A DNA stretch of 64,000 nucleotides from Acarospora socialis (lineage: Eukaryota; Ascomycota; Lecanoromycetes; Acarosporales; Acarosporaceae). Positions within the stretch are counted from its first letter, which is position 1. Every line of letters begins with the position of its first letter. The translations under genes and the position numbers were made by a program. Positions 1 through 64,000 of the stretch are shown in pieces. The DNA is taken from positions 3,596,001 through 3,660,000 of the forward strand of contig JAMYGW020000001.1 in assembly GCA_025617375.2 (NCBI GenBank), in the 5' to 3' direction. The notes below the pieces were generated by a model, which saw only the letters and a list, made by a program, of their open reading frames with translations, was not told where the DNA came from and did not search any database.

Positions 1-1777
1 AGCAGTAAAGTTTGTTCCACATGCTCCAGACGACTGTGGTCTCTGGGTCCGCTGAATCAAGCTTCCCAAACAAATGGTCGATCCGAGGGTCTAGTTGATA
101 GTGCTTGCGCTGAACGTGATCAGCTGCTGACGCAGGATCAGAAAATAGGACATTCGGTGCGTCAGTTGAGAGTCGCATATCGTGGTCATACGATCCTCGT
201 GGCGTTATAGGCTGCCACGAACGACAATTGATTGGCTCCATGCCAACAATACTAGCAGTGGACTGGTTCCTGGTAAGGGGGCAATGTGGTTCAGTTTCAC
301 TTGTACGATCATAACGAAAATGGTTGTAAAGCCACGGATGCATCTTGCTTGAGCGACTAAGATAGTTCTGGACTCGGACGTGGTTGTAGGTCTCCAGTCT
401 TCTTAATCTCTCACGTAATGCTTGATTGAGCTTGAAAAGTATCTTAGGTCTTCTGGTACTCCAGCCGTGACTTCCTTGGATGCTCAATTTCAGTGATAAG
501 ATAGCTATTGCAAGGTCTTGCGGATCTTGATCCCTTTTATAGCGAGCAAGAAGCAAGTCTGCGCTGATCTCCAAAGTCTGTACAATCCATCGCTGAGAAC
601 GTCTCTCTTTCAATGAAGACTCATGGTGCGATGAAGTCCGATTGTTCACAGTCACAAGCGAAGAGATGCTTCCGCCATCACCGCTAATTCGGATGCCATT
701 ATGGCGTCTGGGGATTCCAGTTCGCGTGAGTAGAGTCTCTGACAGATTCAGAGCGGAAACTATGGTTTGCACCGCTCCTTCCAGAGAATGTGAGATTGCC
801 CTGCTGAGATGAAGTTGCAGAAGAGCGTTAGCAAAATCGTTTAAACAGAGCACTCTACCAGGGTCTATGTCTCGTATTCCCACGCACGCGCTTCGGGAAT
901 GCAACACGGCCATGCTGATGTGGTTGCCAGCATCTGGGACTCGTCCTCTCCATCGGACGAAAGCCCGACAATGTATTTGCGAGAAGAAACCCAGTGCAAC
1001 GGCATAAGATGAACCACTTGCTGGAGTGACACCACGGTTCTCCATCTCCCAAGTTCGGCCTTGGATGACCTGATCCATGTAGTTGACAGCATCATTCATC
1101 TCATCTGGTTGGTCTTCGAATAGAGACCAAAAGGAAAGCCTCATGGCCTGCTTAACATATGACTGGAACTGAAACTCTGAAGCCATCTGTCCTGACAAGA
1201 TCACCGCCCATGTGTTGAGCCTGAGAGCATCATCTAGGTCTCCTGATCTCCCAAGATACTCATAGCGCGTCATGTACAAGTTTCCGAGATTGTCGGCTGC
1301 GTGTCTTGCTTCCGTTACATTGTTGCGCAACATGTGCCATGCTGATTTTGCGTAGACAATCGATGTATTCAGCGTATTGATATGCTCATGATCCCAGAAA
1401 TCATCTTCCAGACGAGCCGAGAAGTTTCGCACGATGCAGTAGTAAAGTTGCTGGGTATCTAGATACCACGCTCGATGTCGGTCATCCGGGAGACAACGGT
1501 CCACAGCAGAGTTCACCCTCAAGCCGATAATATTCAACAACTCCCGGTCTCGCTTTTTCTCTGCATCCGTCTTCTGCCATGTAATAAGCAGACAGTGCGC
1601 AAGGCAGCAAGAGCATAACGAATAGAATGGAGATCCATCTGGCAAGAGTTGCAGCAGATTTCCACCAAGTATAATAGCTTCCTGTGTCTTGGCCGAGGTC
1701 TTTTCCTCTTGTAGTACCCGAAAGGCGGTCACAAATTGGATTACACGATTCTGTAGGGCTTGTTGCGTATCGGACAT
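1..1777 (-). CDS. TPR-like repeat protein, partial (runs off left edge)
   Basis: An uninterrupted frame runs from an ATG at 1775-1777 leftward to base 1, giving at least 592 residues and no stop, so the C-terminus lies outside the window. No intron is needed. The protein is mostly helical. Around residues 180-215 and near residue 440 it has stretches like the degenerate tetratricopeptide units of fungal TPR proteins, for example NLGNLYMTRYEYLGRSGDLD and RYKRDQDPQDLAIAILSL. Many such fungal proteins end in a CHAT peptidase-like domain, but that part would lie beyond the edge. There is no signal peptide or membrane segment. It is divergent from the next gene, about 500 bases away. The open frame and normal codon use argue for a real gene; its function is unknown. 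Confidence 0.7.
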   Translation of the reverse strand, partial: MSDTQQALQNRVIQFVTAFRVLQEEKTSAKTQEAIILGGNLLQLLPDGSPFYSLCSCCLAHCLLITWQKTDAEKKRDRELLNIIGLRVNSAVDRCLPDDRHRAWYLDTQQLYYCIVRNFSARLEDDFWDHEHINTLNTSIVYAKSAWHMLRNNVTEARHAADNLGNLYMTRYEYLGRSGDLDDALRLNTWAVILSGQMASEFQFQSYVKQAMRLSFWSLFEDQPDEMNDAVNYMDQVIQGRTWEMENRGVTPASGSSYAVALGFFSQIHCRAFVRWRGRVPDAGNHISMAVLHSRSACVGIRDIDPGRVLCLNDFANALLQLHLSRAISHSLEGAVQTIVSALNLSETLLTRTGIPRRHNGIRISGDGGSISSLVTVNNRTSSHHESSLKERRSQRWIVQTLEISADLLLARYKRDQDPQDLAIAILSLKLSIQGSHGWSTRRPKILFKLNQALRERLRRLETYNHVRVQNYLSRSSKMHPWLYNHFRYDRTSETEPHCPLTRNQSTASIVGMEPINCRSWQPITPRGSYDHDMRLSTDAPNVLFSDPASAADHVQRKHYQLDPRIDHLFGKLDSADPETTVVWSMWNKLYC

Positions 1778-2432
1778 CTTGCCGGGTGCCAATTGCGGGT
1801 TGTGCAAGCTAACAATCAAAGGAAAGGAACCTGCAGATTATACAGATTGCAGTTTATCTTGGTAATTGTAACGTTGTATAGATTTGGATGTCCGCGCCCG
1901 GTCACAGAATGCTTTTAGCGAAGGTGCCAGTAACAGGTTCAAGGCTACCTGGGTATCTCATCCTTAAATCCCCTTACTAGGTAGGTCTGCCTGGCTGTGC
2001 GGGCACTGCGCTGACCATAGGTCGTGCGGTGTGGAGGTATTATTGGTCAATATAAGCGGATGCGGGACTCAGCTTGTAGCCTTATCGACTGTAGCCTTAT
2101 TAGCATTGCAACCACCGAGCTGAACGAACCACAACAACCCTTTGCTCGGATTCCTTGAGGATAGACAAATAAGTCGGCAGACACTGAGCTCTGAGAATAA
2201 ATCCCACCAGCGTCCATATCATGGCTCGTAACCGTGGCAGGAGACTCGCACACCCACTTCCACTTCCCAAGGACACAGTCCTTGTGGAGAGTTGACGCTT
2301 GATCCAAGCCAGCCTCACAACAATGTTCTCCCATTTCCTAGCAACCTGCGACTTGACATTCGTTCGACAACGATCCAAAATGTTCATAACACTCAGACCA
2401 CTGGGATCGGCTCAGAGTTTTGGGTCCAGTTG
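1778..2432. other. intergenic region between divergent genes
   Basis: It separates the minus-strand TPR-like gene from the plus-strand gene that follows. The coding signal of the right-hand gene extends upstream of its first in-frame ATG (2433) to about 2292 without an in-frame stop, so part of this stretch is probably a 5' exon whose start and splice sites I could not place. Nothing else is recognisable. Confidence 0.5.
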
Positions 2433-3057
2433 ATGACATTCTTGAAGGCGCAAGCCCGTGCTCTGCACCTCGATCACGTCGACATCAGCGTTCCTCAAGG
2501 CACCAAGTATCTGGTCCGCAACTCGGAAGTCTCGTTCAGGGAAGCATGCGGCAATCAAGCCGTCCGCACATGGTTGGAAGAGCACGTTATCGATGAAGGT
2601 CGAAAGGCGGCAATGATCGTAGGCATGTACACCTACAGCAATGCCACCTACGCCCACACCCATCACAATCAGCTAGGAGGCCAAACTTCGGCGTCAGATA
2701 CCACTAACGCAGCGAGTGCGGGGGTGGGGTTCGGTGCTGCAGTACTTGACCAACAGGCATTCAATATGCCGGAGGAGCAGATCTTTGCCATCGAGTACAA
2801 ACCAGTCAAATTCAAAGGTTGACGAGGCCAAGTTAGAGGATGCGCCAAACCGGTGGGAGGTCTTCTTTGGCGGTCGAACCAAAGGCGCTGCAACAGATGT
2901 GAAAGAGTACATCTTCGAATTCGACCTAGATGATACTGTTACCGAGAACGATGACGATTACGATGATGAACTCAACAACTTGGAGGGTGAGCAAGAAGAA
3001 ACGTACACTACATCATCAAACTTTGAAGGAAGCAACGTTGAACGATTAGAGGATTAG
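2292..3057 (+). CDS. uncharacterised fungal protein with a frame break
   Basis: Two adjoining plus-strand frames read as one protein. The first (to 2822) contains the stretches GRKAAMIVGMYTYSNATYA and EEQIFAIEYKPVKF. The second picks up at about 2821 with DEAKLEDAPNRWEVFFGGR and ends in an acidic tail at 3057. The order and spacing resemble a widespread uncharacterised family of fungal proteins, but I cannot name a function. The first frame has no ATG until 2433, so an upstream exon or a start further 5' is likely. The candidate GT...AG at the junction would be only 19 bases, too short for an intron. A one-base frameshift (real or a sequencing error) is the simplest reading, so this may be a recent pseudogene. 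Confidence 0.5.
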
Positions 3058-3498
3058 GAACAATGCGTCCAACAATACTTGGTCAGTGGAAGATAGGATA
3101 GCCCTGCTATTCCCAAGGATAGATTGATATCGCTATCACACCTTCCATCAGCGGTTACTAAGGTATATGAATGCATGTGAAAGTAAAGGTACCTGTGCGA
3201 TAGAAGAACTTGCACAGCACGTATTAGCATTCTCTACAATCTTAACCAAAGACATGCCCTGGGTCAATACAACCTTAAATTAACTCACCATTCACTCAAG
3301 TGTGATTTACACTTGTAAGGGATATGGATAGAATCCCCCGTGGCTAAGGTAGGGAATCGAAGTTGTTTCACCGAAAACCTATTATCGATAAGGTCGCTCA
3401 CCGCCTTTATCTGATTGGCTACGTGCAACATCGAGTGCAGAAATAAGAAATAATCTACAGGTTATACGGCCGAGATCTCCAAGCACCACGATAACCCA
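3058..3498. other. intergenic region upstream of SSF1
   Basis: This is 441 bases of ordinary composition with CG dinucleotides present. It should hold the 3' UTR of the preceding gene and the promoter of SSF1. I see no repeat, RNA gene or conserved motif. Confidence 0.4.
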
Positions 3499-4898
3499 AT
3501 GGCGAGACGACGTACAAAGAAGCGTACACATGTCGGCGCTCACAATGGGCCTGCAAAGGGACCTACCCATAACCTCTCCTCGAGTAAGGAGCCAAAGAGC
3601 ATGGTCATCCGTATAGGAGCAGGGGAGGTAGGACCCAGCGTCAGCCAACTCGTACGGGATGTTCGAAGCATGATGGAGCCTGGGACAGCTAGTAGACTCA
3701 AGGTAGGCACTGCAGCTGGTAACTCAGCCTACCGGGCAAGTGCAGAACTACTACTGAAACTCGTCCTGTATTCTAGGAGAGGAAATCCAATCGGTTAAAG
3801 GACTACACTACCATGGCTGGCCCTTTAGGAGTGTCACACTTGCTTCTATTCTCCAAGTCCTCATCTGGAAACACGAACCTACGGTTGGCGCTGACGCCTC
3901 GAGGACCCACCTTACATTTCCAAGTCGAGAAGTATTCTTTATGCAAGGACATCAAGAAGGCAATGAAGCACCCCAAAGGTGGCGGAAAGGAATACCTGAC
4001 TGCTCCGCTCCTTGTCATGAACAACTTCACAACTCCACCTTCGACTGACGGCGCAAAGCCCGCAGTACCTAAACACCTCGAATCGCTAACAACAACGGTC
4101 TTCCAATCATTATTTCCGCCGATCTCACCACAATCAACGCCTCTAGCATCTATCCGACGTGTACTGCTGTTAAACCGTGAGCCTCCCTCATCCACCCAGG
4201 ACAGTGGCACCCATACCCTCAACCTCCGACATTATGCGATTACTACCAAGCGCACCGGGCTTTCCCGAGGCATACGGCGACTCAATGCAGCAGAGAAACT
4301 GATAAGTTCAAACGAACGGAGTAAGAAAAAAGACTTGCCAAATCTCAGCCGGATGGAGGATGTGGCCGACTATCTCCTCGACCCGTCGGGGGCCGGGGGT
4401 GGCTTCACGTCGGGCAGTGAGAGTGAGCCCGAAACAGACGCGGAAGTCGAAGTCCTTGAAGTCGACGCGCGCAAAGTGATGAGCAAAAAGCAATTAGAAC
4501 ACGCAAGGAGCGAATCCGGGAAACGTCCAAACCCACGGTCTGGGAATGTGGTTGAGAAGCGAGCAGTAAAGCTTGTCGAGTTGGGCCCACGGATGAGGTT
4601 ACGAATGACTAAGATCGAAGAGGGCGTCTGCACTGGCAAAGTCATGTGGCACGAGTATCTGAGCAAGTCAAAGGAAGAGGTGAAGGAATTGGATAAGGTT
4701 TGGGAACAGAGGAGGACCGAAAAGGAGGCTAGGCGAAAGCAGCAGCGGGAGAACGTTGAGAGAAAGCGGAAAGAACGGAGCCAGGGTAAAGCAGGCATTA
4801 CTGACGAGAACGTTGAAGACGAGGATCTGAGTATGGATGACGATGACTGGGATAGTGAAGATCTAGAAGAAGATGACGAGATGGAAGGCAATGAATGA
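3499..4898 (+). CDS. SSF1: ribosome biogenesis protein Ssf1 (Brix domain, Peter Pan family)
   Basis: Two exons, 3499-3702 and 3777-4898, join in frame across a 74-base intron (GTAGGC...TTCTAG) into 441 residues. The spliced junction restores the family core, SRLK-ERKSNRLKDYTTMAGPLG, followed by a Brix domain with LRLALTPRGPTLHFQ and YSLCKD. The N-terminus is basic (MARRRTKKRTH). The C-terminal third is charged coiled coil ending in an acidic tail. Ssf1 acts in the nucleolus in pre-60S assembly and processing of the 27S pre-rRNA. The start is well supported by the conserved N-terminus. The gene is convergent with RIB5. Identity rests on end-to-end motif agreement. Confidence 0.95.
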
Positions 4899-5447
4899 GT
4901 TTAAACCACGCGATGGAATTAACGGGTTTAAGGGACCAGTGTTGGTTGAAGCAAGCCCCTCAGTCATCTGCCACGGCAGACAGATCCCTTACCGATCACT
5001 CCGTGCAGTGGTGCACAAGCGAAGTAGTACTTTCTTGTACATCAGTATCAGCTTTGGGGTGGAACCGTACGGCAAAGGCGGAGTTGAGGCAATGATCCAA
5101 AGGTACTTGTCGATTCCACTGGTGGGGACGAGTCCTCATCTTGTGTACTCCGGTGCAATGCAACCTTGTTTAAAGGACCACAAGCAGGTTACTTTACACC
5201 TGTGTTGTAGCAAGCAGTAATTCACCTCAGAATTTGACAGCAGCCGTTTATGATACGACTGTGTGGTGACCTTAGAACCGCTTCGAAGTGGTCTCATATT
5301 CTGGGCACGGAATTACATATCACAGGGTGACTGTCTCTAGGCTTTGAGCGCCGAAGATATCTCGTATGTCGTAGTATCGAGTTTAGGTGTAGGCAGATCG
5401 CGACTGGAGGGAGCCAGAGCTTATGAGCTTGCGAAGAAAGCTTTTAA
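4899..5447. other. intergenic region between convergent SSF1 and RIB5
   Basis: Both neighbours end here, so it should contain two 3' UTRs and polyadenylation signals. Short open frames overlap it (for example 4873-5220 plus), but they show no family motif or coding character. I see no RNA gene or repeat. Confidence 0.4.
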
Positions 5448-6273
5448 TTACCCTTGCTGCTTCAGCTTGTCTGACACGATTCTGCCCACCATCTTCTCTA
5501 AGATAGCCATATCTCCGCCCGTTTCCCCCTCTAGATAGCCCTGAACACTCTTCTCAACGTACTTGCCAATCATGTCGACCTCTACATTGACCAGTTCCCC
5601 TTCCTTCTTGCCTGCAGTTACGACCCGCTCCTGGGTATAGGCAATGAGCATGACCTCCCACCAGCCCTCAGGACCATCCTGTACTTGCGTGATTGTCAAG
5701 CTTGCCCCGTCCAACGTCACGTAACCCTTTTCAACGATATACCTTAGAACCGACTTATCCCTCGGCTGAAGGCGAAAGACGAGGGCGTTGCCATCTGGAG
5801 TGACGGAAAGAATCGTAGCGATAGTGTCTACATGGCCTTGGACAAAATGACCACCCATTCGCGTTGAAGCGGAAACTGCACGCTCGAGGTTGACATTGCC
5901 TCCCTTTTGGAGAGAGCCAAGATTTGTGCGGCGGAGGGTTTCGGGAGAGACGCCGACTTTGAAAGAACCCTTGTCGAATTGCGTTATCGTCAGACATGTG
6001 CCTTACAGCTCTGGTCAGTATCTTCTTGCAGAAATCAGAGAAGGGCAGCAAACCATTGACACTGATGCTATCCCCCAAGTGGGCATCTTCGAGTACGGCT
6101 TCACAATTTGAGATGGTCAAGGACGTTCCGCCGCCACCGCTGGAGCTGTCATCCTGGTTCTCGAGGGCAGAGACGGCTGGCTGTCGTTAGCTTAGCTGAG
6201 GAATATCTGAACAATGTAATCTTATCGCAAGTCACGACTTACAGCCAACAATCTCAACAATGCCAGTAAACAT
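5448..6273 (-). CDS. RIB5: riboflavin synthase
   Basis: Three minus-strand exons (6243-6273, 6054-6176, 5448-6001) separated by introns of 66 and 52 bases give 235 residues, the usual length. The product starts MFTGIVEIVG, the hallmark N-terminus. It has the two pseudo-repeated lumazine-binding barrels: the first contains GDSISVNGTCLTITQF and FKVGVSPETLRRTNLG; the second starts near NVNLERAV and MGGHFVQGHVDT and contains GYVTLDGASLTIT. The enzyme dismutates two 6,7-dimethyl-8-ribityllumazine molecules into riboflavin in the cytosol. The first exon is only ten codons long. The start codon lies about 100 bases from the edge of the CG-free AT-rich block, leaving a very short normal-composition promoter. 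Confidence 0.95.
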
Positions 6274-6309
6274 TGTCTAGCATCAATCAGCTATCGTGAT
6301 TGGACGATG

Positions 6310-7766
6310 TTGAGAAAGGTCACTAGTACAGGCAACTAAGACTGACTTAACAACAACCAAGAATTAAATTAGTGACCATTTCAATATCTAGAAAGACACA
6401 GATGACCACTTGAAGCTGAATGAGAGATCAGTGCAATGATGTCTAATCTTATTCTTTTAGTCATTGACAATTTTCACATTCAATGCAGCACTGATGAAAT
6501 AAGTGTCATTGATTTAACTCTTCTTCATGTTGTACAAAATAAGTATATTAAAAATTGTAACTTCTCTCTCATGCAACTCATTCAGATCACTATATTCTAA
6601 TAAATCAATCTTCTGTCATCAATTCTCAACTCTATGAAAGTTTTACAATAAATGCTTCTTCATATGATATTCAAATAGTAAAAAGTCTTCTTATTCAGTC
6701 AAAATAAGTGAATTATAAAAGTGAATAAAATCAGTAAATTAATTAACATCATACAACAGAAACAAATTGTCAGCAGAAGAATCATGTAATTATTGTGTGA
6801 GAAAAACTCAAAAAATATATGTGAAGTGTTGACAATCAAAGAGATGATTTTGAAAAATCTGTGAAAATTGTAAAAGAAATGATCATAGTACTAAGTGCAC
6901 TGTATAAAATAAAAATACAGATAATGTATCATCATCAGAAGTAGAAAAGATGATAAAAACTATTAAATCTGATCACAAGATCAAAGCTTCAGCAGTATAT
7001 AGCAAATAAATTACTATTTTTTTTGCATTTTTAAGATCTGAGTGTCTCATATGAGTAAAATACTCTATAACAAATTCTTAAAGTTCTTATATACTTTATT
7101 GCAAAGCTTCAAAATATTATATATTGAATATTGTATTCTATAGAATTTAGTCAAGAAATATTTTAGTTTAGTGCAGCTGACAATCTTGTACAATGTGTAA
7201 AAGATGAGAAATCTGTTGATGATAAATTTAAATCTGAATTTAGATCTAAATCAGAATTGTGAGATTCTGTTGATGTGCATGAAGACTGTATGAAAATAGT
7301 CAATATATATTATTAAAACAATATCATACAACTTACAACAGCTGTCTCTGTCTTAACAGAAGATGAATTGATATTTAGTTTGATTTTTAGCTTGTTTTCT
7401 TTCTTGATTTTCTTGATGAATGATTTGAACAACTTTTTCTTTTTGATAATCTCTTTCTTTATAAACTCAACATTGTACAACACAGCAGTCTTCTTTTTAA
7501 CTATTAAAAACATTAAATAGTTATTGAATGTAAACTTAAAATAAGTCAACAAATTCAGAGTTATTGTGATGTTCTCTGCACTATATTCAAGATAAATTGA
7601 ATCTTCTTTGCTTCAGTCATTTGCAAGTGTGAGAAATGTGACATTATATATGATATGATTTCATCAATACATGTTAGATACAAGATCTGTGCAAATAAAG
7701 ATCTTAAAATTGTTAAAGATATGATTATAGAGTTGAATACTGCATCTCTTTAAAAACAAGTACATG
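6310..7766. other. left flank of the AT-rich block, unidentified decayed DNA
   Basis: This is CG-free DNA between the RIB5 promoter and the first LTR. Near 6,770-6,900 on the plus strand there is a short Cys-rich patch (a Cys-x2-Cys followed by further Cys and His), which might be a decayed zinc-cluster or zinc-knuckle segment. A 79-codon minus-strand frame at 7313-7552 is lysine- and asparagine-rich and looks like a by-product of AT richness. I could not assign this stretch to an element. The last five bases (7762-7766, ACATG) are the left target duplication of the first gypsy element. Confidence 0.5.
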
Positions 7767-8002
7767 TGTCAGAGTAAATAATGAAGCACAGTCACAGCAC
7801 TATGTCTTAGTAAGTATAGTTAAGTGAGAGTCTATAAGTATGAAACTTCTCTGCACATAAAACTCTTCAGAAATTAGTCTTGACATCAATAGAGATATAT
7901 TGTGTTGTTTTATCATTGAATAGCTTGTGTATCATTATATTTCACACTGTCATAAATCTACTTTAATAATCTATCTGTAATAAATAAACATTGAGACTTA
8001 CA
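7767..8002 (+). repeat. 5' LTR of element A
   Basis: 236 bases, TG...CA ends, with the same length as the 3' LTR. By hand count the pair differs at 13 positions, all transitions. Several differences are CA in one copy against TG in the other, as expected where an ancestral CG decayed on opposite strands. Confidence 0.92.
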
Positions 8003-11000
8003 ATTCTAATCTCTCTATCATTACAGTTGACAGTTTGTTGTGTGATGATATACAAATGTAAAATCAACAACATTGAAGCAATAACAATATGCTGAACTCA
8101 TCAAATCAATCTTGAGATCACATAGATTTAAATGATTCACTTGTGATGAATTCATCTTTAATAAACTCATCACAGAGAGTACAACATGAAACTGATTACT
8201 TCACATCAATACTTAAAAATCTAAATGTTAAGTTGAAGTGAGCAGAAAAGAAAAAAAACTTGTTTTTGAAAAAACATTATCTTATATTTATTCAGAGAGA
8301 AGTTCAAGTGCTGTAACATTAAGACATCAATGAAACATCTGTTGATGACTCACTTAATGTGAAAGTAAATAATAATTCTTTAATATCAAAGTAAATCTCA
8401 TTCAAAATCTTTAACAAGCAATCTGCAGAGAATTATTCTCAGTACAGTAATGATTAAGAGAAATATTTACTCAGAACATCTAAATATTTATGCTGAAAAA
8501 TCTGTATAAGAGCATCTTAACTTTATATGCAGTGCTGAAATGATGTTTCACTTGATGCTCAAGAACTTTATTAATGACAAGATAAAGATTCTATATGTGA
8601 TGCAATTCTTAGTGAATGAATTATAAAATGCATGATATCAACATCAAAAAATGATTTTTCTTGAGACAATCTCTTAAGAATACTTTATCAATTATCTTCT
8701 CAATCTTGTTGAAGACTCAGTGAATTGTCAGCTACACACTGTACAAGTATACACTGAAATTGTATAAAAATCAAATCAAAGTGTGCATATTTTTGCAGCA
8801 TATCTTAGCACTCTTAAAGCACAGCTGTCACTTTATAATGAGAAACAGCTAATAATACACTTCTTTACAAAGCTATGATCAGAAATCAGAAAGACTTTGT
8901 TGAATTATTAAAATCTTTTAAATAAACAAAATAGTTTAGTAGTTCTAGCAGCACAGTTAAAGAATAATATTTGTGAATTTAACACTACAACAATAAAGAA
9001 GTCAAACAACAATTCTCATACAGAATTTTCTTTTAATAATCAAAGAACTTCAGAGACTGCACAGTTAAAATGATGTAACAATGCTGATGCAAAGTCAGAT
9101 CAATTTAGTGCTCACTTAAAAGTAAAGTTGAATGTAATATATTATCATTATCAAGAAAAGAATCACTATGCTGATGAATGCATTAAGTCAGTAAACAATT
9201 CTAATAATATCTGCATTTTCTCAGTGACTCAGTCAAAAAAAGAAAATGACTCATTGAAGTCTCTACAATGATGCAATGAAGAATGAAAGTAAAGATTAAA
9301 TTTAATATTGTAATCAAAGAAACTGTTGCTGTAAGAGAAGATTAAGTTTTAGTTTTTTTTCTTTTGAATAGTGTCACTGAATTGAATGTGATAAGTCAGT
9401 GTTTTGTTGTCACAAACAAGATGATGAAGCTTGATGTGAAAGTATCAAACTTTTTACTCATGAATAATCATTCAGTATACTGCTATGATGCTTATTTTGT
9501 GAAGTATTATTTAAAAGACAGTTGAAACAAAAAGTATGACTGTGAACACATCTTTTATGCATTGAAAAAAGATGAACTCAAGTTTGTAATAAGATTATCT
9601 GTTTTAGAGAAGAAGCAAGTTCATATTAACTGTGAATTGTAAATTTAATATTTTAACATTAAAATCTCTGCTCTTACACTGAAAAATTCAGAAGAGTTTG
9701 AAGAAACTATTGAAGACTTAATAATTTGTGCACTTCTTTAAGTTGTATTTAAGACACAGACAGTGCAACTTCAAAGTATGATCATTACATTATTTATATC
9801 TCAAATATATTCTAAGTATGTAGATATCTTTTCAGAAACTGAAACAGAGTATCTTGTTTTTCATGAGAAGCATGATTATGTTATTGATATCAATAATGAG
9901 AACTCTTTACACAGATCTCTATATAATTTATTAAACAAGAAGTTTTATGTTTTGTGAAACTATCTGAACAACATCTTAATGAAAAGTTAAATCAAATATT
10001 CTGTCAGTTTGACTGATACTTTGATGCTGTTTGCTTCAAAAAAAATAATGACTTACAACTATGTGTTAACTATCAGAAATTGAATCAGATTACTGTGAAA
10101 AATCATCACTCTTTATCTTTAATAAGTGAAATTCTGAACTGACTAAGTGATGCAAAGATTTTCATTCAGTTAAATCTTAAAGATGTCTATCATTGCATCT
10201 GTATAAAGATGAATGACAAGTGAAAGACAGCATTTCACACATGTTATGATCACTTTAAATATTTAATCATGTCATTTGAACTTGTCAATGCATCTACTAC
10301 TTTTCAAGTCTATATCAATTGTGTGCTTACAGAACATATGAATTTCATTTGTGTGATGTATTTAAATAATATTCTCATATACTTACAATCAAAAGAGAAG
10401 CACAAACATCATGTATGTAAAATACTGAAGTGACTTCAGCACTATAAGCTCTTTATGAACTTGAAGAAGTGCATTTTCTCTATGAATACTGTGAAATTCT
10501 TAAAATTTATAATATTGATCACTGACATAATAATGAACTTATGAAGAATAGAAATCATTGCAAATTAATTAGTATTTAAGACTTTTCAAGAGATGTAAGT
10601 CTTCTTAAAGTTTGTCAACTTCTATAAATAGTTTATAAAAGTTTACTTGCAAATTATGAACTCACTTACAGATTTGTTGAAAGACAATAAGAATAAAAAG
10701 AAGTCAGAATTATTTGAATGATCTGAAGATGCAGTGAAGACATTTTGCAAACTTAAAAAGATTTTTATATCTGTGTCTGTTCTTGTTCACTTTGATTTTG
10801 AGTTCAGAAACTAAATGAAGATTGATGTTTTTGAGCATGCTGTGACAGAAATTTATATTCAGTTGCAAGTGTCTGAGCAGTGACATCTCATCACTTACTG
10901 ATTGTAAAAGCTGTTCTTAATGAAGAATAATTATGAAACACATGATCTTGAACTTCTAGTTATTGTGAAAGCATTTAAGCAGTGATGTCACTATCTTGAA

Positions 11001-13379
11001 GATAGTGTGCAATCTGTGAAAGTTTTAATGAATCATAATAATCTATGTGAATTTATAAACATTAAAACATTAAATAAAAGACAGACATGATAAGCAGTGA
11101 AGCTTGCTATCTTTAACTTTGTTATTTTGCATAAATTAAGCAAGACAAATCTCATCAATGCATCATTAAGACACTCAGATTATGTCAAAGCTATTAGTAA
11201 AAGTTTTAATAAGTTATTGCTGATGTTACAAAGAAAGTTAGCAGCTATGTCTGCAACTATGTTTAAGTTTTTGATGATTATCAGTTGTCTTGAGACAGTT
11301 TGTTATGCTTGTGAAGAGTGAAATGACATGAAACTTAAAAAATCTTAATTCAGTTAACATATACTGAAAGAATCAGACAGTGAAGAATTACTGATCATAC
11401 AAAGATGCAGTATAGCAAGTACACTTAATTCTGCTGCTGAAACTGTTGACTGTAGACAACTTATTTCATGTGTATTAGTTTAGAGATTGATTAGTCACAA
11501 AATGATATATAATAACAGTAATGAATTCTTTCTATTATTAATACATTCTTTACAAGAGACAGATGCACTTGTATGAGCATAAAAAGTCAGTAAGACAAAA
11601 GAAAAACACTGTTGTCATATTAAAAGTCTGAGATGAGTATTTAATTCAACTGAATTACTTCACTATAATAAGTAATTATATATATCATCTGAAGCTTCAG
11701 TTAAAGCAGAGTTACTGAAGTGTCATCATGATGATGAACTGATGAGACACTTTGATATTGAGTAAACATTAAAATTAATGTCATGCAAGTATTACTGATC
11801 AGAATTGACTAAGAATACAAAGAAGTATGTCTTTTCATGTAATGTGTGTCAAAGAATAAAGATGTCAAGACATTGTTCACATGACAAAATGCAGTCACTA
11901 TTACATTCAAATGATTCTTAAGAAGAAATAATCATGAATATGATTACTGAATTGTTGTTAAGTAAGTGTGATATCAGTGTGTATAATGTGATTCTAATTG
12001 TGATCAATTGTTATATTAAGATGACAAGATACATTTCTATAAATAAAATTCTTACTGCTATACAATTAGCTGATGTTTTCTTTGAAGAAATAGTATGCTG
12101 TTATGAAATACTCAAAAAGATTATTTTTAATAGAGATTCTATCTTTATGAGCAGTTACTGATCAGAGATATGCTATTAAACAAAGATTAAGCATCAACTT
12201 AACATCATCTTTTATTCATAGACAGATAAACAAATCAAGCATTAAAATCAAATTTTAGAACATTATCTTCACTGCTATTGCAACAACAAACAAGATAACT
12301 GAATTAATCTATTACTACTTGCAGAATTTGCATATATAAATGTAAAGCAAGCAACACTCAGATGTAGTCTCTACTATGTATTTACAGATTATGATGTTTC
12401 AATTCATTACAGCATTGAGAACAACATCTGAAAAGAAGAAATATCTGCAGTCAAAGATAGAATAAAGAAGCTGCATATCATTAAAGAAAAGCTGTTGAAG
12501 CAATAAGAAAGCACTGTGATGTCATAAGTTAAGACTTATAATTAAAAGCACAAATCAAAGACTTATAATAAGAGTGATCTTGTCTTATTGTCAATGAAGA
12601 ACTTAAGTCAAAAGCAATTTCATAAAAAACTTTCACATAAGTTTGTAGAACTCTTTCACATTGCACATCTTGTCAAAAAGCAAGTATATTATCTATATCT
12701 ATCTTTTATCTATCAAATTCATAATATTTTTTATGTTTTCTATCTAAAGCTGTACAATCAACACAAAGACAAAGATATAATATCAGTGCTTTTATCTTTC
12801 AAACTTGTCAATAAGAATGAAAAGTATAAAATTGAAAAAATTCTAGAAAAACAACAACAGAAAGACAAGTTATGATATAAAATTAAATGAAAGAATTATT
12901 TTACTGAATATAATCAATAAATTTCAGAACAGAACATGACAGATACACAAGAACTACAATAAAAGTATAATATCAGAGCAAAGAAAAGAGACAGAAGATG
13001 ACTGCAGTTAATTTAAATGATTTGTATAATGCTGACTGTTATTACTAAAAGTGCTGTAAGAACACAGAAGAAATGAAATTATTATGTTTAAAGACAATTC
13101 AAGATTTAATGATACATCAGAAGAAAAGAAATAAAGTGTCAGTTATGTATAAGTAAAACAACAGTTTAATAATTGAAAGTCATCTCATCTCTCTCTTTCT
13201 CTTTAATCTTCTTATTCTTTTCAAAAATTATGATCAGATCATGAATCAGAGATAATAAATTGAATTATGTTGCATTAGCAGTGTGTAGTCAAGATAAAAA
13301 TGAAATAAAGATATATCACAGCTCAAAAAAAGTCTAATATGTTTTTAAAAAGATGTGTTTGACAGCAAAATTCAGTCAG

Positions 13380-14340
13380 TTAAAGAAGATCAATCTTTAT
13401 CTGTGAGATAAGTTTTTTCTTAAGATCTTTGTGATCAGTTACATACTGATGAATCATAATAGCAATGATGTAGTTTTTCTGATACTTGATGAACACAGAG
13501 CTGATAACATCATTTTTATTAAGTATATTGACAGTGACAAAGAAACAATTAATGCAAGAAAAGAACTCAGCTGAAATTTGAAAGAAATTAATGAAATAAC
13601 ACTGTAGCACAAATGTTGAACATATGCTCTCATAAGATTTATATTCTTTGATACAGTAGCTGCAGTAAACATTCAGCTTGACATTACAAATATAGTTAAG
13701 ATCAACAACAATTTTCTTACTGCAGCAAAGACAGCAGAAACAGCTAAGTGTCAATAATGAATCAGTAAAGTAAGTTAAAAGTGATGTTAAAACATCAGTT
13801 TTGTGATGAGAGCAGTTCAGTATTGATGTGAACATATTATTGATGTCATTACTACTCAGCACTGTTGTGACATGTTGATGACTGATGAAGCTTGAAATAT
13901 TGTTGAATATCAAGAAAAAGTTGAGTTTGATGCTGACAACATTATTGATTGACTTAACAACAGTGAAACACACATTCAACATCATTTTAACAACAGCAAT
14001 ACACTTCTGCTTCATCTTCTTTGTGATGAATTGATTTAAATTGTTTTCTTCATCAGAAATAAAGTCTGATGTCTGATTCTCAGCAGTAATTGTCTTGAAA
14101 GTTCACTTTTCATCATTACATATCAAGCACTTCTTCAGCTCTTTCTTCAAGAGTTAACTGTGTTTTTTTGATTACTGTCAGACTTGATGTTGTTTTTTTA
14201 AAGAAAAAATTAATATGTTTTGCAAAAACATCTAAGAAATTTACTGAGAACATGATTCTTGAATGTGTCATACAATAAGAATAAAAGTGAAGTGACTGTG
14301 AAGCAACAACAATAAGAATGCAACTTACATAACACAAGTG
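13380..14340 (-). pseudogene. antisense Cys-rich ORF of element A
   Basis: It lies on the strand opposite to pol, between the integrase end and the 3' side of element A. A 211-codon open frame (13380-14015) holds a CCLCC patch and a Cys-x2-Cys...Cys group (CSYC, then Cys 11 residues on). Weaker coding-like sequence continues upstream to about 14,340. Antisense accessory ORFs with Cys clusters at this position are seen in many ascomycete gypsy elements and are usually annotated as hypothetical proteins. Function is unknown. It is part of a fossil element. Confidence 0.55.
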
Positions 14341-14630
14341 ACAAGATATCAGAACAAAAGAAATGCATTACAATAATGTTAACATGAAGCTTGCTGTTGA
14401 TGACATGTATAAAGAAAAAATGAAGAGAAAAGAAAAAAAGAAGAAGAAAAGAAGCATTTTATTGTTTCTTTTCTGTGAATAACATTGTCAGATTCAATTG
14501 AATATAATAAGAAAATTTCTTTTAGATCAAATAAAACATAATGAGAAATGTTAAGTAGCATTTCAATTTAATCTAGCAAGATTCTCAGAATGAAGCAAAT
14601 TCTTAATAACAATGCAGCATTATAAATGTG

Positions 14631-14820
14631 TATTATGAGTTTGTTCATAAAACTATCAGCATGTCTTTCTTATCTTGCTGTGTCTTTTTTATCTTGTCAT
14701 CACTTACATTACAATATGATTCATCTTGCTATAAAGCTTATTTCTCATCTATATATCTAGCTGATTTCATAGCTTAGAAAATATCATTTTTCTTTCACTT
14801 GACACATTGTGCTTATAACA
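14631..14820 (+). repeat. 5' LTR of element B
   Basis: 190 bases, equal in length to the 3' LTR. The roughly twenty differences I counted are all transitions. The sequence right after it (from 14821) would be the primer-binding region. Confidence 0.88.
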
Positions 14821-17800
14821 ATTTGATAGCATCAACAGCTTCATCATAATGACAACAACAATCATTGATTCATTGCTCATCACATCAAAATTCTTAACAT
14901 CATTGATTATCAAGTCTATCAGATCTCTGAGTTGAGTCATAGTTATACTGTTGTCTTTATTTTATTTTATTTAATTTCATCTATCTCATATCTGTCTCAT
15001 TGTTCTAGATCAGGAGATCAGTGACAGTTTTGTTACTTTATCTTGTTAATTTGCTCATTTTATAGAATCTATCTCTTTGCTCTGCTCATTTTGTCAAATC
15101 TATTTAAGTTTTATTGATGTTTTTGATTCATCAAGTCATCAACATTTATCTTATTCTGAATTCATCATTATCTCATAATGTCATCATACTTGCATGACAA
15201 TTAGCTGAACTGATCAGACAAAACTTCATTTATTTAGATAAACTACACTCTGTGAATTAAGATTTTATTGATGTTATTATCAGTAATTTATCTTGACTCA
15301 ACTCACTTTCAGTACTTAATACTGTTCTGAGTCAGTCTGACTATAACTGTACAGTTAAAAGACTTTGAATATTGATTAAGAACTTTCAAGAAGCAACTTA
15401 CTTCAATAAATGACATATCAGTACATCTAGAACATTTATTTCATCAAGATTAACTTCTTCATATCAGTCTGAAGAATGATGATTATCTGATTTTATTAAG
15501 AAAATACAATGTAAAACAAGTTTACTGATCAATCAGTTTTCTGACACTGAGCTCAATATGTTGAACAATTTTTCATCAAACAACAATCTCATCAATATAA
15601 CTCAGAAACAACTAGATCAGCTGATTGAATGAATTATAGTCAGAGTTTTAGTAACACATCAAACTGACTCATCAGGTTCTTCAGATTTACCTGAATTGCT
15701 CAGCAATGATAATTAAGATGAACTGAACAGACAAGACTCATCAAAAAGTAATTTTTGAACACAGAACATTAACTACTTCAACTTCAATTCAAACATTGAT
15801 TCTGTCAAAGTTAGTGACAATAAGCAGATTTATTACAATGTCTTTGTCTTTACAAATTGAATACAAGTTAAGACTACTATCATGAATGCAGTAATTCTAC
15901 AAAAAAATCTCAAATTATGTCTCTTAAACAAGACAGATCACTGATATACTGAGAAGTTTAGTTATCTCATCAGAGTTGAGCTTCAAAACAACAATAAAGA
16001 TGTGAAAAAGTGATGCAAGACACTAAAGACTAAATTTCACAATTCACTGAGTTGCATCTTATTGATGCTAAAATCTCTATGTTATACTATTAATGATGTA
16101 TGTTGATGTAAGAATTTCATCAATTATATTCAAAATGTTGTTCTACATGAGAAAAACACCAATATTGTCATCAACAACTGCTTTTAAGTTCTTTTAGTCT
16201 ACAAGCATATGAACAGTGAGCTGCATCTACATCTATCACTACTGACTGACAAGTTTACTATTAAGAGTCTCATTGAGACTGTGAACACACAAAAGAATAT
16301 TTAATTCAATATCTATGTTCAAAATCAGTCAACATCATCAAATCAGTCAACACAGCAACAGTCTCAGTTATTCAGTAGAAATCACTCATTTCAATCTTTC
16401 AATGTCAGATTTAATGAACTCAATCAATCTAGGTCTGCATTCTATTATGACTGATTTTCTTATGATAATTAATTTTCTTATAAAAATCAGTCTTCTAATA
16501 ACTACAAGCAATAAAATAACTAACAACAGAACTATCAGAATCACAGTAACATTGTTAATGAACTGCATCAGTATTCTTCATCAGTGTTACTGACATCTCA
16601 TCAGTCTCTACAGATAATCTTTAAAAATGAAAAACTGTTGTCTGAGTTGTATCAGAACTGATCTCATTACAATTTAAATATTTCAAAATAGTTCTATCAA
16701 TCAAACTGCTCTTTATATCAGTCATATTGATCTTATCATTCTTCATATCAGTATAACAAATCATGAGTCTATCATGTTGAAGACAGTCAACAGTCTATAA
16801 ACAAACAAGAGAAGTATCAGACATACAAGAATGCATATTATGAAACTCATAATCTGACTGATGACACTGAGAACACTGTTGAGAAAGAAAAGAAAAAGAA
16901 TGTTGAACTGAATGTAACTGATGAAAATGAGAATCTTATTGATGTAAATCATGTCATCAAACTATCTAAGCTAGAATATCACACCTGTCATCTATCTTTT
17001 GCATCAAACAATCAACTACACTGACATCTTTGAGTTAGTTGTCATCACAGTAAAATCACTAATAAGATCATCACATCAAATCTGATGATGTTGAAATTGT
17101 CTGTTTATGTTAAATTCATCACTACAAACTGACTCAGCTCAGATGACTATGAATTTTGAGACTGACACTATACTATGATGAAAGTATGACTGTCACTTAC
17201 AGCAGCAAATTAATCTGTTTGTCTCAACATCAATTGTATCATGATTCTCATCAACAGACAGTTTCTTAAAAAACAAACATTTGATATGATGATCTGTACT
17301 ATGATATTGTCAATATCAGTACAAGAACTCAGCATCACTATATATTAATCAGATCAATACATCAAAATCAGTATTTATCTGTTGAGTAAAAACTGCACTG
17401 TCATTATTACATGAGAGATTCATATTGTCAAAGATCTCAAGACTAAGATGCTTATCAACATAAACATATTAGTTTCTGAAAATATAATCATGAATTTACT
17501 CAGAAAGTTAACTGTTATTGATAGTTGTGAGAATATTGAGATTTCATTGATTATTACAACCAAATTCATCAATTAAATCAGTTACATCATTCTATCTGAA
17601 TGATGTATAATTATATCTTCACAAAGCAATTTTATAGTTGCTGTCATTCAATCTGATTTGTCTCAAAATCATGATTTTCTCTTTAAATTCAATTGTCAAC
17701 ATGCAGATGCAGCAGTTTATGCATACATTGTTAATCATGCAATGTTAAAGGTATACATACAAAATGACAGCAATATTTCACTGATTATTTCAAGAAAATC

Positions 17801-19026
17801 CTGTATGAGTCAGATTGTCAAATATGAAGTGAAAGAATGTTACTTAGTTATAACTGAAGATGCTGTATTAGTCTTTTTGTCTTAATGTTATCATAAATGA
17901 GTGCAAATCACTATGAGAAGTCTATTAGTAGCAATCATCTTTCATATCAGTATGAATAAGTCACTAGAATGCAAACTTTCTAACAGCATCACAATATATA
18001 ATAATCTCAACACTTCTGTCAAAATCAAGACTATTGTTAAAGACTATTCAATCTGAAAAGATCATGATAATGTTGTCAACATACTCAAAAAAAAGTAAAT
18101 GAATATATCTCTTCTAAATGACTGAAAGAAACAGTATAAGTCTGATTAAGTCAGAATATATTCACTAGATGCAAATGATTGTGCAGTAGTTGACAAAATC
18201 TTTGATAAGTTACACAGTCAGAATCAAATGAAATGAATCAGTACTGTCATGCTGTTTTTATTTTTATGTTTTGTTGTGTGATATACTTTACTGAATAATA
18301 CATACAAAAATTACATTGTCATCAATATTAAAGCACTCAATAAGATCAGCATGTCAAATACTTATTTAGTATTTTCACAGACAGATATTCTTGCTGCAAT
18401 TCAAGAGATCAAATTTATCTCTACAGTGAATTATAGCATATATTTTTATCAGTGATGAGTCAATTCAGAGCATCATCACTGTCTGACTGTTGTCTCATAT
18501 TGAAATCAGAAAATCTTCAAAATAGCAGTCATAAAGTACTGTAACACATCTGTCTATGTGCAGCAAATGACAGATTGAATTCTCTGATCACACTGTGACT
18601 ATTTTTGTATTTATGTTGATAACATAGTCATATTTTCAGTCTCATTAGTGAAGCATCTACATCATTTACAAAATATTTTTCAAAAACTAACTGTCAAACA
18701 GATCTGTCTAGCTTCTGAAAAGTTCTTTCTAGAATATTTGTTGATGTAATTTTTAAATTAATGAGTTGATGCTTTAAAACTAATCATAGTGAAAGCAAAG
18801 CTTTCTGCTATCATGAATCTTGAGTTTTTATGTATTTTAATACAGCTTAAAAAGTATCTTGAGATGACTGACTATCTATAACAATATATATCTCATTATG
18901 CTGCTATCATCAAGTCACTATAACTTCACAAAATACTCTTGAACCAATGTCTTCAACAAGATCATGATAAGAATATAATTAGTAATAAAAACAGACAAAA
19001 GAGACTTGCTGATCATATCAGTATAG

Positions 19027-19381
19027 TGTTACAATTAAGTCAGAATGAACTTAAAGCAAACTGATGCATATATGTGAAAGATATACATTCAGAGAGATGT
19101 TTAGACAGTAGTCACATGATATTTCATCATACTCAACATGCAAATGATGAGCTGAGCAAGCTGAAGCTCAACACACTCAATATACTCAACAGCAAGATCA
19201 GCAAGAACTGACAAGCAAGTTATCTATATAGTAAAGTCATTTCTCTTATGAAAATGATCATGTTCAACTTAAATAACTATTTAAGAGTTAAAGATCAGAA
19301 TCATTTCAGATCAACTGTTATATCAATAAGCACAAACTTTTAGTTCTACATATCTGAGAAATCTCAGATTAAAATGTTACA
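19027..19381 (+). repeat. 5' LTR of element C
   Basis: 355 bases. Its 3' half matches the 3' half of the element E LTRs closely, while the 5' half (U3 side) is unrelated to theirs. Confidence 0.88.
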
Positions 19382-22300
19382 CTTTGAATACTTTTACAAT
19401 ATAATGAGTATGATGTCTGACACACAGAAAAACATCTCAACTTTGTTCTTGAAGTAAGCTCAGACAAACTCATCTTTATTATTTACTTCAGATAGAATGA
19501 CAACACAATCAGCAATGATGTCAGCTCAGACAATACAACTACTTTTGAGTGCATCTAAGATACAGATATCAGATATCTTTGATGAAGAGTGAGAAAAACT
19601 GTGAGTCTTTGTGACTAAGCTCAATTTGTATATTGAATTCAATTAATTAAAGTTTCAAACTGATCAAGAGAAGACACTGTTTGCAACAATCTATCTAGTG
19701 AATGCAGTCTTTGATTGAGTTAATTTTAAGCTGCATGAGTTTCTGAAAAAGAATTACAAAGAATGCAACATAGACATGAAGTTCATGTTCAATGACTTCA
19801 GCAAGTTCAAAAAGAAACTCAAGAAAGTCTTCAAAATAATTAATGAAGAAAGAGCAGCAGAGAAACAAGTTTATATCTTGCAACAGAGTGAATTGACAGC
19901 AATATATGTCACAGAGTTTCAGCAGTTAGTGATACTTATCAGATAAAATAACAAAGCACTCATCTATCAGTACTATTGTGAGTTGAAAAAGTTCATTAAA
20001 GATGAAATAGCTTAAGCAGAACAATCAGACAATCTTTAAAGAATAATTAATTTAAGTATTAATATTAACAGTCATCAATGAAAACAACAGATAAAACAAA
20101 AAGAATATTGAATGTCATCTATGATAGAAGATCAAGAAGAAAGCTTTCAATTATGAATTAAGTGATATGTTTCATCAATAAGACATAGAAAAACAGACTT
20201 TATAAATCTCAATACAATTAAGAAGCATCATCAAAAGTCATAAAAAACTAAACAAGCAGAGTCTGAATGTTAGACAGAGCAATTCACTAAGTCTCAGATA
20301 ACACTGTGAAACAAGATATGAATGTATTATAACTGCAGAAAATTCAGACATCTTGTTTAAAAATGCAACAGATCTTGAATAAAAAGAAAAAACATTGCAG
20401 TGACAGTCAAGAAAAATACATGCATAGTGCATGATGTTCTCAGCTGAACAGTCTGTTACAATGACATGTGTAGAGTACACATGAGTACAAAAGATGAAGT
20501 CAAATAATACTCTCAGAGATTGCACAAAGACACAAAGAACAGATACAACACAATGAGTCAATCAATCTACAAAGAAAAATTAGCTATTCTTATCAAGAAA
20601 AGAGTTCTTAATGCTGAGATCAAAGAAGTTAATACTTAAGAAACTCAGATAAAAAAAGACTACAGTGATAGTATTTGACAAGCACTGAATTTAAATATAA
20701 ATCAAAAAGAAATCAATGAATAAGAAGTCAATATAAGACTGAAGACAGCATATCAGCACTTTAAGAATCAACACTGAGTGTTGAAGAAAGAAAAGTTTCA
20801 ATTTAAAAAACAAAAACTTAAGCAAAAGACACAAGTCTGAAAACAGAAAGCACAACATAAGAGTATGAAAGAATGAAAGACATACAATTAGCTAAAAAAG
20901 CTGATGACAGCTGTTAAAGATGAATGTTTCAGCAGTGACAACACAGTATTGTCAAAATTTCTTGTTTAAAAAACAAAGAGTCACAAGATTGAGATACACT
21001 TATCTGAAGAATATATCATGCAGAATGAAAACAGATGAATTTTCAGCAAAGAATATATATCATCTGAATTTCTGCAAAGAGTAAAAGTCTTTGAGAGTTA
21101 ATTGCAGATGAAATACAATCAGTATAAACTCTGACTACACTCAGAAAGACACATTGAGCAATACAGTTTAAAGTATATGAATCTCATGATCAAAAAAGAA
21201 CTCAGATAATTTCAAGAGCTTTGAAGACAAGCTGAATGACTAAGTAAGTCAAAAAATAAAGAACTTTCTCAACAAGACTAAAGAATAAGAAGCTAGTGAC
21301 ATTTCAAAGACAAGACAATAATTATTGAATATGAATCAAGATTATAATCAACAAACATCACATCAATGCATTAATGAATTCTGAAGCAGACAGTAACATT
21401 ATAAATCAAAAAATAGTCAATATGTTAAAATTAGAGACATGATGAGTGCACTGTTCATTCAACATACAAATGACAAATGAAGTCATTGAGAGAATCAACA
21501 AGAAAATCTGTGTGAAAGTCTTGATTCTAGAAAATTCACAAGAGATAACATTCAATATTATGAAATCAATTGAATATAACACAGTGCTAGAGATGCTCTG
21601 ATTATGCAAAAGAAACTTAAGAATTAATTAAGTTACAAAAGAAATATGTGCAATCAAAGACACATACAAGATTCTCAAACAATCAAAAATGAGCTTATCA
21701 GAGCATAAGTCATGAAATCACAAAATATTGCTATTGAATAAAAAGCAATTTAAGTGAATATCATTGTACTCAATGAGCAAGAATCAACTCAAGAAAGCTA
21801 GAACTTATCTTGACAAGAATTTAAAGAGAAAATTCATAAAATCATCAAAGTCATCAGCAGAATATTCAATTCTGTTTGCATCAAAAAAGAATGACAGAAA
21901 ATAATTATGTGTCAACTACAGACAACTCAATGAGATAACTCATTGAGATAGTTATTCTCTATCATTGATAAAAGAGTTGCAAGATTAATTAAGCAAAGCT
22001 AAGTGATTCACAAGCTTAGATCTCAAAGACATCTATTATTAAGTTAGAATGAAAGAAGATAAAAAATGAAAGACAACATTCTGAATGAGATATGAACACT
22101 ATGAATACATTGTTATGTTATTTAAGTTAAAAAATGCATCAGTCATCTTTCAGAGATTGATCAATAATATATTGAGAGAATATCTTGATGATTTTGTAAT
22201 CACATATCTCAATAATATTCTGATATACTCAGAAGATCTTAAAAAGCACTGCAAGCATGTGCACAGAGTATTAGCAAAGCTTAATGAAAGAGTTCTCTAC

Positions 22301-24398
22301 ATAAAAAAGTCAAAAAGCAAATTTGAAATCAAGAAAATCAAGTTTCTAGACTATGTGATTTGATCTGAACAAATGAAGAAGAATTTAAAGAAAATAAAAG
22401 CAGTCAGAGATTGATCAACATCAAAATGAATCAAGAAAGTACAAGTCTTTCTAGAATTAACAAACTATTATTGAAAGTTCATGTCAAACTACACAAGAAT
22501 TGCAGAATCACTGACACATTTGACACACAAAAGTGAAAAATAACACTGAGATCAAGAGCAGAAGAATGCATTTCATGTATTAAAGAAAAGTTTTAGTGAA
22601 ATGACACATCTGAGAATACTCAACTCAGTATGCAAAAAGACACTGAAAATCAACACTTCAGATTTCACAGTAAAAGCATGTTTGTATCAGATTGAGAATG
22701 AATGACAGAAACTCATAGTATATCAATTTAAAAAACTATCAGAATTCAAGAAAAAATATGAGATTCATAACAAAAAACTTCTTGCAATAGTAGAAGCACT
22801 ACAAAACTGAAGATCTTATCTTGCAAAGACAAACAAATTAATTCAGATCTATACAGATCACAAGAATCTGAAAAACTTTGCAATGACAAAGTAACTTAAT
22901 CAACAACAGATTTGTTGAATGAAACAGTTGACAGATTATGAATTTTAGATTTATTACAAGAAGAATAATGAGAATGATGAAGCAGATGTCTTGAGTAGAT
23001 AACTTAATCATGAAGATGTACAAATAATACACATTAAAATTCTCAGCAAAGACAACAACAGAGTTTTCACAAAAGACTTAGCAGCAATGTACAAAATGAA
23101 GCAAGCTCTCTTGACAGACAAAAAACTCATTAAAATATATCACTATAACTGAGTCAGAAAACACTTAGAAGTTAAATGCACTGAGAATCTAGTGCAAAGA
23201 AAATGCAACATTAGCAATCTCAGAAATCAAATCATCAAGATGATTGCTGTGTGTGACTCATGTTGAAGAAATAAAGTCAATTGAGACAAGTAATATGACA
23301 AAGTAACATGACTAAATGCATTAAATGCATCATAAAAGTTAATTATCATGAACTTCATTACAAAGTTATCATCATCTAAGAACTCAACATGAAAGATGAG
23401 ATTTGACAGTATATTAACTATAGTGAATAGATTGATCAAATACATCATGTTTATTTCATTCAAAGAGATCACAACAGCATCAGTATTGACATACACAATA
23501 CTAAGAGAATTAATTAACAATCATGAACTATTAAAAGAGTTTATCACTGACAGAAACAAGCTGTTTACAAACAGATTTTGAAAAATGCTCACAACAGAAC
23601 TTAAAATAAAGCACAAGATGTTAACAGCATATCACTTACAAATAGATGAGCAAAGTGAATGAATGAATTAAACAGTGAAAATGTACTTGAGACACTATGT
23701 CAACAAGAGTCAAGATAACTGAGTATGACTGTTGTTAACAGCACAGTTTGTGTACAACAATGCAAAAAACAAGATCACAGAAGAAACACTTTTCTATGTG
23801 AATTATGATTACAACTCAGAGATATGACAAGATCTCAAAGAACACAGATCACAGAGTCAAAAAGTGATTCTGAATATCATTTAAATGAAGAAACTGTATC
23901 AAGATTTAATAAAATGAATTAAATAACAGACAGAATGAACAACAGAGACAAGATTATTCAAAGAAGAAGAAAAGATATATCTGAAAACAAACAACATATA
24001 AATCAAAGAAAGAAGCAAAAAGCTGAAGAACAAGAGCATAGAATCATTCAAGATCATATGAAACATCAAAGAAATAAGTTATGAGTTAGATTTACTCAAG
24101 AAAATGAGAATACACTCAATATTTCATGCATTCATGTTACAGCATTGCAATCAGTTCATATCACTTCAAATCATCAAAATATCTGTCAAATTCAAAAAAG
24201 AATATGAAGTTAAGAACATTCTAAAAAGAAGAATGATTAGTGAAGAAGTTCACTATTTTGTCAAATAAAAAAATTATAATATCTCAGAGAATATCTGAGA
24301 ATCTAGAGAGAATCTTAAGAACTGTGCAAGAACACTTCAATGTTTTGAAAAAGAAAGTCAATATTAGTTCAGAAGAATGACAATATGAAGTCAACAAG

Positions 24399-24850
24399 TT
24401 ATGATATTGTTTGAGAATCTTCATTCTCAGTTTCATCATTATCACTACTGAGCTCAGCAGCAAGACAGTCAGTCTTTACTGAAACATGACAATCTATCTG
24501 ATTCAGAGTTTTCTGAAGATGCACAACTTTTAAGAAAAGTGTGATAAGTTCAGCATGTTTAGTTGTTAAGACATCATTTGTTTTACTCACTTTCTTCATT
24601 GTCTTTGATATTTTCTTTTGAAGCAAAATACAAGTTCTGTTGAGAGACTTTTACAATACATTGATATACAGATGATCACAGTGAGTATACTTATTGCATT
24701 TCAGTCAAGATTTCATTACAAAACAGTCAATGTCACAACAGACACAATAGTCACAAGAAAATAAAACAAGTATGTCACTAATCTGAATTTTCTTTGCAAT
24801 TCTTAAACAATTGAAATTTTTAGAAAGCATTGTTGCTGACAGCAAACAAT
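24399..24850 (-). pseudogene. antisense ORF of element C
   Basis: A minus-strand coding-like stretch between integrase and the 3' LTR. The 75-codon open part (24399-24626) is a charged, helical, acidic-ended segment. Upstream of it (to about 24,850) the minus strand shows a Cys cluster like that in element E. The shared position and sequence in both elements suggest it was a genuine accessory gene of this family. It is a fossil. Confidence 0.5.
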
Positions 24851-24908
24851 GTGAATATTCTCACTTATATAGATTTTAGAGAACTAGTGCCTGAGAAGAA
24901 AAAAATAG

Positions 24909-25263
24909 TGTTATGATTAAGTCAGAATGAACTTAGAGTAAACTGATGCATATATGTGAAAGACATACATTCAGAAGAATGTTTAAACAGTAGTCATGTG
25001 ATATCTCATTATGCTCAACATGCAGACAGCAAGTTGAGCAAGTTGAAACTCAATGCACTCAATGCACTCAACAGCAAGATCAACAAGAACTGACAAGCAA
25101 GCTATCTATATAGTAGAGTCATTTTTCTTATGAAAACAATCATGTTCAACTTAAGTAACTATCTAAGAGTTAAAGATCAGAATCATTTCAGATCAGCTAT
25201 TATATCAATAAGCACAAACTCTTAGTTCTACATACTCAAGAAATCTCAAATTAAAACATTACA
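24909..25263 (+). repeat. 3' LTR of element C
   Basis: 355 bases, aligned end to end with the 5' LTR at 19027-19381. Confidence 0.88.
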
Positions 25264-27244
25264 CTTATACAAGCATCAGAATACTTACAATGATTCTGAC
25301 TGAACATTTGCTACAAGTTTAACAAAATTAACATCATACTCAACACTCTATTTCAACTAGCAAGTCAAGATACTGTATCACACTTAATCAGTCACAAATA
25401 TAGATCTGAGTCTGATGAATTCAGTCTCAACACTTTACACACATTAATCACAATATCTATCTACATGAATAGTCTGATCAAAATATTGTCAGAATTTTGA
25501 CAATGTCTTGTTGATAACTATATCATGAAATCTCATTGACAGCAAATCATTGACATAATCAATTAAAACAACACTTTCAATACAGACAAATCACCTAAGT
25601 CAACTGTGAATGCTGCAACATTGTCATATGTGCAAATTTGAGATCTCATCTACTATAAAGATATAGAAAAGAACTATCAACTATGCATATCTTCATATCT
25701 ATATAAAGAAGTCTTCACTTTAATTCATGACTTCATGAAACATTCAGACTATGCACATACACATGAATATCTTATTGATAGTTTATATTTCTCAGATTAA
25801 TCAAAGCATCTACATGAATATATACATCATTGTTCTCAATATTAACTTATGCAGACATCTCATCATCATTTCTACAGATCAATGCAACTCATTTTAATAT
25901 CTTCACAGCTGTTTTACATCATTACTGTTAATTTCATTCTTGCATCATTCACATCATCTGATGAATTTGATACTATTTTCTCAGTTATTAATAAGTTCAG
26001 TAAGACTGTCATCTTCATATTAGAACAAAAAATCATGATGATGAAAGACTGAGCTATACACTTAATGAATTGTCTTGTTTTACTAAACTGAGATTTACTG
26101 TGAGCTATTCTATTCAACTGTAATTGAAAATTCACAGCTGCTTTGTGAAAGAGTTTATTCTGTCAACTGCATGTGAATTTTATGTTTTCAACAGTCTATT
26201 ATTCTCAAATCAATGACAGTTTCAAGACTACTAATCAGATTGTGAAAGTTGTCTTATGTCACTGACTCACTACACTGAAACAATCAAATAAATAATTAAC
26301 AATTTTACTGTGTCTGCAGACAGCACTGAACAACTTGACAAAATACAGTTCTATGAATTTGAGTTTGAATTAAATTCTCTTTGAATTTTGTATGTGTGAG
26401 ATTCTCAATTTAGTACATGTCAACAAACTTAATGTCATCAAAACAAATGCTTATTCAGCACAATTCTCAACAAGATTACTCAATTCTGTTGTCAGTATCA
26501 TCAACTCAGTGAACTTGTCAAAGACTCAGTCTCTATCTCACTGTTCTGTTATTGCTGACTCAGTGAAATTGTCAAAATGTGTTAAACTAGTCACTGTGAA
26601 CCAATACAAATCTGTTCACATTGATGTGAAAGATGCTATTGTCTTTGTCATTATACACATGAAGTACTACTACAACAAATCACATCAGTTTCTCTTCTTC
26701 AATGAGAAAGATATGATTAATCTATGATTACATCACAGTTACACTCTACTCAGTGTTCAAAACAAGAAGTTAAATCAGCAATTTGTCAACTCATTATGCA
26801 TCACTGAACAAATAAAACAACTAGTTTATTGTTTAGATCTATCTGTCATGTGAAAAATTCATAATGTTGTATTAATTGCTCATCTAGAATCTGTCTCACA
26901 ACTTAAAGATAACTTATATCAACATTCTCAATCTGATCACTCAGACATCATTATTATGTTGTCTGACACTTCTGAATGAGAACTTGAGCATTTTCTATGA
27001 AAATGAACATATTGAAGAGATCATGAATTTATCATGAAATATCTAACTCAATGAGTAGAATACAGATCTGAATATAACAGTTGAATTAACATTAAGAATC
27101 TTGACAACACAAAGAAGTTAATGAAGAACTTTGAACACAATGACAGAACAGATAGAAAAGCAACTTTGTTGTAAAAGAATATAAGAAGAAGATCTATATC
27201 AGTATGATGATGAAGTGTTATCTTATTCTGTTTTGCTGACAAAC

Positions 27245-27434
27245 TATTATGAATTTGCTCATAAAACTATCAACATGTCTTTTTTATCTTGCTGTGTCTT
27301 CTTTATCTTGCTGTTGCTTACATTATAATGTGACTCATCTTGCTATGAAGCTTACTTCTCATCTATATATCTAGCTGATTTCATAGCTTAGAAAATATCA
27401 TTCTTCTTTTACTTAACACATCATACTTATAACA
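27245..27434 (+). repeat. 3' LTR of element B
   Basis: 190 bases, followed at once by the second copy of the ATGTG target duplication and then by 33 bases of element A before A's own 3' LTR. Element B therefore landed just upstream of A's 3' LTR. Confidence 0.88.
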
Positions 27435-27471
27435 ATGTGCTGAAGAATCAGTATTTAAGAGAAAAGACAAT

Positions 27472-27707
27472 TGTCAGAGTAAATAATGAAGTGTAGTCAC
27501 AGCATTATGTCTTAGTAAGTGTAGTTAAGTAAGAGTCTATAAGTATGAAACTTCTCTGCACATAAAACTCTTCAGAAATTAGTCTTGACATCAATAGAGA
27601 TATATTGTGTTGCTTTATCATTGAATAGCTTGTGTATTATCATATTTCACACTGTCATAAATCTACTTTAGTAATCTATCTGTAATAGATAGATATTGAG
27701 ACTTACA
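27472..27707 (+). repeat. 3' LTR of element A
   Basis: 236 bases, followed by the second copy of the ACATG target duplication (27708-27712). This closes the outermost element. Confidence 0.92.
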
Positions 27708-27712
27708 ACATG

Positions 27713-28301
27713 TAAGTTGTTGTATGATCAATGTTGAATGCAAAAAACAATAAATAAAGCATTTCATATCAATATTTTCACATTCTACATACTTCTTGAT
27801 CTTATGAAGTCTATCATGATCATTTTTATAAATATAAGTCTCTTAATATAGAGTTACTATCATACAATGCACTTTAAACACAGTGATATCAGTAGCAACA
27901 GTGCTGTGTAAGTTTAGAAAACTGATGTTTGTATATAAACATGAACAAGAAATATTACAAATTCATATATTAGCTGCTTGTCATGCAGTTTCTGTTGTGA
28001 TAGAAATGTGTGATAGTATTGATGATGCTGTTGTATGATGTGATGAAGTTGAAATGATATTAAGATCAATGATTATTTGTTGACTGAAAATGTTTGAATT
28101 TTTGACATCACATCAATCACAGTACTGTTTGATTTTTCATTCTGTATGTGATCTATTTGAGTTTTAACATCATTCAGTGAATGTGAATTCAGACATTCTG
28201 ATGTCATATAACACATGTACTTTGAAAAAAAGTTATATAAAAGATATTTCAGTCAAATAAGTTCTTCTTAAGATCTTCTGACTGTATATTGAGATCTAAT
28301 T
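27713..28301. other. CG-free stretch between elements A and D, unidentified
   Basis: About 590 bases with the block's base bias. The plus strand around 27,900-28,180 reads like decayed coding sequence (long, varied amino-acid composition, few repeats), but I recognise no domain. It belongs to the DNA into which elements A and D inserted. Confidence 0.35.
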
Positions 28302-28306
28302 TTTCT

Positions 28307-28516
28307 TGTTGAAAAGTGCAGTGTTCTAGCTGCTTTCATAGTTTTAGTTGAAACTAACATCAGAAATTGCTCATTATTCATATAGTTTATGTGACAGAAT
28401 ATGTGAATAGCAAATCTTTATAATTCATGTTGATCACAATTAAGTTGATGATGTATATTTCACTAAATAGACAGTTAGTCAGCAGTATAACACAAGTATC
28501 ATTTTATCTCTCAATA
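28307..28516 (+). repeat. 5' LTR of element D
   Basis: 210 bases; pairs with 33557-33767, one base longer. Confidence 0.85.
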
Positions 28517-28582
28517 AATTATAAACTCAGATTAGCAAGAAGCTTCTTAAAGAAAATGCATACTGTTTTAGTGTCTCAACAA

Positions 28583-28840
28583 CTTGATATAAGAACTCAA
28601 AAATTAAGCAAAACAAACATTACTGATCATTGATACAGAGCTTTAAGATTGAGTAAAATGACACTCTTGACAGCTTAATATGAAATTAAAACAAGCACTC
28701 TTGATCATCAATATAGAGCTCAAAGATTAAACAAAACAACATACTTAACACTTAATACAGAGCTTTAAGATTGAGCAAAACAAGACTTACTAACAACTTG
28801 ATATGATGCTCAACAGTTAAGCAAATAAGCACATACACTT
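28583..28840. repeat. imperfect tandem repeat of about 45 bases in the leader of element D
   Basis: A TTGATA/TTAATA box followed by a purine-rich AAGATTGAGCAAAAC-like segment recurs at about 28583, 28630, 28675, 28708, 28752 and 28798. Spacings are 47, 45, 33, 44 and 46 bases. It sits just inside the 5' LTR, before gag. Confidence 0.6.
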
Positions 28841-31800
28841 CTTCTTTCTCTTATTTACATTATTTTCTTTTATACATCTTAATACTTCACTTTATTCATT
28901 TCTTATACTATATGTCAATCATCATCAAAAGCTACATCATGAATTTCAACAACTCTTTCACAAAGCAACAATCTGTTTCAATTCTCAATCATAAGAACTG
29001 CAATTAATGATTTACTTTCATGAGAAAATGACTGATAAATAAAGATCTGTAATATATTATTGAGATTTCAGTAATTAATACTTCTGTTAGTGACTTTTTC
29101 TTTTTATTTAGTAATTTTAATTTCAAAAGTCAAAAATTTAACATAAAGACTCTATACTGATTCATCATCTATATCAATGTAAATGATCAGAAATACATTG
29201 TAGACAAGATTAATGTAAAGAATACTTAAAATATCTTGAAATTCAGATACAAGAAGAAGCTGCAGATCACTGAAAAACAATATTTAATGAAGTTCATTAA
29301 ATACAGAATACTGACAAATGTATTCATCAATGAAACATAAACACATTTCAGCAAGCTGAACAGAAAAATTGCTGTAACTCAGTCTGATATGACTGATTTA
29401 TTTAAGTCTGAACAATGATTTTAAACACTTCTTCAAGCATTATTTGAGAACTACACAGTGATTTGCAACATAATCAACACTCAAAACATCTTAAACATCA
29501 AAAGAAGTCTGCAGAAACTTTAAGAGAAAAAAATATAATTAAAGACTGTTGAAATTGTCTTGTAAGCAGATCAACACAAAGAGAAAGATTTGACACACTT
29601 ATATCAGTATGATGTAAGATATCATTATTGAAGATTGTCAAACTTCAACAATGATTATTCTTCTCAGCATAAATCAGTTAAATGTTTTCTCTGTTGTAAT
29701 TTTCATTGCATTTAAGACTGTGAATATCTTTCTGTTGCTTGCAAGAATGTTAAGTTAAAAAAGTTATTTGTTTTAATTATAGTTAAGTCAATTAAAAAGT
29801 CAGACAAGTTATCTGCAGACAACTCACATTATAAAGACAAAATAAGATTTAAACACAGAAACAGAAAGCATAAAGCTTTTGATGCTGAAACTAAGAAAAA
29901 TAATAACTCATTCTTATCTGAGTTTGATGCAGAGAAAGACAATAAAATTGTTACTCTGTTTAAGAAAGTTATCAGTAAGATATTTAGCTTTGAATGAGTT
30001 GTGAATTCTGAATACTTCATACACATAATTAATTAATGTCAACTTTTCAGCAGCTCTTTGATACACATATGATGCTGAAAAATTAAAGTTGAAAGAAAAC
30101 ACTTATACTCTCACTACTATGAAGTAACTGTGATATAGAACAGATTCAAAAACTTTGTGAATCTGAGTTTAACACTTTATGTGTTTAAATTAGAAGTTAA
30201 TCTTCTATTGAGAAAGTAAATATGTAAAATAAAATTGCAGAAAAGCTTTGATCAGCACAGTCTTTACATATAAAATAAATATAACAATGTCATGATAGAA
30301 ACATCTGAGTGAAGCAGTGTCTATATAATTAAATACATTGCAAAAAAACTGAACAAGTTCATTCTGTTATTTGTTATACATGTGTTATTCAATTCAGAGA
30401 TGACTCTTTCAGTTACAGTATTAAATGTGAATTTTTAAATACAGACTGACTTATTAAGCTCTGCTGACACTTTATTTTCTGTTGATATTTCATTTTTAAG
30501 TGAAAAGATCAAAATCTACAAACTGTAACATCAATAGTTTATTCATTTTAACTCTGCAAAGCTCTGCAATCTTTACAAAGTTATAATTTTTAAGAAGTCA
30601 ATTTTTATTGCTGAAGACAAGAAGAATATGTGTGAAATTTGTGCTGTCATCAAGTTTATCAATCAGCAAAAGCACACTGTAAGTAAGCAGAAGATCAATA
30701 TTCTTATTTTGATTTTCATTGACATATGTAATTTCTTATCTCTGTCATTTATGAAACATCAGTATTTTCTGAAGATTGTGAACAACTATTTTTAAAAGAC
30801 ATAAATAATACTGCTGAAGCAACACAATAATGTCTTACAAAAACTGCAAAAATGACAATTAAAAATTGAACTTCAGACTAATATAAGAATGCTTGCTGTA
30901 CAGAGTGACAATATTATAAAATTAAGATCAATTCTGAATAACTAATGCAGATTTTTTAACATTACATTGCAGTACACTATATTTTATATGTTTATTCAGA
31001 ATGATGTTGTTGAAAGAGTTATTCATATCATTGAGAATTCAGTGCACATCATGATTAAAAAGACAGAACTTTCAATAAAATTCTAAGTGAAAACAATACA
31101 AACAGATATCTATCTTCACAATTGAACAGCAATTGATTTCTTAATCAACAGTAAACAAATAACTTCAAAAAAGATCTTCACTGATGTGCAGCTGTTCATT
31201 GATTACATTTATGTTTGAGATTGCAAATATTACTTCTATGTTGATTTCAAGTTGTTGTTAAAGAGCAGACAGAACAAGTTCATGAATTAAGAATAAGTGA
31301 AAGTTTTCATGAACTATATAAATAAAATCACAAAACAGTATCTGCTTTAAGCTTCAGATCTTAAACAGATCATTAAGAATTATGCTGTGAAGTTTGCTGA
31401 GAATGAAAAGAAAAACAGTGTTGATCTTAAACTGCAAAGATAAATGCTGAACATTCTATCTGAATGAAAATCAGTTAAATAATCATGAAAAAATGCAGTC
31501 ATCATGAATTTTACAGCATTTACAACTCTGTCTACTATCTCTGAGCAAACTTACAGATTCAGATTCATAAATTTAAATGATAAAGAAAAATTCAAATTAA
31601 CTGCAGATAATCTCAACACATTTTCATCAGACATTTATATGATAAATAAATTGACTGCAGTCAATTTAAACAGATCACAGACAAGTGAACAGAGTGAAAT
31701 TAAGTAGTTTTTACATATTAAAGTTTCTGTTAGCAAAGTACTGAATATTTTAACTGAGAAAGTCAAAACATTCTTGTGCATCAAGATCTCAAAGAGAAAA

Positions 31801-33556
31801 CAGAACAACAATGATGAAAACTCTGACAAATTCATGATTAAGATATCATGAGTTATGTTGATGTTCACAGTGTTCATTACAAATAATGAGAAAAATACTG
31901 AGAATATTAAATCTAACATTCTCACATCTGTTATCTATATCAAAGCAGTAAAAAACTCAGTCTGAAGAAAGATGTAAAAAAATATTATTTATGCAGAATT
32001 AATGATTCTGACAGTCAACAGAACATGAAAAGAGATTATGTCATCAAAGAACACAAACATAGTGATCAGCAAATAAATATTCAAACTTAAACTGAACATT
32101 GATGAATTTCTGAACAAGTTTAAAACAAAAATTATGATGAGAGATTTTTCACAGATGTATAACATTAATTATAAGAATATCTTTACATTTATAGTTAAGT
32201 TCAACACTCTTTGAGTTTTTCTTGTCATTGTTGTTCTTGAGAATCTTGAATGTCATTAAGTAAATATCAACAATGTTTTTACAAAATTCTTTTTTAAAAA
32301 GATCATCTACATGACAGCTTTTTCTGAAGTTCAAGTTGCATTTAACTGTGCATTGTGTATATTGTGTAGTTTTTATGATTTGAAGTAAACTACACAAAAC
32401 TGATATAAATGATGTGTCATTGATCTGTGCAAACTAAACTTTCATTAAAACAATGTTAACTCATGTCTTCTCATCAACAGTGTCAAAAGAATTATGCTGC
32501 TTCTTTATGTAAATAATATAATTGTAGTCTTAGTAAGTCTGACACACATTTTCTGATTCAAGAAAGTTCTTGTAAAAATGTTCAAAGTTAAGAATTTGAA
32601 AGAGACACAGAAAATTCTTGACATATAAATCACACACAATCACAAAAAAAAAATTCTACATCTAAATCAAACTCATTATGTAAACAAGATGCTGAGAGAT
32701 CTTCACATATAATTTGACAAGCATAAAATCACAATAATCTTACTTAATGAATATGATGCTCTTCATCTCACTGATTTAACTGATTAAAAAATAAATTAAA
32801 AACAGTATTAACATGCAATTGAGAGTCTGATATATATGATGATTCATATTTAACTGAATATCATCTTTGTTCTAAATTAACTAAGTCAATATCTTAGTAA
32901 TTTCACAGAACATCATAAACATGCACTTAAGAAACTGCTGCAATATGTAAGATCAATTATTAATTTTGACATTGTGTATAAACTCAGTGAAAGTCAAGTT
33001 ATGCTTGAATACTTTAACTTTAATTATGCATTAAACAAGCAAGATCAAAAGTTAATTCTGAAACATATGTATATGCTTAAAGATAGATCAGTGTTATGAG
33101 TAAATTAAAAACAGAAATTTATTGTTATCTTAATTACAGAGACTGAATACATGATTATATCAATGTGTGCAAAGACTGAAGTCTGACTTACATAGATGCT
33201 GTAAAACATGAATATAAACAAGTATCTTGAAGACAATTTATACTGTGTAAACATCAAGAAAAATAAAGTTCATCAAGCAGTTTCATCTCTTTAGCTTAAG
33301 AAAGACAATCAGACTGTTTTGATTTTGATTAAAAATGCACATGTGCATGAGCAATTAAAGCACATTAACATTGTCTATCATCATATTCATAATCTGCACA
33401 AGCAAAATCAGATTGATGTGAATTTTGTACTCAGTTAAGACATGATAACTGATGAATTAATTAAGTTCTTATTTAGATAAATCTTTAAGCACTTTGTTGA
33501 ACAACTGAAACTTACTGTTAATGAAAGTCAATAGATGCAGCATCACTGAGTGAAAG

Positions 33557-33767
33557 TGTTGAAAAATATGATGTTTTAACTGCTTTCATAATCTTAGTTG
33601 AGACTAATGTTAAAAGTTACTCATTATTTCATATAGTCTGTGTGACAGAGCATGTAAATAGTGAATTTCTATAATTCATGTTGATCATGATCAAGTTAAT
33701 GATGTATATTTCACTAGATAGACAGTTAGTCAGCAGTATAACACAAGTATCATTTTATCTCTCAATA
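33557..33767 (+). repeat. 3' LTR of element D
   Basis: 211 bases; matches 28307-28516 throughout. Confidence 0.85.
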
Positions 33768-34040
33768 CTTCTCTGAGAATATTCATCTCATTATTATTTT
33801 ATATAACTTTTGAGTCTTGTTTCTGATCTACTAACTGAGCATTAAATTCATTTTCTGCAGTCTGTTCAATTCTGATCAGAAATATTTTTCTGTATAATTT
33901 AACTGATTCAATCAGAATTGACATTAATTCTGATTGAATATGTTATTGTATAATTGTGTACAACTGAACATAAATCTCACAATAAAATCATAATTTATCT
34001 GCAAAAGCATTCTCTGCACAAATATTAAGAAGTTTTATAC

Positions 34041-34402
34041 TGTTATGATCATATCTAGAAAGAAAAAAACTTGTGAGTCTGTGATCAAGAGTTCACCTGA
34101 AGTGTATACAAAGAAAACTGCTAAATAACAGTTATGTAACAGCACAATGACTCAATAGTGAGCAGACAAGTCAAGAACTTAACTTCTTGATGTTAAAACA
34201 TCAAGACATCAAGAATGCTCAATGCAGAGATGTTGAGCAACATTCTATATAGTAGAGTTGTTTCTTTTATGAAAACAATTGTGTTCAACTTAAATAACAA
34301 TCTAAGAGTTAAAGACCAGAACTGTTTCAGATCAGCTGTTATATCAATAAGCACAAATTCTTAGTTCTACATACTCAAGAAATCTTAGATTAGAACATTA
34401 CA
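34041..34402 (+). repeat. 5' LTR of element E
   Basis: 362 bases, same length as the 3' LTR. Confidence 0.9.
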
Positions 34403-37400
34403 CTTTGAACACTCTTACAATATAATGAGTATGATGTCTGACACACAGAAGAACATTTTAACTTTGTTCTTGAGACAAACTCAGACAAACTCATCTCTAC
34501 TATTTACTTTAAATAGAATGATGACACAATCAGTGATGTCAGTCTTGATAATACAACTATTTGTGAGTGCATCTAAGATACAGGTACTGAATGTCTTTGA
34601 TGAAGAGTGAGAAAAATTGTGAGTCTTTGTGACAAAACTCAATCTATATATTGAGTTCAATCAGTCAAAGTTTCAAATCAATCAAGAGAAAACATTGTTT
34701 GCAGCAATCTATCTTGTGAATGCAGTCTTTAATTGAGTTAATTTCAAGCTGCATGAGTTTCTAAAAAAGAAATACAAAGAATGCAACACAGATACAGAGT
34801 CTATGTTCAATGACTATGCACAGTTTAAGAAAGAGTTAAGAAAAACTTTTAAAGTAATTAATGAAGAAAGAGCAGCAGAGAAATAGATTTACATCTTGTG
34901 ACAGAGTGAATTGATGACAGTATACATCACAGAGTTTCAGTGACTAACAACACTTATCAGATGAAATGATGAAGCACTTATCTATCAGTACTATTATGAG
35001 TTGAGAGAGTTCATCAAAGACAAAATAGCTCAAGCAAAACAATCAGACAATCTTCAGAGAATGATTAATCTGAGTATCAACATTAACAGTTGTCAGTGAG
35101 AACAACAGATGAAACAAAAAGAATATTGAATATCATTTATGATAAAAGATCAAGAAGAAAGCTTCTGATCATGAATTAAGTGATATGTTTTATTAATAAG
35201 ATATAAAAAAACAAACTCTATAAATCTTAATACAATCAAGAAGTGTCATCAGAAGTCATGAAAAACTAAATGAATAAAGTATGAATGTCAGTCAGAGTGG
35301 TTCACTAAGTCTTAAATAACACTGTGAAATGAGATGTAAATGTGTTACAACTGTGAAAAACTCAGACATCTTGTTCAAGAATGTAACAGATCTTAGATAA
35401 AAAGAAAAAATGTTGCAGTGACAGTTAAAAAGAATATATGTGTAATGCACAACATTCTCAGCTGAACAGTCTGTTACAATAACATGTGCAGAGTACACAT
35501 AAACACAAAAAATAAAGTCAAATGATATCTTCAGAGATTGTGCAAAGACACAAGAAACAGATATGACATGATGAGTCAATTAACTTATGAAAAAGAATTA
35601 GCTACTCTTATCAAGAAAAGAGTTCTTGATGCTGAGAAAGAAAACAATATTCTTGAAGATGACATCAAAGAAACTGATGATTATGAATTTCAGATTGACA
35701 AATCTTGAATATTTTCTGATAGTGATACACTTATGAAAGAAAGTTTGAACAATGCTGAGACAGAATTCTTGAGAAAGTATTAAACAAAGATTAAGAAAGA
35801 TCTAAGTGCTCAGAGAAAAGTGACATCAGTTAGCAAAAAAATGCTAAAGAAAAAACAAGAAGTTCAAGATCAGAAAGCAAAGATATGCAAAGAATTCAAT
35901 GATCTACTGAGAGACATACAAACAGTTATGAGAGAATCAATATCAGAATTTCTTGTGTGAAAAATCAAGAGTCACAAGATCAAGATATACTTACTTGAAG
36001 AATATATCACACAGAATGAAGACAGATGAATCTTCAGTGAAGAATATATATCATTTGAATTTCTGCAAAGAGTAAAAGTCTTTGAGAGTTAGTTGTAGAT
36101 GAAGTACAATCAGTATGAATTCTGACTACATTCAAAAAGATACATTGAGCAGCACAGTCTAAAGTATGTGAATCTCATGATCAAAAGAAAATCAAGATGA
36201 TTTCAAGAACTCTGAAGATGAACTGAATAATTAAGTGAATTAAAAAATGAAAAGCTTTCTCAACAAGACTAGAAAATAAGAAGCTAGTGACATCTCAAAG
36301 ACAAGACAATGATTATTGAATATAAATCAAGATTATGATCAATGAACATCAAATCAATGTATTGATGAATTCTGAAGCAGATGATAATATTATGAACTGA
36401 AAAATAGTTAACATGTTGAAATTAGAGACACAGTGAGTGCACTGTTCATTCAACATACAAATGACAAATGAAGTCATCAAAAGAATTAATGAGAAAATCT
36501 GTGTGAAAGTCTCAATTCTTGAAAATTCACAAGAAATAACATTTAATGTTATGAAATTAATCAGATATAATGCAGTGCTAGAAATGTTCTGATTATGTGA
36601 AAGAAATCTGAGAATTGATTGAGTTATGAAAGAGATATGTGCAGTTGAAAATGCATACAAGATTTTTAAACAATCAGAAATGAGCTTATCAGAGTATAAG
36701 TCATGAGATCACAAAATATCACTATTGAATGAAAAACAATCTAAGTGAATGCTTCTATACTCAATGAGTGAAGATTAACTTAAGAAAGTTAGAACTTATC
36801 TTGATAAGAATCTTAAAAGAAAATTCATAAAATTGTCAAAATCATCAGCAGAATATTCAATTCTGTTTATATCAAAGAAGAATGACAAGAAATGACTATG
36901 TGTTGATTACAGACAACTCAACAAGATAACTTATTGAGACAGTTATTTTCTACTGCTGATAGAAGAGTTGTAAGATTAATTAGACAAGATTAAATGATTC
37001 ACAAGCTTAAATCTTAAGAATGTTTACTATCAAGTTAGAATGAAAGAAGATAAAAAGTGAAAGACAGCATTCTGAACAAGATATGAACACTATGAATACA
37101 TTGTTATGCTGTTTGAGCTAAAGAATGTTTCAGTCATCTTTCAAAGATTAATCAACAACATGTTGAGAGAATATCTTGATGATTTTATGATCATATATCT
37201 CAATAATATTCTGATATACTCAGAAGATCTTGAGAAGCACTGAGAGTATGTGTGCAAGATATTGATAAAGCTCAATGAGAAAGTCTTGTATATGAAAAAG
37301 TCAAAAAGCAGATTCAAAATCAAGAAAATTGAGTTTTTAAACTATGTAATTTGATCTGAACAGATCAAGAAGAATTTAAAGAAGATAAAAGCAGTCAGAA

Positions 37401-39399
37401 ACTGATCAACACTGAAATGAATCAAGAAAGTACAAGTCTTTCTAGAATTAATGAACTATTATTGAAAGTTTGTATCAAACTATGCAAGAATTGTGAAATC
37501 ACTAATGCATTTGACACACAAAAGCAAAAAATAACATTGAGATAAAAAGCAGAAGAATGTGTTCTGCATATTAAAGAAAAGTTTTAGTGAAATAGCACAT
37601 CTGAGAATACTCAATTCAGTATACAAGAAGACACTGAAAACTGATGCTTCAGATTTCACAGTAAAAGCATGTCTATATTAAATTGAAAATGAGTAACAGA
37701 AACTCATAGTATATCAATTTAGAAAGCTATCAGAACTCAAGAAAAGATATGAGATTTACAACAAGAAACTTCTTGCAATAGTAAAGACACTACAAGATTG
37801 AAGATCTTATCTCACAGAAACAAACAAGTCAATTTAGATCTATACAGATCACAAGAATTTGAGAAACTTTGCAACAACAAAACAACTTAATCAATGACAG
37901 ATTCATTGAACAGAGCAGTTGACAAACTATGAATTTCAAATTCATTACAAGAAGAGTAATGAGAATGATGAAGTGAATGTCTTGAGTAAATAACTCAATC
38001 ATGAAGATGTACAGATGATACATGCTGAAATTCTCAGCAAAGACAACAACAAAGTTCTCACAAAAGACTTAACAGCAATGTACAAGATGAAGCAAGCTCT
38101 CTTGACAGATAAAGAACTCATTAAGATGTGTCATTATGACAAGATTGAAGAACATCTAAAAATCAAAAACACTGAGAATCTAGTGTGAAGAAGATGTAAC
38201 ATTGATGATTTTTGAAATTGAATCATCAAGATGATTGCTGTGTGCAACTCATGTCAAAGAAATAAGATCAACTGAAATAAACAATATAATGAAATAATGT
38301 GACTCAACACATCAAATGCACTGTGAAAGTCAATTATCATGAACTTCATTATGAAGTTATCACTGTTGAAGAATTCAGCATGAAAAATGAAATTCAACAG
38401 TATATTAATTATAGTGAACAGATTGATCAAGTACACAATGTTTATTTCATTTAAAGAAACTGCAACAGCATCAATATTGACATACATGATACTAAGAGAA
38501 TTGATTAACAATTATGAACTATCAAAAGAGTTTATCACTGACAGAGACAAGCTGTTTACAAGCAAGTTTTGAAAAATGCTCACAGCAGAACTCAGAATAA
38601 AGCACAAAATGTTAATGACATATTACTTACAGATGAATGAACAAAGCAAATGAATGAATTAAACAGTGAAAATCTACTTAAAACACTATGTCAACAAGAA
38701 TCAGAACAACTGAGTATGACTGTTATTAATGATACAGTTTGTATACAACAACATGAGAAATGAAATCATGAGAGAAACATCTTTCTATGTGAATTATAAC
38801 TACAACTCAAAGATATAACAAGATTTCAAAGAACATGAATCACAGAGTCAAAAAGCAATTTTAGATATTGCTCAGATAAAGAAACTGCATCAAAATTTAA
38901 CAAAATGAATTGAACAGCAGACAGAACAAACAATAAAGACAAGATCATTTGAAGAAGAAAAAAAGATATATTTAAGAACAGACAACATACAAATCAAAGA
39001 AAGAAGTAAAAAACTGAAAAACAAGAACATTGAATCATTCAAGATCATATGAAACATCAAGAAATTAAGCTATGAGCTAGACTTACTCAGAAAAATGAAA
39101 ATACACTTAATATTTTATGTGTTCATGTTACAGCATTGCAATCAGTTCATATCACTTCAAATCATCAAAACATCTGTCAAACTCAATGAAGAATACAAAG
39201 TTGAGAATATTTTAGAAAAGAGAATGATTAGTGAGAAAGCTCACTATCTTGTAAAATGAAAAAATTATAATATCTCAGAAAATATCTGAAAACTCAAAAA
39301 GAATCTTAAGAACTGCACAAGAACACTTTAACATTTTGAGAAAAGAAGTCAACATTAGCTCAGAAGAATGAAGACATCAAGTTAACAAGTTATGACATT

Positions 39400-39785
39400 G
39401 TTTAAGAATCTTCATTCTCAGTCTCATCATTATCACTATCAAGTTTAGCAGCAAGACAGTCAATCTTTTGTGTGACACAACAATCTGTCTGATTCAAAGT
39501 CTTTTGAAAATACATTATTTTGACAGCAAGAACATCAAAAGTCATATTTACATCACTTATTTTCTTTCAGAGTGAAAGACAAGTTCTGTTGAGAGACTTT
39601 CATGAAACTACAATGCACAGATGATCATGATGAGTATACTTATTGTATTTTGATCTTTCATTGATCATAACAAAGCAATTGAGATCACAAGTGATACAAA
39701 ATTCACAAAAGAATGTGATGAGACTATCACTGAGCTGAATTTTCTTTGCAATTCTTAGATGATTGAAATTTTTAGAAAGCATCAT
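39400..39785 (-). pseudogene. antisense Cys-rich ORF of element E
   Basis: A minus-strand frame between integrase and the 3' LTR. The 61-codon open part (39600-39785) contains CEFC and a downstream Cys, and an acidic segment matching element C follows to about 39,400. It is homologous in position and sequence to the antisense ORF of element C and similar in layout to that of element A. Confidence 0.5.
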
Positions 39786-39860
39786 TACTGATGATGAGAG
39801 TTGTTATATACTTTCACTTAAATAAACTCTAGAGAACTAGCATCTGAAGAGAAAAAATGA

Positions 39861-40222
39861 TGTTATGATTATATTTAGAAAGAAAGAAACTTGTGAATCT
39901 GTGATTAAGAGTTCACTCAGAGTGCATACAAAGAAAACTGTTAGACAGCAGTCATATGACAGCACAATAACTTGATAATGAGTAGACAAGTCAAGAACTT
40001 GATTTCTCAACATCAAGATATCAAGACATCAAGAATGCTCAATGCAGAGACATCAAGCAATGTTCTATATAGTAGAGTTGTTTTTTTTATGAAAATGATT
40101 GTGTTCAACTTAAGTAACAATCTAAGAGTTAAAGATCAGAATCATTTCAGACCAGCTGTTATATCAATAAGCACAAACTCTTAGTTCTACATACTCAAGA
40201 AATCTTAAATTAAAACATTACA
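39861..40222 (+). repeat. 3' LTR of element E
   Basis: 362 bases, followed by the second TATAC. Confidence 0.9.
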
Positions 40223-41954
40223 TATACTTAAATTTTGCAGCTGTTCTGCACATCAATTAAGAGTAATAGATGAAAGATATTCATCAATATTTATAAATTA
40301 GTGTGTTGTACAATACTAGTGAATTAAGAATATGTATTTCAACTTGTATATGATGTCTGTAATTGATCAATGAAATTTATGTTCACTAATATGTCATGAT
40401 TCTTCACTGCAACTGTTTCTGAATAATTATATAACATATGAGATTGATTAGTCACAGTGTTGAGATAATTGAATTATCATTGTACAATGTGATTATTTCA
40501 TAGTTGCACAAATTCATAGATCTCTTGTTGCACAATTGACATATATATAGTTAGCATGATAATATGATCATCAGAAAATGAATAATTGTAAAATCTTTCT
40601 TTTATGAGATGATGAAAGTAATTTTAAATATATTAGCATTGTACAAGCAATATTAAATAAAAAAATATTTACACATCAGTGAAAGATCTGACTTTTTGTC
40701 AGTTAAGATCATCAAGTTTTAATGCATTGATTTGCAGTGCTTGTATCATAGTAGTAACAGTCAATCAAATCAATGTCTGACTGTGTTGTATAACACAATG
40801 CTGTGTGCATCTCAGCACACAATGTTGTTTTCTTTTCACAATCAGATTATAAGATCTGCAGAAGAAATTCAACTGTTTTAACTGTTTTCAGATACTGATA
40901 TGCAACACTGACTTTTATATAATTTGAGATGTCAACATAGATTCATGAAATATAGTGAGAAAATGCATTTATTTCAGCATAAATCTGAAAATCTCACATG
41001 CTCAGCTTATTGTGATCATCAATTGATCAGATATAGTTGAAATCTAAAATGATGTATTTGTTGCAGCAACATTGCAAATCATTCATACAATATTGATGAT
41101 CTTCTGAATTGAGCTCTTTGATTATGACAAAAAGACAATTTTTATTTCTATATTAGTTACTAGAAACAAATATATATATATTGTATGACTTAAATATAGT
41201 ATCTGACAACAAGATGTTCTTTTATATAAAAGTGTGTATATAATATACTTCTTTCATAGTCATCAATAATTTCTGTATTTAATTCTTCAAGAACTATTCT
41301 TCTAAGATTTTCATCTGTCTTTATTCAATCAAAAATGAAGACTCTTTGAACAAATTTCAGTCTTTTACATAGTCATACAAGATTTACAGACTCTAGATTA
41401 TACTTTTCTTATTTCACAATATGTAAAATAGTTTTGTCATTAACATAAGAGACAAAGAAAAGAGCAGTTGTGTCAGTTACACAAAGAGCAAGTTGAGAAG
41501 AGTTATCTGTCTTGATTTTTTTTGATATTTGTCAGTCTTTGAGATATTGTTGAATTATATAAGCATTACACACAATTTTGTGCTCTTCTTCAAGTAGCTG
41601 AGATATTTTCTTTGCAGTGTGATTTTTCTGAAAAAACACAATAATTCAGTTTTTATAAAAAGCAAGATCAATAGAACATTTATTGTTTTTCATTTTGCTG
41701 TCTTTGTATGACAATGTTTGATTATTGAATATAGTTGATAATATAAATTTGTGTGTGCATATATTAGTGCAGTTTTATAAGTGACAGTTTTACATGAAAT
41801 ATAAAATTCTTACTACAGACTCAGACTTTTCAAAGTTTTACATTATATGATATACATTCATTATTAATATATGCTCAGTGAGACTCTGTTGTACAATGTC
41901 ATTCATTTATAGAAACTATATATATTAATATATATTATACAATTCACATCAACA

Positions 41955-42035
41955 GATTCAGTGATGTAAGTGATAACACATAGATCATGTAGTACTACAT
42001 CTTTTAGAATTTGAGTTCAAATCTCAGCTGAATCA
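41955..42035 (+). tRNA. tRNA-like relic at the right edge of the block
   Basis: An 81-base segment folds like a tRNA. A 7-bp acceptor stem (GATTCAG 41955-41961 with CTGAATC 42028-42034) is fully paired, with discriminator A at 42035. A 4-bp D-stem (ATGT with ACAT) encloses AAGTGATAAC. A 5-bp T-stem (TTGAG with CTCAG, one wobble) encloses TTCAAAT, giving the B-box core GTTCAAATC. The T-arm abuts the acceptor strand exactly as in tRNA. The 28 bases between D- and T-arms do not form a standard anticodon arm, so identity and function are unclear. It could be a mutated tRNA gene or the head of a tRNA-derived SINE. It lacks CG and GG, like the block. Confidence 0.5.
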
Positions 42036-42300
42036 TTCAAGGATATTGTGTGCAAGTTCTACAATAATGTGGAACATGCACATGCTGTTCTTGGACTATC
42101 ATTTTGTTGTATGTTACAAAATTCAGAAAATTTTCTTGATTGTTGTTAAGTCAGTCTCAGTCGCCCGTAACTAGGGATTTTGTGCCTCGGTCCAGCAGAC
42201 ACCGACTCTCCCGGAGCTTGGCGGGGCTTTTCCAAAAAGGCCCCTTTGTTGACAGTCTTGTCTATGCGAGCTCCAGCATAGGTTTGACCGGCAGCTCAAA
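42036..42300. other. right boundary of the block and CoA-transferase promoter
   Basis: GG returns near 42040-42095 and CG near 42159. The region holds the 5' flank of the CoA-transferase gene. No other feature is visible. Confidence 0.45.
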
Positions 42301-43972
42301 ATGTCCTTACGACGGCCTGTGCAACGAATACTCTGTGTTGCAAAACGGTCATCACTCGGCAATGGCACCACGAGCTCCCGATCGAGGCGCTTTGCGACGG
42401 CCGCAGTAGACTCTGGGACCTTGCCATTGGCCGGTATCCGTGTTCTGGACATGACACGAGTACTTGCTGGCGTTAGTTGCATGCCTCAATTGCCAGATTA
42501 CTGACTCCTAGGCTAACATGTATTCGCTAGCCCTACTGTACGCAAATTCTCGGAGACCTTGGGTATGCGTGATGAAGCCCAGTATGACCATCGCTGAGCT
42601 CGGCGCGTGTATAAACTCTGAGATACTGAGACTCTTGCTTGCCTCAGTGCAGAAGTGATCAAGATTGAACATCCTACCCGAGGCGACGACACTCGAGCTT
42701 GGGGTCCTCCATATGCGAAGCACATAAGAGGTGACAAACAAGATGGCCCAGGGGAAAGTGCATATTTTCTGTCGGTATGCGATAATCGAACGGGGCTACC
42801 TTCAACCTCGATTTTCATTGGACTAAATCAATGTTTACAAGGTGAACCGGAACAAAAAGTCTCTCGGTCTCTCGTTCGCGCATCCTTCAGGGATCGAGAT
42901 CCTCCACAAGCTTGCCAAGGACTGCGATGTACTGGTCGAGAACTATCTCCCGGATACGCTGAAAAAATACAAGATGGACTATGAGACGCTGAGTCAAATC
43001 AACCCGAGTCTGGTATATGCAAGCATTACGGGTTATGGACAAACCGGACCGTACAGGAAGAGGGCAGGGTACGATGTAATGGTCGAGGCGGAAATGGGCT
43101 TGATGCATATCACTGGGTCAAGAGATGGGCCGCCAGTGAAGGTCGGTGTCGCAGTTACCGATCTGACTACAGGACTGTACACTTCGAATTCGATCATGGC
43201 GGCGTTACTCGGACGAGCACGATCCGGTAAAGGGCAGCACATTGATGTCGCTCTAAGTGACTGTCAGGTGGCAACGTTAGCGAACATGGCGAGCTCAGCA
43301 TTAATAAGTGGCCAGCCTGACTCGGGGAGGTGGGGTACAGCTCATCGTACGTAAAATCTCAGAAATCCTACTCATTCCCCTTGCTCACTTTCATCTCGAT
43401 AGCATCCATTGTACCCTACCAAGCGTTCAAGACTGCAGACGGCGACATCCTAATCGGCGGTGGGAATGATAGACTATTCGGCATCATGTGTGACAGGATG
43501 GGCAAATCCGAATGGAAGACGGATGAGAGATTTATGAATAACTCCTTACGGGTCAAGAACAGAGTCACACTCGAAGGCATGATCGAATATGAAACAAGAA
43601 GGAAGACGACCAAGGAGTGGCTGGACATCTTCGACGAGAGTGGCATGCCATACGCCGCTGTAAATGACATACAAGGGACAATGAATCATGAGCACGGTAC
43701 GTTTTCTGAATATGTTGGGTTTTGATGTGAGGGTCTAATACAGCTAACATCTCGGTGTAGTACTGGCTCGGAACATGGTCAAGGAGGTCGACCACCCAAC
43801 CTGCGGCCCAATGAAGCTCGTCAACACCCCTGTGAAATACTCGTATTCCACTCCGAGTATCAGAACACCTCCACCAACGCTGGGTCAGCATACTGATGAG
43901 GTGCTGAGGGAGGTTCTTGGCTTGAGCGAGTCGGACATTGCGGGCCTAAAAGGCGAAGGCGTCATTGCTTAG
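42301..43972 (+). CDS. class III (CaiB/BaiF) CoA-transferase, probably mitochondrial
   Basis: Six exons (42301-42471, 42531-42562, 42648-42774, 42842-43346, 43403-43696, 43761-43972) join in frame into 446 residues; introns are 56-85 bases with GT...AG ends. The basic, Ser- and Arg-rich N-terminus (MSLRRPVQRILCVAKR) reads as a mitochondrial presequence. Motifs are GIRVLDMTRVLAGPYCTQIL, EVIKIEHPTRGDDTR, DVLVENYLPDTLKKY, SITGYGQTGPY, GYDVMVEAEMG and KVGVAVTDLTTGLY. The Asp in VENYLPD/EMG-type regions is the expected acyl-carrier site of this family. It moves CoA between carboxylic acids. The closest functional relative by pattern is SUGCT (succinyl-CoA:glutarate CoA-transferase), but substrate cannot be fixed from sequence. 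The 32-base second exon is supported by the restored motif. Confidence 0.93.
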
Positions 43973-44345
43973 AGTTGTAGACATGACATGCTATATAAAG
44001 AAGAATTTACTTTTGTTTTACCGCAGCAAGACTGCACTCTGGAGTCGCAGAAGATTCCGCCGAGAGTCTTGTCAAGGACCAATAGACAAGAAAGCCACAC
44101 GATCAAGATATACTGCCTAGAGATGATTATGGGTAGACTCTAAAGCGAAATGAACAATTTCAACCTGACTATTCACACAAGCTTCCTTTTAGAACGGTGG
44201 GAGGGCTTAGATCTGCTTAGTAAGCAAATCCCTCACCTCGAACCTTTGGTGACCTGCAGGTCTCCGCTTTGTTTGCTCTCATGAGCAGCAAGAGTTCCAG
44301 CCAATCCAAAGCTTCTACGTGAAGCATCGTATAGAAATAGCCACA
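43973..44345. other. intergenic region
   Basis: 373 bases between the CoA-transferase stop and the PHD-protein ATG, with normal composition. It holds a 3' UTR and a promoter. Nothing further is seen. Confidence 0.4.
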
Positions 44346-45883
44346 ATGTCTTCCAACTCGATCTACTCAACTTTGGCTTCTTCTAAAGCCGCTAATCATA
44401 CTTCAAACCCGCAAGTACACTCTTTACATAGGGCAGCAGCATCTCCAAACGACCACCAAACGCACCAATTGCCACACCTCGCCTCTTCATCCTCACTATT
44501 AGGAGCTCAAACTTCAATATCATTGTCGTCGCCAAGAGTTGTTGCCTCCAATCCCGTGATTCCACAACTCTCTGCAGCAACCCACGAGATACTAGCGCGT
44601 GTGAACTCAGGTACTGGCAAGGGCACAACCCCCGGCTGGGAAGCAGCACGTGAGCAAGTACTGTCGCAAATGGTGATGAGCCACAACGTCGCTTCTCCCC
44701 AGTCACCTATGGCTGGCAGAAAAAGAGGCAGAGGTATGAAAGGAACCAGTCCGGCCGCAAGAGGTACCATCAGGGTCGAAAATATCGATACTAAACCCGT
44801 CAGCGAACTCGGTTCCGCTATGTCAGATGTCGTGAACCAAAGGATGATCAGGGGTAGGGGCCGAGGGAGGGGCCGGGGAAGAGGTGGAGGCAGGGGCGGG
44901 AAGAGGAAGCGCGGCGGGAGTAAGGATGACGAGGACGACGTAGGTCTCATCGTCGCGAGCTAACTTCATACTGCTTGTCTGCAGCGCTTGGCTAAGTCTG
45001 TAACAGGACACGGATGCATCGGAGACATATTCGCCCCATCCAACTCAATCGAGGTCCGGTCGCCGGATTTTGAAGCCCACGCCTTTCGTACCAGCTGTTC
45101 CGGAATCAGACTCACCGGCTGGCCGACGCCGCCGTCGACCGTATAGACGTAACGGTGAGGCGAGTATATGTAAGAACTGTTTGAGAGGACACAGTCCACT
45201 AAGCAATATAATTGTGTTCTGTGATGGCTGTAATACGCCTTGGCATCAGCATTGCCATGATCCACCAATTGGCGCGGAGGTGGTGCAGGTGCAAGAGAAG
45301 GAATGGTTTTGCTCGGTTTGTATAGGCATGAGAGAGGAGGGCTTGGATTTGGAAGGACGCGTTGCGGGTCAAGATTTGACGGTTGAAGAGGTAGGGTTCC
45401 CAATTCCGTGACTGCAGATGGCACTGACGGCTATTATGACAGAGGCGCACATATCTGAACACCCTTTCCCGCAACCAGCTGGTGTCTCTTCTTCTCCACG
45501 CGATTAACCTTCACCCAAGTTTGCCAATCTTCCCACAAGGTGGTAAAGCGGCAATGGATCTAACAACTTCATGGAAATCTACACATACCTCACCTCAAAA
45601 GGACATCGCGGTAACAGATGAACTAAAGCAAGACCAGGCACTGGAGACTGGATACGACGAAGATCTCCCGTACCCCAAGGCAGGAAATGGGATCGTCCTT
45701 CCGCCAGAGAGTGAGGATACGGAATGGCTCATTGATGATGACTACGAGACATTCAGCCATACTGTTCACGGCATACCTGTTCACATGAGAGAAGTAGTCT
45801 TGAGCGAGATCTCACACGCTACTGGGACCATGGCGGATATCACACATGGCCGTACTAACGGTGTACTGAGCGTGGGAGCCTGA
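44346..45883 (+). CDS. PHD-finger chromatin protein
   Basis: Three exons (44346-44939, 45007-45390, 45443-45883) with introns of 67 and 52 bases give 472 residues. The start is the ATG of MSSNSIYS, as no earlier in-frame ATG exists. The N-terminal part is Ser-rich and low in complexity, followed by an RG-rich tract (GRGRGRGRGRGGGRGG, about residues 170-190). A conserved TQSRSGRRILKPTPF motif precedes a PHD finger at about 253-303 with Cys4-His-Cys3 spacing (CKNC...CDGC...HQHC...CSVC). The third exon starts RRTYLNTLSRNQLVSLLLHA, a helical motif conserved after this finger in related fungal proteins. PHD fingers read histone H3 tails, so a nuclear chromatin role is inferred. The partner complex is unknown. 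Confidence 0.88.
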
Positions 45884-46284
45884 GAATCGAAAGCGGCGTG
45901 GAAATAACGACCCAACCAAGGAAGCAATGGTCAACCTAGAGGACACGGGCCTGTTATGCAGCATTCACTACCATCTATTACTACAGGTGCAGCCTAGCAT
46001 CCGTATGCTGCTTCAACCTTTGAGCAACTGGCAGGACTTCTGTCGCTCTCTGTTGCTTTGAATACTTACGGAGGGTCAGTTTGCCGCCATTGACAACGAC
46101 GGGAGGCCGTAGCTTCCTCTGTGAATATAACATTTTAGTATCACTTCTCAGAACCTGAATGGTTGTACAGCCCGTCCCTTGGTCTACAAGCCTAGGGCAA
46201 GGGAACTGCAGATGTTCAGCAGGATGCTATCCGCTTGAGCGGATGCGTAAGCCGACACCCGAGGCGGAGAGGAGGCTCCAGCCA
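45884..46284. other. intergenic region between convergent genes
   Basis: 401 bases of normal composition between two 3' ends. I see no repeat or RNA gene. Confidence 0.4.
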
Positions 46285-47814
46285 CTACTTTAAAGCTTCG
46301 CCACTAGATCCCATTCTGGACAGACGGAAACTGTCGGGAAACCACTGACGGAGCTCTTCGTCCTCGTCTCCCAGCACCATGCTCACCAAGGCCTCTGCAC
46401 ACGGCAACGCCAGCGCCATGCCTATGACCAGCCCCGTCAGCATCTTACTGCCGCAATCGAACACACACCATGAACCTACCATGCCCATTAAACCCTGCGC
46501 ATATCTATAGTCCACGCGTCCCCTCCGCCTCCCCAACCAGCGGCTTCCCATCAATTGTAAATCCCATAATGCCGGTCCACTCATCGACCACCCTGCCCTC
46601 CGGATCATCCATTCCCCAGTTCTTCAGCCCAAACGCCTCCACGGCAGCTCTGGCTAAGTACTCCGAGACAGTCGGATGGATAGTAGAATCGTCCTGCACG
46701 CCCACCTCCATCCCGGCAGCCTTCCGACGCCCGCCGCCATAGATAAGCTCCCCTTCCCCACTGGTGCCAGGCGGGCGGCAGAGCAAGTAGTCTGGCGTTC
46801 CGTCAGCATGATACAAAGCATACGACCTGCTCGGGATGGGCGAGGCTGCGAAAGCGGTGCCGGGTCGCTCCGCCGCGATCTGACCTCTGGTGGGGATGAT
46901 GACGTGCTGCAGCGGACGGTACAGGTGGCCGGTGTACGCGTTCGTAGCTATGATCACTCGCTCCGCCACCACCGGCCCGCGGTCGGTCTGGACGATCCAC
47001 CTCTGCTCTCGAATGCCCGCCGCCTCCGGCACCGGCCCGATCTTCAGCACGGGCGTGTTCGTCTGCAGCTTCAGCCCCCGCCGGATCGCCCGTTGCAGAA
47101 GGCCGCAGACCAGCTTGTAGGCTGAGAGCGTGGCGCCTGGGTACGAGATCGCACCTGCAGCATTGGACGCTCCGAAGTGCTCTCGAGTGGCAGCAGCCGC
47201 GTGGACGTTCCAGCTCGGAAAACCCCCACGCGTTTCCCGCCGTAGGGCCTTCTCGCGAGCCCGCACCGATCCCACGGCTCGTTCAAACACTCCCGCACCC
47301 CAGAAGAGATCGACACTCTCCAGTTGCCTGAAATCGCAAGCAATCCGCTCGCTCTCAACGAGCTCATGCACATCTCGGACGCCGCGTTCCTCGAACCGCG
47401 CCAACTTGATCGCTTCATGCCCGCCCGAGCGAAGCGTAGTCGTCGTCGAAAGCGAGATAGCGACCGGCTCGGCAATGCCCGCCTGCGAGTCATGAGCGGG
47501 AAAATGCAAAACGTCGTTAGAGCCATCGGAGGTTTTTGTTCGCCTGCTACTGAAGTCTCACCGTTCCGGCCGGTAGCCCCACTGCATGCTTGGCGCGCTT
47601 CCAGCATGAGGATGTCGGCGGCTGCATCGCGCTTGAGGAGCTTGTAGGCGATGGATGCGCCAGTGATGCCGGACCCGATGATGAGTGTGGAGACGGTTGA
47701 GGGAAGGGAGGGGGTGGAGCGGAAGTCGGCGAAGGAGGAGGGCGGGGACTGCCAGAATGAGACGGTGGGGTGCGGGGTGGGGAGAGTCGTGGGCGGAAGA
47801 TCAAGGGTAGTCAT
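46285..47814 (-). pseudogene. FAD-dependent amine/amino-acid oxidoreductase (DAO family), damaged
   Basis: Three minus-strand exons (47562-47814, 46480-47482, 46285-46421; introns 79 and 58 bases) cover a whole DAO-type flavoenzyme. It has the Rossmann motif STLIIGSGITGASIAYKLL, SGATGRNGGHCRAGRYLAF just after the first splice, VIIATNAYTG, the WTGIMGFTIDGKPLVG segment, and AGFNGHGM with its splice junction inside. Two faults stand out. Near 47,420-47,428 the reading frame shifts by one base between GGHCRAGRY... and HEAIKLARF; exon lengths sum to 1 mod 3, consistent with one extra base. An in-frame TAG at 46505-46507 sits just before ICAGFNGHG. The gene is therefore probably a young pseudogene, unless both are sequencing errors. 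Substrate is unknown. Confidence 0.8.
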
Positions 47815-48349
47815 ACTGCTGGTGTATAATGAATGATGATGGATGTTCTGATCAGCTTTCAGTGGTCATTGCCGAGTTTTCTCTCCGAGCCGCCGGCCCA
47901 GAGATGCCCAGCTGGCTTGAAAGGTACTTGGTAGACGTTGGACATTTGATCTCAAGCTAGAGAGATTGTGAAAGACGTCCGACGACGGGGATTGAGGCTT
48001 TCCCTGGTTTGCGCAGTGACGCGAGGCGTATTCCATTTTCTGATCTTTATCTCGGGGCTTCGACCATTGTGACATACAGCTTAGCTTGCATAGACCAGTG
48101 AACAAGTTTGGGCCTTGCTTGGTCCTTAGGACATTGTTAGTTCAAAGCACATCGCTCTCAAACCAAGGCCAGTACTCTTCGCACCCTCACTTCGCCAACC
48201 TTCTGACGGAGGCGATGATTGATAGATCCCCAGAACCGAGTTCCCCCGTCCATGGATTCTTGTCTAGATCTGCATGCAAACACACACGCTGCACTGAAAG
48301 CCGAACTAAGCCAAGCCTACTACCCACCCCCCTCTCCCCTTCTGCTACC
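47815..48349. other. intergenic region
   Basis: 535 bases upstream of the FAD enzyme and downstream of the NmrA-like gene. Composition is normal and no motif is recognised. A long plus-strand frame that starts here and crosses the next gene is its antisense shadow. Confidence 0.4.
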
Positions 48350-49315
48350 TCACCCAGTCTTCATATAATTCTGGTGCCACTCATAATCCCTATCCTCCTT
48401 CAACAGCGCCCGCACAATCTCCATCCCATCCCTCGGCTCCCTCCCCAACACCTCCCGCATCGTCCCGGTAACCAACGCGCCCTCCCCGTCCTCCATCCCC
48501 TCGAACCAGCTCAACCTCCCCCGGAAGAATCGTTCCCCCTTCCTCCCCACATCGGCCCGCACCTTAGCCGCGACGTACTCCTCCTGGGAAACTCTCTTCA
48601 CACCCACGTTCCTGCTCGTCGTCTCGTTAATAACGTCCACGACTTGCGCGAGCGTATACGCCTTCGGCCCCGTCAGCAGCACCATCTCCTGTCCATCGTA
48701 CGCGCCCGAGAGCATCAGCTTCGCCGTGGCCTCGGCCAGCTCCGCCCGGGAAGCGAAAGCGACCGCTCCGTCGCCGGGCAGCAGCACCTCCGCGGTCGCC
48801 GGGAACCAATCGATGAACAACGGAAAGGCATCCGCATAGATCCCCTCCCGAATCGACGTATGCCTGACGCCCAACTCCCTCAGGAACTTCTCCGTCTCCA
48901 GATGAGCAGCCTGCACCGACGCTTTCGAACGATCACCATACCCGCCGAAGGCTAGGGAGGTGTAGTAGACGTGCGCGACGCCGCTCAGCTTGGCGGCGGC
49001 GACGACGTTCAGGTGCTGTCTTGTGCGGGCGGCGTTGTCGAAGGTGGAGCTGGAGACGAAGAGGAGCTTGTCGACGCCGCGGAAGGCGCGGATGAGAGTG
49101 GCTAGGTCGTTGTAGTCGGCGTGGCGGAACTGGAGGCCTTGGTTTTCGAAGTGCGAGGCGGCGGAGGGGCGCGAGGAGGTGGCGGCGAAGTCGGTGGCTG
49201 GGATCGTGGAGGCGAGGTGAGAGAGAACGCCGCGGCCGAGTCCGCCCGTGCTGCCGGTGACGAGGTATTTTAATCGGGTGGGTTCGGTTGGTGGTGGGGT
49301 CGTGTGGTTGTCCAT
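48350..49315 (-). CDS. NmrA-like NAD(P)-binding oxidoreductase
   Basis: A single-exon frame of 321 residues. The N-terminal Rossmann motif is LVTGSTGGLGRGVLSHLA (about residues 18-35). It is followed by the pattern of atypical short-chain reductases of the NmrA/QorB type: HADYNDLATLIRAFRGVDKL, VAHVYYTSLAFGG, and LREGVRHTSIREGIY-like substrate-region residues. No catalytic Tyr-x3-Lys pair of classical SDRs stands out, as usual for NmrA-like proteins. These are NADP-dependent redox sensors or reductases, often without known substrate. It is followed on the same strand by the damaged FAD gene about 535 bases away. GC-rich codon use is typical of an active gene here. Confidence 0.88.
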   Translation of the reverse strand: MDNHTTPPPTEPTRLKYLVTGSTGGLGRGVLSHLASTIPATDFAATSSRPSAASHFENQGLQFRHADYNDLATLIRAFRGVDKLLFVSSSTFDNAARTRQHLNVVAAAKLSGVAHVYYTSLAFGGYGDRSKASVQAAHLETEKFLRELGVRHTSIREGIYADAFPLFIDWFPATAEVLLPGDGAVAFASRAELAEATAKLMLSGAYDGQEMVLLTGPKAYTLAQVVDVINETTSRNVGVKRVSQEEYVAAKVRADVGRKGERFFRGRLSWFEGMEDGEGALVTGTMREVLGREPRDGMEIVRALLKEDRDYEWHQNYMKTG

Positions 49316-49492
49316 GATGGAAGGGAATTTTTAGGTGAAGAGTTGACTCTGGGACGATGCGAGACGGTGTCCAGCCAAAAAAAGTAACAGCTTCCAAGAT
49401 ATTTATACAACTATGGAACGCATCTTGCTGCAGTGGTCATTTGAAAGTTCTGAAGAATTGTTTGTCGCCTACAGAAATCCATTGAGATCGAT

Positions 49493-49573
49493 GCTTAGAA
49501 ATGATTGCTTAGAAACAATGCTTTATGCTTAGAAATGATTGCTTAGAAACAATGCTTTATGCTTAGAAATGAC
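49493..49573. repeat. tandem repeat, 34-base unit, about 2.4 copies
   Basis: Units at 49493-49526 and 49527-49560 are identical, followed by a partial third (49561-49573). Each unit contains GCTTAGAAA twice, so it is itself an internal duplication. Confidence 0.9.
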
Positions 49574-49867
49574 TGTTGCAGAAAGAAGTAGACCGATGCA
49601 GCTCGTATAGACGTGAAGGCAATGCTCAGATCCTACGAATAAAATACTCTAGCAAGATATCCATGGCTTTGGGAAAGGACAGTCTCGAATGTGTAAATGA
49701 CAACTGGGAGTCTCTTAAGGGCCCCCAAGACCTTACCAGACAGTTTGGATATTGCTCAGTTTTGATGGCTGTGTGGAGGGTATGGCTCTCTTCAAGCAAG
49801 GCTGCTTAGTTAGTCAGAGAGAAAGTTATATATTGATCAGGAAAGATAGCTCATACAGGTGGCGGGT

Positions 49868-49978
49868 AGCCTGGCTCAGTGGACTTCGATGAAACATCTT
49901 TCCACATGATCCAACGTCAATGCCCTGAACTTAGAAAGCCTCCTTAAATACACCGAGTTCGATCCCTGGTCTGCTCGA
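49868..49978 (+). other. tRNA-like Pol III signals, probable relic
   Basis: TGGCTCAGTGG fits a tRNA A-box and GAGTTCGATCC a B-box, about 90 bases apart, followed by T-runs (from 49984) like a Pol III terminator. I could not build a paired acceptor stem, so this is a relic or a tRNA-derived repeat rather than a working tRNA. Confidence 0.3.
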
Positions 49979-50434
49979 ATGTATTTTTGCTTTTTTGTTT
50001 TTGCGCAAATGTTGTGTCCAACTGGCTTTCACTGACATCATACTTAGAGGATGACCATAATGTACATACAGCCTGAACATCCGAAAAATTGTCTATCACA
50101 TCGACCTTTAACTATACAACTCCCCTCCGGAAGGCTTCCCAGTCTTACATTGACCATGACTGTGACTGTAAGCCGCTAAGCTAGAATTAGACCTATATAA
50201 AGTACATTCATATGGGAAGGCTCTAAGCTGAACCTGTGAGAGAAGCGGCTGGAATGGCAGAACACACGGCCTAGAGAGTACACGAGAAGAATAGTAGATC
50301 CACCATTGACCATATTCTGCACCATGCTTCAGCGAGTTGGCATGGGGTCATCCTAACAATTTATAAACGCCGCGCTACCAACAAGATAGAGATTCCATAC
50401 CTTAGTTACTCTTTGAAGCCCTAATTCGAACATT

Positions 50435-53400
50435 CTACTTAGCCGCCCGAAACCCTACCCCAGGTAATCTCGATCGCAACGCCAGACTGCTCAACACCAC
50501 GCTCACCGAACTCGCCGCCATCGCCGCACTAGCCCAAACTGGTCCCAACCTTGGGTGACCGCTTGCGGGGTATATCACACCCGCCGCGATAGGCAGCAAG
50601 CAAACGTTGTAGACGAGCGCCCAGGCGAAATTGAATTTGATGCGCCTGAAGACCGTTTTGCTCAAGTCGAGTAGTGTCAAAAGAGTGTTGAGGCTGGAGG
50701 TGAGCAGAATGAAGGACGATGACGAGAGGGCGATGTCGGAACCGCTGCCGATGGCGATGCTGACGGTTGCGGCGGTGAGCGCTGGAGCATCGTTGATGCC
50801 ATCGCCAACGAAGGCGACGTTTGCTCCTCTGCGCTCGTCATGTTCTCCAGCTATTTTGTTGTTGTAACGCCGCTTTGGTGCATTCGCTTGTAACCATCGA
50901 ATTCTGTCCGCCTTTTCCGTAGGCAAGACGCCGGCGATGATATTGCTGGTCGGGATGCCTATGTCTTGACCGACCGACGTGGCGGTTGTTGGATTGTCTC
51001 CGCTCAGCATGTACACACTTAGACCTGCTTCCTGTAGTCTGCGAACAACTTGCGGAGCCTCGGGACGGATAGGATCTGTCGTTGCAAACTGAGCGGCGAG
51101 AGCGAATCTCGATTTGGGATCTTGGACATTACGCATCGCCAGTAAGGCAACTGATTTGCCTTCCGTTTTCCATTTTGAGACGTTGGCATGATTGAAGTAG
51201 TTTTTTGTGTCAACGCCAAGAGAGGCTATAAAGGATTCATTGCCAATGGCAGCCTCCAAGGGCACCTTCATTGCGTTGAATGGAGAGGTAATTGTGCCAC
51301 GAATTCCACGCCCAGGCACTTCCTCGATGTCCAGAATTTGAATAGATGGTTGATCCTTTCCGTGACAGAAATCGACAATCGCCCGCGCAATAGGGTGTTC
51401 ACTGCTCTCCTCAAGTGTCTTAGCGGCTGCCCAGGCAATCGATTCCTTATCACCAGATGCTAGCATATCGTAATCTGTCACTTTCAAGCTCCCACCTTCC
51501 GTCAAGGTACCTGTCTTGTCGAAAACCACCACATCCAAATTACTTGCTTCTTGAAATGCTTCACCCCCTCCTCGGACCAAGATGCCGTATTTAGCAGCAA
51601 GCCCACTACCGACAAACATTGCTGTCGGTGCTGCAAGCCCAATACCGCAGGGACATGCAACGACAAACACAGCAATGGCGAATTCGAGGCTCCAGAATGC
51701 CCATCCGCCCTGATTGGTATCCAGGTAGTCTCCGGGCAGGACGCCGGACTGACCAAGAGAGAACCAGAGGATGAAAGTGACGATGGCGAGCAATGTAATG
51801 ACAGGGACGAAGTATCCTGTTAGAATATCCGCAACCCTTTCAACCGGTGCACGCCGTGTCTGGCCCTCCCGTACAGCCGATACTATCTGGTCTAACATGG
51901 ACGTACCGTTGAATCCTGTAATTTTGATCGTGACCGGTTTGCCCGTGTTGATAGATCCCGCGAATACCTTATCACCAGCATTCTTGACAATGGGACGTGA
52001 CTCCCCAGTCAGGGAGCTCTCATCGAACTGCGATGAACCAATCATCACCAACCCATCCGCAGGAGGCGAAATGCCATGTGGGACTAACACAGTATCTCCG
52101 GTCTCTAACAGATCGACGTCTACCTGTTCAGGACCACTGGTTGAAGTTTGCTGGTCGATGGTTTCTTGACTACCCATTGCTGCACCTGCATTCAAGGCGC
52201 TTGGATTGACGAGCAGTGCCTGAGAAGGTCGAAGCTTGCCGAGCATAGCGACAGCGTCACCTGTTTTGGCTTTGCTGTATGCTTCCAAGAAGCGTCCAAT
52301 GAGTATGAAGAAGGTCAGAAAGACTACCGTGTCGAAGTACGTAGTGCCATTTCCGGACATTGTGGTTGCGCTCGTGGCATCAACGATAAGCAGTGCCAGC
52401 GAAGCGAAGTAGGCCACCGACGTCCCAGCTGAAATGAGAAGGTTCATACTACCAAACCTGTAGAACCTGCGCATGATAGGCACTCTGCTACTCCTTCGCC
52501 ACAGTGCACGGATTTCTTTCAGGGCTCGAGTATGAAAAACGTCCGCCGCACAGAACATAACTGGCGTAGCCAAGATAAACAAAGCCCAGTCCGATCTCGT
52601 AACATTACCCGCCCAAGCCGTTTGTTCAAAGAAGGCTCGTGTCGTATTTGTTGACGGCACAAGACTCATCCAGACAACACCGATAAGGAAGGTTGGGATG
52701 GCAACAATGAAACTGAGAAGCAGACGAAAGAGTAAACGACGCCGCTCATGAAGCTGCATAGCCCGAGAACGCTGCTCCAAAGTGGGTGGGTGATAGACGG
52801 TAACCTTAAACGTGTCGCTAACATCACATATGGTAGCGATGATGTGTCTGATGGTGAGGTACGGTGGTTGAGGTGTATAAGTGACTTCGATGATCGGATC
52901 TCTTATTGTTGGGCTCTTCTCCACCAGAACTTGGTCGGAGAACGAAGTTTTCACGGCTTCAATTATCCTTTGGGGACAATGCTCGCAGAACATGCCGGCG
53001 ACTGAAAGCTTTACTGATCTGCCTTGGTCGACCAGGATGCCTTCGCTTCTTTCAGTATCGGGGACACACTCCTGAACGGTGCACTCGTAGCCAAGGTCTT
53101 CTACCTTTTCAACAATTTCATCGAGATGCTCTTTGCCGGTAAAGATCACCGTTCCGCTGTTGGTCAACAAATCTACCGCGATGCTTTCGACAAAACTTAA
53201 CTCCGCAAGACCACTACTCACAGAGCCCGTGCAAGAGGCACAAGTCATGCCACCGATGCTGAGCACTGCCCGCCACATCAGGGCATTCGAAAAAGAAAGT
53301 CTGTGCGCCAGCGGGGCATTGTTTGGCCAGCACTTGTCAATGGAAGCGTCGTACCTTAGGTCGGTGATTTTGTCAACGATCAAATCGGCGTTTTCCTTGG

Positions 53401-54370
53401 GTCCTTTAAATGTAACAGTAGCGCTGTTGGTCAGTAGAGTGACATTGACCGAGATTATAAACTCCATCTCCTCCAAACTATGTGTTATTGTGCCGGTGCA
53501 CGAAGCACAGGTCATACCAATGATGCTGAGAAGAACGTTGTATTCTTCTACATCTTTATGTGCCCCTGAGTTGTTGACGCCTACTTCATCTTTACGTACC
53601 ACGACAGCAGATTGAACACTGGCATCTCCGGTTCGATCGCGAGAGGTAGGGAATGACCTGATGTTCTGCTCAGGTAAGGAGGGCAGAGCATTGTGGGGAC
53701 TGACGTGTCCCAGTGGAACCTCCCTAGCTCTAGATTCCGTATCCTCTTTGCTGGTGGCAGCCAACAGAAACAATGATCCCGAGCCAGCATCCTTCCTTTC
53801 TCCCCCGATGGTCTGCGAGATGGAGCGAGACTCGTCCTCCCGAACACTGAGTTCTTGCTTCCTACAGGCGTCACAATTCTGGATATGTCTGCTTCTCTTG
53901 TCATAATTCAGGGGCCAGGACGAGTTCGAAGTACACTGATATGAACGCTTCCAGTACCCAACCGCATGCTTGAGCCAGCCATCGCTACCTGCGTCGGAAT
54001 GGATCTGAGATATCTTGACTCCGGCGCTATCGGTCGTGGTTGCGTCGTAGATTTCGAACGCAGCATCGTTGAGCGATTGGCATATAACTGTTGCTGATAG
54101 GTTCTTATCATGACGGATTTGTACTTGGTGTGAGAGGATGCTGATATCAACGCTCCAGATGGACGGGCCCAGATCCCGAAGAACCTCCCTGATATAGGCA
54201 ACACAAGAGGCGCAGTGGATGTTGTTCGCCACGACGGTTGTGATAAGAAGGTGCGCCGTGCTCGTACTATCTGTTTTGGCTGAATCATAGCTTATTGGTC
54301 GGGTCGAATTGTCAAGTGATAACGAAGGGGCTGTTCGCAGTTCGTACTGCACAGACTTCGACCGATACAT
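50435..54370 (-). CDS. copper-transporting P1B-type ATPase (CrpA/CRP1-like)
   Basis: One uninterrupted frame of 1,311 residues starting at the ATG at 54368-54370. Four heavy-metal-binding regions precede the core: an atypical NNIHCASC near residue 55, two canonical GMTCASC near 290 and 375, and a divergent GMFCEHC near 462. A Ser-rich linker of about 200 residues with CDAC separates the first from the rest. The pump core has about eight membrane helices, the actuator loop with SLTGES (about 787), the metal-site CPC in VVACPCGIGLAAP (about 905), phosphorylation site DKTGTLT (about 950), SEHP, and GDGINDAPAL (about 1,188). CPC marks a Cu(I)/Ag(I) pump. The length and divergent N-terminus fit fungal copper-detoxifying exporters better than secretory Ccc2. 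Confidence 0.93.
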   Translation of the reverse strand: MYRSKSVQYELRTAPSLSLDNSTRPISYDSAKTDSTSTAHLLITTVVANNIHCASCVAYIREVLRDLGPSIWSVDISILSHQVQIRHDKNLSATVICQSLNDAAFEIYDATTTDSAGVKISQIHSDAGSDGWLKHAVGYWKRSYQCTSNSSWPLNYDKRSRHIQNCDACRKQELSVREDESRSISQTIGGERKDAGSGSLFLLAATSKEDTESRAREVPLGHVSPHNALPSLPEQNIRSFPTSRDRTGDASVQSAVVVRKDEVGVNNSGAHKDVEEYNVLLSIIGMTCASCTGTITHSLEEMEFIISVNVTLLTNSATVTFKGPKENADLIVDKITDLRYDASIDKCWPNNAPLAHRLSFSNALMWRAVLSIGGMTCASCTGSVSSGLAELSFVESIAVDLLTNSGTVIFTGKEHLDEIVEKVEDLGYECTVQECVPDTERSEGILVDQGRSVKLSVAGMFCEHCPQRIIEAVKTSFSDQVLVEKSPTIRDPIIEVTYTPQPPYLTIRHIIATICDVSDTFKVTVYHPPTLEQRSRAMQLHERRRLLFRLLLSFIVAIPTFLIGVVWMSLVPSTNTTRAFFEQTAWAGNVTRSDWALFILATPVMFCAADVFHTRALKEIRALWRRSSRVPIMRRFYRFGSMNLLISAGTSVAYFASLALLIVDATSATTMSGNGTTYFDTVVFLTFFILIGRFLEAYSKAKTGDAVAMLGKLRPSQALLVNPSALNAGAAMGSQETIDQQTSTSGPEQVDVDLLETGDTVLVPHGISPPADGLVMIGSSQFDESSLTGESRPIVKNAGDKVFAGSINTGKPVTIKITGFNGTSMLDQIVSAVREGQTRRAPVERVADILTGYFVPVITLLAIVTFILWFSLGQSGVLPGDYLDTNQGGWAFWSLEFAIAVFVVACPCGIGLAAPTAMFVGSGLAAKYGILVRGGGEAFQEASNLDVVVFDKTGTLTEGGSLKVTDYDMLASGDKESIAWAAAKTLEESSEHPIARAIVDFCHGKDQPSIQILDIEEVPGRGIRGTITSPFNAMKVPLEAAIGNESFIASLGVDTKNYFNHANVSKWKTEGKSVALLAMRNVQDPKSRFALAAQFATTDPIRPEAPQVVRRLQEAGLSVYMLSGDNPTTATSVGQDIGIPTSNIIAGVLPTEKADRIRWLQANAPKRRYNNKIAGEHDERRGANVAFVGDGINDAPALTAATVSIAIGSGSDIALSSSSFILLTSSLNTLLTLLDLSKTVFRRIKFNFAWALVYNVCLLPIAAGVIYPASGHPRLGPVWASAAMAASSVSVVLSSLALRSRLPGVGFRAAK

Positions 54371-55457
54371 CACAGGTCAGAAGCTTGGAAAGGAGGATGC
54401 GGGGATCAAAGATGTTCCCAGAAGACTGCAAAGCAATCGCTGGAATTTGACAGCAATGCGGAGGACTTGACCCCCTTGAAAGCAGCGGAGATTGGAATGT
54501 AAAGAAGCGAAAGTAGATACGCCAGTGATCCTGGTGAAGATCGTTGGACAACAAATAATGAGCTACTTGGTCTCCAAAATATCTGAAATCAAGAGCAGCG
54601 AGATTATTGTAGATCTAAGTCATATAAAGGAGAAGACGTTGCCAACGACTGTTGCCAACAATAAACGGCGATGCGCCATTAGTGCGTGAAGTCGCCACCG
54701 CAATAAGCCCTCAGTAAGTGAAAGGTCCATGGGTCTTACGCAAGGAATATGGGATCTACTGTCGCCAAATCGAACAGATGAATTTCGCAAATCTATACTC
54801 GTGAGCAAGTTTGCGGAATTGTCAGGTGCAGCGAGGAGCGTTGCGCAAAGTATATGTATGTTCATGTTCGACGTCGACATATGCGAGATGCTCTCGGCCT
54901 GAAACTACGCGATCCAAGAGTATTCCGGCAGCTACGTTAGGTAAGGGGCAAAGGGCACAATGCGAGGAAATGATATGAAGCTGTTGAGACATGGCTGGTG
55001 AAGGTAATAACATTAGTCTGGACATACGATCGTAGAACAGGAGTAAAAGGCAGAGCTCAATGATGGAGAATGATTAAGGTCGACAATATACAGTATGTGT
55101 AAGATATGAGACTCGAACTGGCGACTTTTAATAGTGAGATGCCTTTCTGGCTGAGGTTTGTGGCCCGTGCGGAGTGAAAAGTGGGGTTGATTCCTTTCCA
55201 TAAGCGAGTGACTCCATCTCCATCCCACTAAACCATCTCTACAGCCTCTGCACCATCGATCAGCTCTCACTTCTCGTCACCAGCCTTGCGCATCGGAATC
55301 GTCTATTCGCCTGGACAGTCCATTGTTTACAATCTTGCAAAGAGAGACTTCGAATATACTTCCTAAGTGTAGGAAGCTGTGAGTTTATCGGACACCTGAT
55401 TGAGAAGTACTGTGCTTTGCATATTTCGTTAGCTGGCTCCCTTCAGCGCATACAACA
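54371..55457. other. divergent promoter region between Cu-ATPase and BRF1
   Basis: 1.09 kb with mixed composition and no supported protein gene. It holds a tRNA-like relic on the minus strand near 55,105-55,145. Confidence 0.45.
55105..55175 (-). other. tRNA-like relic (B-box)
   Basis: On the minus strand, GCATCTCACTATTAA followed by GTCGCCAGTTCGAGTC has the look of an anticodon loop (CTATTAA) and a T-arm with B-box GTTCGAGTC. The anticodon and T-stems do not pair well and no acceptor stem closes it. Probable decayed tRNA or tRNA-derived repeat. Confidence 0.25.
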
Positions 55458-57761
55458 ATGTCAAGCAAACCAAAGCCTCAGAGGCCAAGGGTACCGAGAG
55501 AACGTCTAGCAAGTATCAAAAACCCTAATCCGACACCAATCTCGTCCAAATCAGTACCACCTCGGTCTGTCCAGAACGCCAGACCTCAGCACAAATCCGC
55601 GAGATATACTTGCCCAAATCCTTCCTGTCCAGCTCCAAATATTGTTGACGATGATGACAAGCGAGTCTGCGAAGGCTGCGGTACTGTCATCAGTGACTCT
55701 AACATCGTCTCCGAGGTCACTTTTGGGGAGTCGTCGGCTGGGGCTGCAGTGGTTCAGGGCCAACATGTTGGCGCCGATCAGGCATATGCCAAGAGCATGG
55801 GGCCTGCATTTAAAAAGGCTGGCGGAATGGAGAGCAGGGAGATCACCGACATGGCCGGTTCGTCTGCTCTAATCACTTTGCGTTATCCACCCAGAATGTT
55901 GAGTTTTCTTAGGTAAACGATATATCGGCCAGCTGGCTGCAGCCCTAACGATTCCACAGTCCATCTCAGATGCCGGAAATCAGATCTTCAAACTAGCCGT
56001 TGCAAACAACTTCATACAGGGCCGAAGGACCAGAAGTGTTGCAGCAGTCTGCCTGTACATCGCCTGTAGACGACAAGAAACTAACCAACATATGCTCATA
56101 GACTTCTCAGATGTCCTCATGGTACACGCCTCTCCATCAACCGTCTTGTTTTGTCTGCTAATATACGTCTGTAGCTTAACGTTTTCAAGCTTGGTCAAAC
56201 GTACAAGGCTCTCCTCGAAGAACTTCGATTAGGAGGGAGTAACTTCTTGATCAATCCTATCAACCCGGAAGATCTCATTTATCGCTTTGCTAAACAGCTG
56301 GAGTTTGGTGAACTGACGATGCGAGTAGCCAACGAGGCTGCTCATATCGTACAACGAATGAACCGTGACTGGATGACAACCGGGCGTCGACCGGCTGGTA
56401 TATGTGGAGCTGCTCTCATCCTAGCGGCTCGAATGAACAACTTTCGTCGGACCGTCCGGGAAGTCGTTTACGTTGTCAAAGTAACAGATCTCACCATCCA
56501 CAAGCGCTTGGATGAGTTCAAGGTCACGGAAAGCAGCGACTTAACAGTCGAGCAGTTCCGCACCATCGACCTCGAGAAAGCTCACGACCCACCCGCATTC
56601 TACGAAGCACGCAATCCGAAGAGCAAGAGGAAACGCAAGCGAGTACGTCAACTTGACGATGCAGAGCCTGAAGTTATCCCAGACGAGCATGACCCTGGAA
56701 GGCTTCAGTCTAGTGCCCCGCCTACTACTCAAGGTGCTGGGCGGGTAGACGCAGAAGGCTTTGCGATCCCAGCGATCCCCATCGATCCTGCACTCTTAGC
56801 CGCCTCAGCCGACGCCCTCTCCGAACTAGAAGCCCTACCCTCAAGTACAACCCAATCACCACCTCCGCAAAATGACACCAACGAGCCACCGGCCAAGCGA
56901 CCCCGTGGTCGACCCAAAAAGAAACCGGCACCACCGCAAACAGCCGCCGATCTACGACAAGAAACCGAGATCGAATCCGACATCTCCGAATGGCTCAACG
57001 ACCCCAACACGCAACAGCACGCCGACGCGCACAGCAAATCCCTCGAGCACGCCAAGACCGTCGCCTTCACCGAGCGCCTCGACCGGCACATCCCCGACAC
57101 GGAAGAGATCGCGCCCGAAGAGTTCGCCGACGACCCCGAAGTCAGCAACTGCCTGCTCACGCCCGCCGAAGTCGAGATCAAGGAGCGCATCTGGGTGCAC
57201 GAGAACCGCGACTACCTGCGCGAGCAGCAGGCCAAGATGCTCAAGAAGCAGCTCGAGGAGGAGAACGGCACGGCGCGCGTCATCGTTCGCAGGAAGCGGA
57301 AGAAGGGTAAGATGGGTGATCTGAGTCGCTACGCGCTGGACGGCGAGGAGGGCGGTGGGATCAGTGGGGCGAGCACGCCGGCTGAGGCGACGATTATGAT
57401 GATGAAGGAGAGGGGCTTCAGTAAGAAGATTAATTATGCGATGATCAACAGTCTTTTCCAGCGCCGCGGCTCGAGCGGGGGTGGCAGTTCCGTGGCGGGT
57501 AGTGATGTAGGAGGCGAAAACTCGCCGCGCTCTCAGGAGCCATCGCCTGCGCCGGGCGTTCTTCCTGCGGCTGCGAAGCCACTACCTTTGCAGGGGAACG
57601 AAGGGGTCAACGAAAATGAAGACGAGGAGGAAGAAGAGGAGGAGGAGGAAGAGGAAGAGGACGATGAGGAGGTTGATGAAGATGAGTTTAGTGCGGTCAC
57701 CAATGCCGTTGAGACCGGTCTGCAGAGCGCCATTGACGACGGAGACGTGTATGATGTTTAG
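55458..57761 (+). CDS. BRF1: TFIIIB subunit Brf1 (TFIIB-related factor)
   Basis: Three exons (55458-55857, 55913-56121, 56175-57761; introns 55 and 53 bases) give 731 residues. A TFIIB-type zinc ribbon with Cys 52, 57, 71 and 74 (CPNPSC...VCEGC) follows a basic N-terminus. The two cyclin folds come next: EITDMAGKRYIGQLAAALTI... and RRTRSVAAVCLYIACR in the first, RFAKQLEFG and GRRPAGICGAALILAAR in the second. Splicing restores all of these. The Brf1-specific domain includes CLLTPAEVEIKERIWVHENR. The C-terminus has a Glu-rich run. Brf1 recruits RNA polymerase III to tRNA and 5S genes together with TBP and Bdp1 in the nucleus. Confidence 0.95.
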
Positions 57762-58013
57762 CGATGGAGCTTGAGTTCAACTATCTGAGATGCTCCTTTG
57801 AATGTAGAGCTAGTGCTTCGGAGCAAGAATCCCGCTTTGAGTGGCAATGCGCAACTCTCGACTGTATGAGGTAGAAGTGTCTGCTGAGCTCCGAACGGGA
57901 TCTGAATCTCCCATCTCCGAACCCTCGTCAAGTCTTGTATCTATTGGAGGAAACGAAAAACGACCCGTACTGAACAACTCCCCTCGCCTCCTCCTCCGAA
58001 CCCTTACCTCCTC

Positions 58014-60272
58014 TCAACCCCCACCACCACCTCCCCCCCAAACATCCGCCACCTTCGCCCCCAACGCCGCCCCTACCTTCCCCCTCCCCACCACAGCCCC
58101 CAACTCACCCGCCAACAACCTCCTCCTCCCTTCCTCCCCCTCACACGCCTCCAGCGCCTCCACCAACCCCCTCGGCGTCCCCCACCGCCTCTGAATACCC
58201 ACCGCCCTCTCCCCCGTAACGCCCCGCGTACACATCAGCATCTTCAAAAACACATCTCTGAGCGTCAACGTCTCAGACTTGCTCGCCAGCGCCGCGAACG
58301 TCGGGTACGAGATATGGTACTCCTCGCCTTGTCTCAGGGGTGCGGAGCGGAGGTGTGTGAGGAGAGGGAGGTAGGTCTTAACGGTGACGACGGAGGAGGG
58401 AATGAGGGCCAAGGCGCGGGGTTCGTAGAGGGATTTGAGCATGCGCGTCATGCGCGCCAGGTAGCGGATCGTGTCGTCGAGTTTGAGGGTGCGTTTGACG
58501 AAGTAGCCGTTCACGACTTGGGTCGACGCGATGGCCGAGTCGATGGCGGCGGCGTATTTGGTGGCGGTTTCGTGGCTGAGGGCGATGTCTTCGATGATGT
58601 AGACTACGTTTTTGAGGCCGGATTTGCGTAGGCGGAACTGTGCGGTTGTTAGAGTTGGTGGTGAGGTGATGTGGGCATGCGCTCGTGTAAGGCGGTGCTG
58701 CTTTGCTTTGGGGGGCGCCTGAGGTTGGTGCGTGGAGTTGGGGGCGGTTGCTTACCTTCTGCTCGTGGAACCGGCCGTCCTTGATGCTGCCGACGAGATC
58801 GTCGAGTCTTTTGCGCTCGACGATCCAGTCGAGGACCACTTCGTCTCCTTGCTCGCCGTGCTGACTAAATGCGGCGGGATCTGTGCTTTTGGCTACCCAT
58901 AATGCGTCCCCGAGCTCGAGGGATCGCATGATCGGCTTGATGCCTTTCTTTCGGAGCTCATCTTGGATGTAGTCTCGATCTGTCTTGGCTCGGATCTCGC
59001 GGTTGTCGAGGACTAGCTCGACAGTGAAGGTTCCTGGGCTAAGTCGGATGGGCTGAAATGTGGGTTGTGGGTTCGGGTCTGTGGATGATAGGTTGCTGGG
59101 CTGCTTGTTGAGAGGAGCGCTGGTGGTAGGTGGATGAGCATTTCTGTCAGTATCGGGAAGTCTTTCATGTTCAACGGCAGTGCTTTTCGCTGCTACAGGA
59201 GGACGGGCAGGCGAACTTGATAGCAATTCGAGAAAGTCGTATGCATCTGTTTTACTCCGCCGCTTGTTCCGCTCTTTCGCAGCTTCGAGAACGCCAAACT
59301 TGTCGTTGGGATTGCCACCAAGGCGTTGGCCTTGATCAATAGTTCCGTTCATTAGGTCAAAATCGGCTCTACGAGCAGGGATTTGATGTTTGGTACGCTC
59401 GATCAATACATCGTCTCCATCAGACCCATCGCCCAGATCGACGAATGCCCCCGGACCTCCAGGCCTGACCGGCTCAACAGGTTGATCAACGATCTTGTCT
59501 CCATCCCCGGCCCCGGCCCCGGCTCCAGCCGCCTTCTTTATCCTTTTAGCCACCGCCCAACCCTCGTCAGTCAGAGCGTACTTCCGCAATGGCCTTCCCC
59601 TCTCGTACACAAGATCCTTTTCAATTAATGACTTCATCGAATTCCATGCCGTGTAAAATTTCGTCGGATCACTCGGCGCAGTGAAAGACGAATCGCACAG
59701 AGGCTGCGCTTGCTCAATCGTCTGCGCCTTCGTCAGACCGGCCGTCGAGTCTTCAGGGATGGTCGACAATGCAAGAATGAGTGCATAGGGTCCAGAACGG
59801 AGAGCCGGAACGTAAGGTTTTGCCTTGCGGGGTTTCTTCGCTGGCGCTGCCTCTTCGGACTCGTTTAGACTCAGCCGTTTGCGTCCTATCGATGCTCAAC
59901 CTTCGAACGTCTCAAAGCAACTCTCCGCCTTCTATACCATACCCTTGTGTGGCGGCTTGGGCATGGGTAGGCCATTGGCGGTGCAATGCTCTTTCAACTT
60001 GTCCGTCAATCGATCGCATAGCTTTGGTCCAAGCCCGAAGAGCTGCTGAGCTTCAGAGGGGTGGGTGAAGGTCAGGGGGCATGCTTTCATCGAGTCGTAT
60101 GCCTTCTTGTATCTTTACAGTATTCGTTAGAGGTCCCAACATGTTGAAGCGGCGCGATCGGGACAACTAGAGCAACTCACGTGGTGACGCCTTTGGAGTT
60201 TCGTTCCTTGGCTAGATCAAGCCATTCCTTGATCCATTGCAAGTATAGAGGGTTGGCACACTCTGCTGCCAT
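58014..60272 (-). CDS. MUS81: structure-specific endonuclease subunit Mus81
   Basis: Four minus-strand exons (60181-60272, 59943-60112, 58756-59885, 58014-58637; introns 68, 57 and 118 bases) give 671 residues. The first exon encodes MAAECANPLYLQWIKEWL, the second the helix-hairpin-helix (QQLFGLGPKLCDRLTDKL), and the third starts with a basic linker then YVPALRSGPYALILAL and a winged-helix region. The XPF-type nuclease core has VELVLDNREIR and the catalytic ERKRLDD (about residues 444-450), continuing after the last splice as FRLRKSGLKNVVYIIED. With Eme1/Mms4 it cuts branched DNA at stalled forks and recombination intermediates. A run of seven glycines ends the protein, which is unusual. Convergent with BRF1, 252 bases apart. 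Confidence 0.95.
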
Positions 60273-61395
60273 TTCGGGTGACGTTTATCAGTATTAACCA
60301 CGGTAGCGGGTCGTGGAGCTACGTTTTATGATGTACAAGTTGCTCAAGTTCCAGGCGAGATGCAGCAGTGATCTATCAAACGTGTTGAACCTGTCTTAGC
60401 TCGGAGGAGAGCATCTCTGTCCTTCGAGTATAAATCCTGGTCCAAACCGAAGTGGGCAACGCGACGAACGTTAACGCTAGTAGCGCGCCAACACATGACT
60501 TTAAGTCAGATAGTCCGTATCCGCAATCCCATAGCATTGAGGACCTTAGCCCTATTCATATATGAAGATTGATATCTCTCAAGGCGTGGTGTCAAGGAGA
60601 AAGGGGGTGCCTCCGCTCCCAAAGAGTGTACGCAGATATATGTGATTACTGAGACGGAGTTCTTGCGATTTACTATTGTCGCTGGTCGCTTTTCTCTATT
60701 AGCTGCTTACCTATGGCTGTCAATGACGTCTAAAACCTCCTCCAATCGCAGCTGTAACCACCAATGCCTGTTCTTTCACTCAGAAGCCCATTTCGATCTT
60801 CCGTCCCAAAGCTCACTGAGGACCAGCGCCATCCAAAGAATGCCCGTTACCCGGATCAGCTAGCCCCTTGAAGTATACCGCATGCTACTGAGAAATAAGA
60901 ATTCCCCTTCAATTTTTCTCATTGCAGCGAAGTCCGGCTATCTGATGCTGGCAGCCACCAACACTCATCACCACGCCTGCCACAATAGCGATCAACATAA
61001 TCGTCCATTTGGGCTTTCCCCTTCACCGCGCGTCCTTGCCGCAACAGCTTTCTTCAGTGTCGTGCTGCCCAATCTTGGATCTGTGTTGCCGTCTTGCGAG
61101 TGAGACTCTGACGCTGATGAATTTAATTGAAGATGCAGTAAAAGTGTGAGAGGCTCGTGTCTGTCCAGCCTAGATTGATCCTGATAATCTCGGTGCCGGT
61201 CTAGAATAGTATGTCGGTTAATGGACGGAGCCTAGTGAAGACGAGCGTATCGGGCAACGGTTCCATAGCCCTAGGTAGCGGATTTCGAAGCATGGGTGCC
61301 GTCGGCCATAGGTTCGTTGAGGTTCGGGGTCATGGTTACAGGCCCAACTCCTCATGATGAATGCCGTTAGTCAAGAACGTCCCAGCATGAAAACA
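60273..61395. other. intergenic region
   Basis: 1.1 kb between the MUS81 start and the ferric reductase stop. Composition is normal. Several short open frames (60642-60863, 60882-61103 plus) lack motifs and I do not accept them as genes. No repeat or RNA gene is visible. Confidence 0.4.
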
Positions 61396-63381
61396 TCACC
61401 ACCCGAATTTCTCGATCTCGACACTGACATCCCGACCTCGCGCTATCAACGAAGAGCATGTGTTCCTGACGGCTCTGTTCATACCATCCGGTCCAGAGCA
61501 TACAACACCAAACTTCTCGTTGCGGCCAGTTTCCATATCGTGACGAGATTCCACTTGGTGTTCGATCAATGATCCAACGTTGGGCCGGCCACGTTCTTCT
61601 GTCGGTTCTGGAAGAATCACCTTGACGCCGCGCGCCTCCAGCTGCGGTAGTCCATCCTCTCCAATCCAAGAGAGATGCGATCGCTTATGCACAACCCATA
61701 TGAGCACAACTTTCTGCTGGGAACCAGGCCATTGACACTCTGAGTCGTGAACACGGGAAGACTCAGACAGCGACCATACAAGAGGCCATGCGACAGCAAT
61801 ACCGCTGCCACCAGCGACGACCACCGCAAGATCGCTTTGACGCAAAAGTTCGATGGCAGACTGTGAGCCATACGGCCCATCAAGCCTGACGGCGACCGAC
61901 TTGTGAGACTTCGCATAACGCATTAGGTCAGCGGAAAATCCGTCTTGAGCTCTGACTATTAGATCGATGAAAGCTTCAGAATCGGAAGAGGTTGGAGCCG
62001 GAGAAGCTATTGTAAAAGGATGGGCTTGGAAGATGTGCTTTCGAGCCAAAGATGGTACGGTGAGAAAGACGTGCTCGGTTGGCTTCCAGCCGTCGGTGAT
62101 GTTGGAGCCGAACGCAGTGCCCAAGCCTCTCCTGCCGCTGAGTGGCACAACCATGGAGAGTGCCACCGTGTCCTCATCGTCCAAGATCTTGACCCCTGCT
62201 GGCAAGGCCTTGGCTTTGAGTGTCATGCGGTAGACGAGCCTATCAACGAGAAAGATTGCCAGAGCTATTCCCACGTAGACCCTGCTATTGGAATGGTGGA
62301 ACCATACGAGTATCAAGGCCACCACTTGCAAGAAGATGTGCAAGCCCAGGAACAGCTCATACCACCTTTGACGAAAGCTTCCCAAAGAAGTAAAATAAAG
62401 TAGCTCATATGCAACGAAAGCACCAACACCCAAGAGAATGATTTTGCTAAAGATGAACCTGGCAAAAGCGAATCCAGTCGGTCTAAGAAGAGTGTACCAG
62501 ACAACTACCATACCGACTGAGTGCAGAAGTGCTAAGAGACACATGAGCTCCCCTAGGCGACGATGAATGATGTTGAGAGATTCGTATGAGTAGCCGGTCA
62601 ACAGTTTGATTGGTTGATTCTTGGCAGCGAAGAGGTAGAGAAGGGGTAGATTTGCCACGAACATAATGGATGTTCTATCTGCGAAGATGAAGACCATAGG
62701 AATAGAAAACGGAACTCGGTAGAAGATGTAGAATATATTTAGGGAGACGAAGCCTAGAATGGCCAAAGTAGTTCCATTCGATGGTAGGGTTCTGTTGATG
62801 ATTGGAATATGTCGAGGTTGATAATTCAGCCAGGCACGAACTTGTAAGAGAAAATGGTATCTTGGTTTGATTCCCCTAACGCTACGCTTCGATAGGAGGG
62901 CGGTCTCTTCGGTAGCATCGTCGTCGACCTTGTTGGGACGAGTAGGGGAGCCATTACCATGGAGCGTGCTGCTGGAGGATGATGAGGTTGTTCCGTTATG
63001 ACTGGGTGACTTGTGGTCATGCTTGTCCGGTGATGATGAGCGTTTCGGCTGCGGGTCTGGGTCATGATGGTTCGATCCCGTTATTGAGTCTCTGGTTTGT
63101 CTCCTCTTCCTCCATTTTCGGAGTTGGTCGCCCCAATGAACAATGGCACAAATCACCAGTAGCCCGACAATGATAGCATGATAGCTCAAGACGAATCTTC
63201 TTGAGAACAAAATGCCCTTTACCAGCTTCCTCAGAATTGGGCTATTCCCTTGTGGAGGGCCTCCGTCCCCATCGCTTATCGATAAGGACTCGCTGCTCAC
63301 TGGAGGAGGTGATTGCCAAGTCGCAGTTAAGGAGAATCGTAGAGCTGCGCGTATGTCAGGTGTAGAAATGACGAGATCCAT
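61396..63381 (-). CDS. ferric reductase-like transmembrane oxidoreductase (FRE family)
   Basis: A single frame of 661 residues. A membrane segment near residues 65-85 is followed by a Ser- and His-rich cytosolic or lumenal loop, then the ferric-reductase domain. Its helices carry the paired haem histidines in NIIHRRLGELMCLLALLHS (about 273) and FLGLHIFLQVVALILVWFHH (about 350). Then come the FAD-binding HPFT (about 453), the NAD(P)H-binding GGSGIAVAWP (about 527), SGPDGM and the typical EKFGW C-terminus. It moves electrons from cytosolic NADPH across the membrane to Fe(III) or Cu(II). No signal peptide is evident. The gene is divergent from the partial gene at 63736, with 354 bases between starts. 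Confidence 0.93.
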   Translation of the reverse strand: MDLVISTPDIRAALRFSLTATWQSPPPVSSESLSISDGDGGPPQGNSPILRKLVKGILFSRRFVLSYHAIIVGLLVICAIVHWGDQLRKWRKRRQTRDSITGSNHHDPDPQPKRSSSPDKHDHKSPSHNGTTSSSSSSTLHGNGSPTRPNKVDDDATEETALLSKRSVRGIKPRYHFLLQVRAWLNYQPRHIPIINRTLPSNGTTLAILGFVSLNIFYIFYRVPFSIPMVFIFADRTSIMFVANLPLLYLFAAKNQPIKLLTGYSYESLNIIHRRLGELMCLLALLHSVGMVVVWYTLLRPTGFAFARFIFSKIILLGVGAFVAYELLYFTSLGSFRQRWYELFLGLHIFLQVVALILVWFHHSNSRVYVGIALAIFLVDRLVYRMTLKAKALPAGVKILDDEDTVALSMVVPLSGRRGLGTAFGSNITDGWKPTEHVFLTVPSLARKHIFQAHPFTIASPAPTSSDSEAFIDLIVRAQDGFSADLMRYAKSHKSVAVRLDGPYGSQSAIELLRQSDLAVVVAGGSGIAVAWPLVWSLSESSRVHDSECQWPGSQQKVVLIWVVHKRSHLSWIGEDGLPQLEARGVKVILPEPTEERGRPNVGSLIEHQVESRHDMETGRNEKFGVVCSGPDGMNRAVRNTCSSLIARGRDVSVEIEKFGW

Positions 63382-63735
63382 AACAGACCAAGGTCAAGTG
63401 GTTTGTTCTGGCGAGGCGTTTGTTGTATAAGTATCACGAAACACAGCTACCTTCATGACAGCATGACTCGACTCGCCTAATCTGTCGACGCTAAGGTAGG
63501 ATGCTTGTCGATGATAAGAACGAAATATCACATGTGAGTTGATAACGAGTTTTTGTCCTACAACGATAGCTGTGGTAGGATGCACTCGGTAAAACACATG
63601 TACTCTAGTGCTGGGCTGCCAACAATAGGCCCATGACGTAGGTTGTGTGTAACCGAGTCCCTCAAAGCTGGAACTTTCCTTCCTCAGGATCGCCCTCAGA
63701 ACAACGAACGCAATCCTTCAAGTCGGCAGCTCAAG
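63382..63735. other. shared divergent promoter region
   Basis: 354 bases between the ferric reductase ATG and the ATG at 63736. Two GATAA-type sequences occur (near 63515 and 63541), which GATA factors such as the iron regulator SreA could use, but I see no full consensus site. Confidence 0.3.
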
Positions 63736-64000
63736 ATGCCTATGCCTGGTTATGTCTTCAAAGATGGAGGACCCATTCCCGATGATGAACTACAAGGACC
63801 TCCACCTTCTATGATTCCACTGGGGGATGGTTTGATGGTGTCACGGCCGCAAACGACACACCCTTCAACGTCTAACAGCTCTTCTGTCCTGGATACACCT
63901 ACGTCGAGTACCTCGCCGTCCCATACCTCACCATCGCATACCTCGCCGTCCCATGGCCCAACGGAAAGTCATGCACTGGCCAATGCGGACCATGGTTTGA
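63736..64000 (+). CDS. N-terminus of an unidentified protein (runs off right edge)
   Basis: An ATG at 63736 opens a frame with no stop through base 64000, at least 88 residues, beginning MPMPGYVFKDGGPIPDDELQ. It is Ser/Thr/Pro-rich, with a short repeat of the units TSPSH (three copies) near residues 65-79. No domain is visible in this part, so no function is assigned. An intron may follow beyond the window. Confidence 0.5.
   Translation, partial: MPMPGYVFKDGGPIPDDELQGPPPSMIPLGDGLMVSRPQTTHPSTSNSSSVLDTPTSSTSPSHTSPSHTSPSHGPTESHALANADHGL

Follow-up and report, generated by a model that had tools for sequence, protein, structure and literature searches.

The locus studied here raises the question of which process could have removed CG, and nearly all CC and GG, from a block of about 35.8 kb in the genome of Acarospora socialis while CA and TG remained plentiful, as a preliminary description had claimed. 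Dinucleotide counts across the window, i.e. the whole 64-kb stretch of DNA analysed, bore this claim out. From 6307 to 42161 the CG count was 0, compared with about 720 expected from the base frequencies of 6310-42150; this run was bounded by a CG at 6305 and a CG at 42162, and no other stretch of the window went without CG for more than 177 bases. The block itself (6310-42150; 35,841 bases, GC 28%) contained 15 CC and 11 GG (observed/expected 0.02 for both), with 12 CC and 6 GG in its interior (6407-42040). CA (observed/expected 1.56), TG (1.58), TC (1.40), and GA (1.32) were raised, so that CA was enriched rather than depleted like CG; GC stood at 1.04 and TA at 0.66. In the two flanks, by contrast, CG reached 0.85 and 0.95 and CC 0.93 and 0.98 of expectation. 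The genes flanking the block were ordinary in composition, as were six of eight pieces sampled from elsewhere in the genome, the other two being affected.

The block consists of dead transposons nested inside one terminal-inverted-repeat (TIR) element, and the following features were annotated:

6307..42161, interval without CG, from the CG count
6322..6326, left target-site duplication, ACTAG
6327..42169, outer TIR element opened by nested insertions, delimited by genome copies that start at 6327 and end at 42169, by its TIRs, and by the target duplication
6327..6363, plus strand, left TIR, 37 bases, differing from its right counterpart at four positions
7749..27708, nested element B, with terminal direct repeats at 7749-8003 and 27454-27708 (92%)
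19023..25266, plus strand, LTR retrotransposon A1, inside B, with LTRs at 19023-19384 and 24905-25266 (87.6%)
28307..33767, probable further element C, with direct repeats at 28307-28516 and 33557-33767 (85%)
34041..40222, plus strand, A2, a second copy of A1's LTR retrotransposon, with LTRs at 34041-34402 and 39861-40222 (86.5%)
42133..42169, minus strand, right TIR
42170..42174, right target-site duplication, ACTAG

The ends of the CG-free zone agreed with those of the TIR element within about 20 and 8 bases. The limits given earlier (6310-42150) enclose depleted DNA, but the natural unit is the repeat, with slightly different ends. Compared with the right TIR, the left one has CA at two CG positions and TA at one TG, while the right TIR has TC where the left has CC and retains CG and CC in its last 10 bases. 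Among the 15 further matches listed for A1, 11 were at least 5.2 kb long at 81-84% identity, and three of these 11 contained a reverse-transcriptase match.

The direction of change was read from majority bases or, for the saturated copies L059 and L060, from a high-GC copy located elsewhere in the genome (L021), which may itself be mutated (22 reverse transitions relative to L059). L059 differed from this reference by 636 C-to-T changes and no transversions. None of 134 aligned CpG was retained (78 had become TG, 41 CA, and 15 TA), and cytosines had changed at 343/409 CpC, 78/515 CpA, and 66/462 CpT. L060 carried 753 C-to-T changes and 22 transversions, and its CpA and CpT were changed more often (26% and 31%, compared with 15% and 14% in L059). 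CG was absent from every one of the 12 element A copies that were aligned. In nine of them, 404 column pairs yielded 1701 CA, 1510 TG, 425 TA, and no CG, and strand choice at neighbouring sites was nearly independent. Some repeat copies leaned to one strand (137:211 in L005, 78:41 in L059). Reverse-transcriptase matches were interrupted by 418 TGA, 60 TAA, and 21 TAG stops (127 of the 150 listed matches having stops), a TGA excess expected from mutated CGA and TGG codons.

The same context was seen in young repeats. Among 12 near-identical LINE copies, changes were found in 38/186 CC and 2/12 CG columns, as opposed to 2/639 CA and 3/492 CT columns; A:T-to-G:C changes affected 2/2410 columns, and transversions were absent. 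The 5' C of CC had changed in every context (ACC 17/1078, TCC 20/784, GCC 12/350, CCC 10/364), the comparison contexts giving 3/1638 for CCA and 0/700 for CCT. The proposal that the target is a C followed by G or C therefore holds in saturated and in young copies alike.

We conclude that the repeats are very probably being mutated by an active RIP-like C-to-T process that targets C before C or G and is here near exhaustion. At this locus the mutator is confined to repeats, has struck the dead transposons again and again, and uses both strands; presumably it would act in the sexual phase. A cytosine with C or G as its 3' neighbour is the target, and C before A or T is struck roughly 20-fold or more less often, judging from the young copies. 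At CpG the C on either strand is changed, and the resulting TG or CA is thereafter hit weakly; in a CC pair it is the 5' C that becomes T. Mutation nearly ceases once CG and CC run out, a state to which the block is close. In a simulation from L021 the rates were set as CG = CC = 28 x CA = CT, with ratio and dose taken from L059, and as a consistency check rather than a prediction the outcome resembled L059 (simulated/observed: CG 0/0, CC+GG 2.6/4, TA 255/236, GC 0.289/0.300). The equality of the CG and CC rates is only loosely bounded, since CG columns are few in the young LINE. As in RIP, C:G to T:A transitions were accompanied by almost no transversions, and repeats were hit while flanking single-copy DNA was spared at this locus (elsewhere, the eight pieces were sampled).

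Two established contexts were rejected. Classical CpA-type RIP is indicated by a product index >1.1, a substrate index <=0.75, and a composite index >0 (PMC6963459, as excerpted); the block missed all three (0.705, 1.542, and -0.838; composite index of the flanks -0.470 and -0.523). The mutation spectrum excludes this type as well, and a CpA rule in the simulation left 97 CG and produced 705 TA. CpG-only repeat mutation is ruled out by the loss of CC described above, CC+GG remaining at 267 when it was simulated.

The preliminary description had offered two causes, a RIP-like process and slow methylation and deamination. Only the former was supported. Under the latter, DNMT5- or DIM-2-type enzymes would methylate repeats, usually the methylated compartment, and 5-methylcytosine would deaminate spontaneously. 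Both DNMT5-like and DIM-2-like genes are present, but we consider this unlikely. CpG loss is total although the neutral clock has barely moved: besides the ratios in L059 and L060, four repeat pairs within the block showed 137 transitions and no transversions (1171 bases compared), and 98 private transversions were counted across 12 element A copies x 5214 sites, where the age pattern was not star-like (mean pairwise transversion distance 0.0124). Slow loss also leaves CpC as a target unexplained. Editing of retroelement cDNA by an APOBEC-kind cytidine deaminase is more improbable still. One APOBEC prefers CC, which C-to-T changes in C runs resemble, yet APOBECs read the 5' side of the target C, whereas here the 3' neighbour sets the rule and the 5' C of CC changes; moreover, the strands were about equal in sum in element A, and the TIR element, which judging by its structure should not go through cDNA, is mutated too. 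The AT-rich look of the block could lastly reflect a natural bias in composition or an assembly artefact from bases converted in the reads, but this is scarcely credible given normal GC dinucleotides beside a CG count of 0, TG/CA choices that differ between copies at different places, ordinary flanking genes and sampled pieces, and a high-GC copy in one mutated family.

For the RIP-like process, a methyltransferase of altered preference is a candidate cause, and the search for RID/Dim-2-type enzymes that had been suggested recovered both types, together with a DNMT5 type. The RID/Masc1-type gene was readable: apart from one 52-base intron, its frame stays open across the fetched locus as far as the C-terminal end (its 5' end lies beyond that locus). 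In the DNMT5-like gene a methyltransferase match is followed about 2.5 kb further downstream by an SNF2 domain, the two forming a putative single gene. The best named relatives of the DIM-2-type (62%) and RID-type (51%) proteins were both from Pleopsidium flavum (Lecanoromycetes, Acarosporales). PF12047 (RFD domain of DNMT1-type) gave no matches here and none in the control genomes either. The agent may be the RID-type enzyme, or DIM-2; the presence of DIM-2 and DNMT5 types keeps RID from being singled out.

The comparisons below draw on excerpts of the cited reports. Like RIP in Neurospora crassa, the process acts by C-to-T change on both strands, is confined to repeats, creates premature stops, and occurs beside a RID homologue. 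Unlike there, where the order is CpA>CpT>CpG>CpC (PMC5496416), CpC and CpG lead. In Trichoderma reesei CpA is about equal to CpG and CpC comes last (PMC5496416); CpG is a main target in both, but CpC is last only in T. reesei. CpG-type repeat mutation is described in Microbotryum, rusts, and Tuber (PMC4352252), in Coccidioides (PMC4014442), and in Uncinocarpus reesii, an ascomycete that has RID and shows an excess of CA and TG (PMC7862722). CpG loss is common to these and our locus; a CpC target is not named in these excerpts, and the excerpt of PMC4352252 lists CpA, CpT, and CpG signatures only and ties CpG to Masc2-type enzymes. Stagonospora nodorum repeats are likewise depleted in CpC, GpG, and CpG, but also in CpA, with CpA-to-TpA dominant (PMC2621366). 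The lichen fungus Cladonia rangiformis resembles A. socialis in sharp gene/transposon borders and in its RID and DIM-2 homologues; its RIP is strong, affecting 37.5% of 500-bp windows (two of eight sampled pieces here), with affected windows peaking near 16% GC, compared with 28% in our block, and no dinucleotide context is given in the excerpt (PMC12542154). The nearest parallel in these sources is Rhizoctonia solani AG8, whose hypermutation is stated to be CpG-biased although Table 2 gives an SNP spacing, not per available site, of 214 bp for CpC (repeats 301) and 370 for CpG (583) (PMC4014442). This is a possible CpC precedent that differs in concerning a basidiomycete, SNPs between nuclei, genes and repeats alike, and no exhaustion. 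CpC as leading RIP target in an ascomycete was not mentioned in the excerpts searched, but may appear in Clutterbuck's surveys.

We regard the process as a new variant of RIP in which C before C or G leads and C before A is mostly spared. Its context order nearly reverses the textbook one in a genome encoding the textbook enzyme type, so that determinants of RID specificity become testable by comparison and domain swap. Since standard RIP indices score the 35.8-kb block as unmutated, it would escape surveys based on them, perhaps along with other blocks; as the process heads toward a target-free state, CG-free length offers a clean marker of it.

The LINE family hints at counter-adaptation to the mutator, its intact reading frame holding 6 CpG in 3753 bases compared with 76 expected from its own third-position composition. 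A purged LINE of this kind would leave chiefly CC and GG exposed, most of which its codons for proline, glycine, and tryptophan make unavoidable. That the 3' preference of this lineage's RID-type enzyme shifted from A/T to C/G and that at least one LINE family purged nearly all CpG in answer is a tentative joint reading, to which we give somewhat less than an even chance; if true, it would amount to a host-transposon arms race at the dinucleotide level, and an adapted CpG-poor LINE would be a rare visible transposon answer. One observation counts against the proposed target: in L034, L042, and L046, the three LINE copies that had diverged furthest (82-91%), CC led CA and CT weakly when L023 was the reference, L034 for example showing changes at 31/190 CC, 64/642 CA, and 55/493 CT along with 300 transversions.

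The block at 6310-42150 contained 0 CG, 15 CC and 11 GG, and CA and TG stood at 1.56 and 1.58 times expectation, which bears out the preliminary description of 35.8 kb without CG, nearly free of CC and GG and rich in CA and TG, for which a C before G or C had been proposed as the target. By the same dinucleotide count GC was normal (1.04) and TA was low (0.66), and the flanks on either side within the window had an ordinary composition. The CG-free run covered 6307-42161, the second longest in the window being 177 bases. By the thresholds given in the excerpted text of PMC6963459, the RIP indices of the block (product 0.705, substrate 1.542, composite -0.838) class it as unmutated. In a 4-kb sampling of the genome six of eight pieces were ordinary (CG 0.84-1.02) and two had no CG at all.

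The block consists of transposons nested within one another, and the following features were assigned in the window:

3813-4898: flanking gene, Brix-domain protein
6327-42169: outermost terminal-inverted-repeat element; genome copies start at 6327 and stop at 42169; inverted repeats of 37 bases with 4 mismatches at its ends; target duplication ACTAG (5 bases) flanking both ends
7749-8003 and 27454-27708: terminal repeats of element B, within the outermost element
19023-25266: LTR retrotransposon A1, nested in B
28307-28516 and 33557-33767: repeats of a probable element C, within the outermost element
34041-40222: A2, second copy of retrotransposon A, within the outermost element
50435-54373: flanking gene, heavy-metal P-type ATPase
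58378-59769: flanking gene, MUS81-like nuclease
61396-63381: flanking gene, ferric reductase

The CG-free zone ended about 20 bases beyond the left end of the outermost repeat and 8 bases short of its right end. A C-to-T change is visible in all four inverted-repeat mismatches (CA vs. CG twice, TC vs. CC once, TA vs. TG once), the last of these being a CpA-type hit. A perfect tandem repeat (34-base unit, 2.4 copies) was located at 49491-49572.

Over 1171 bases aligned between four pairs of repeats in the block, the differences were 137 transitions and 0 transversions, and at 22 dinucleotides TG in one copy stood against CA in its partner, an alternation that is a sign of CpG being hit on opposite strands. 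A genome search with 19023-25200 gave at least 16 matches, scoring having covered 12 of the 411 first-look candidates, and reverse-transcriptase matches lay within three genome copies of A. The 12 full or near-full copies (L005-L016, including the window's own) were aligned and the short pieces L017-L020 excluded; all 12 had 0 CG. For the analysis of strand choice nine copies were used, the truncated L014-L016 being excluded. Over 404 adjacent column pairs of C/T followed by A/G these showed CA 1701, TG 1510, TA 425 and CG 0, against 542 CG expected under column independence. Strand choice was nearly independent between neighbouring sites (same strand 0.494-0.556 vs. 0.500-0.523 expected), despite which single copies leaned to one strand (L005 137:211, L008 149:207 and, in another family, L059 78:41). 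Among the 12 copies 98 private transversions were counted on 5214 gap-free sites, and mean pairwise distances were 0.1569 for transitions and 0.0124 for transversions, so that some transversions are older and shared. The excluded piece L017 (C6:2028981-2032088), at the extreme end of contig C6, was CG-free with 53 GG vs. 5 CC, an excess possibly due to telomere repeats.

The polarity of change was read against L021 (C14:277266-280748), a retroelement of a family other than A with almost normal composition (GC 0.476, CG 0.69), whose two fetched relatives, L059 and L060, are CG-free; with 40 of 380 candidates scored, the longer relatives of L021 stood at 70-81%. In L059 the CpG pairs of L021 had become 78 TG, 41 CA and 15 TA with 0 retained, and C-to-T changes affected 343/409 CC, 149/269 CG cytosines, 78/515 CA and 66/462 CT, with 22 reverse transitions and 0 transversions. 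In L060 (59 TG, 58 CA, 16 TA, 2 other, 0 retained; 105 reverse transitions, 22 transversions) the figures were CC 325/409, CG cytosines 149/270, CA 136/517 and CT 143/462, the contrast between contexts being weaker because CA and CT are higher there.

Simulation from L021 under a CpA rule left 97 CG with TA at 705, and a CpG-only rule left CC+GG at 267. With CG mutated at the CC rate and CA and CT at 1/28 of it, the outcome resembled L059 (CG 0 vs. 0, CC+GG 2.6 vs. 4, TA 255 vs. 236, GC 0.289 vs. 0.300); as ratio and dose were taken from L059, this is a sufficiency check. That a few CC but no CG are left may be because CpG has two target cytosines and CC one. Reading frames were disabled mostly via TGA (418 TGA, 60 TAA and 21 TAG in 127 of the 150 listed reverse-transcriptase matches; 23 without stops).

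Target preference without saturation is given by young LINE copies. Fourteen of 29 loci (L022-L050) were kept, namely L023 and 13 at no less than 99.1% to it, and 15 were excluded; columns with at most two copies differing were counted after removal of 12 ambiguous ones. C-to-T hits were CC 59/2576, CG 3/182, CA 10/8932 and CT 7/6874, the CG estimate being a small one. Counted as distinct changed columns in 12 copies (L030 and L037 dropped) they were CC 38/186, CG 2/12, CA 2/639 and CT 3/492, with A:T-to-G:C at 2/2410 and 0 transversions. The mutated C is the one standing before C, CCA (3/1638) and CCT (0/700) being at background. The lead of CC was weak in L034, L042 and L046, the most diverged of the excluded loci, with 133-300 transversions. 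Near-identical copies (L022-L033, L036, L037) occurred at C1:2.65-2.80 Mb, C8, C10 and C14, several with long open frames; their CG was about 0.05 of expectation, with roughly 1.0 for one of CC/GG and roughly 0.6 for the other.

A single open frame, 1251 residues long, runs across L023 itself and carries domains for endonuclease, reverse transcriptase and RNase H. Against its own third-position composition it had 6 CG vs. 76 expected, 81 CC vs. 107 and 109 GG vs. 109, so that CG is avoided, CC somewhat and GG not; proline, glycine and tryptophan dictate 49 CC and 74 GG. AGA/AGG served 41 of 45 arginines, and no codon ended in CG. L023 may have been purged by earlier mutation together with protein selection, or it may have arrived already CpG-poor.

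According to the available excerpts of published accounts, the context order of RIP is CpA>CpT>CpG>CpC in N. crassa, and in T. reesei CpA and CpG lead with CpC last (PMC5496416); a survey of ten genomes found CpA, CpT and CpG signatures, CpG being tied to Masc2-type enzymes (PMC4352252), and U. reesii has RID with raised CA and TG (PMC7862722). The excerpt on a lichen fungus describes strong RIP with sharp borders and gives no dinucleotide context (PMC12542154). Among these excerpts the nearest precedent for CpC change is R. solani AG8, for which the text states CpG and the table gives SNP spacings of 214 bp for CpC and 370 bp for CpG, or 301 vs. 583 in repeats (PMC4014442). We regard the signature of the block as a new form of RIP-like repeat mutation.

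The proposed search for methyltransferases, run in six frames with the family, returned four matches at three loci, RID and DIM-2 types among them:

DIM-2 type gene: six-frame family match
RID type gene: frame open from where the fetched sequence begins; catalytic region plus C-terminal motif, read across one 52-base intron
DNMT5-like gene: methyltransferase match followed on its own strand, about 2.5 kb downstream, by an SNF2 domain, in the excerpted source a mark of DNMT5 (PMC7862722)

A methyltransferase would, we infer, suit a 3'-neighbour rule better than a deaminase. Because RIP in other fungi needs RID, as stated in the excerpt of PMC4352252, the RID-type enzyme is by analogy our preferred candidate agent.
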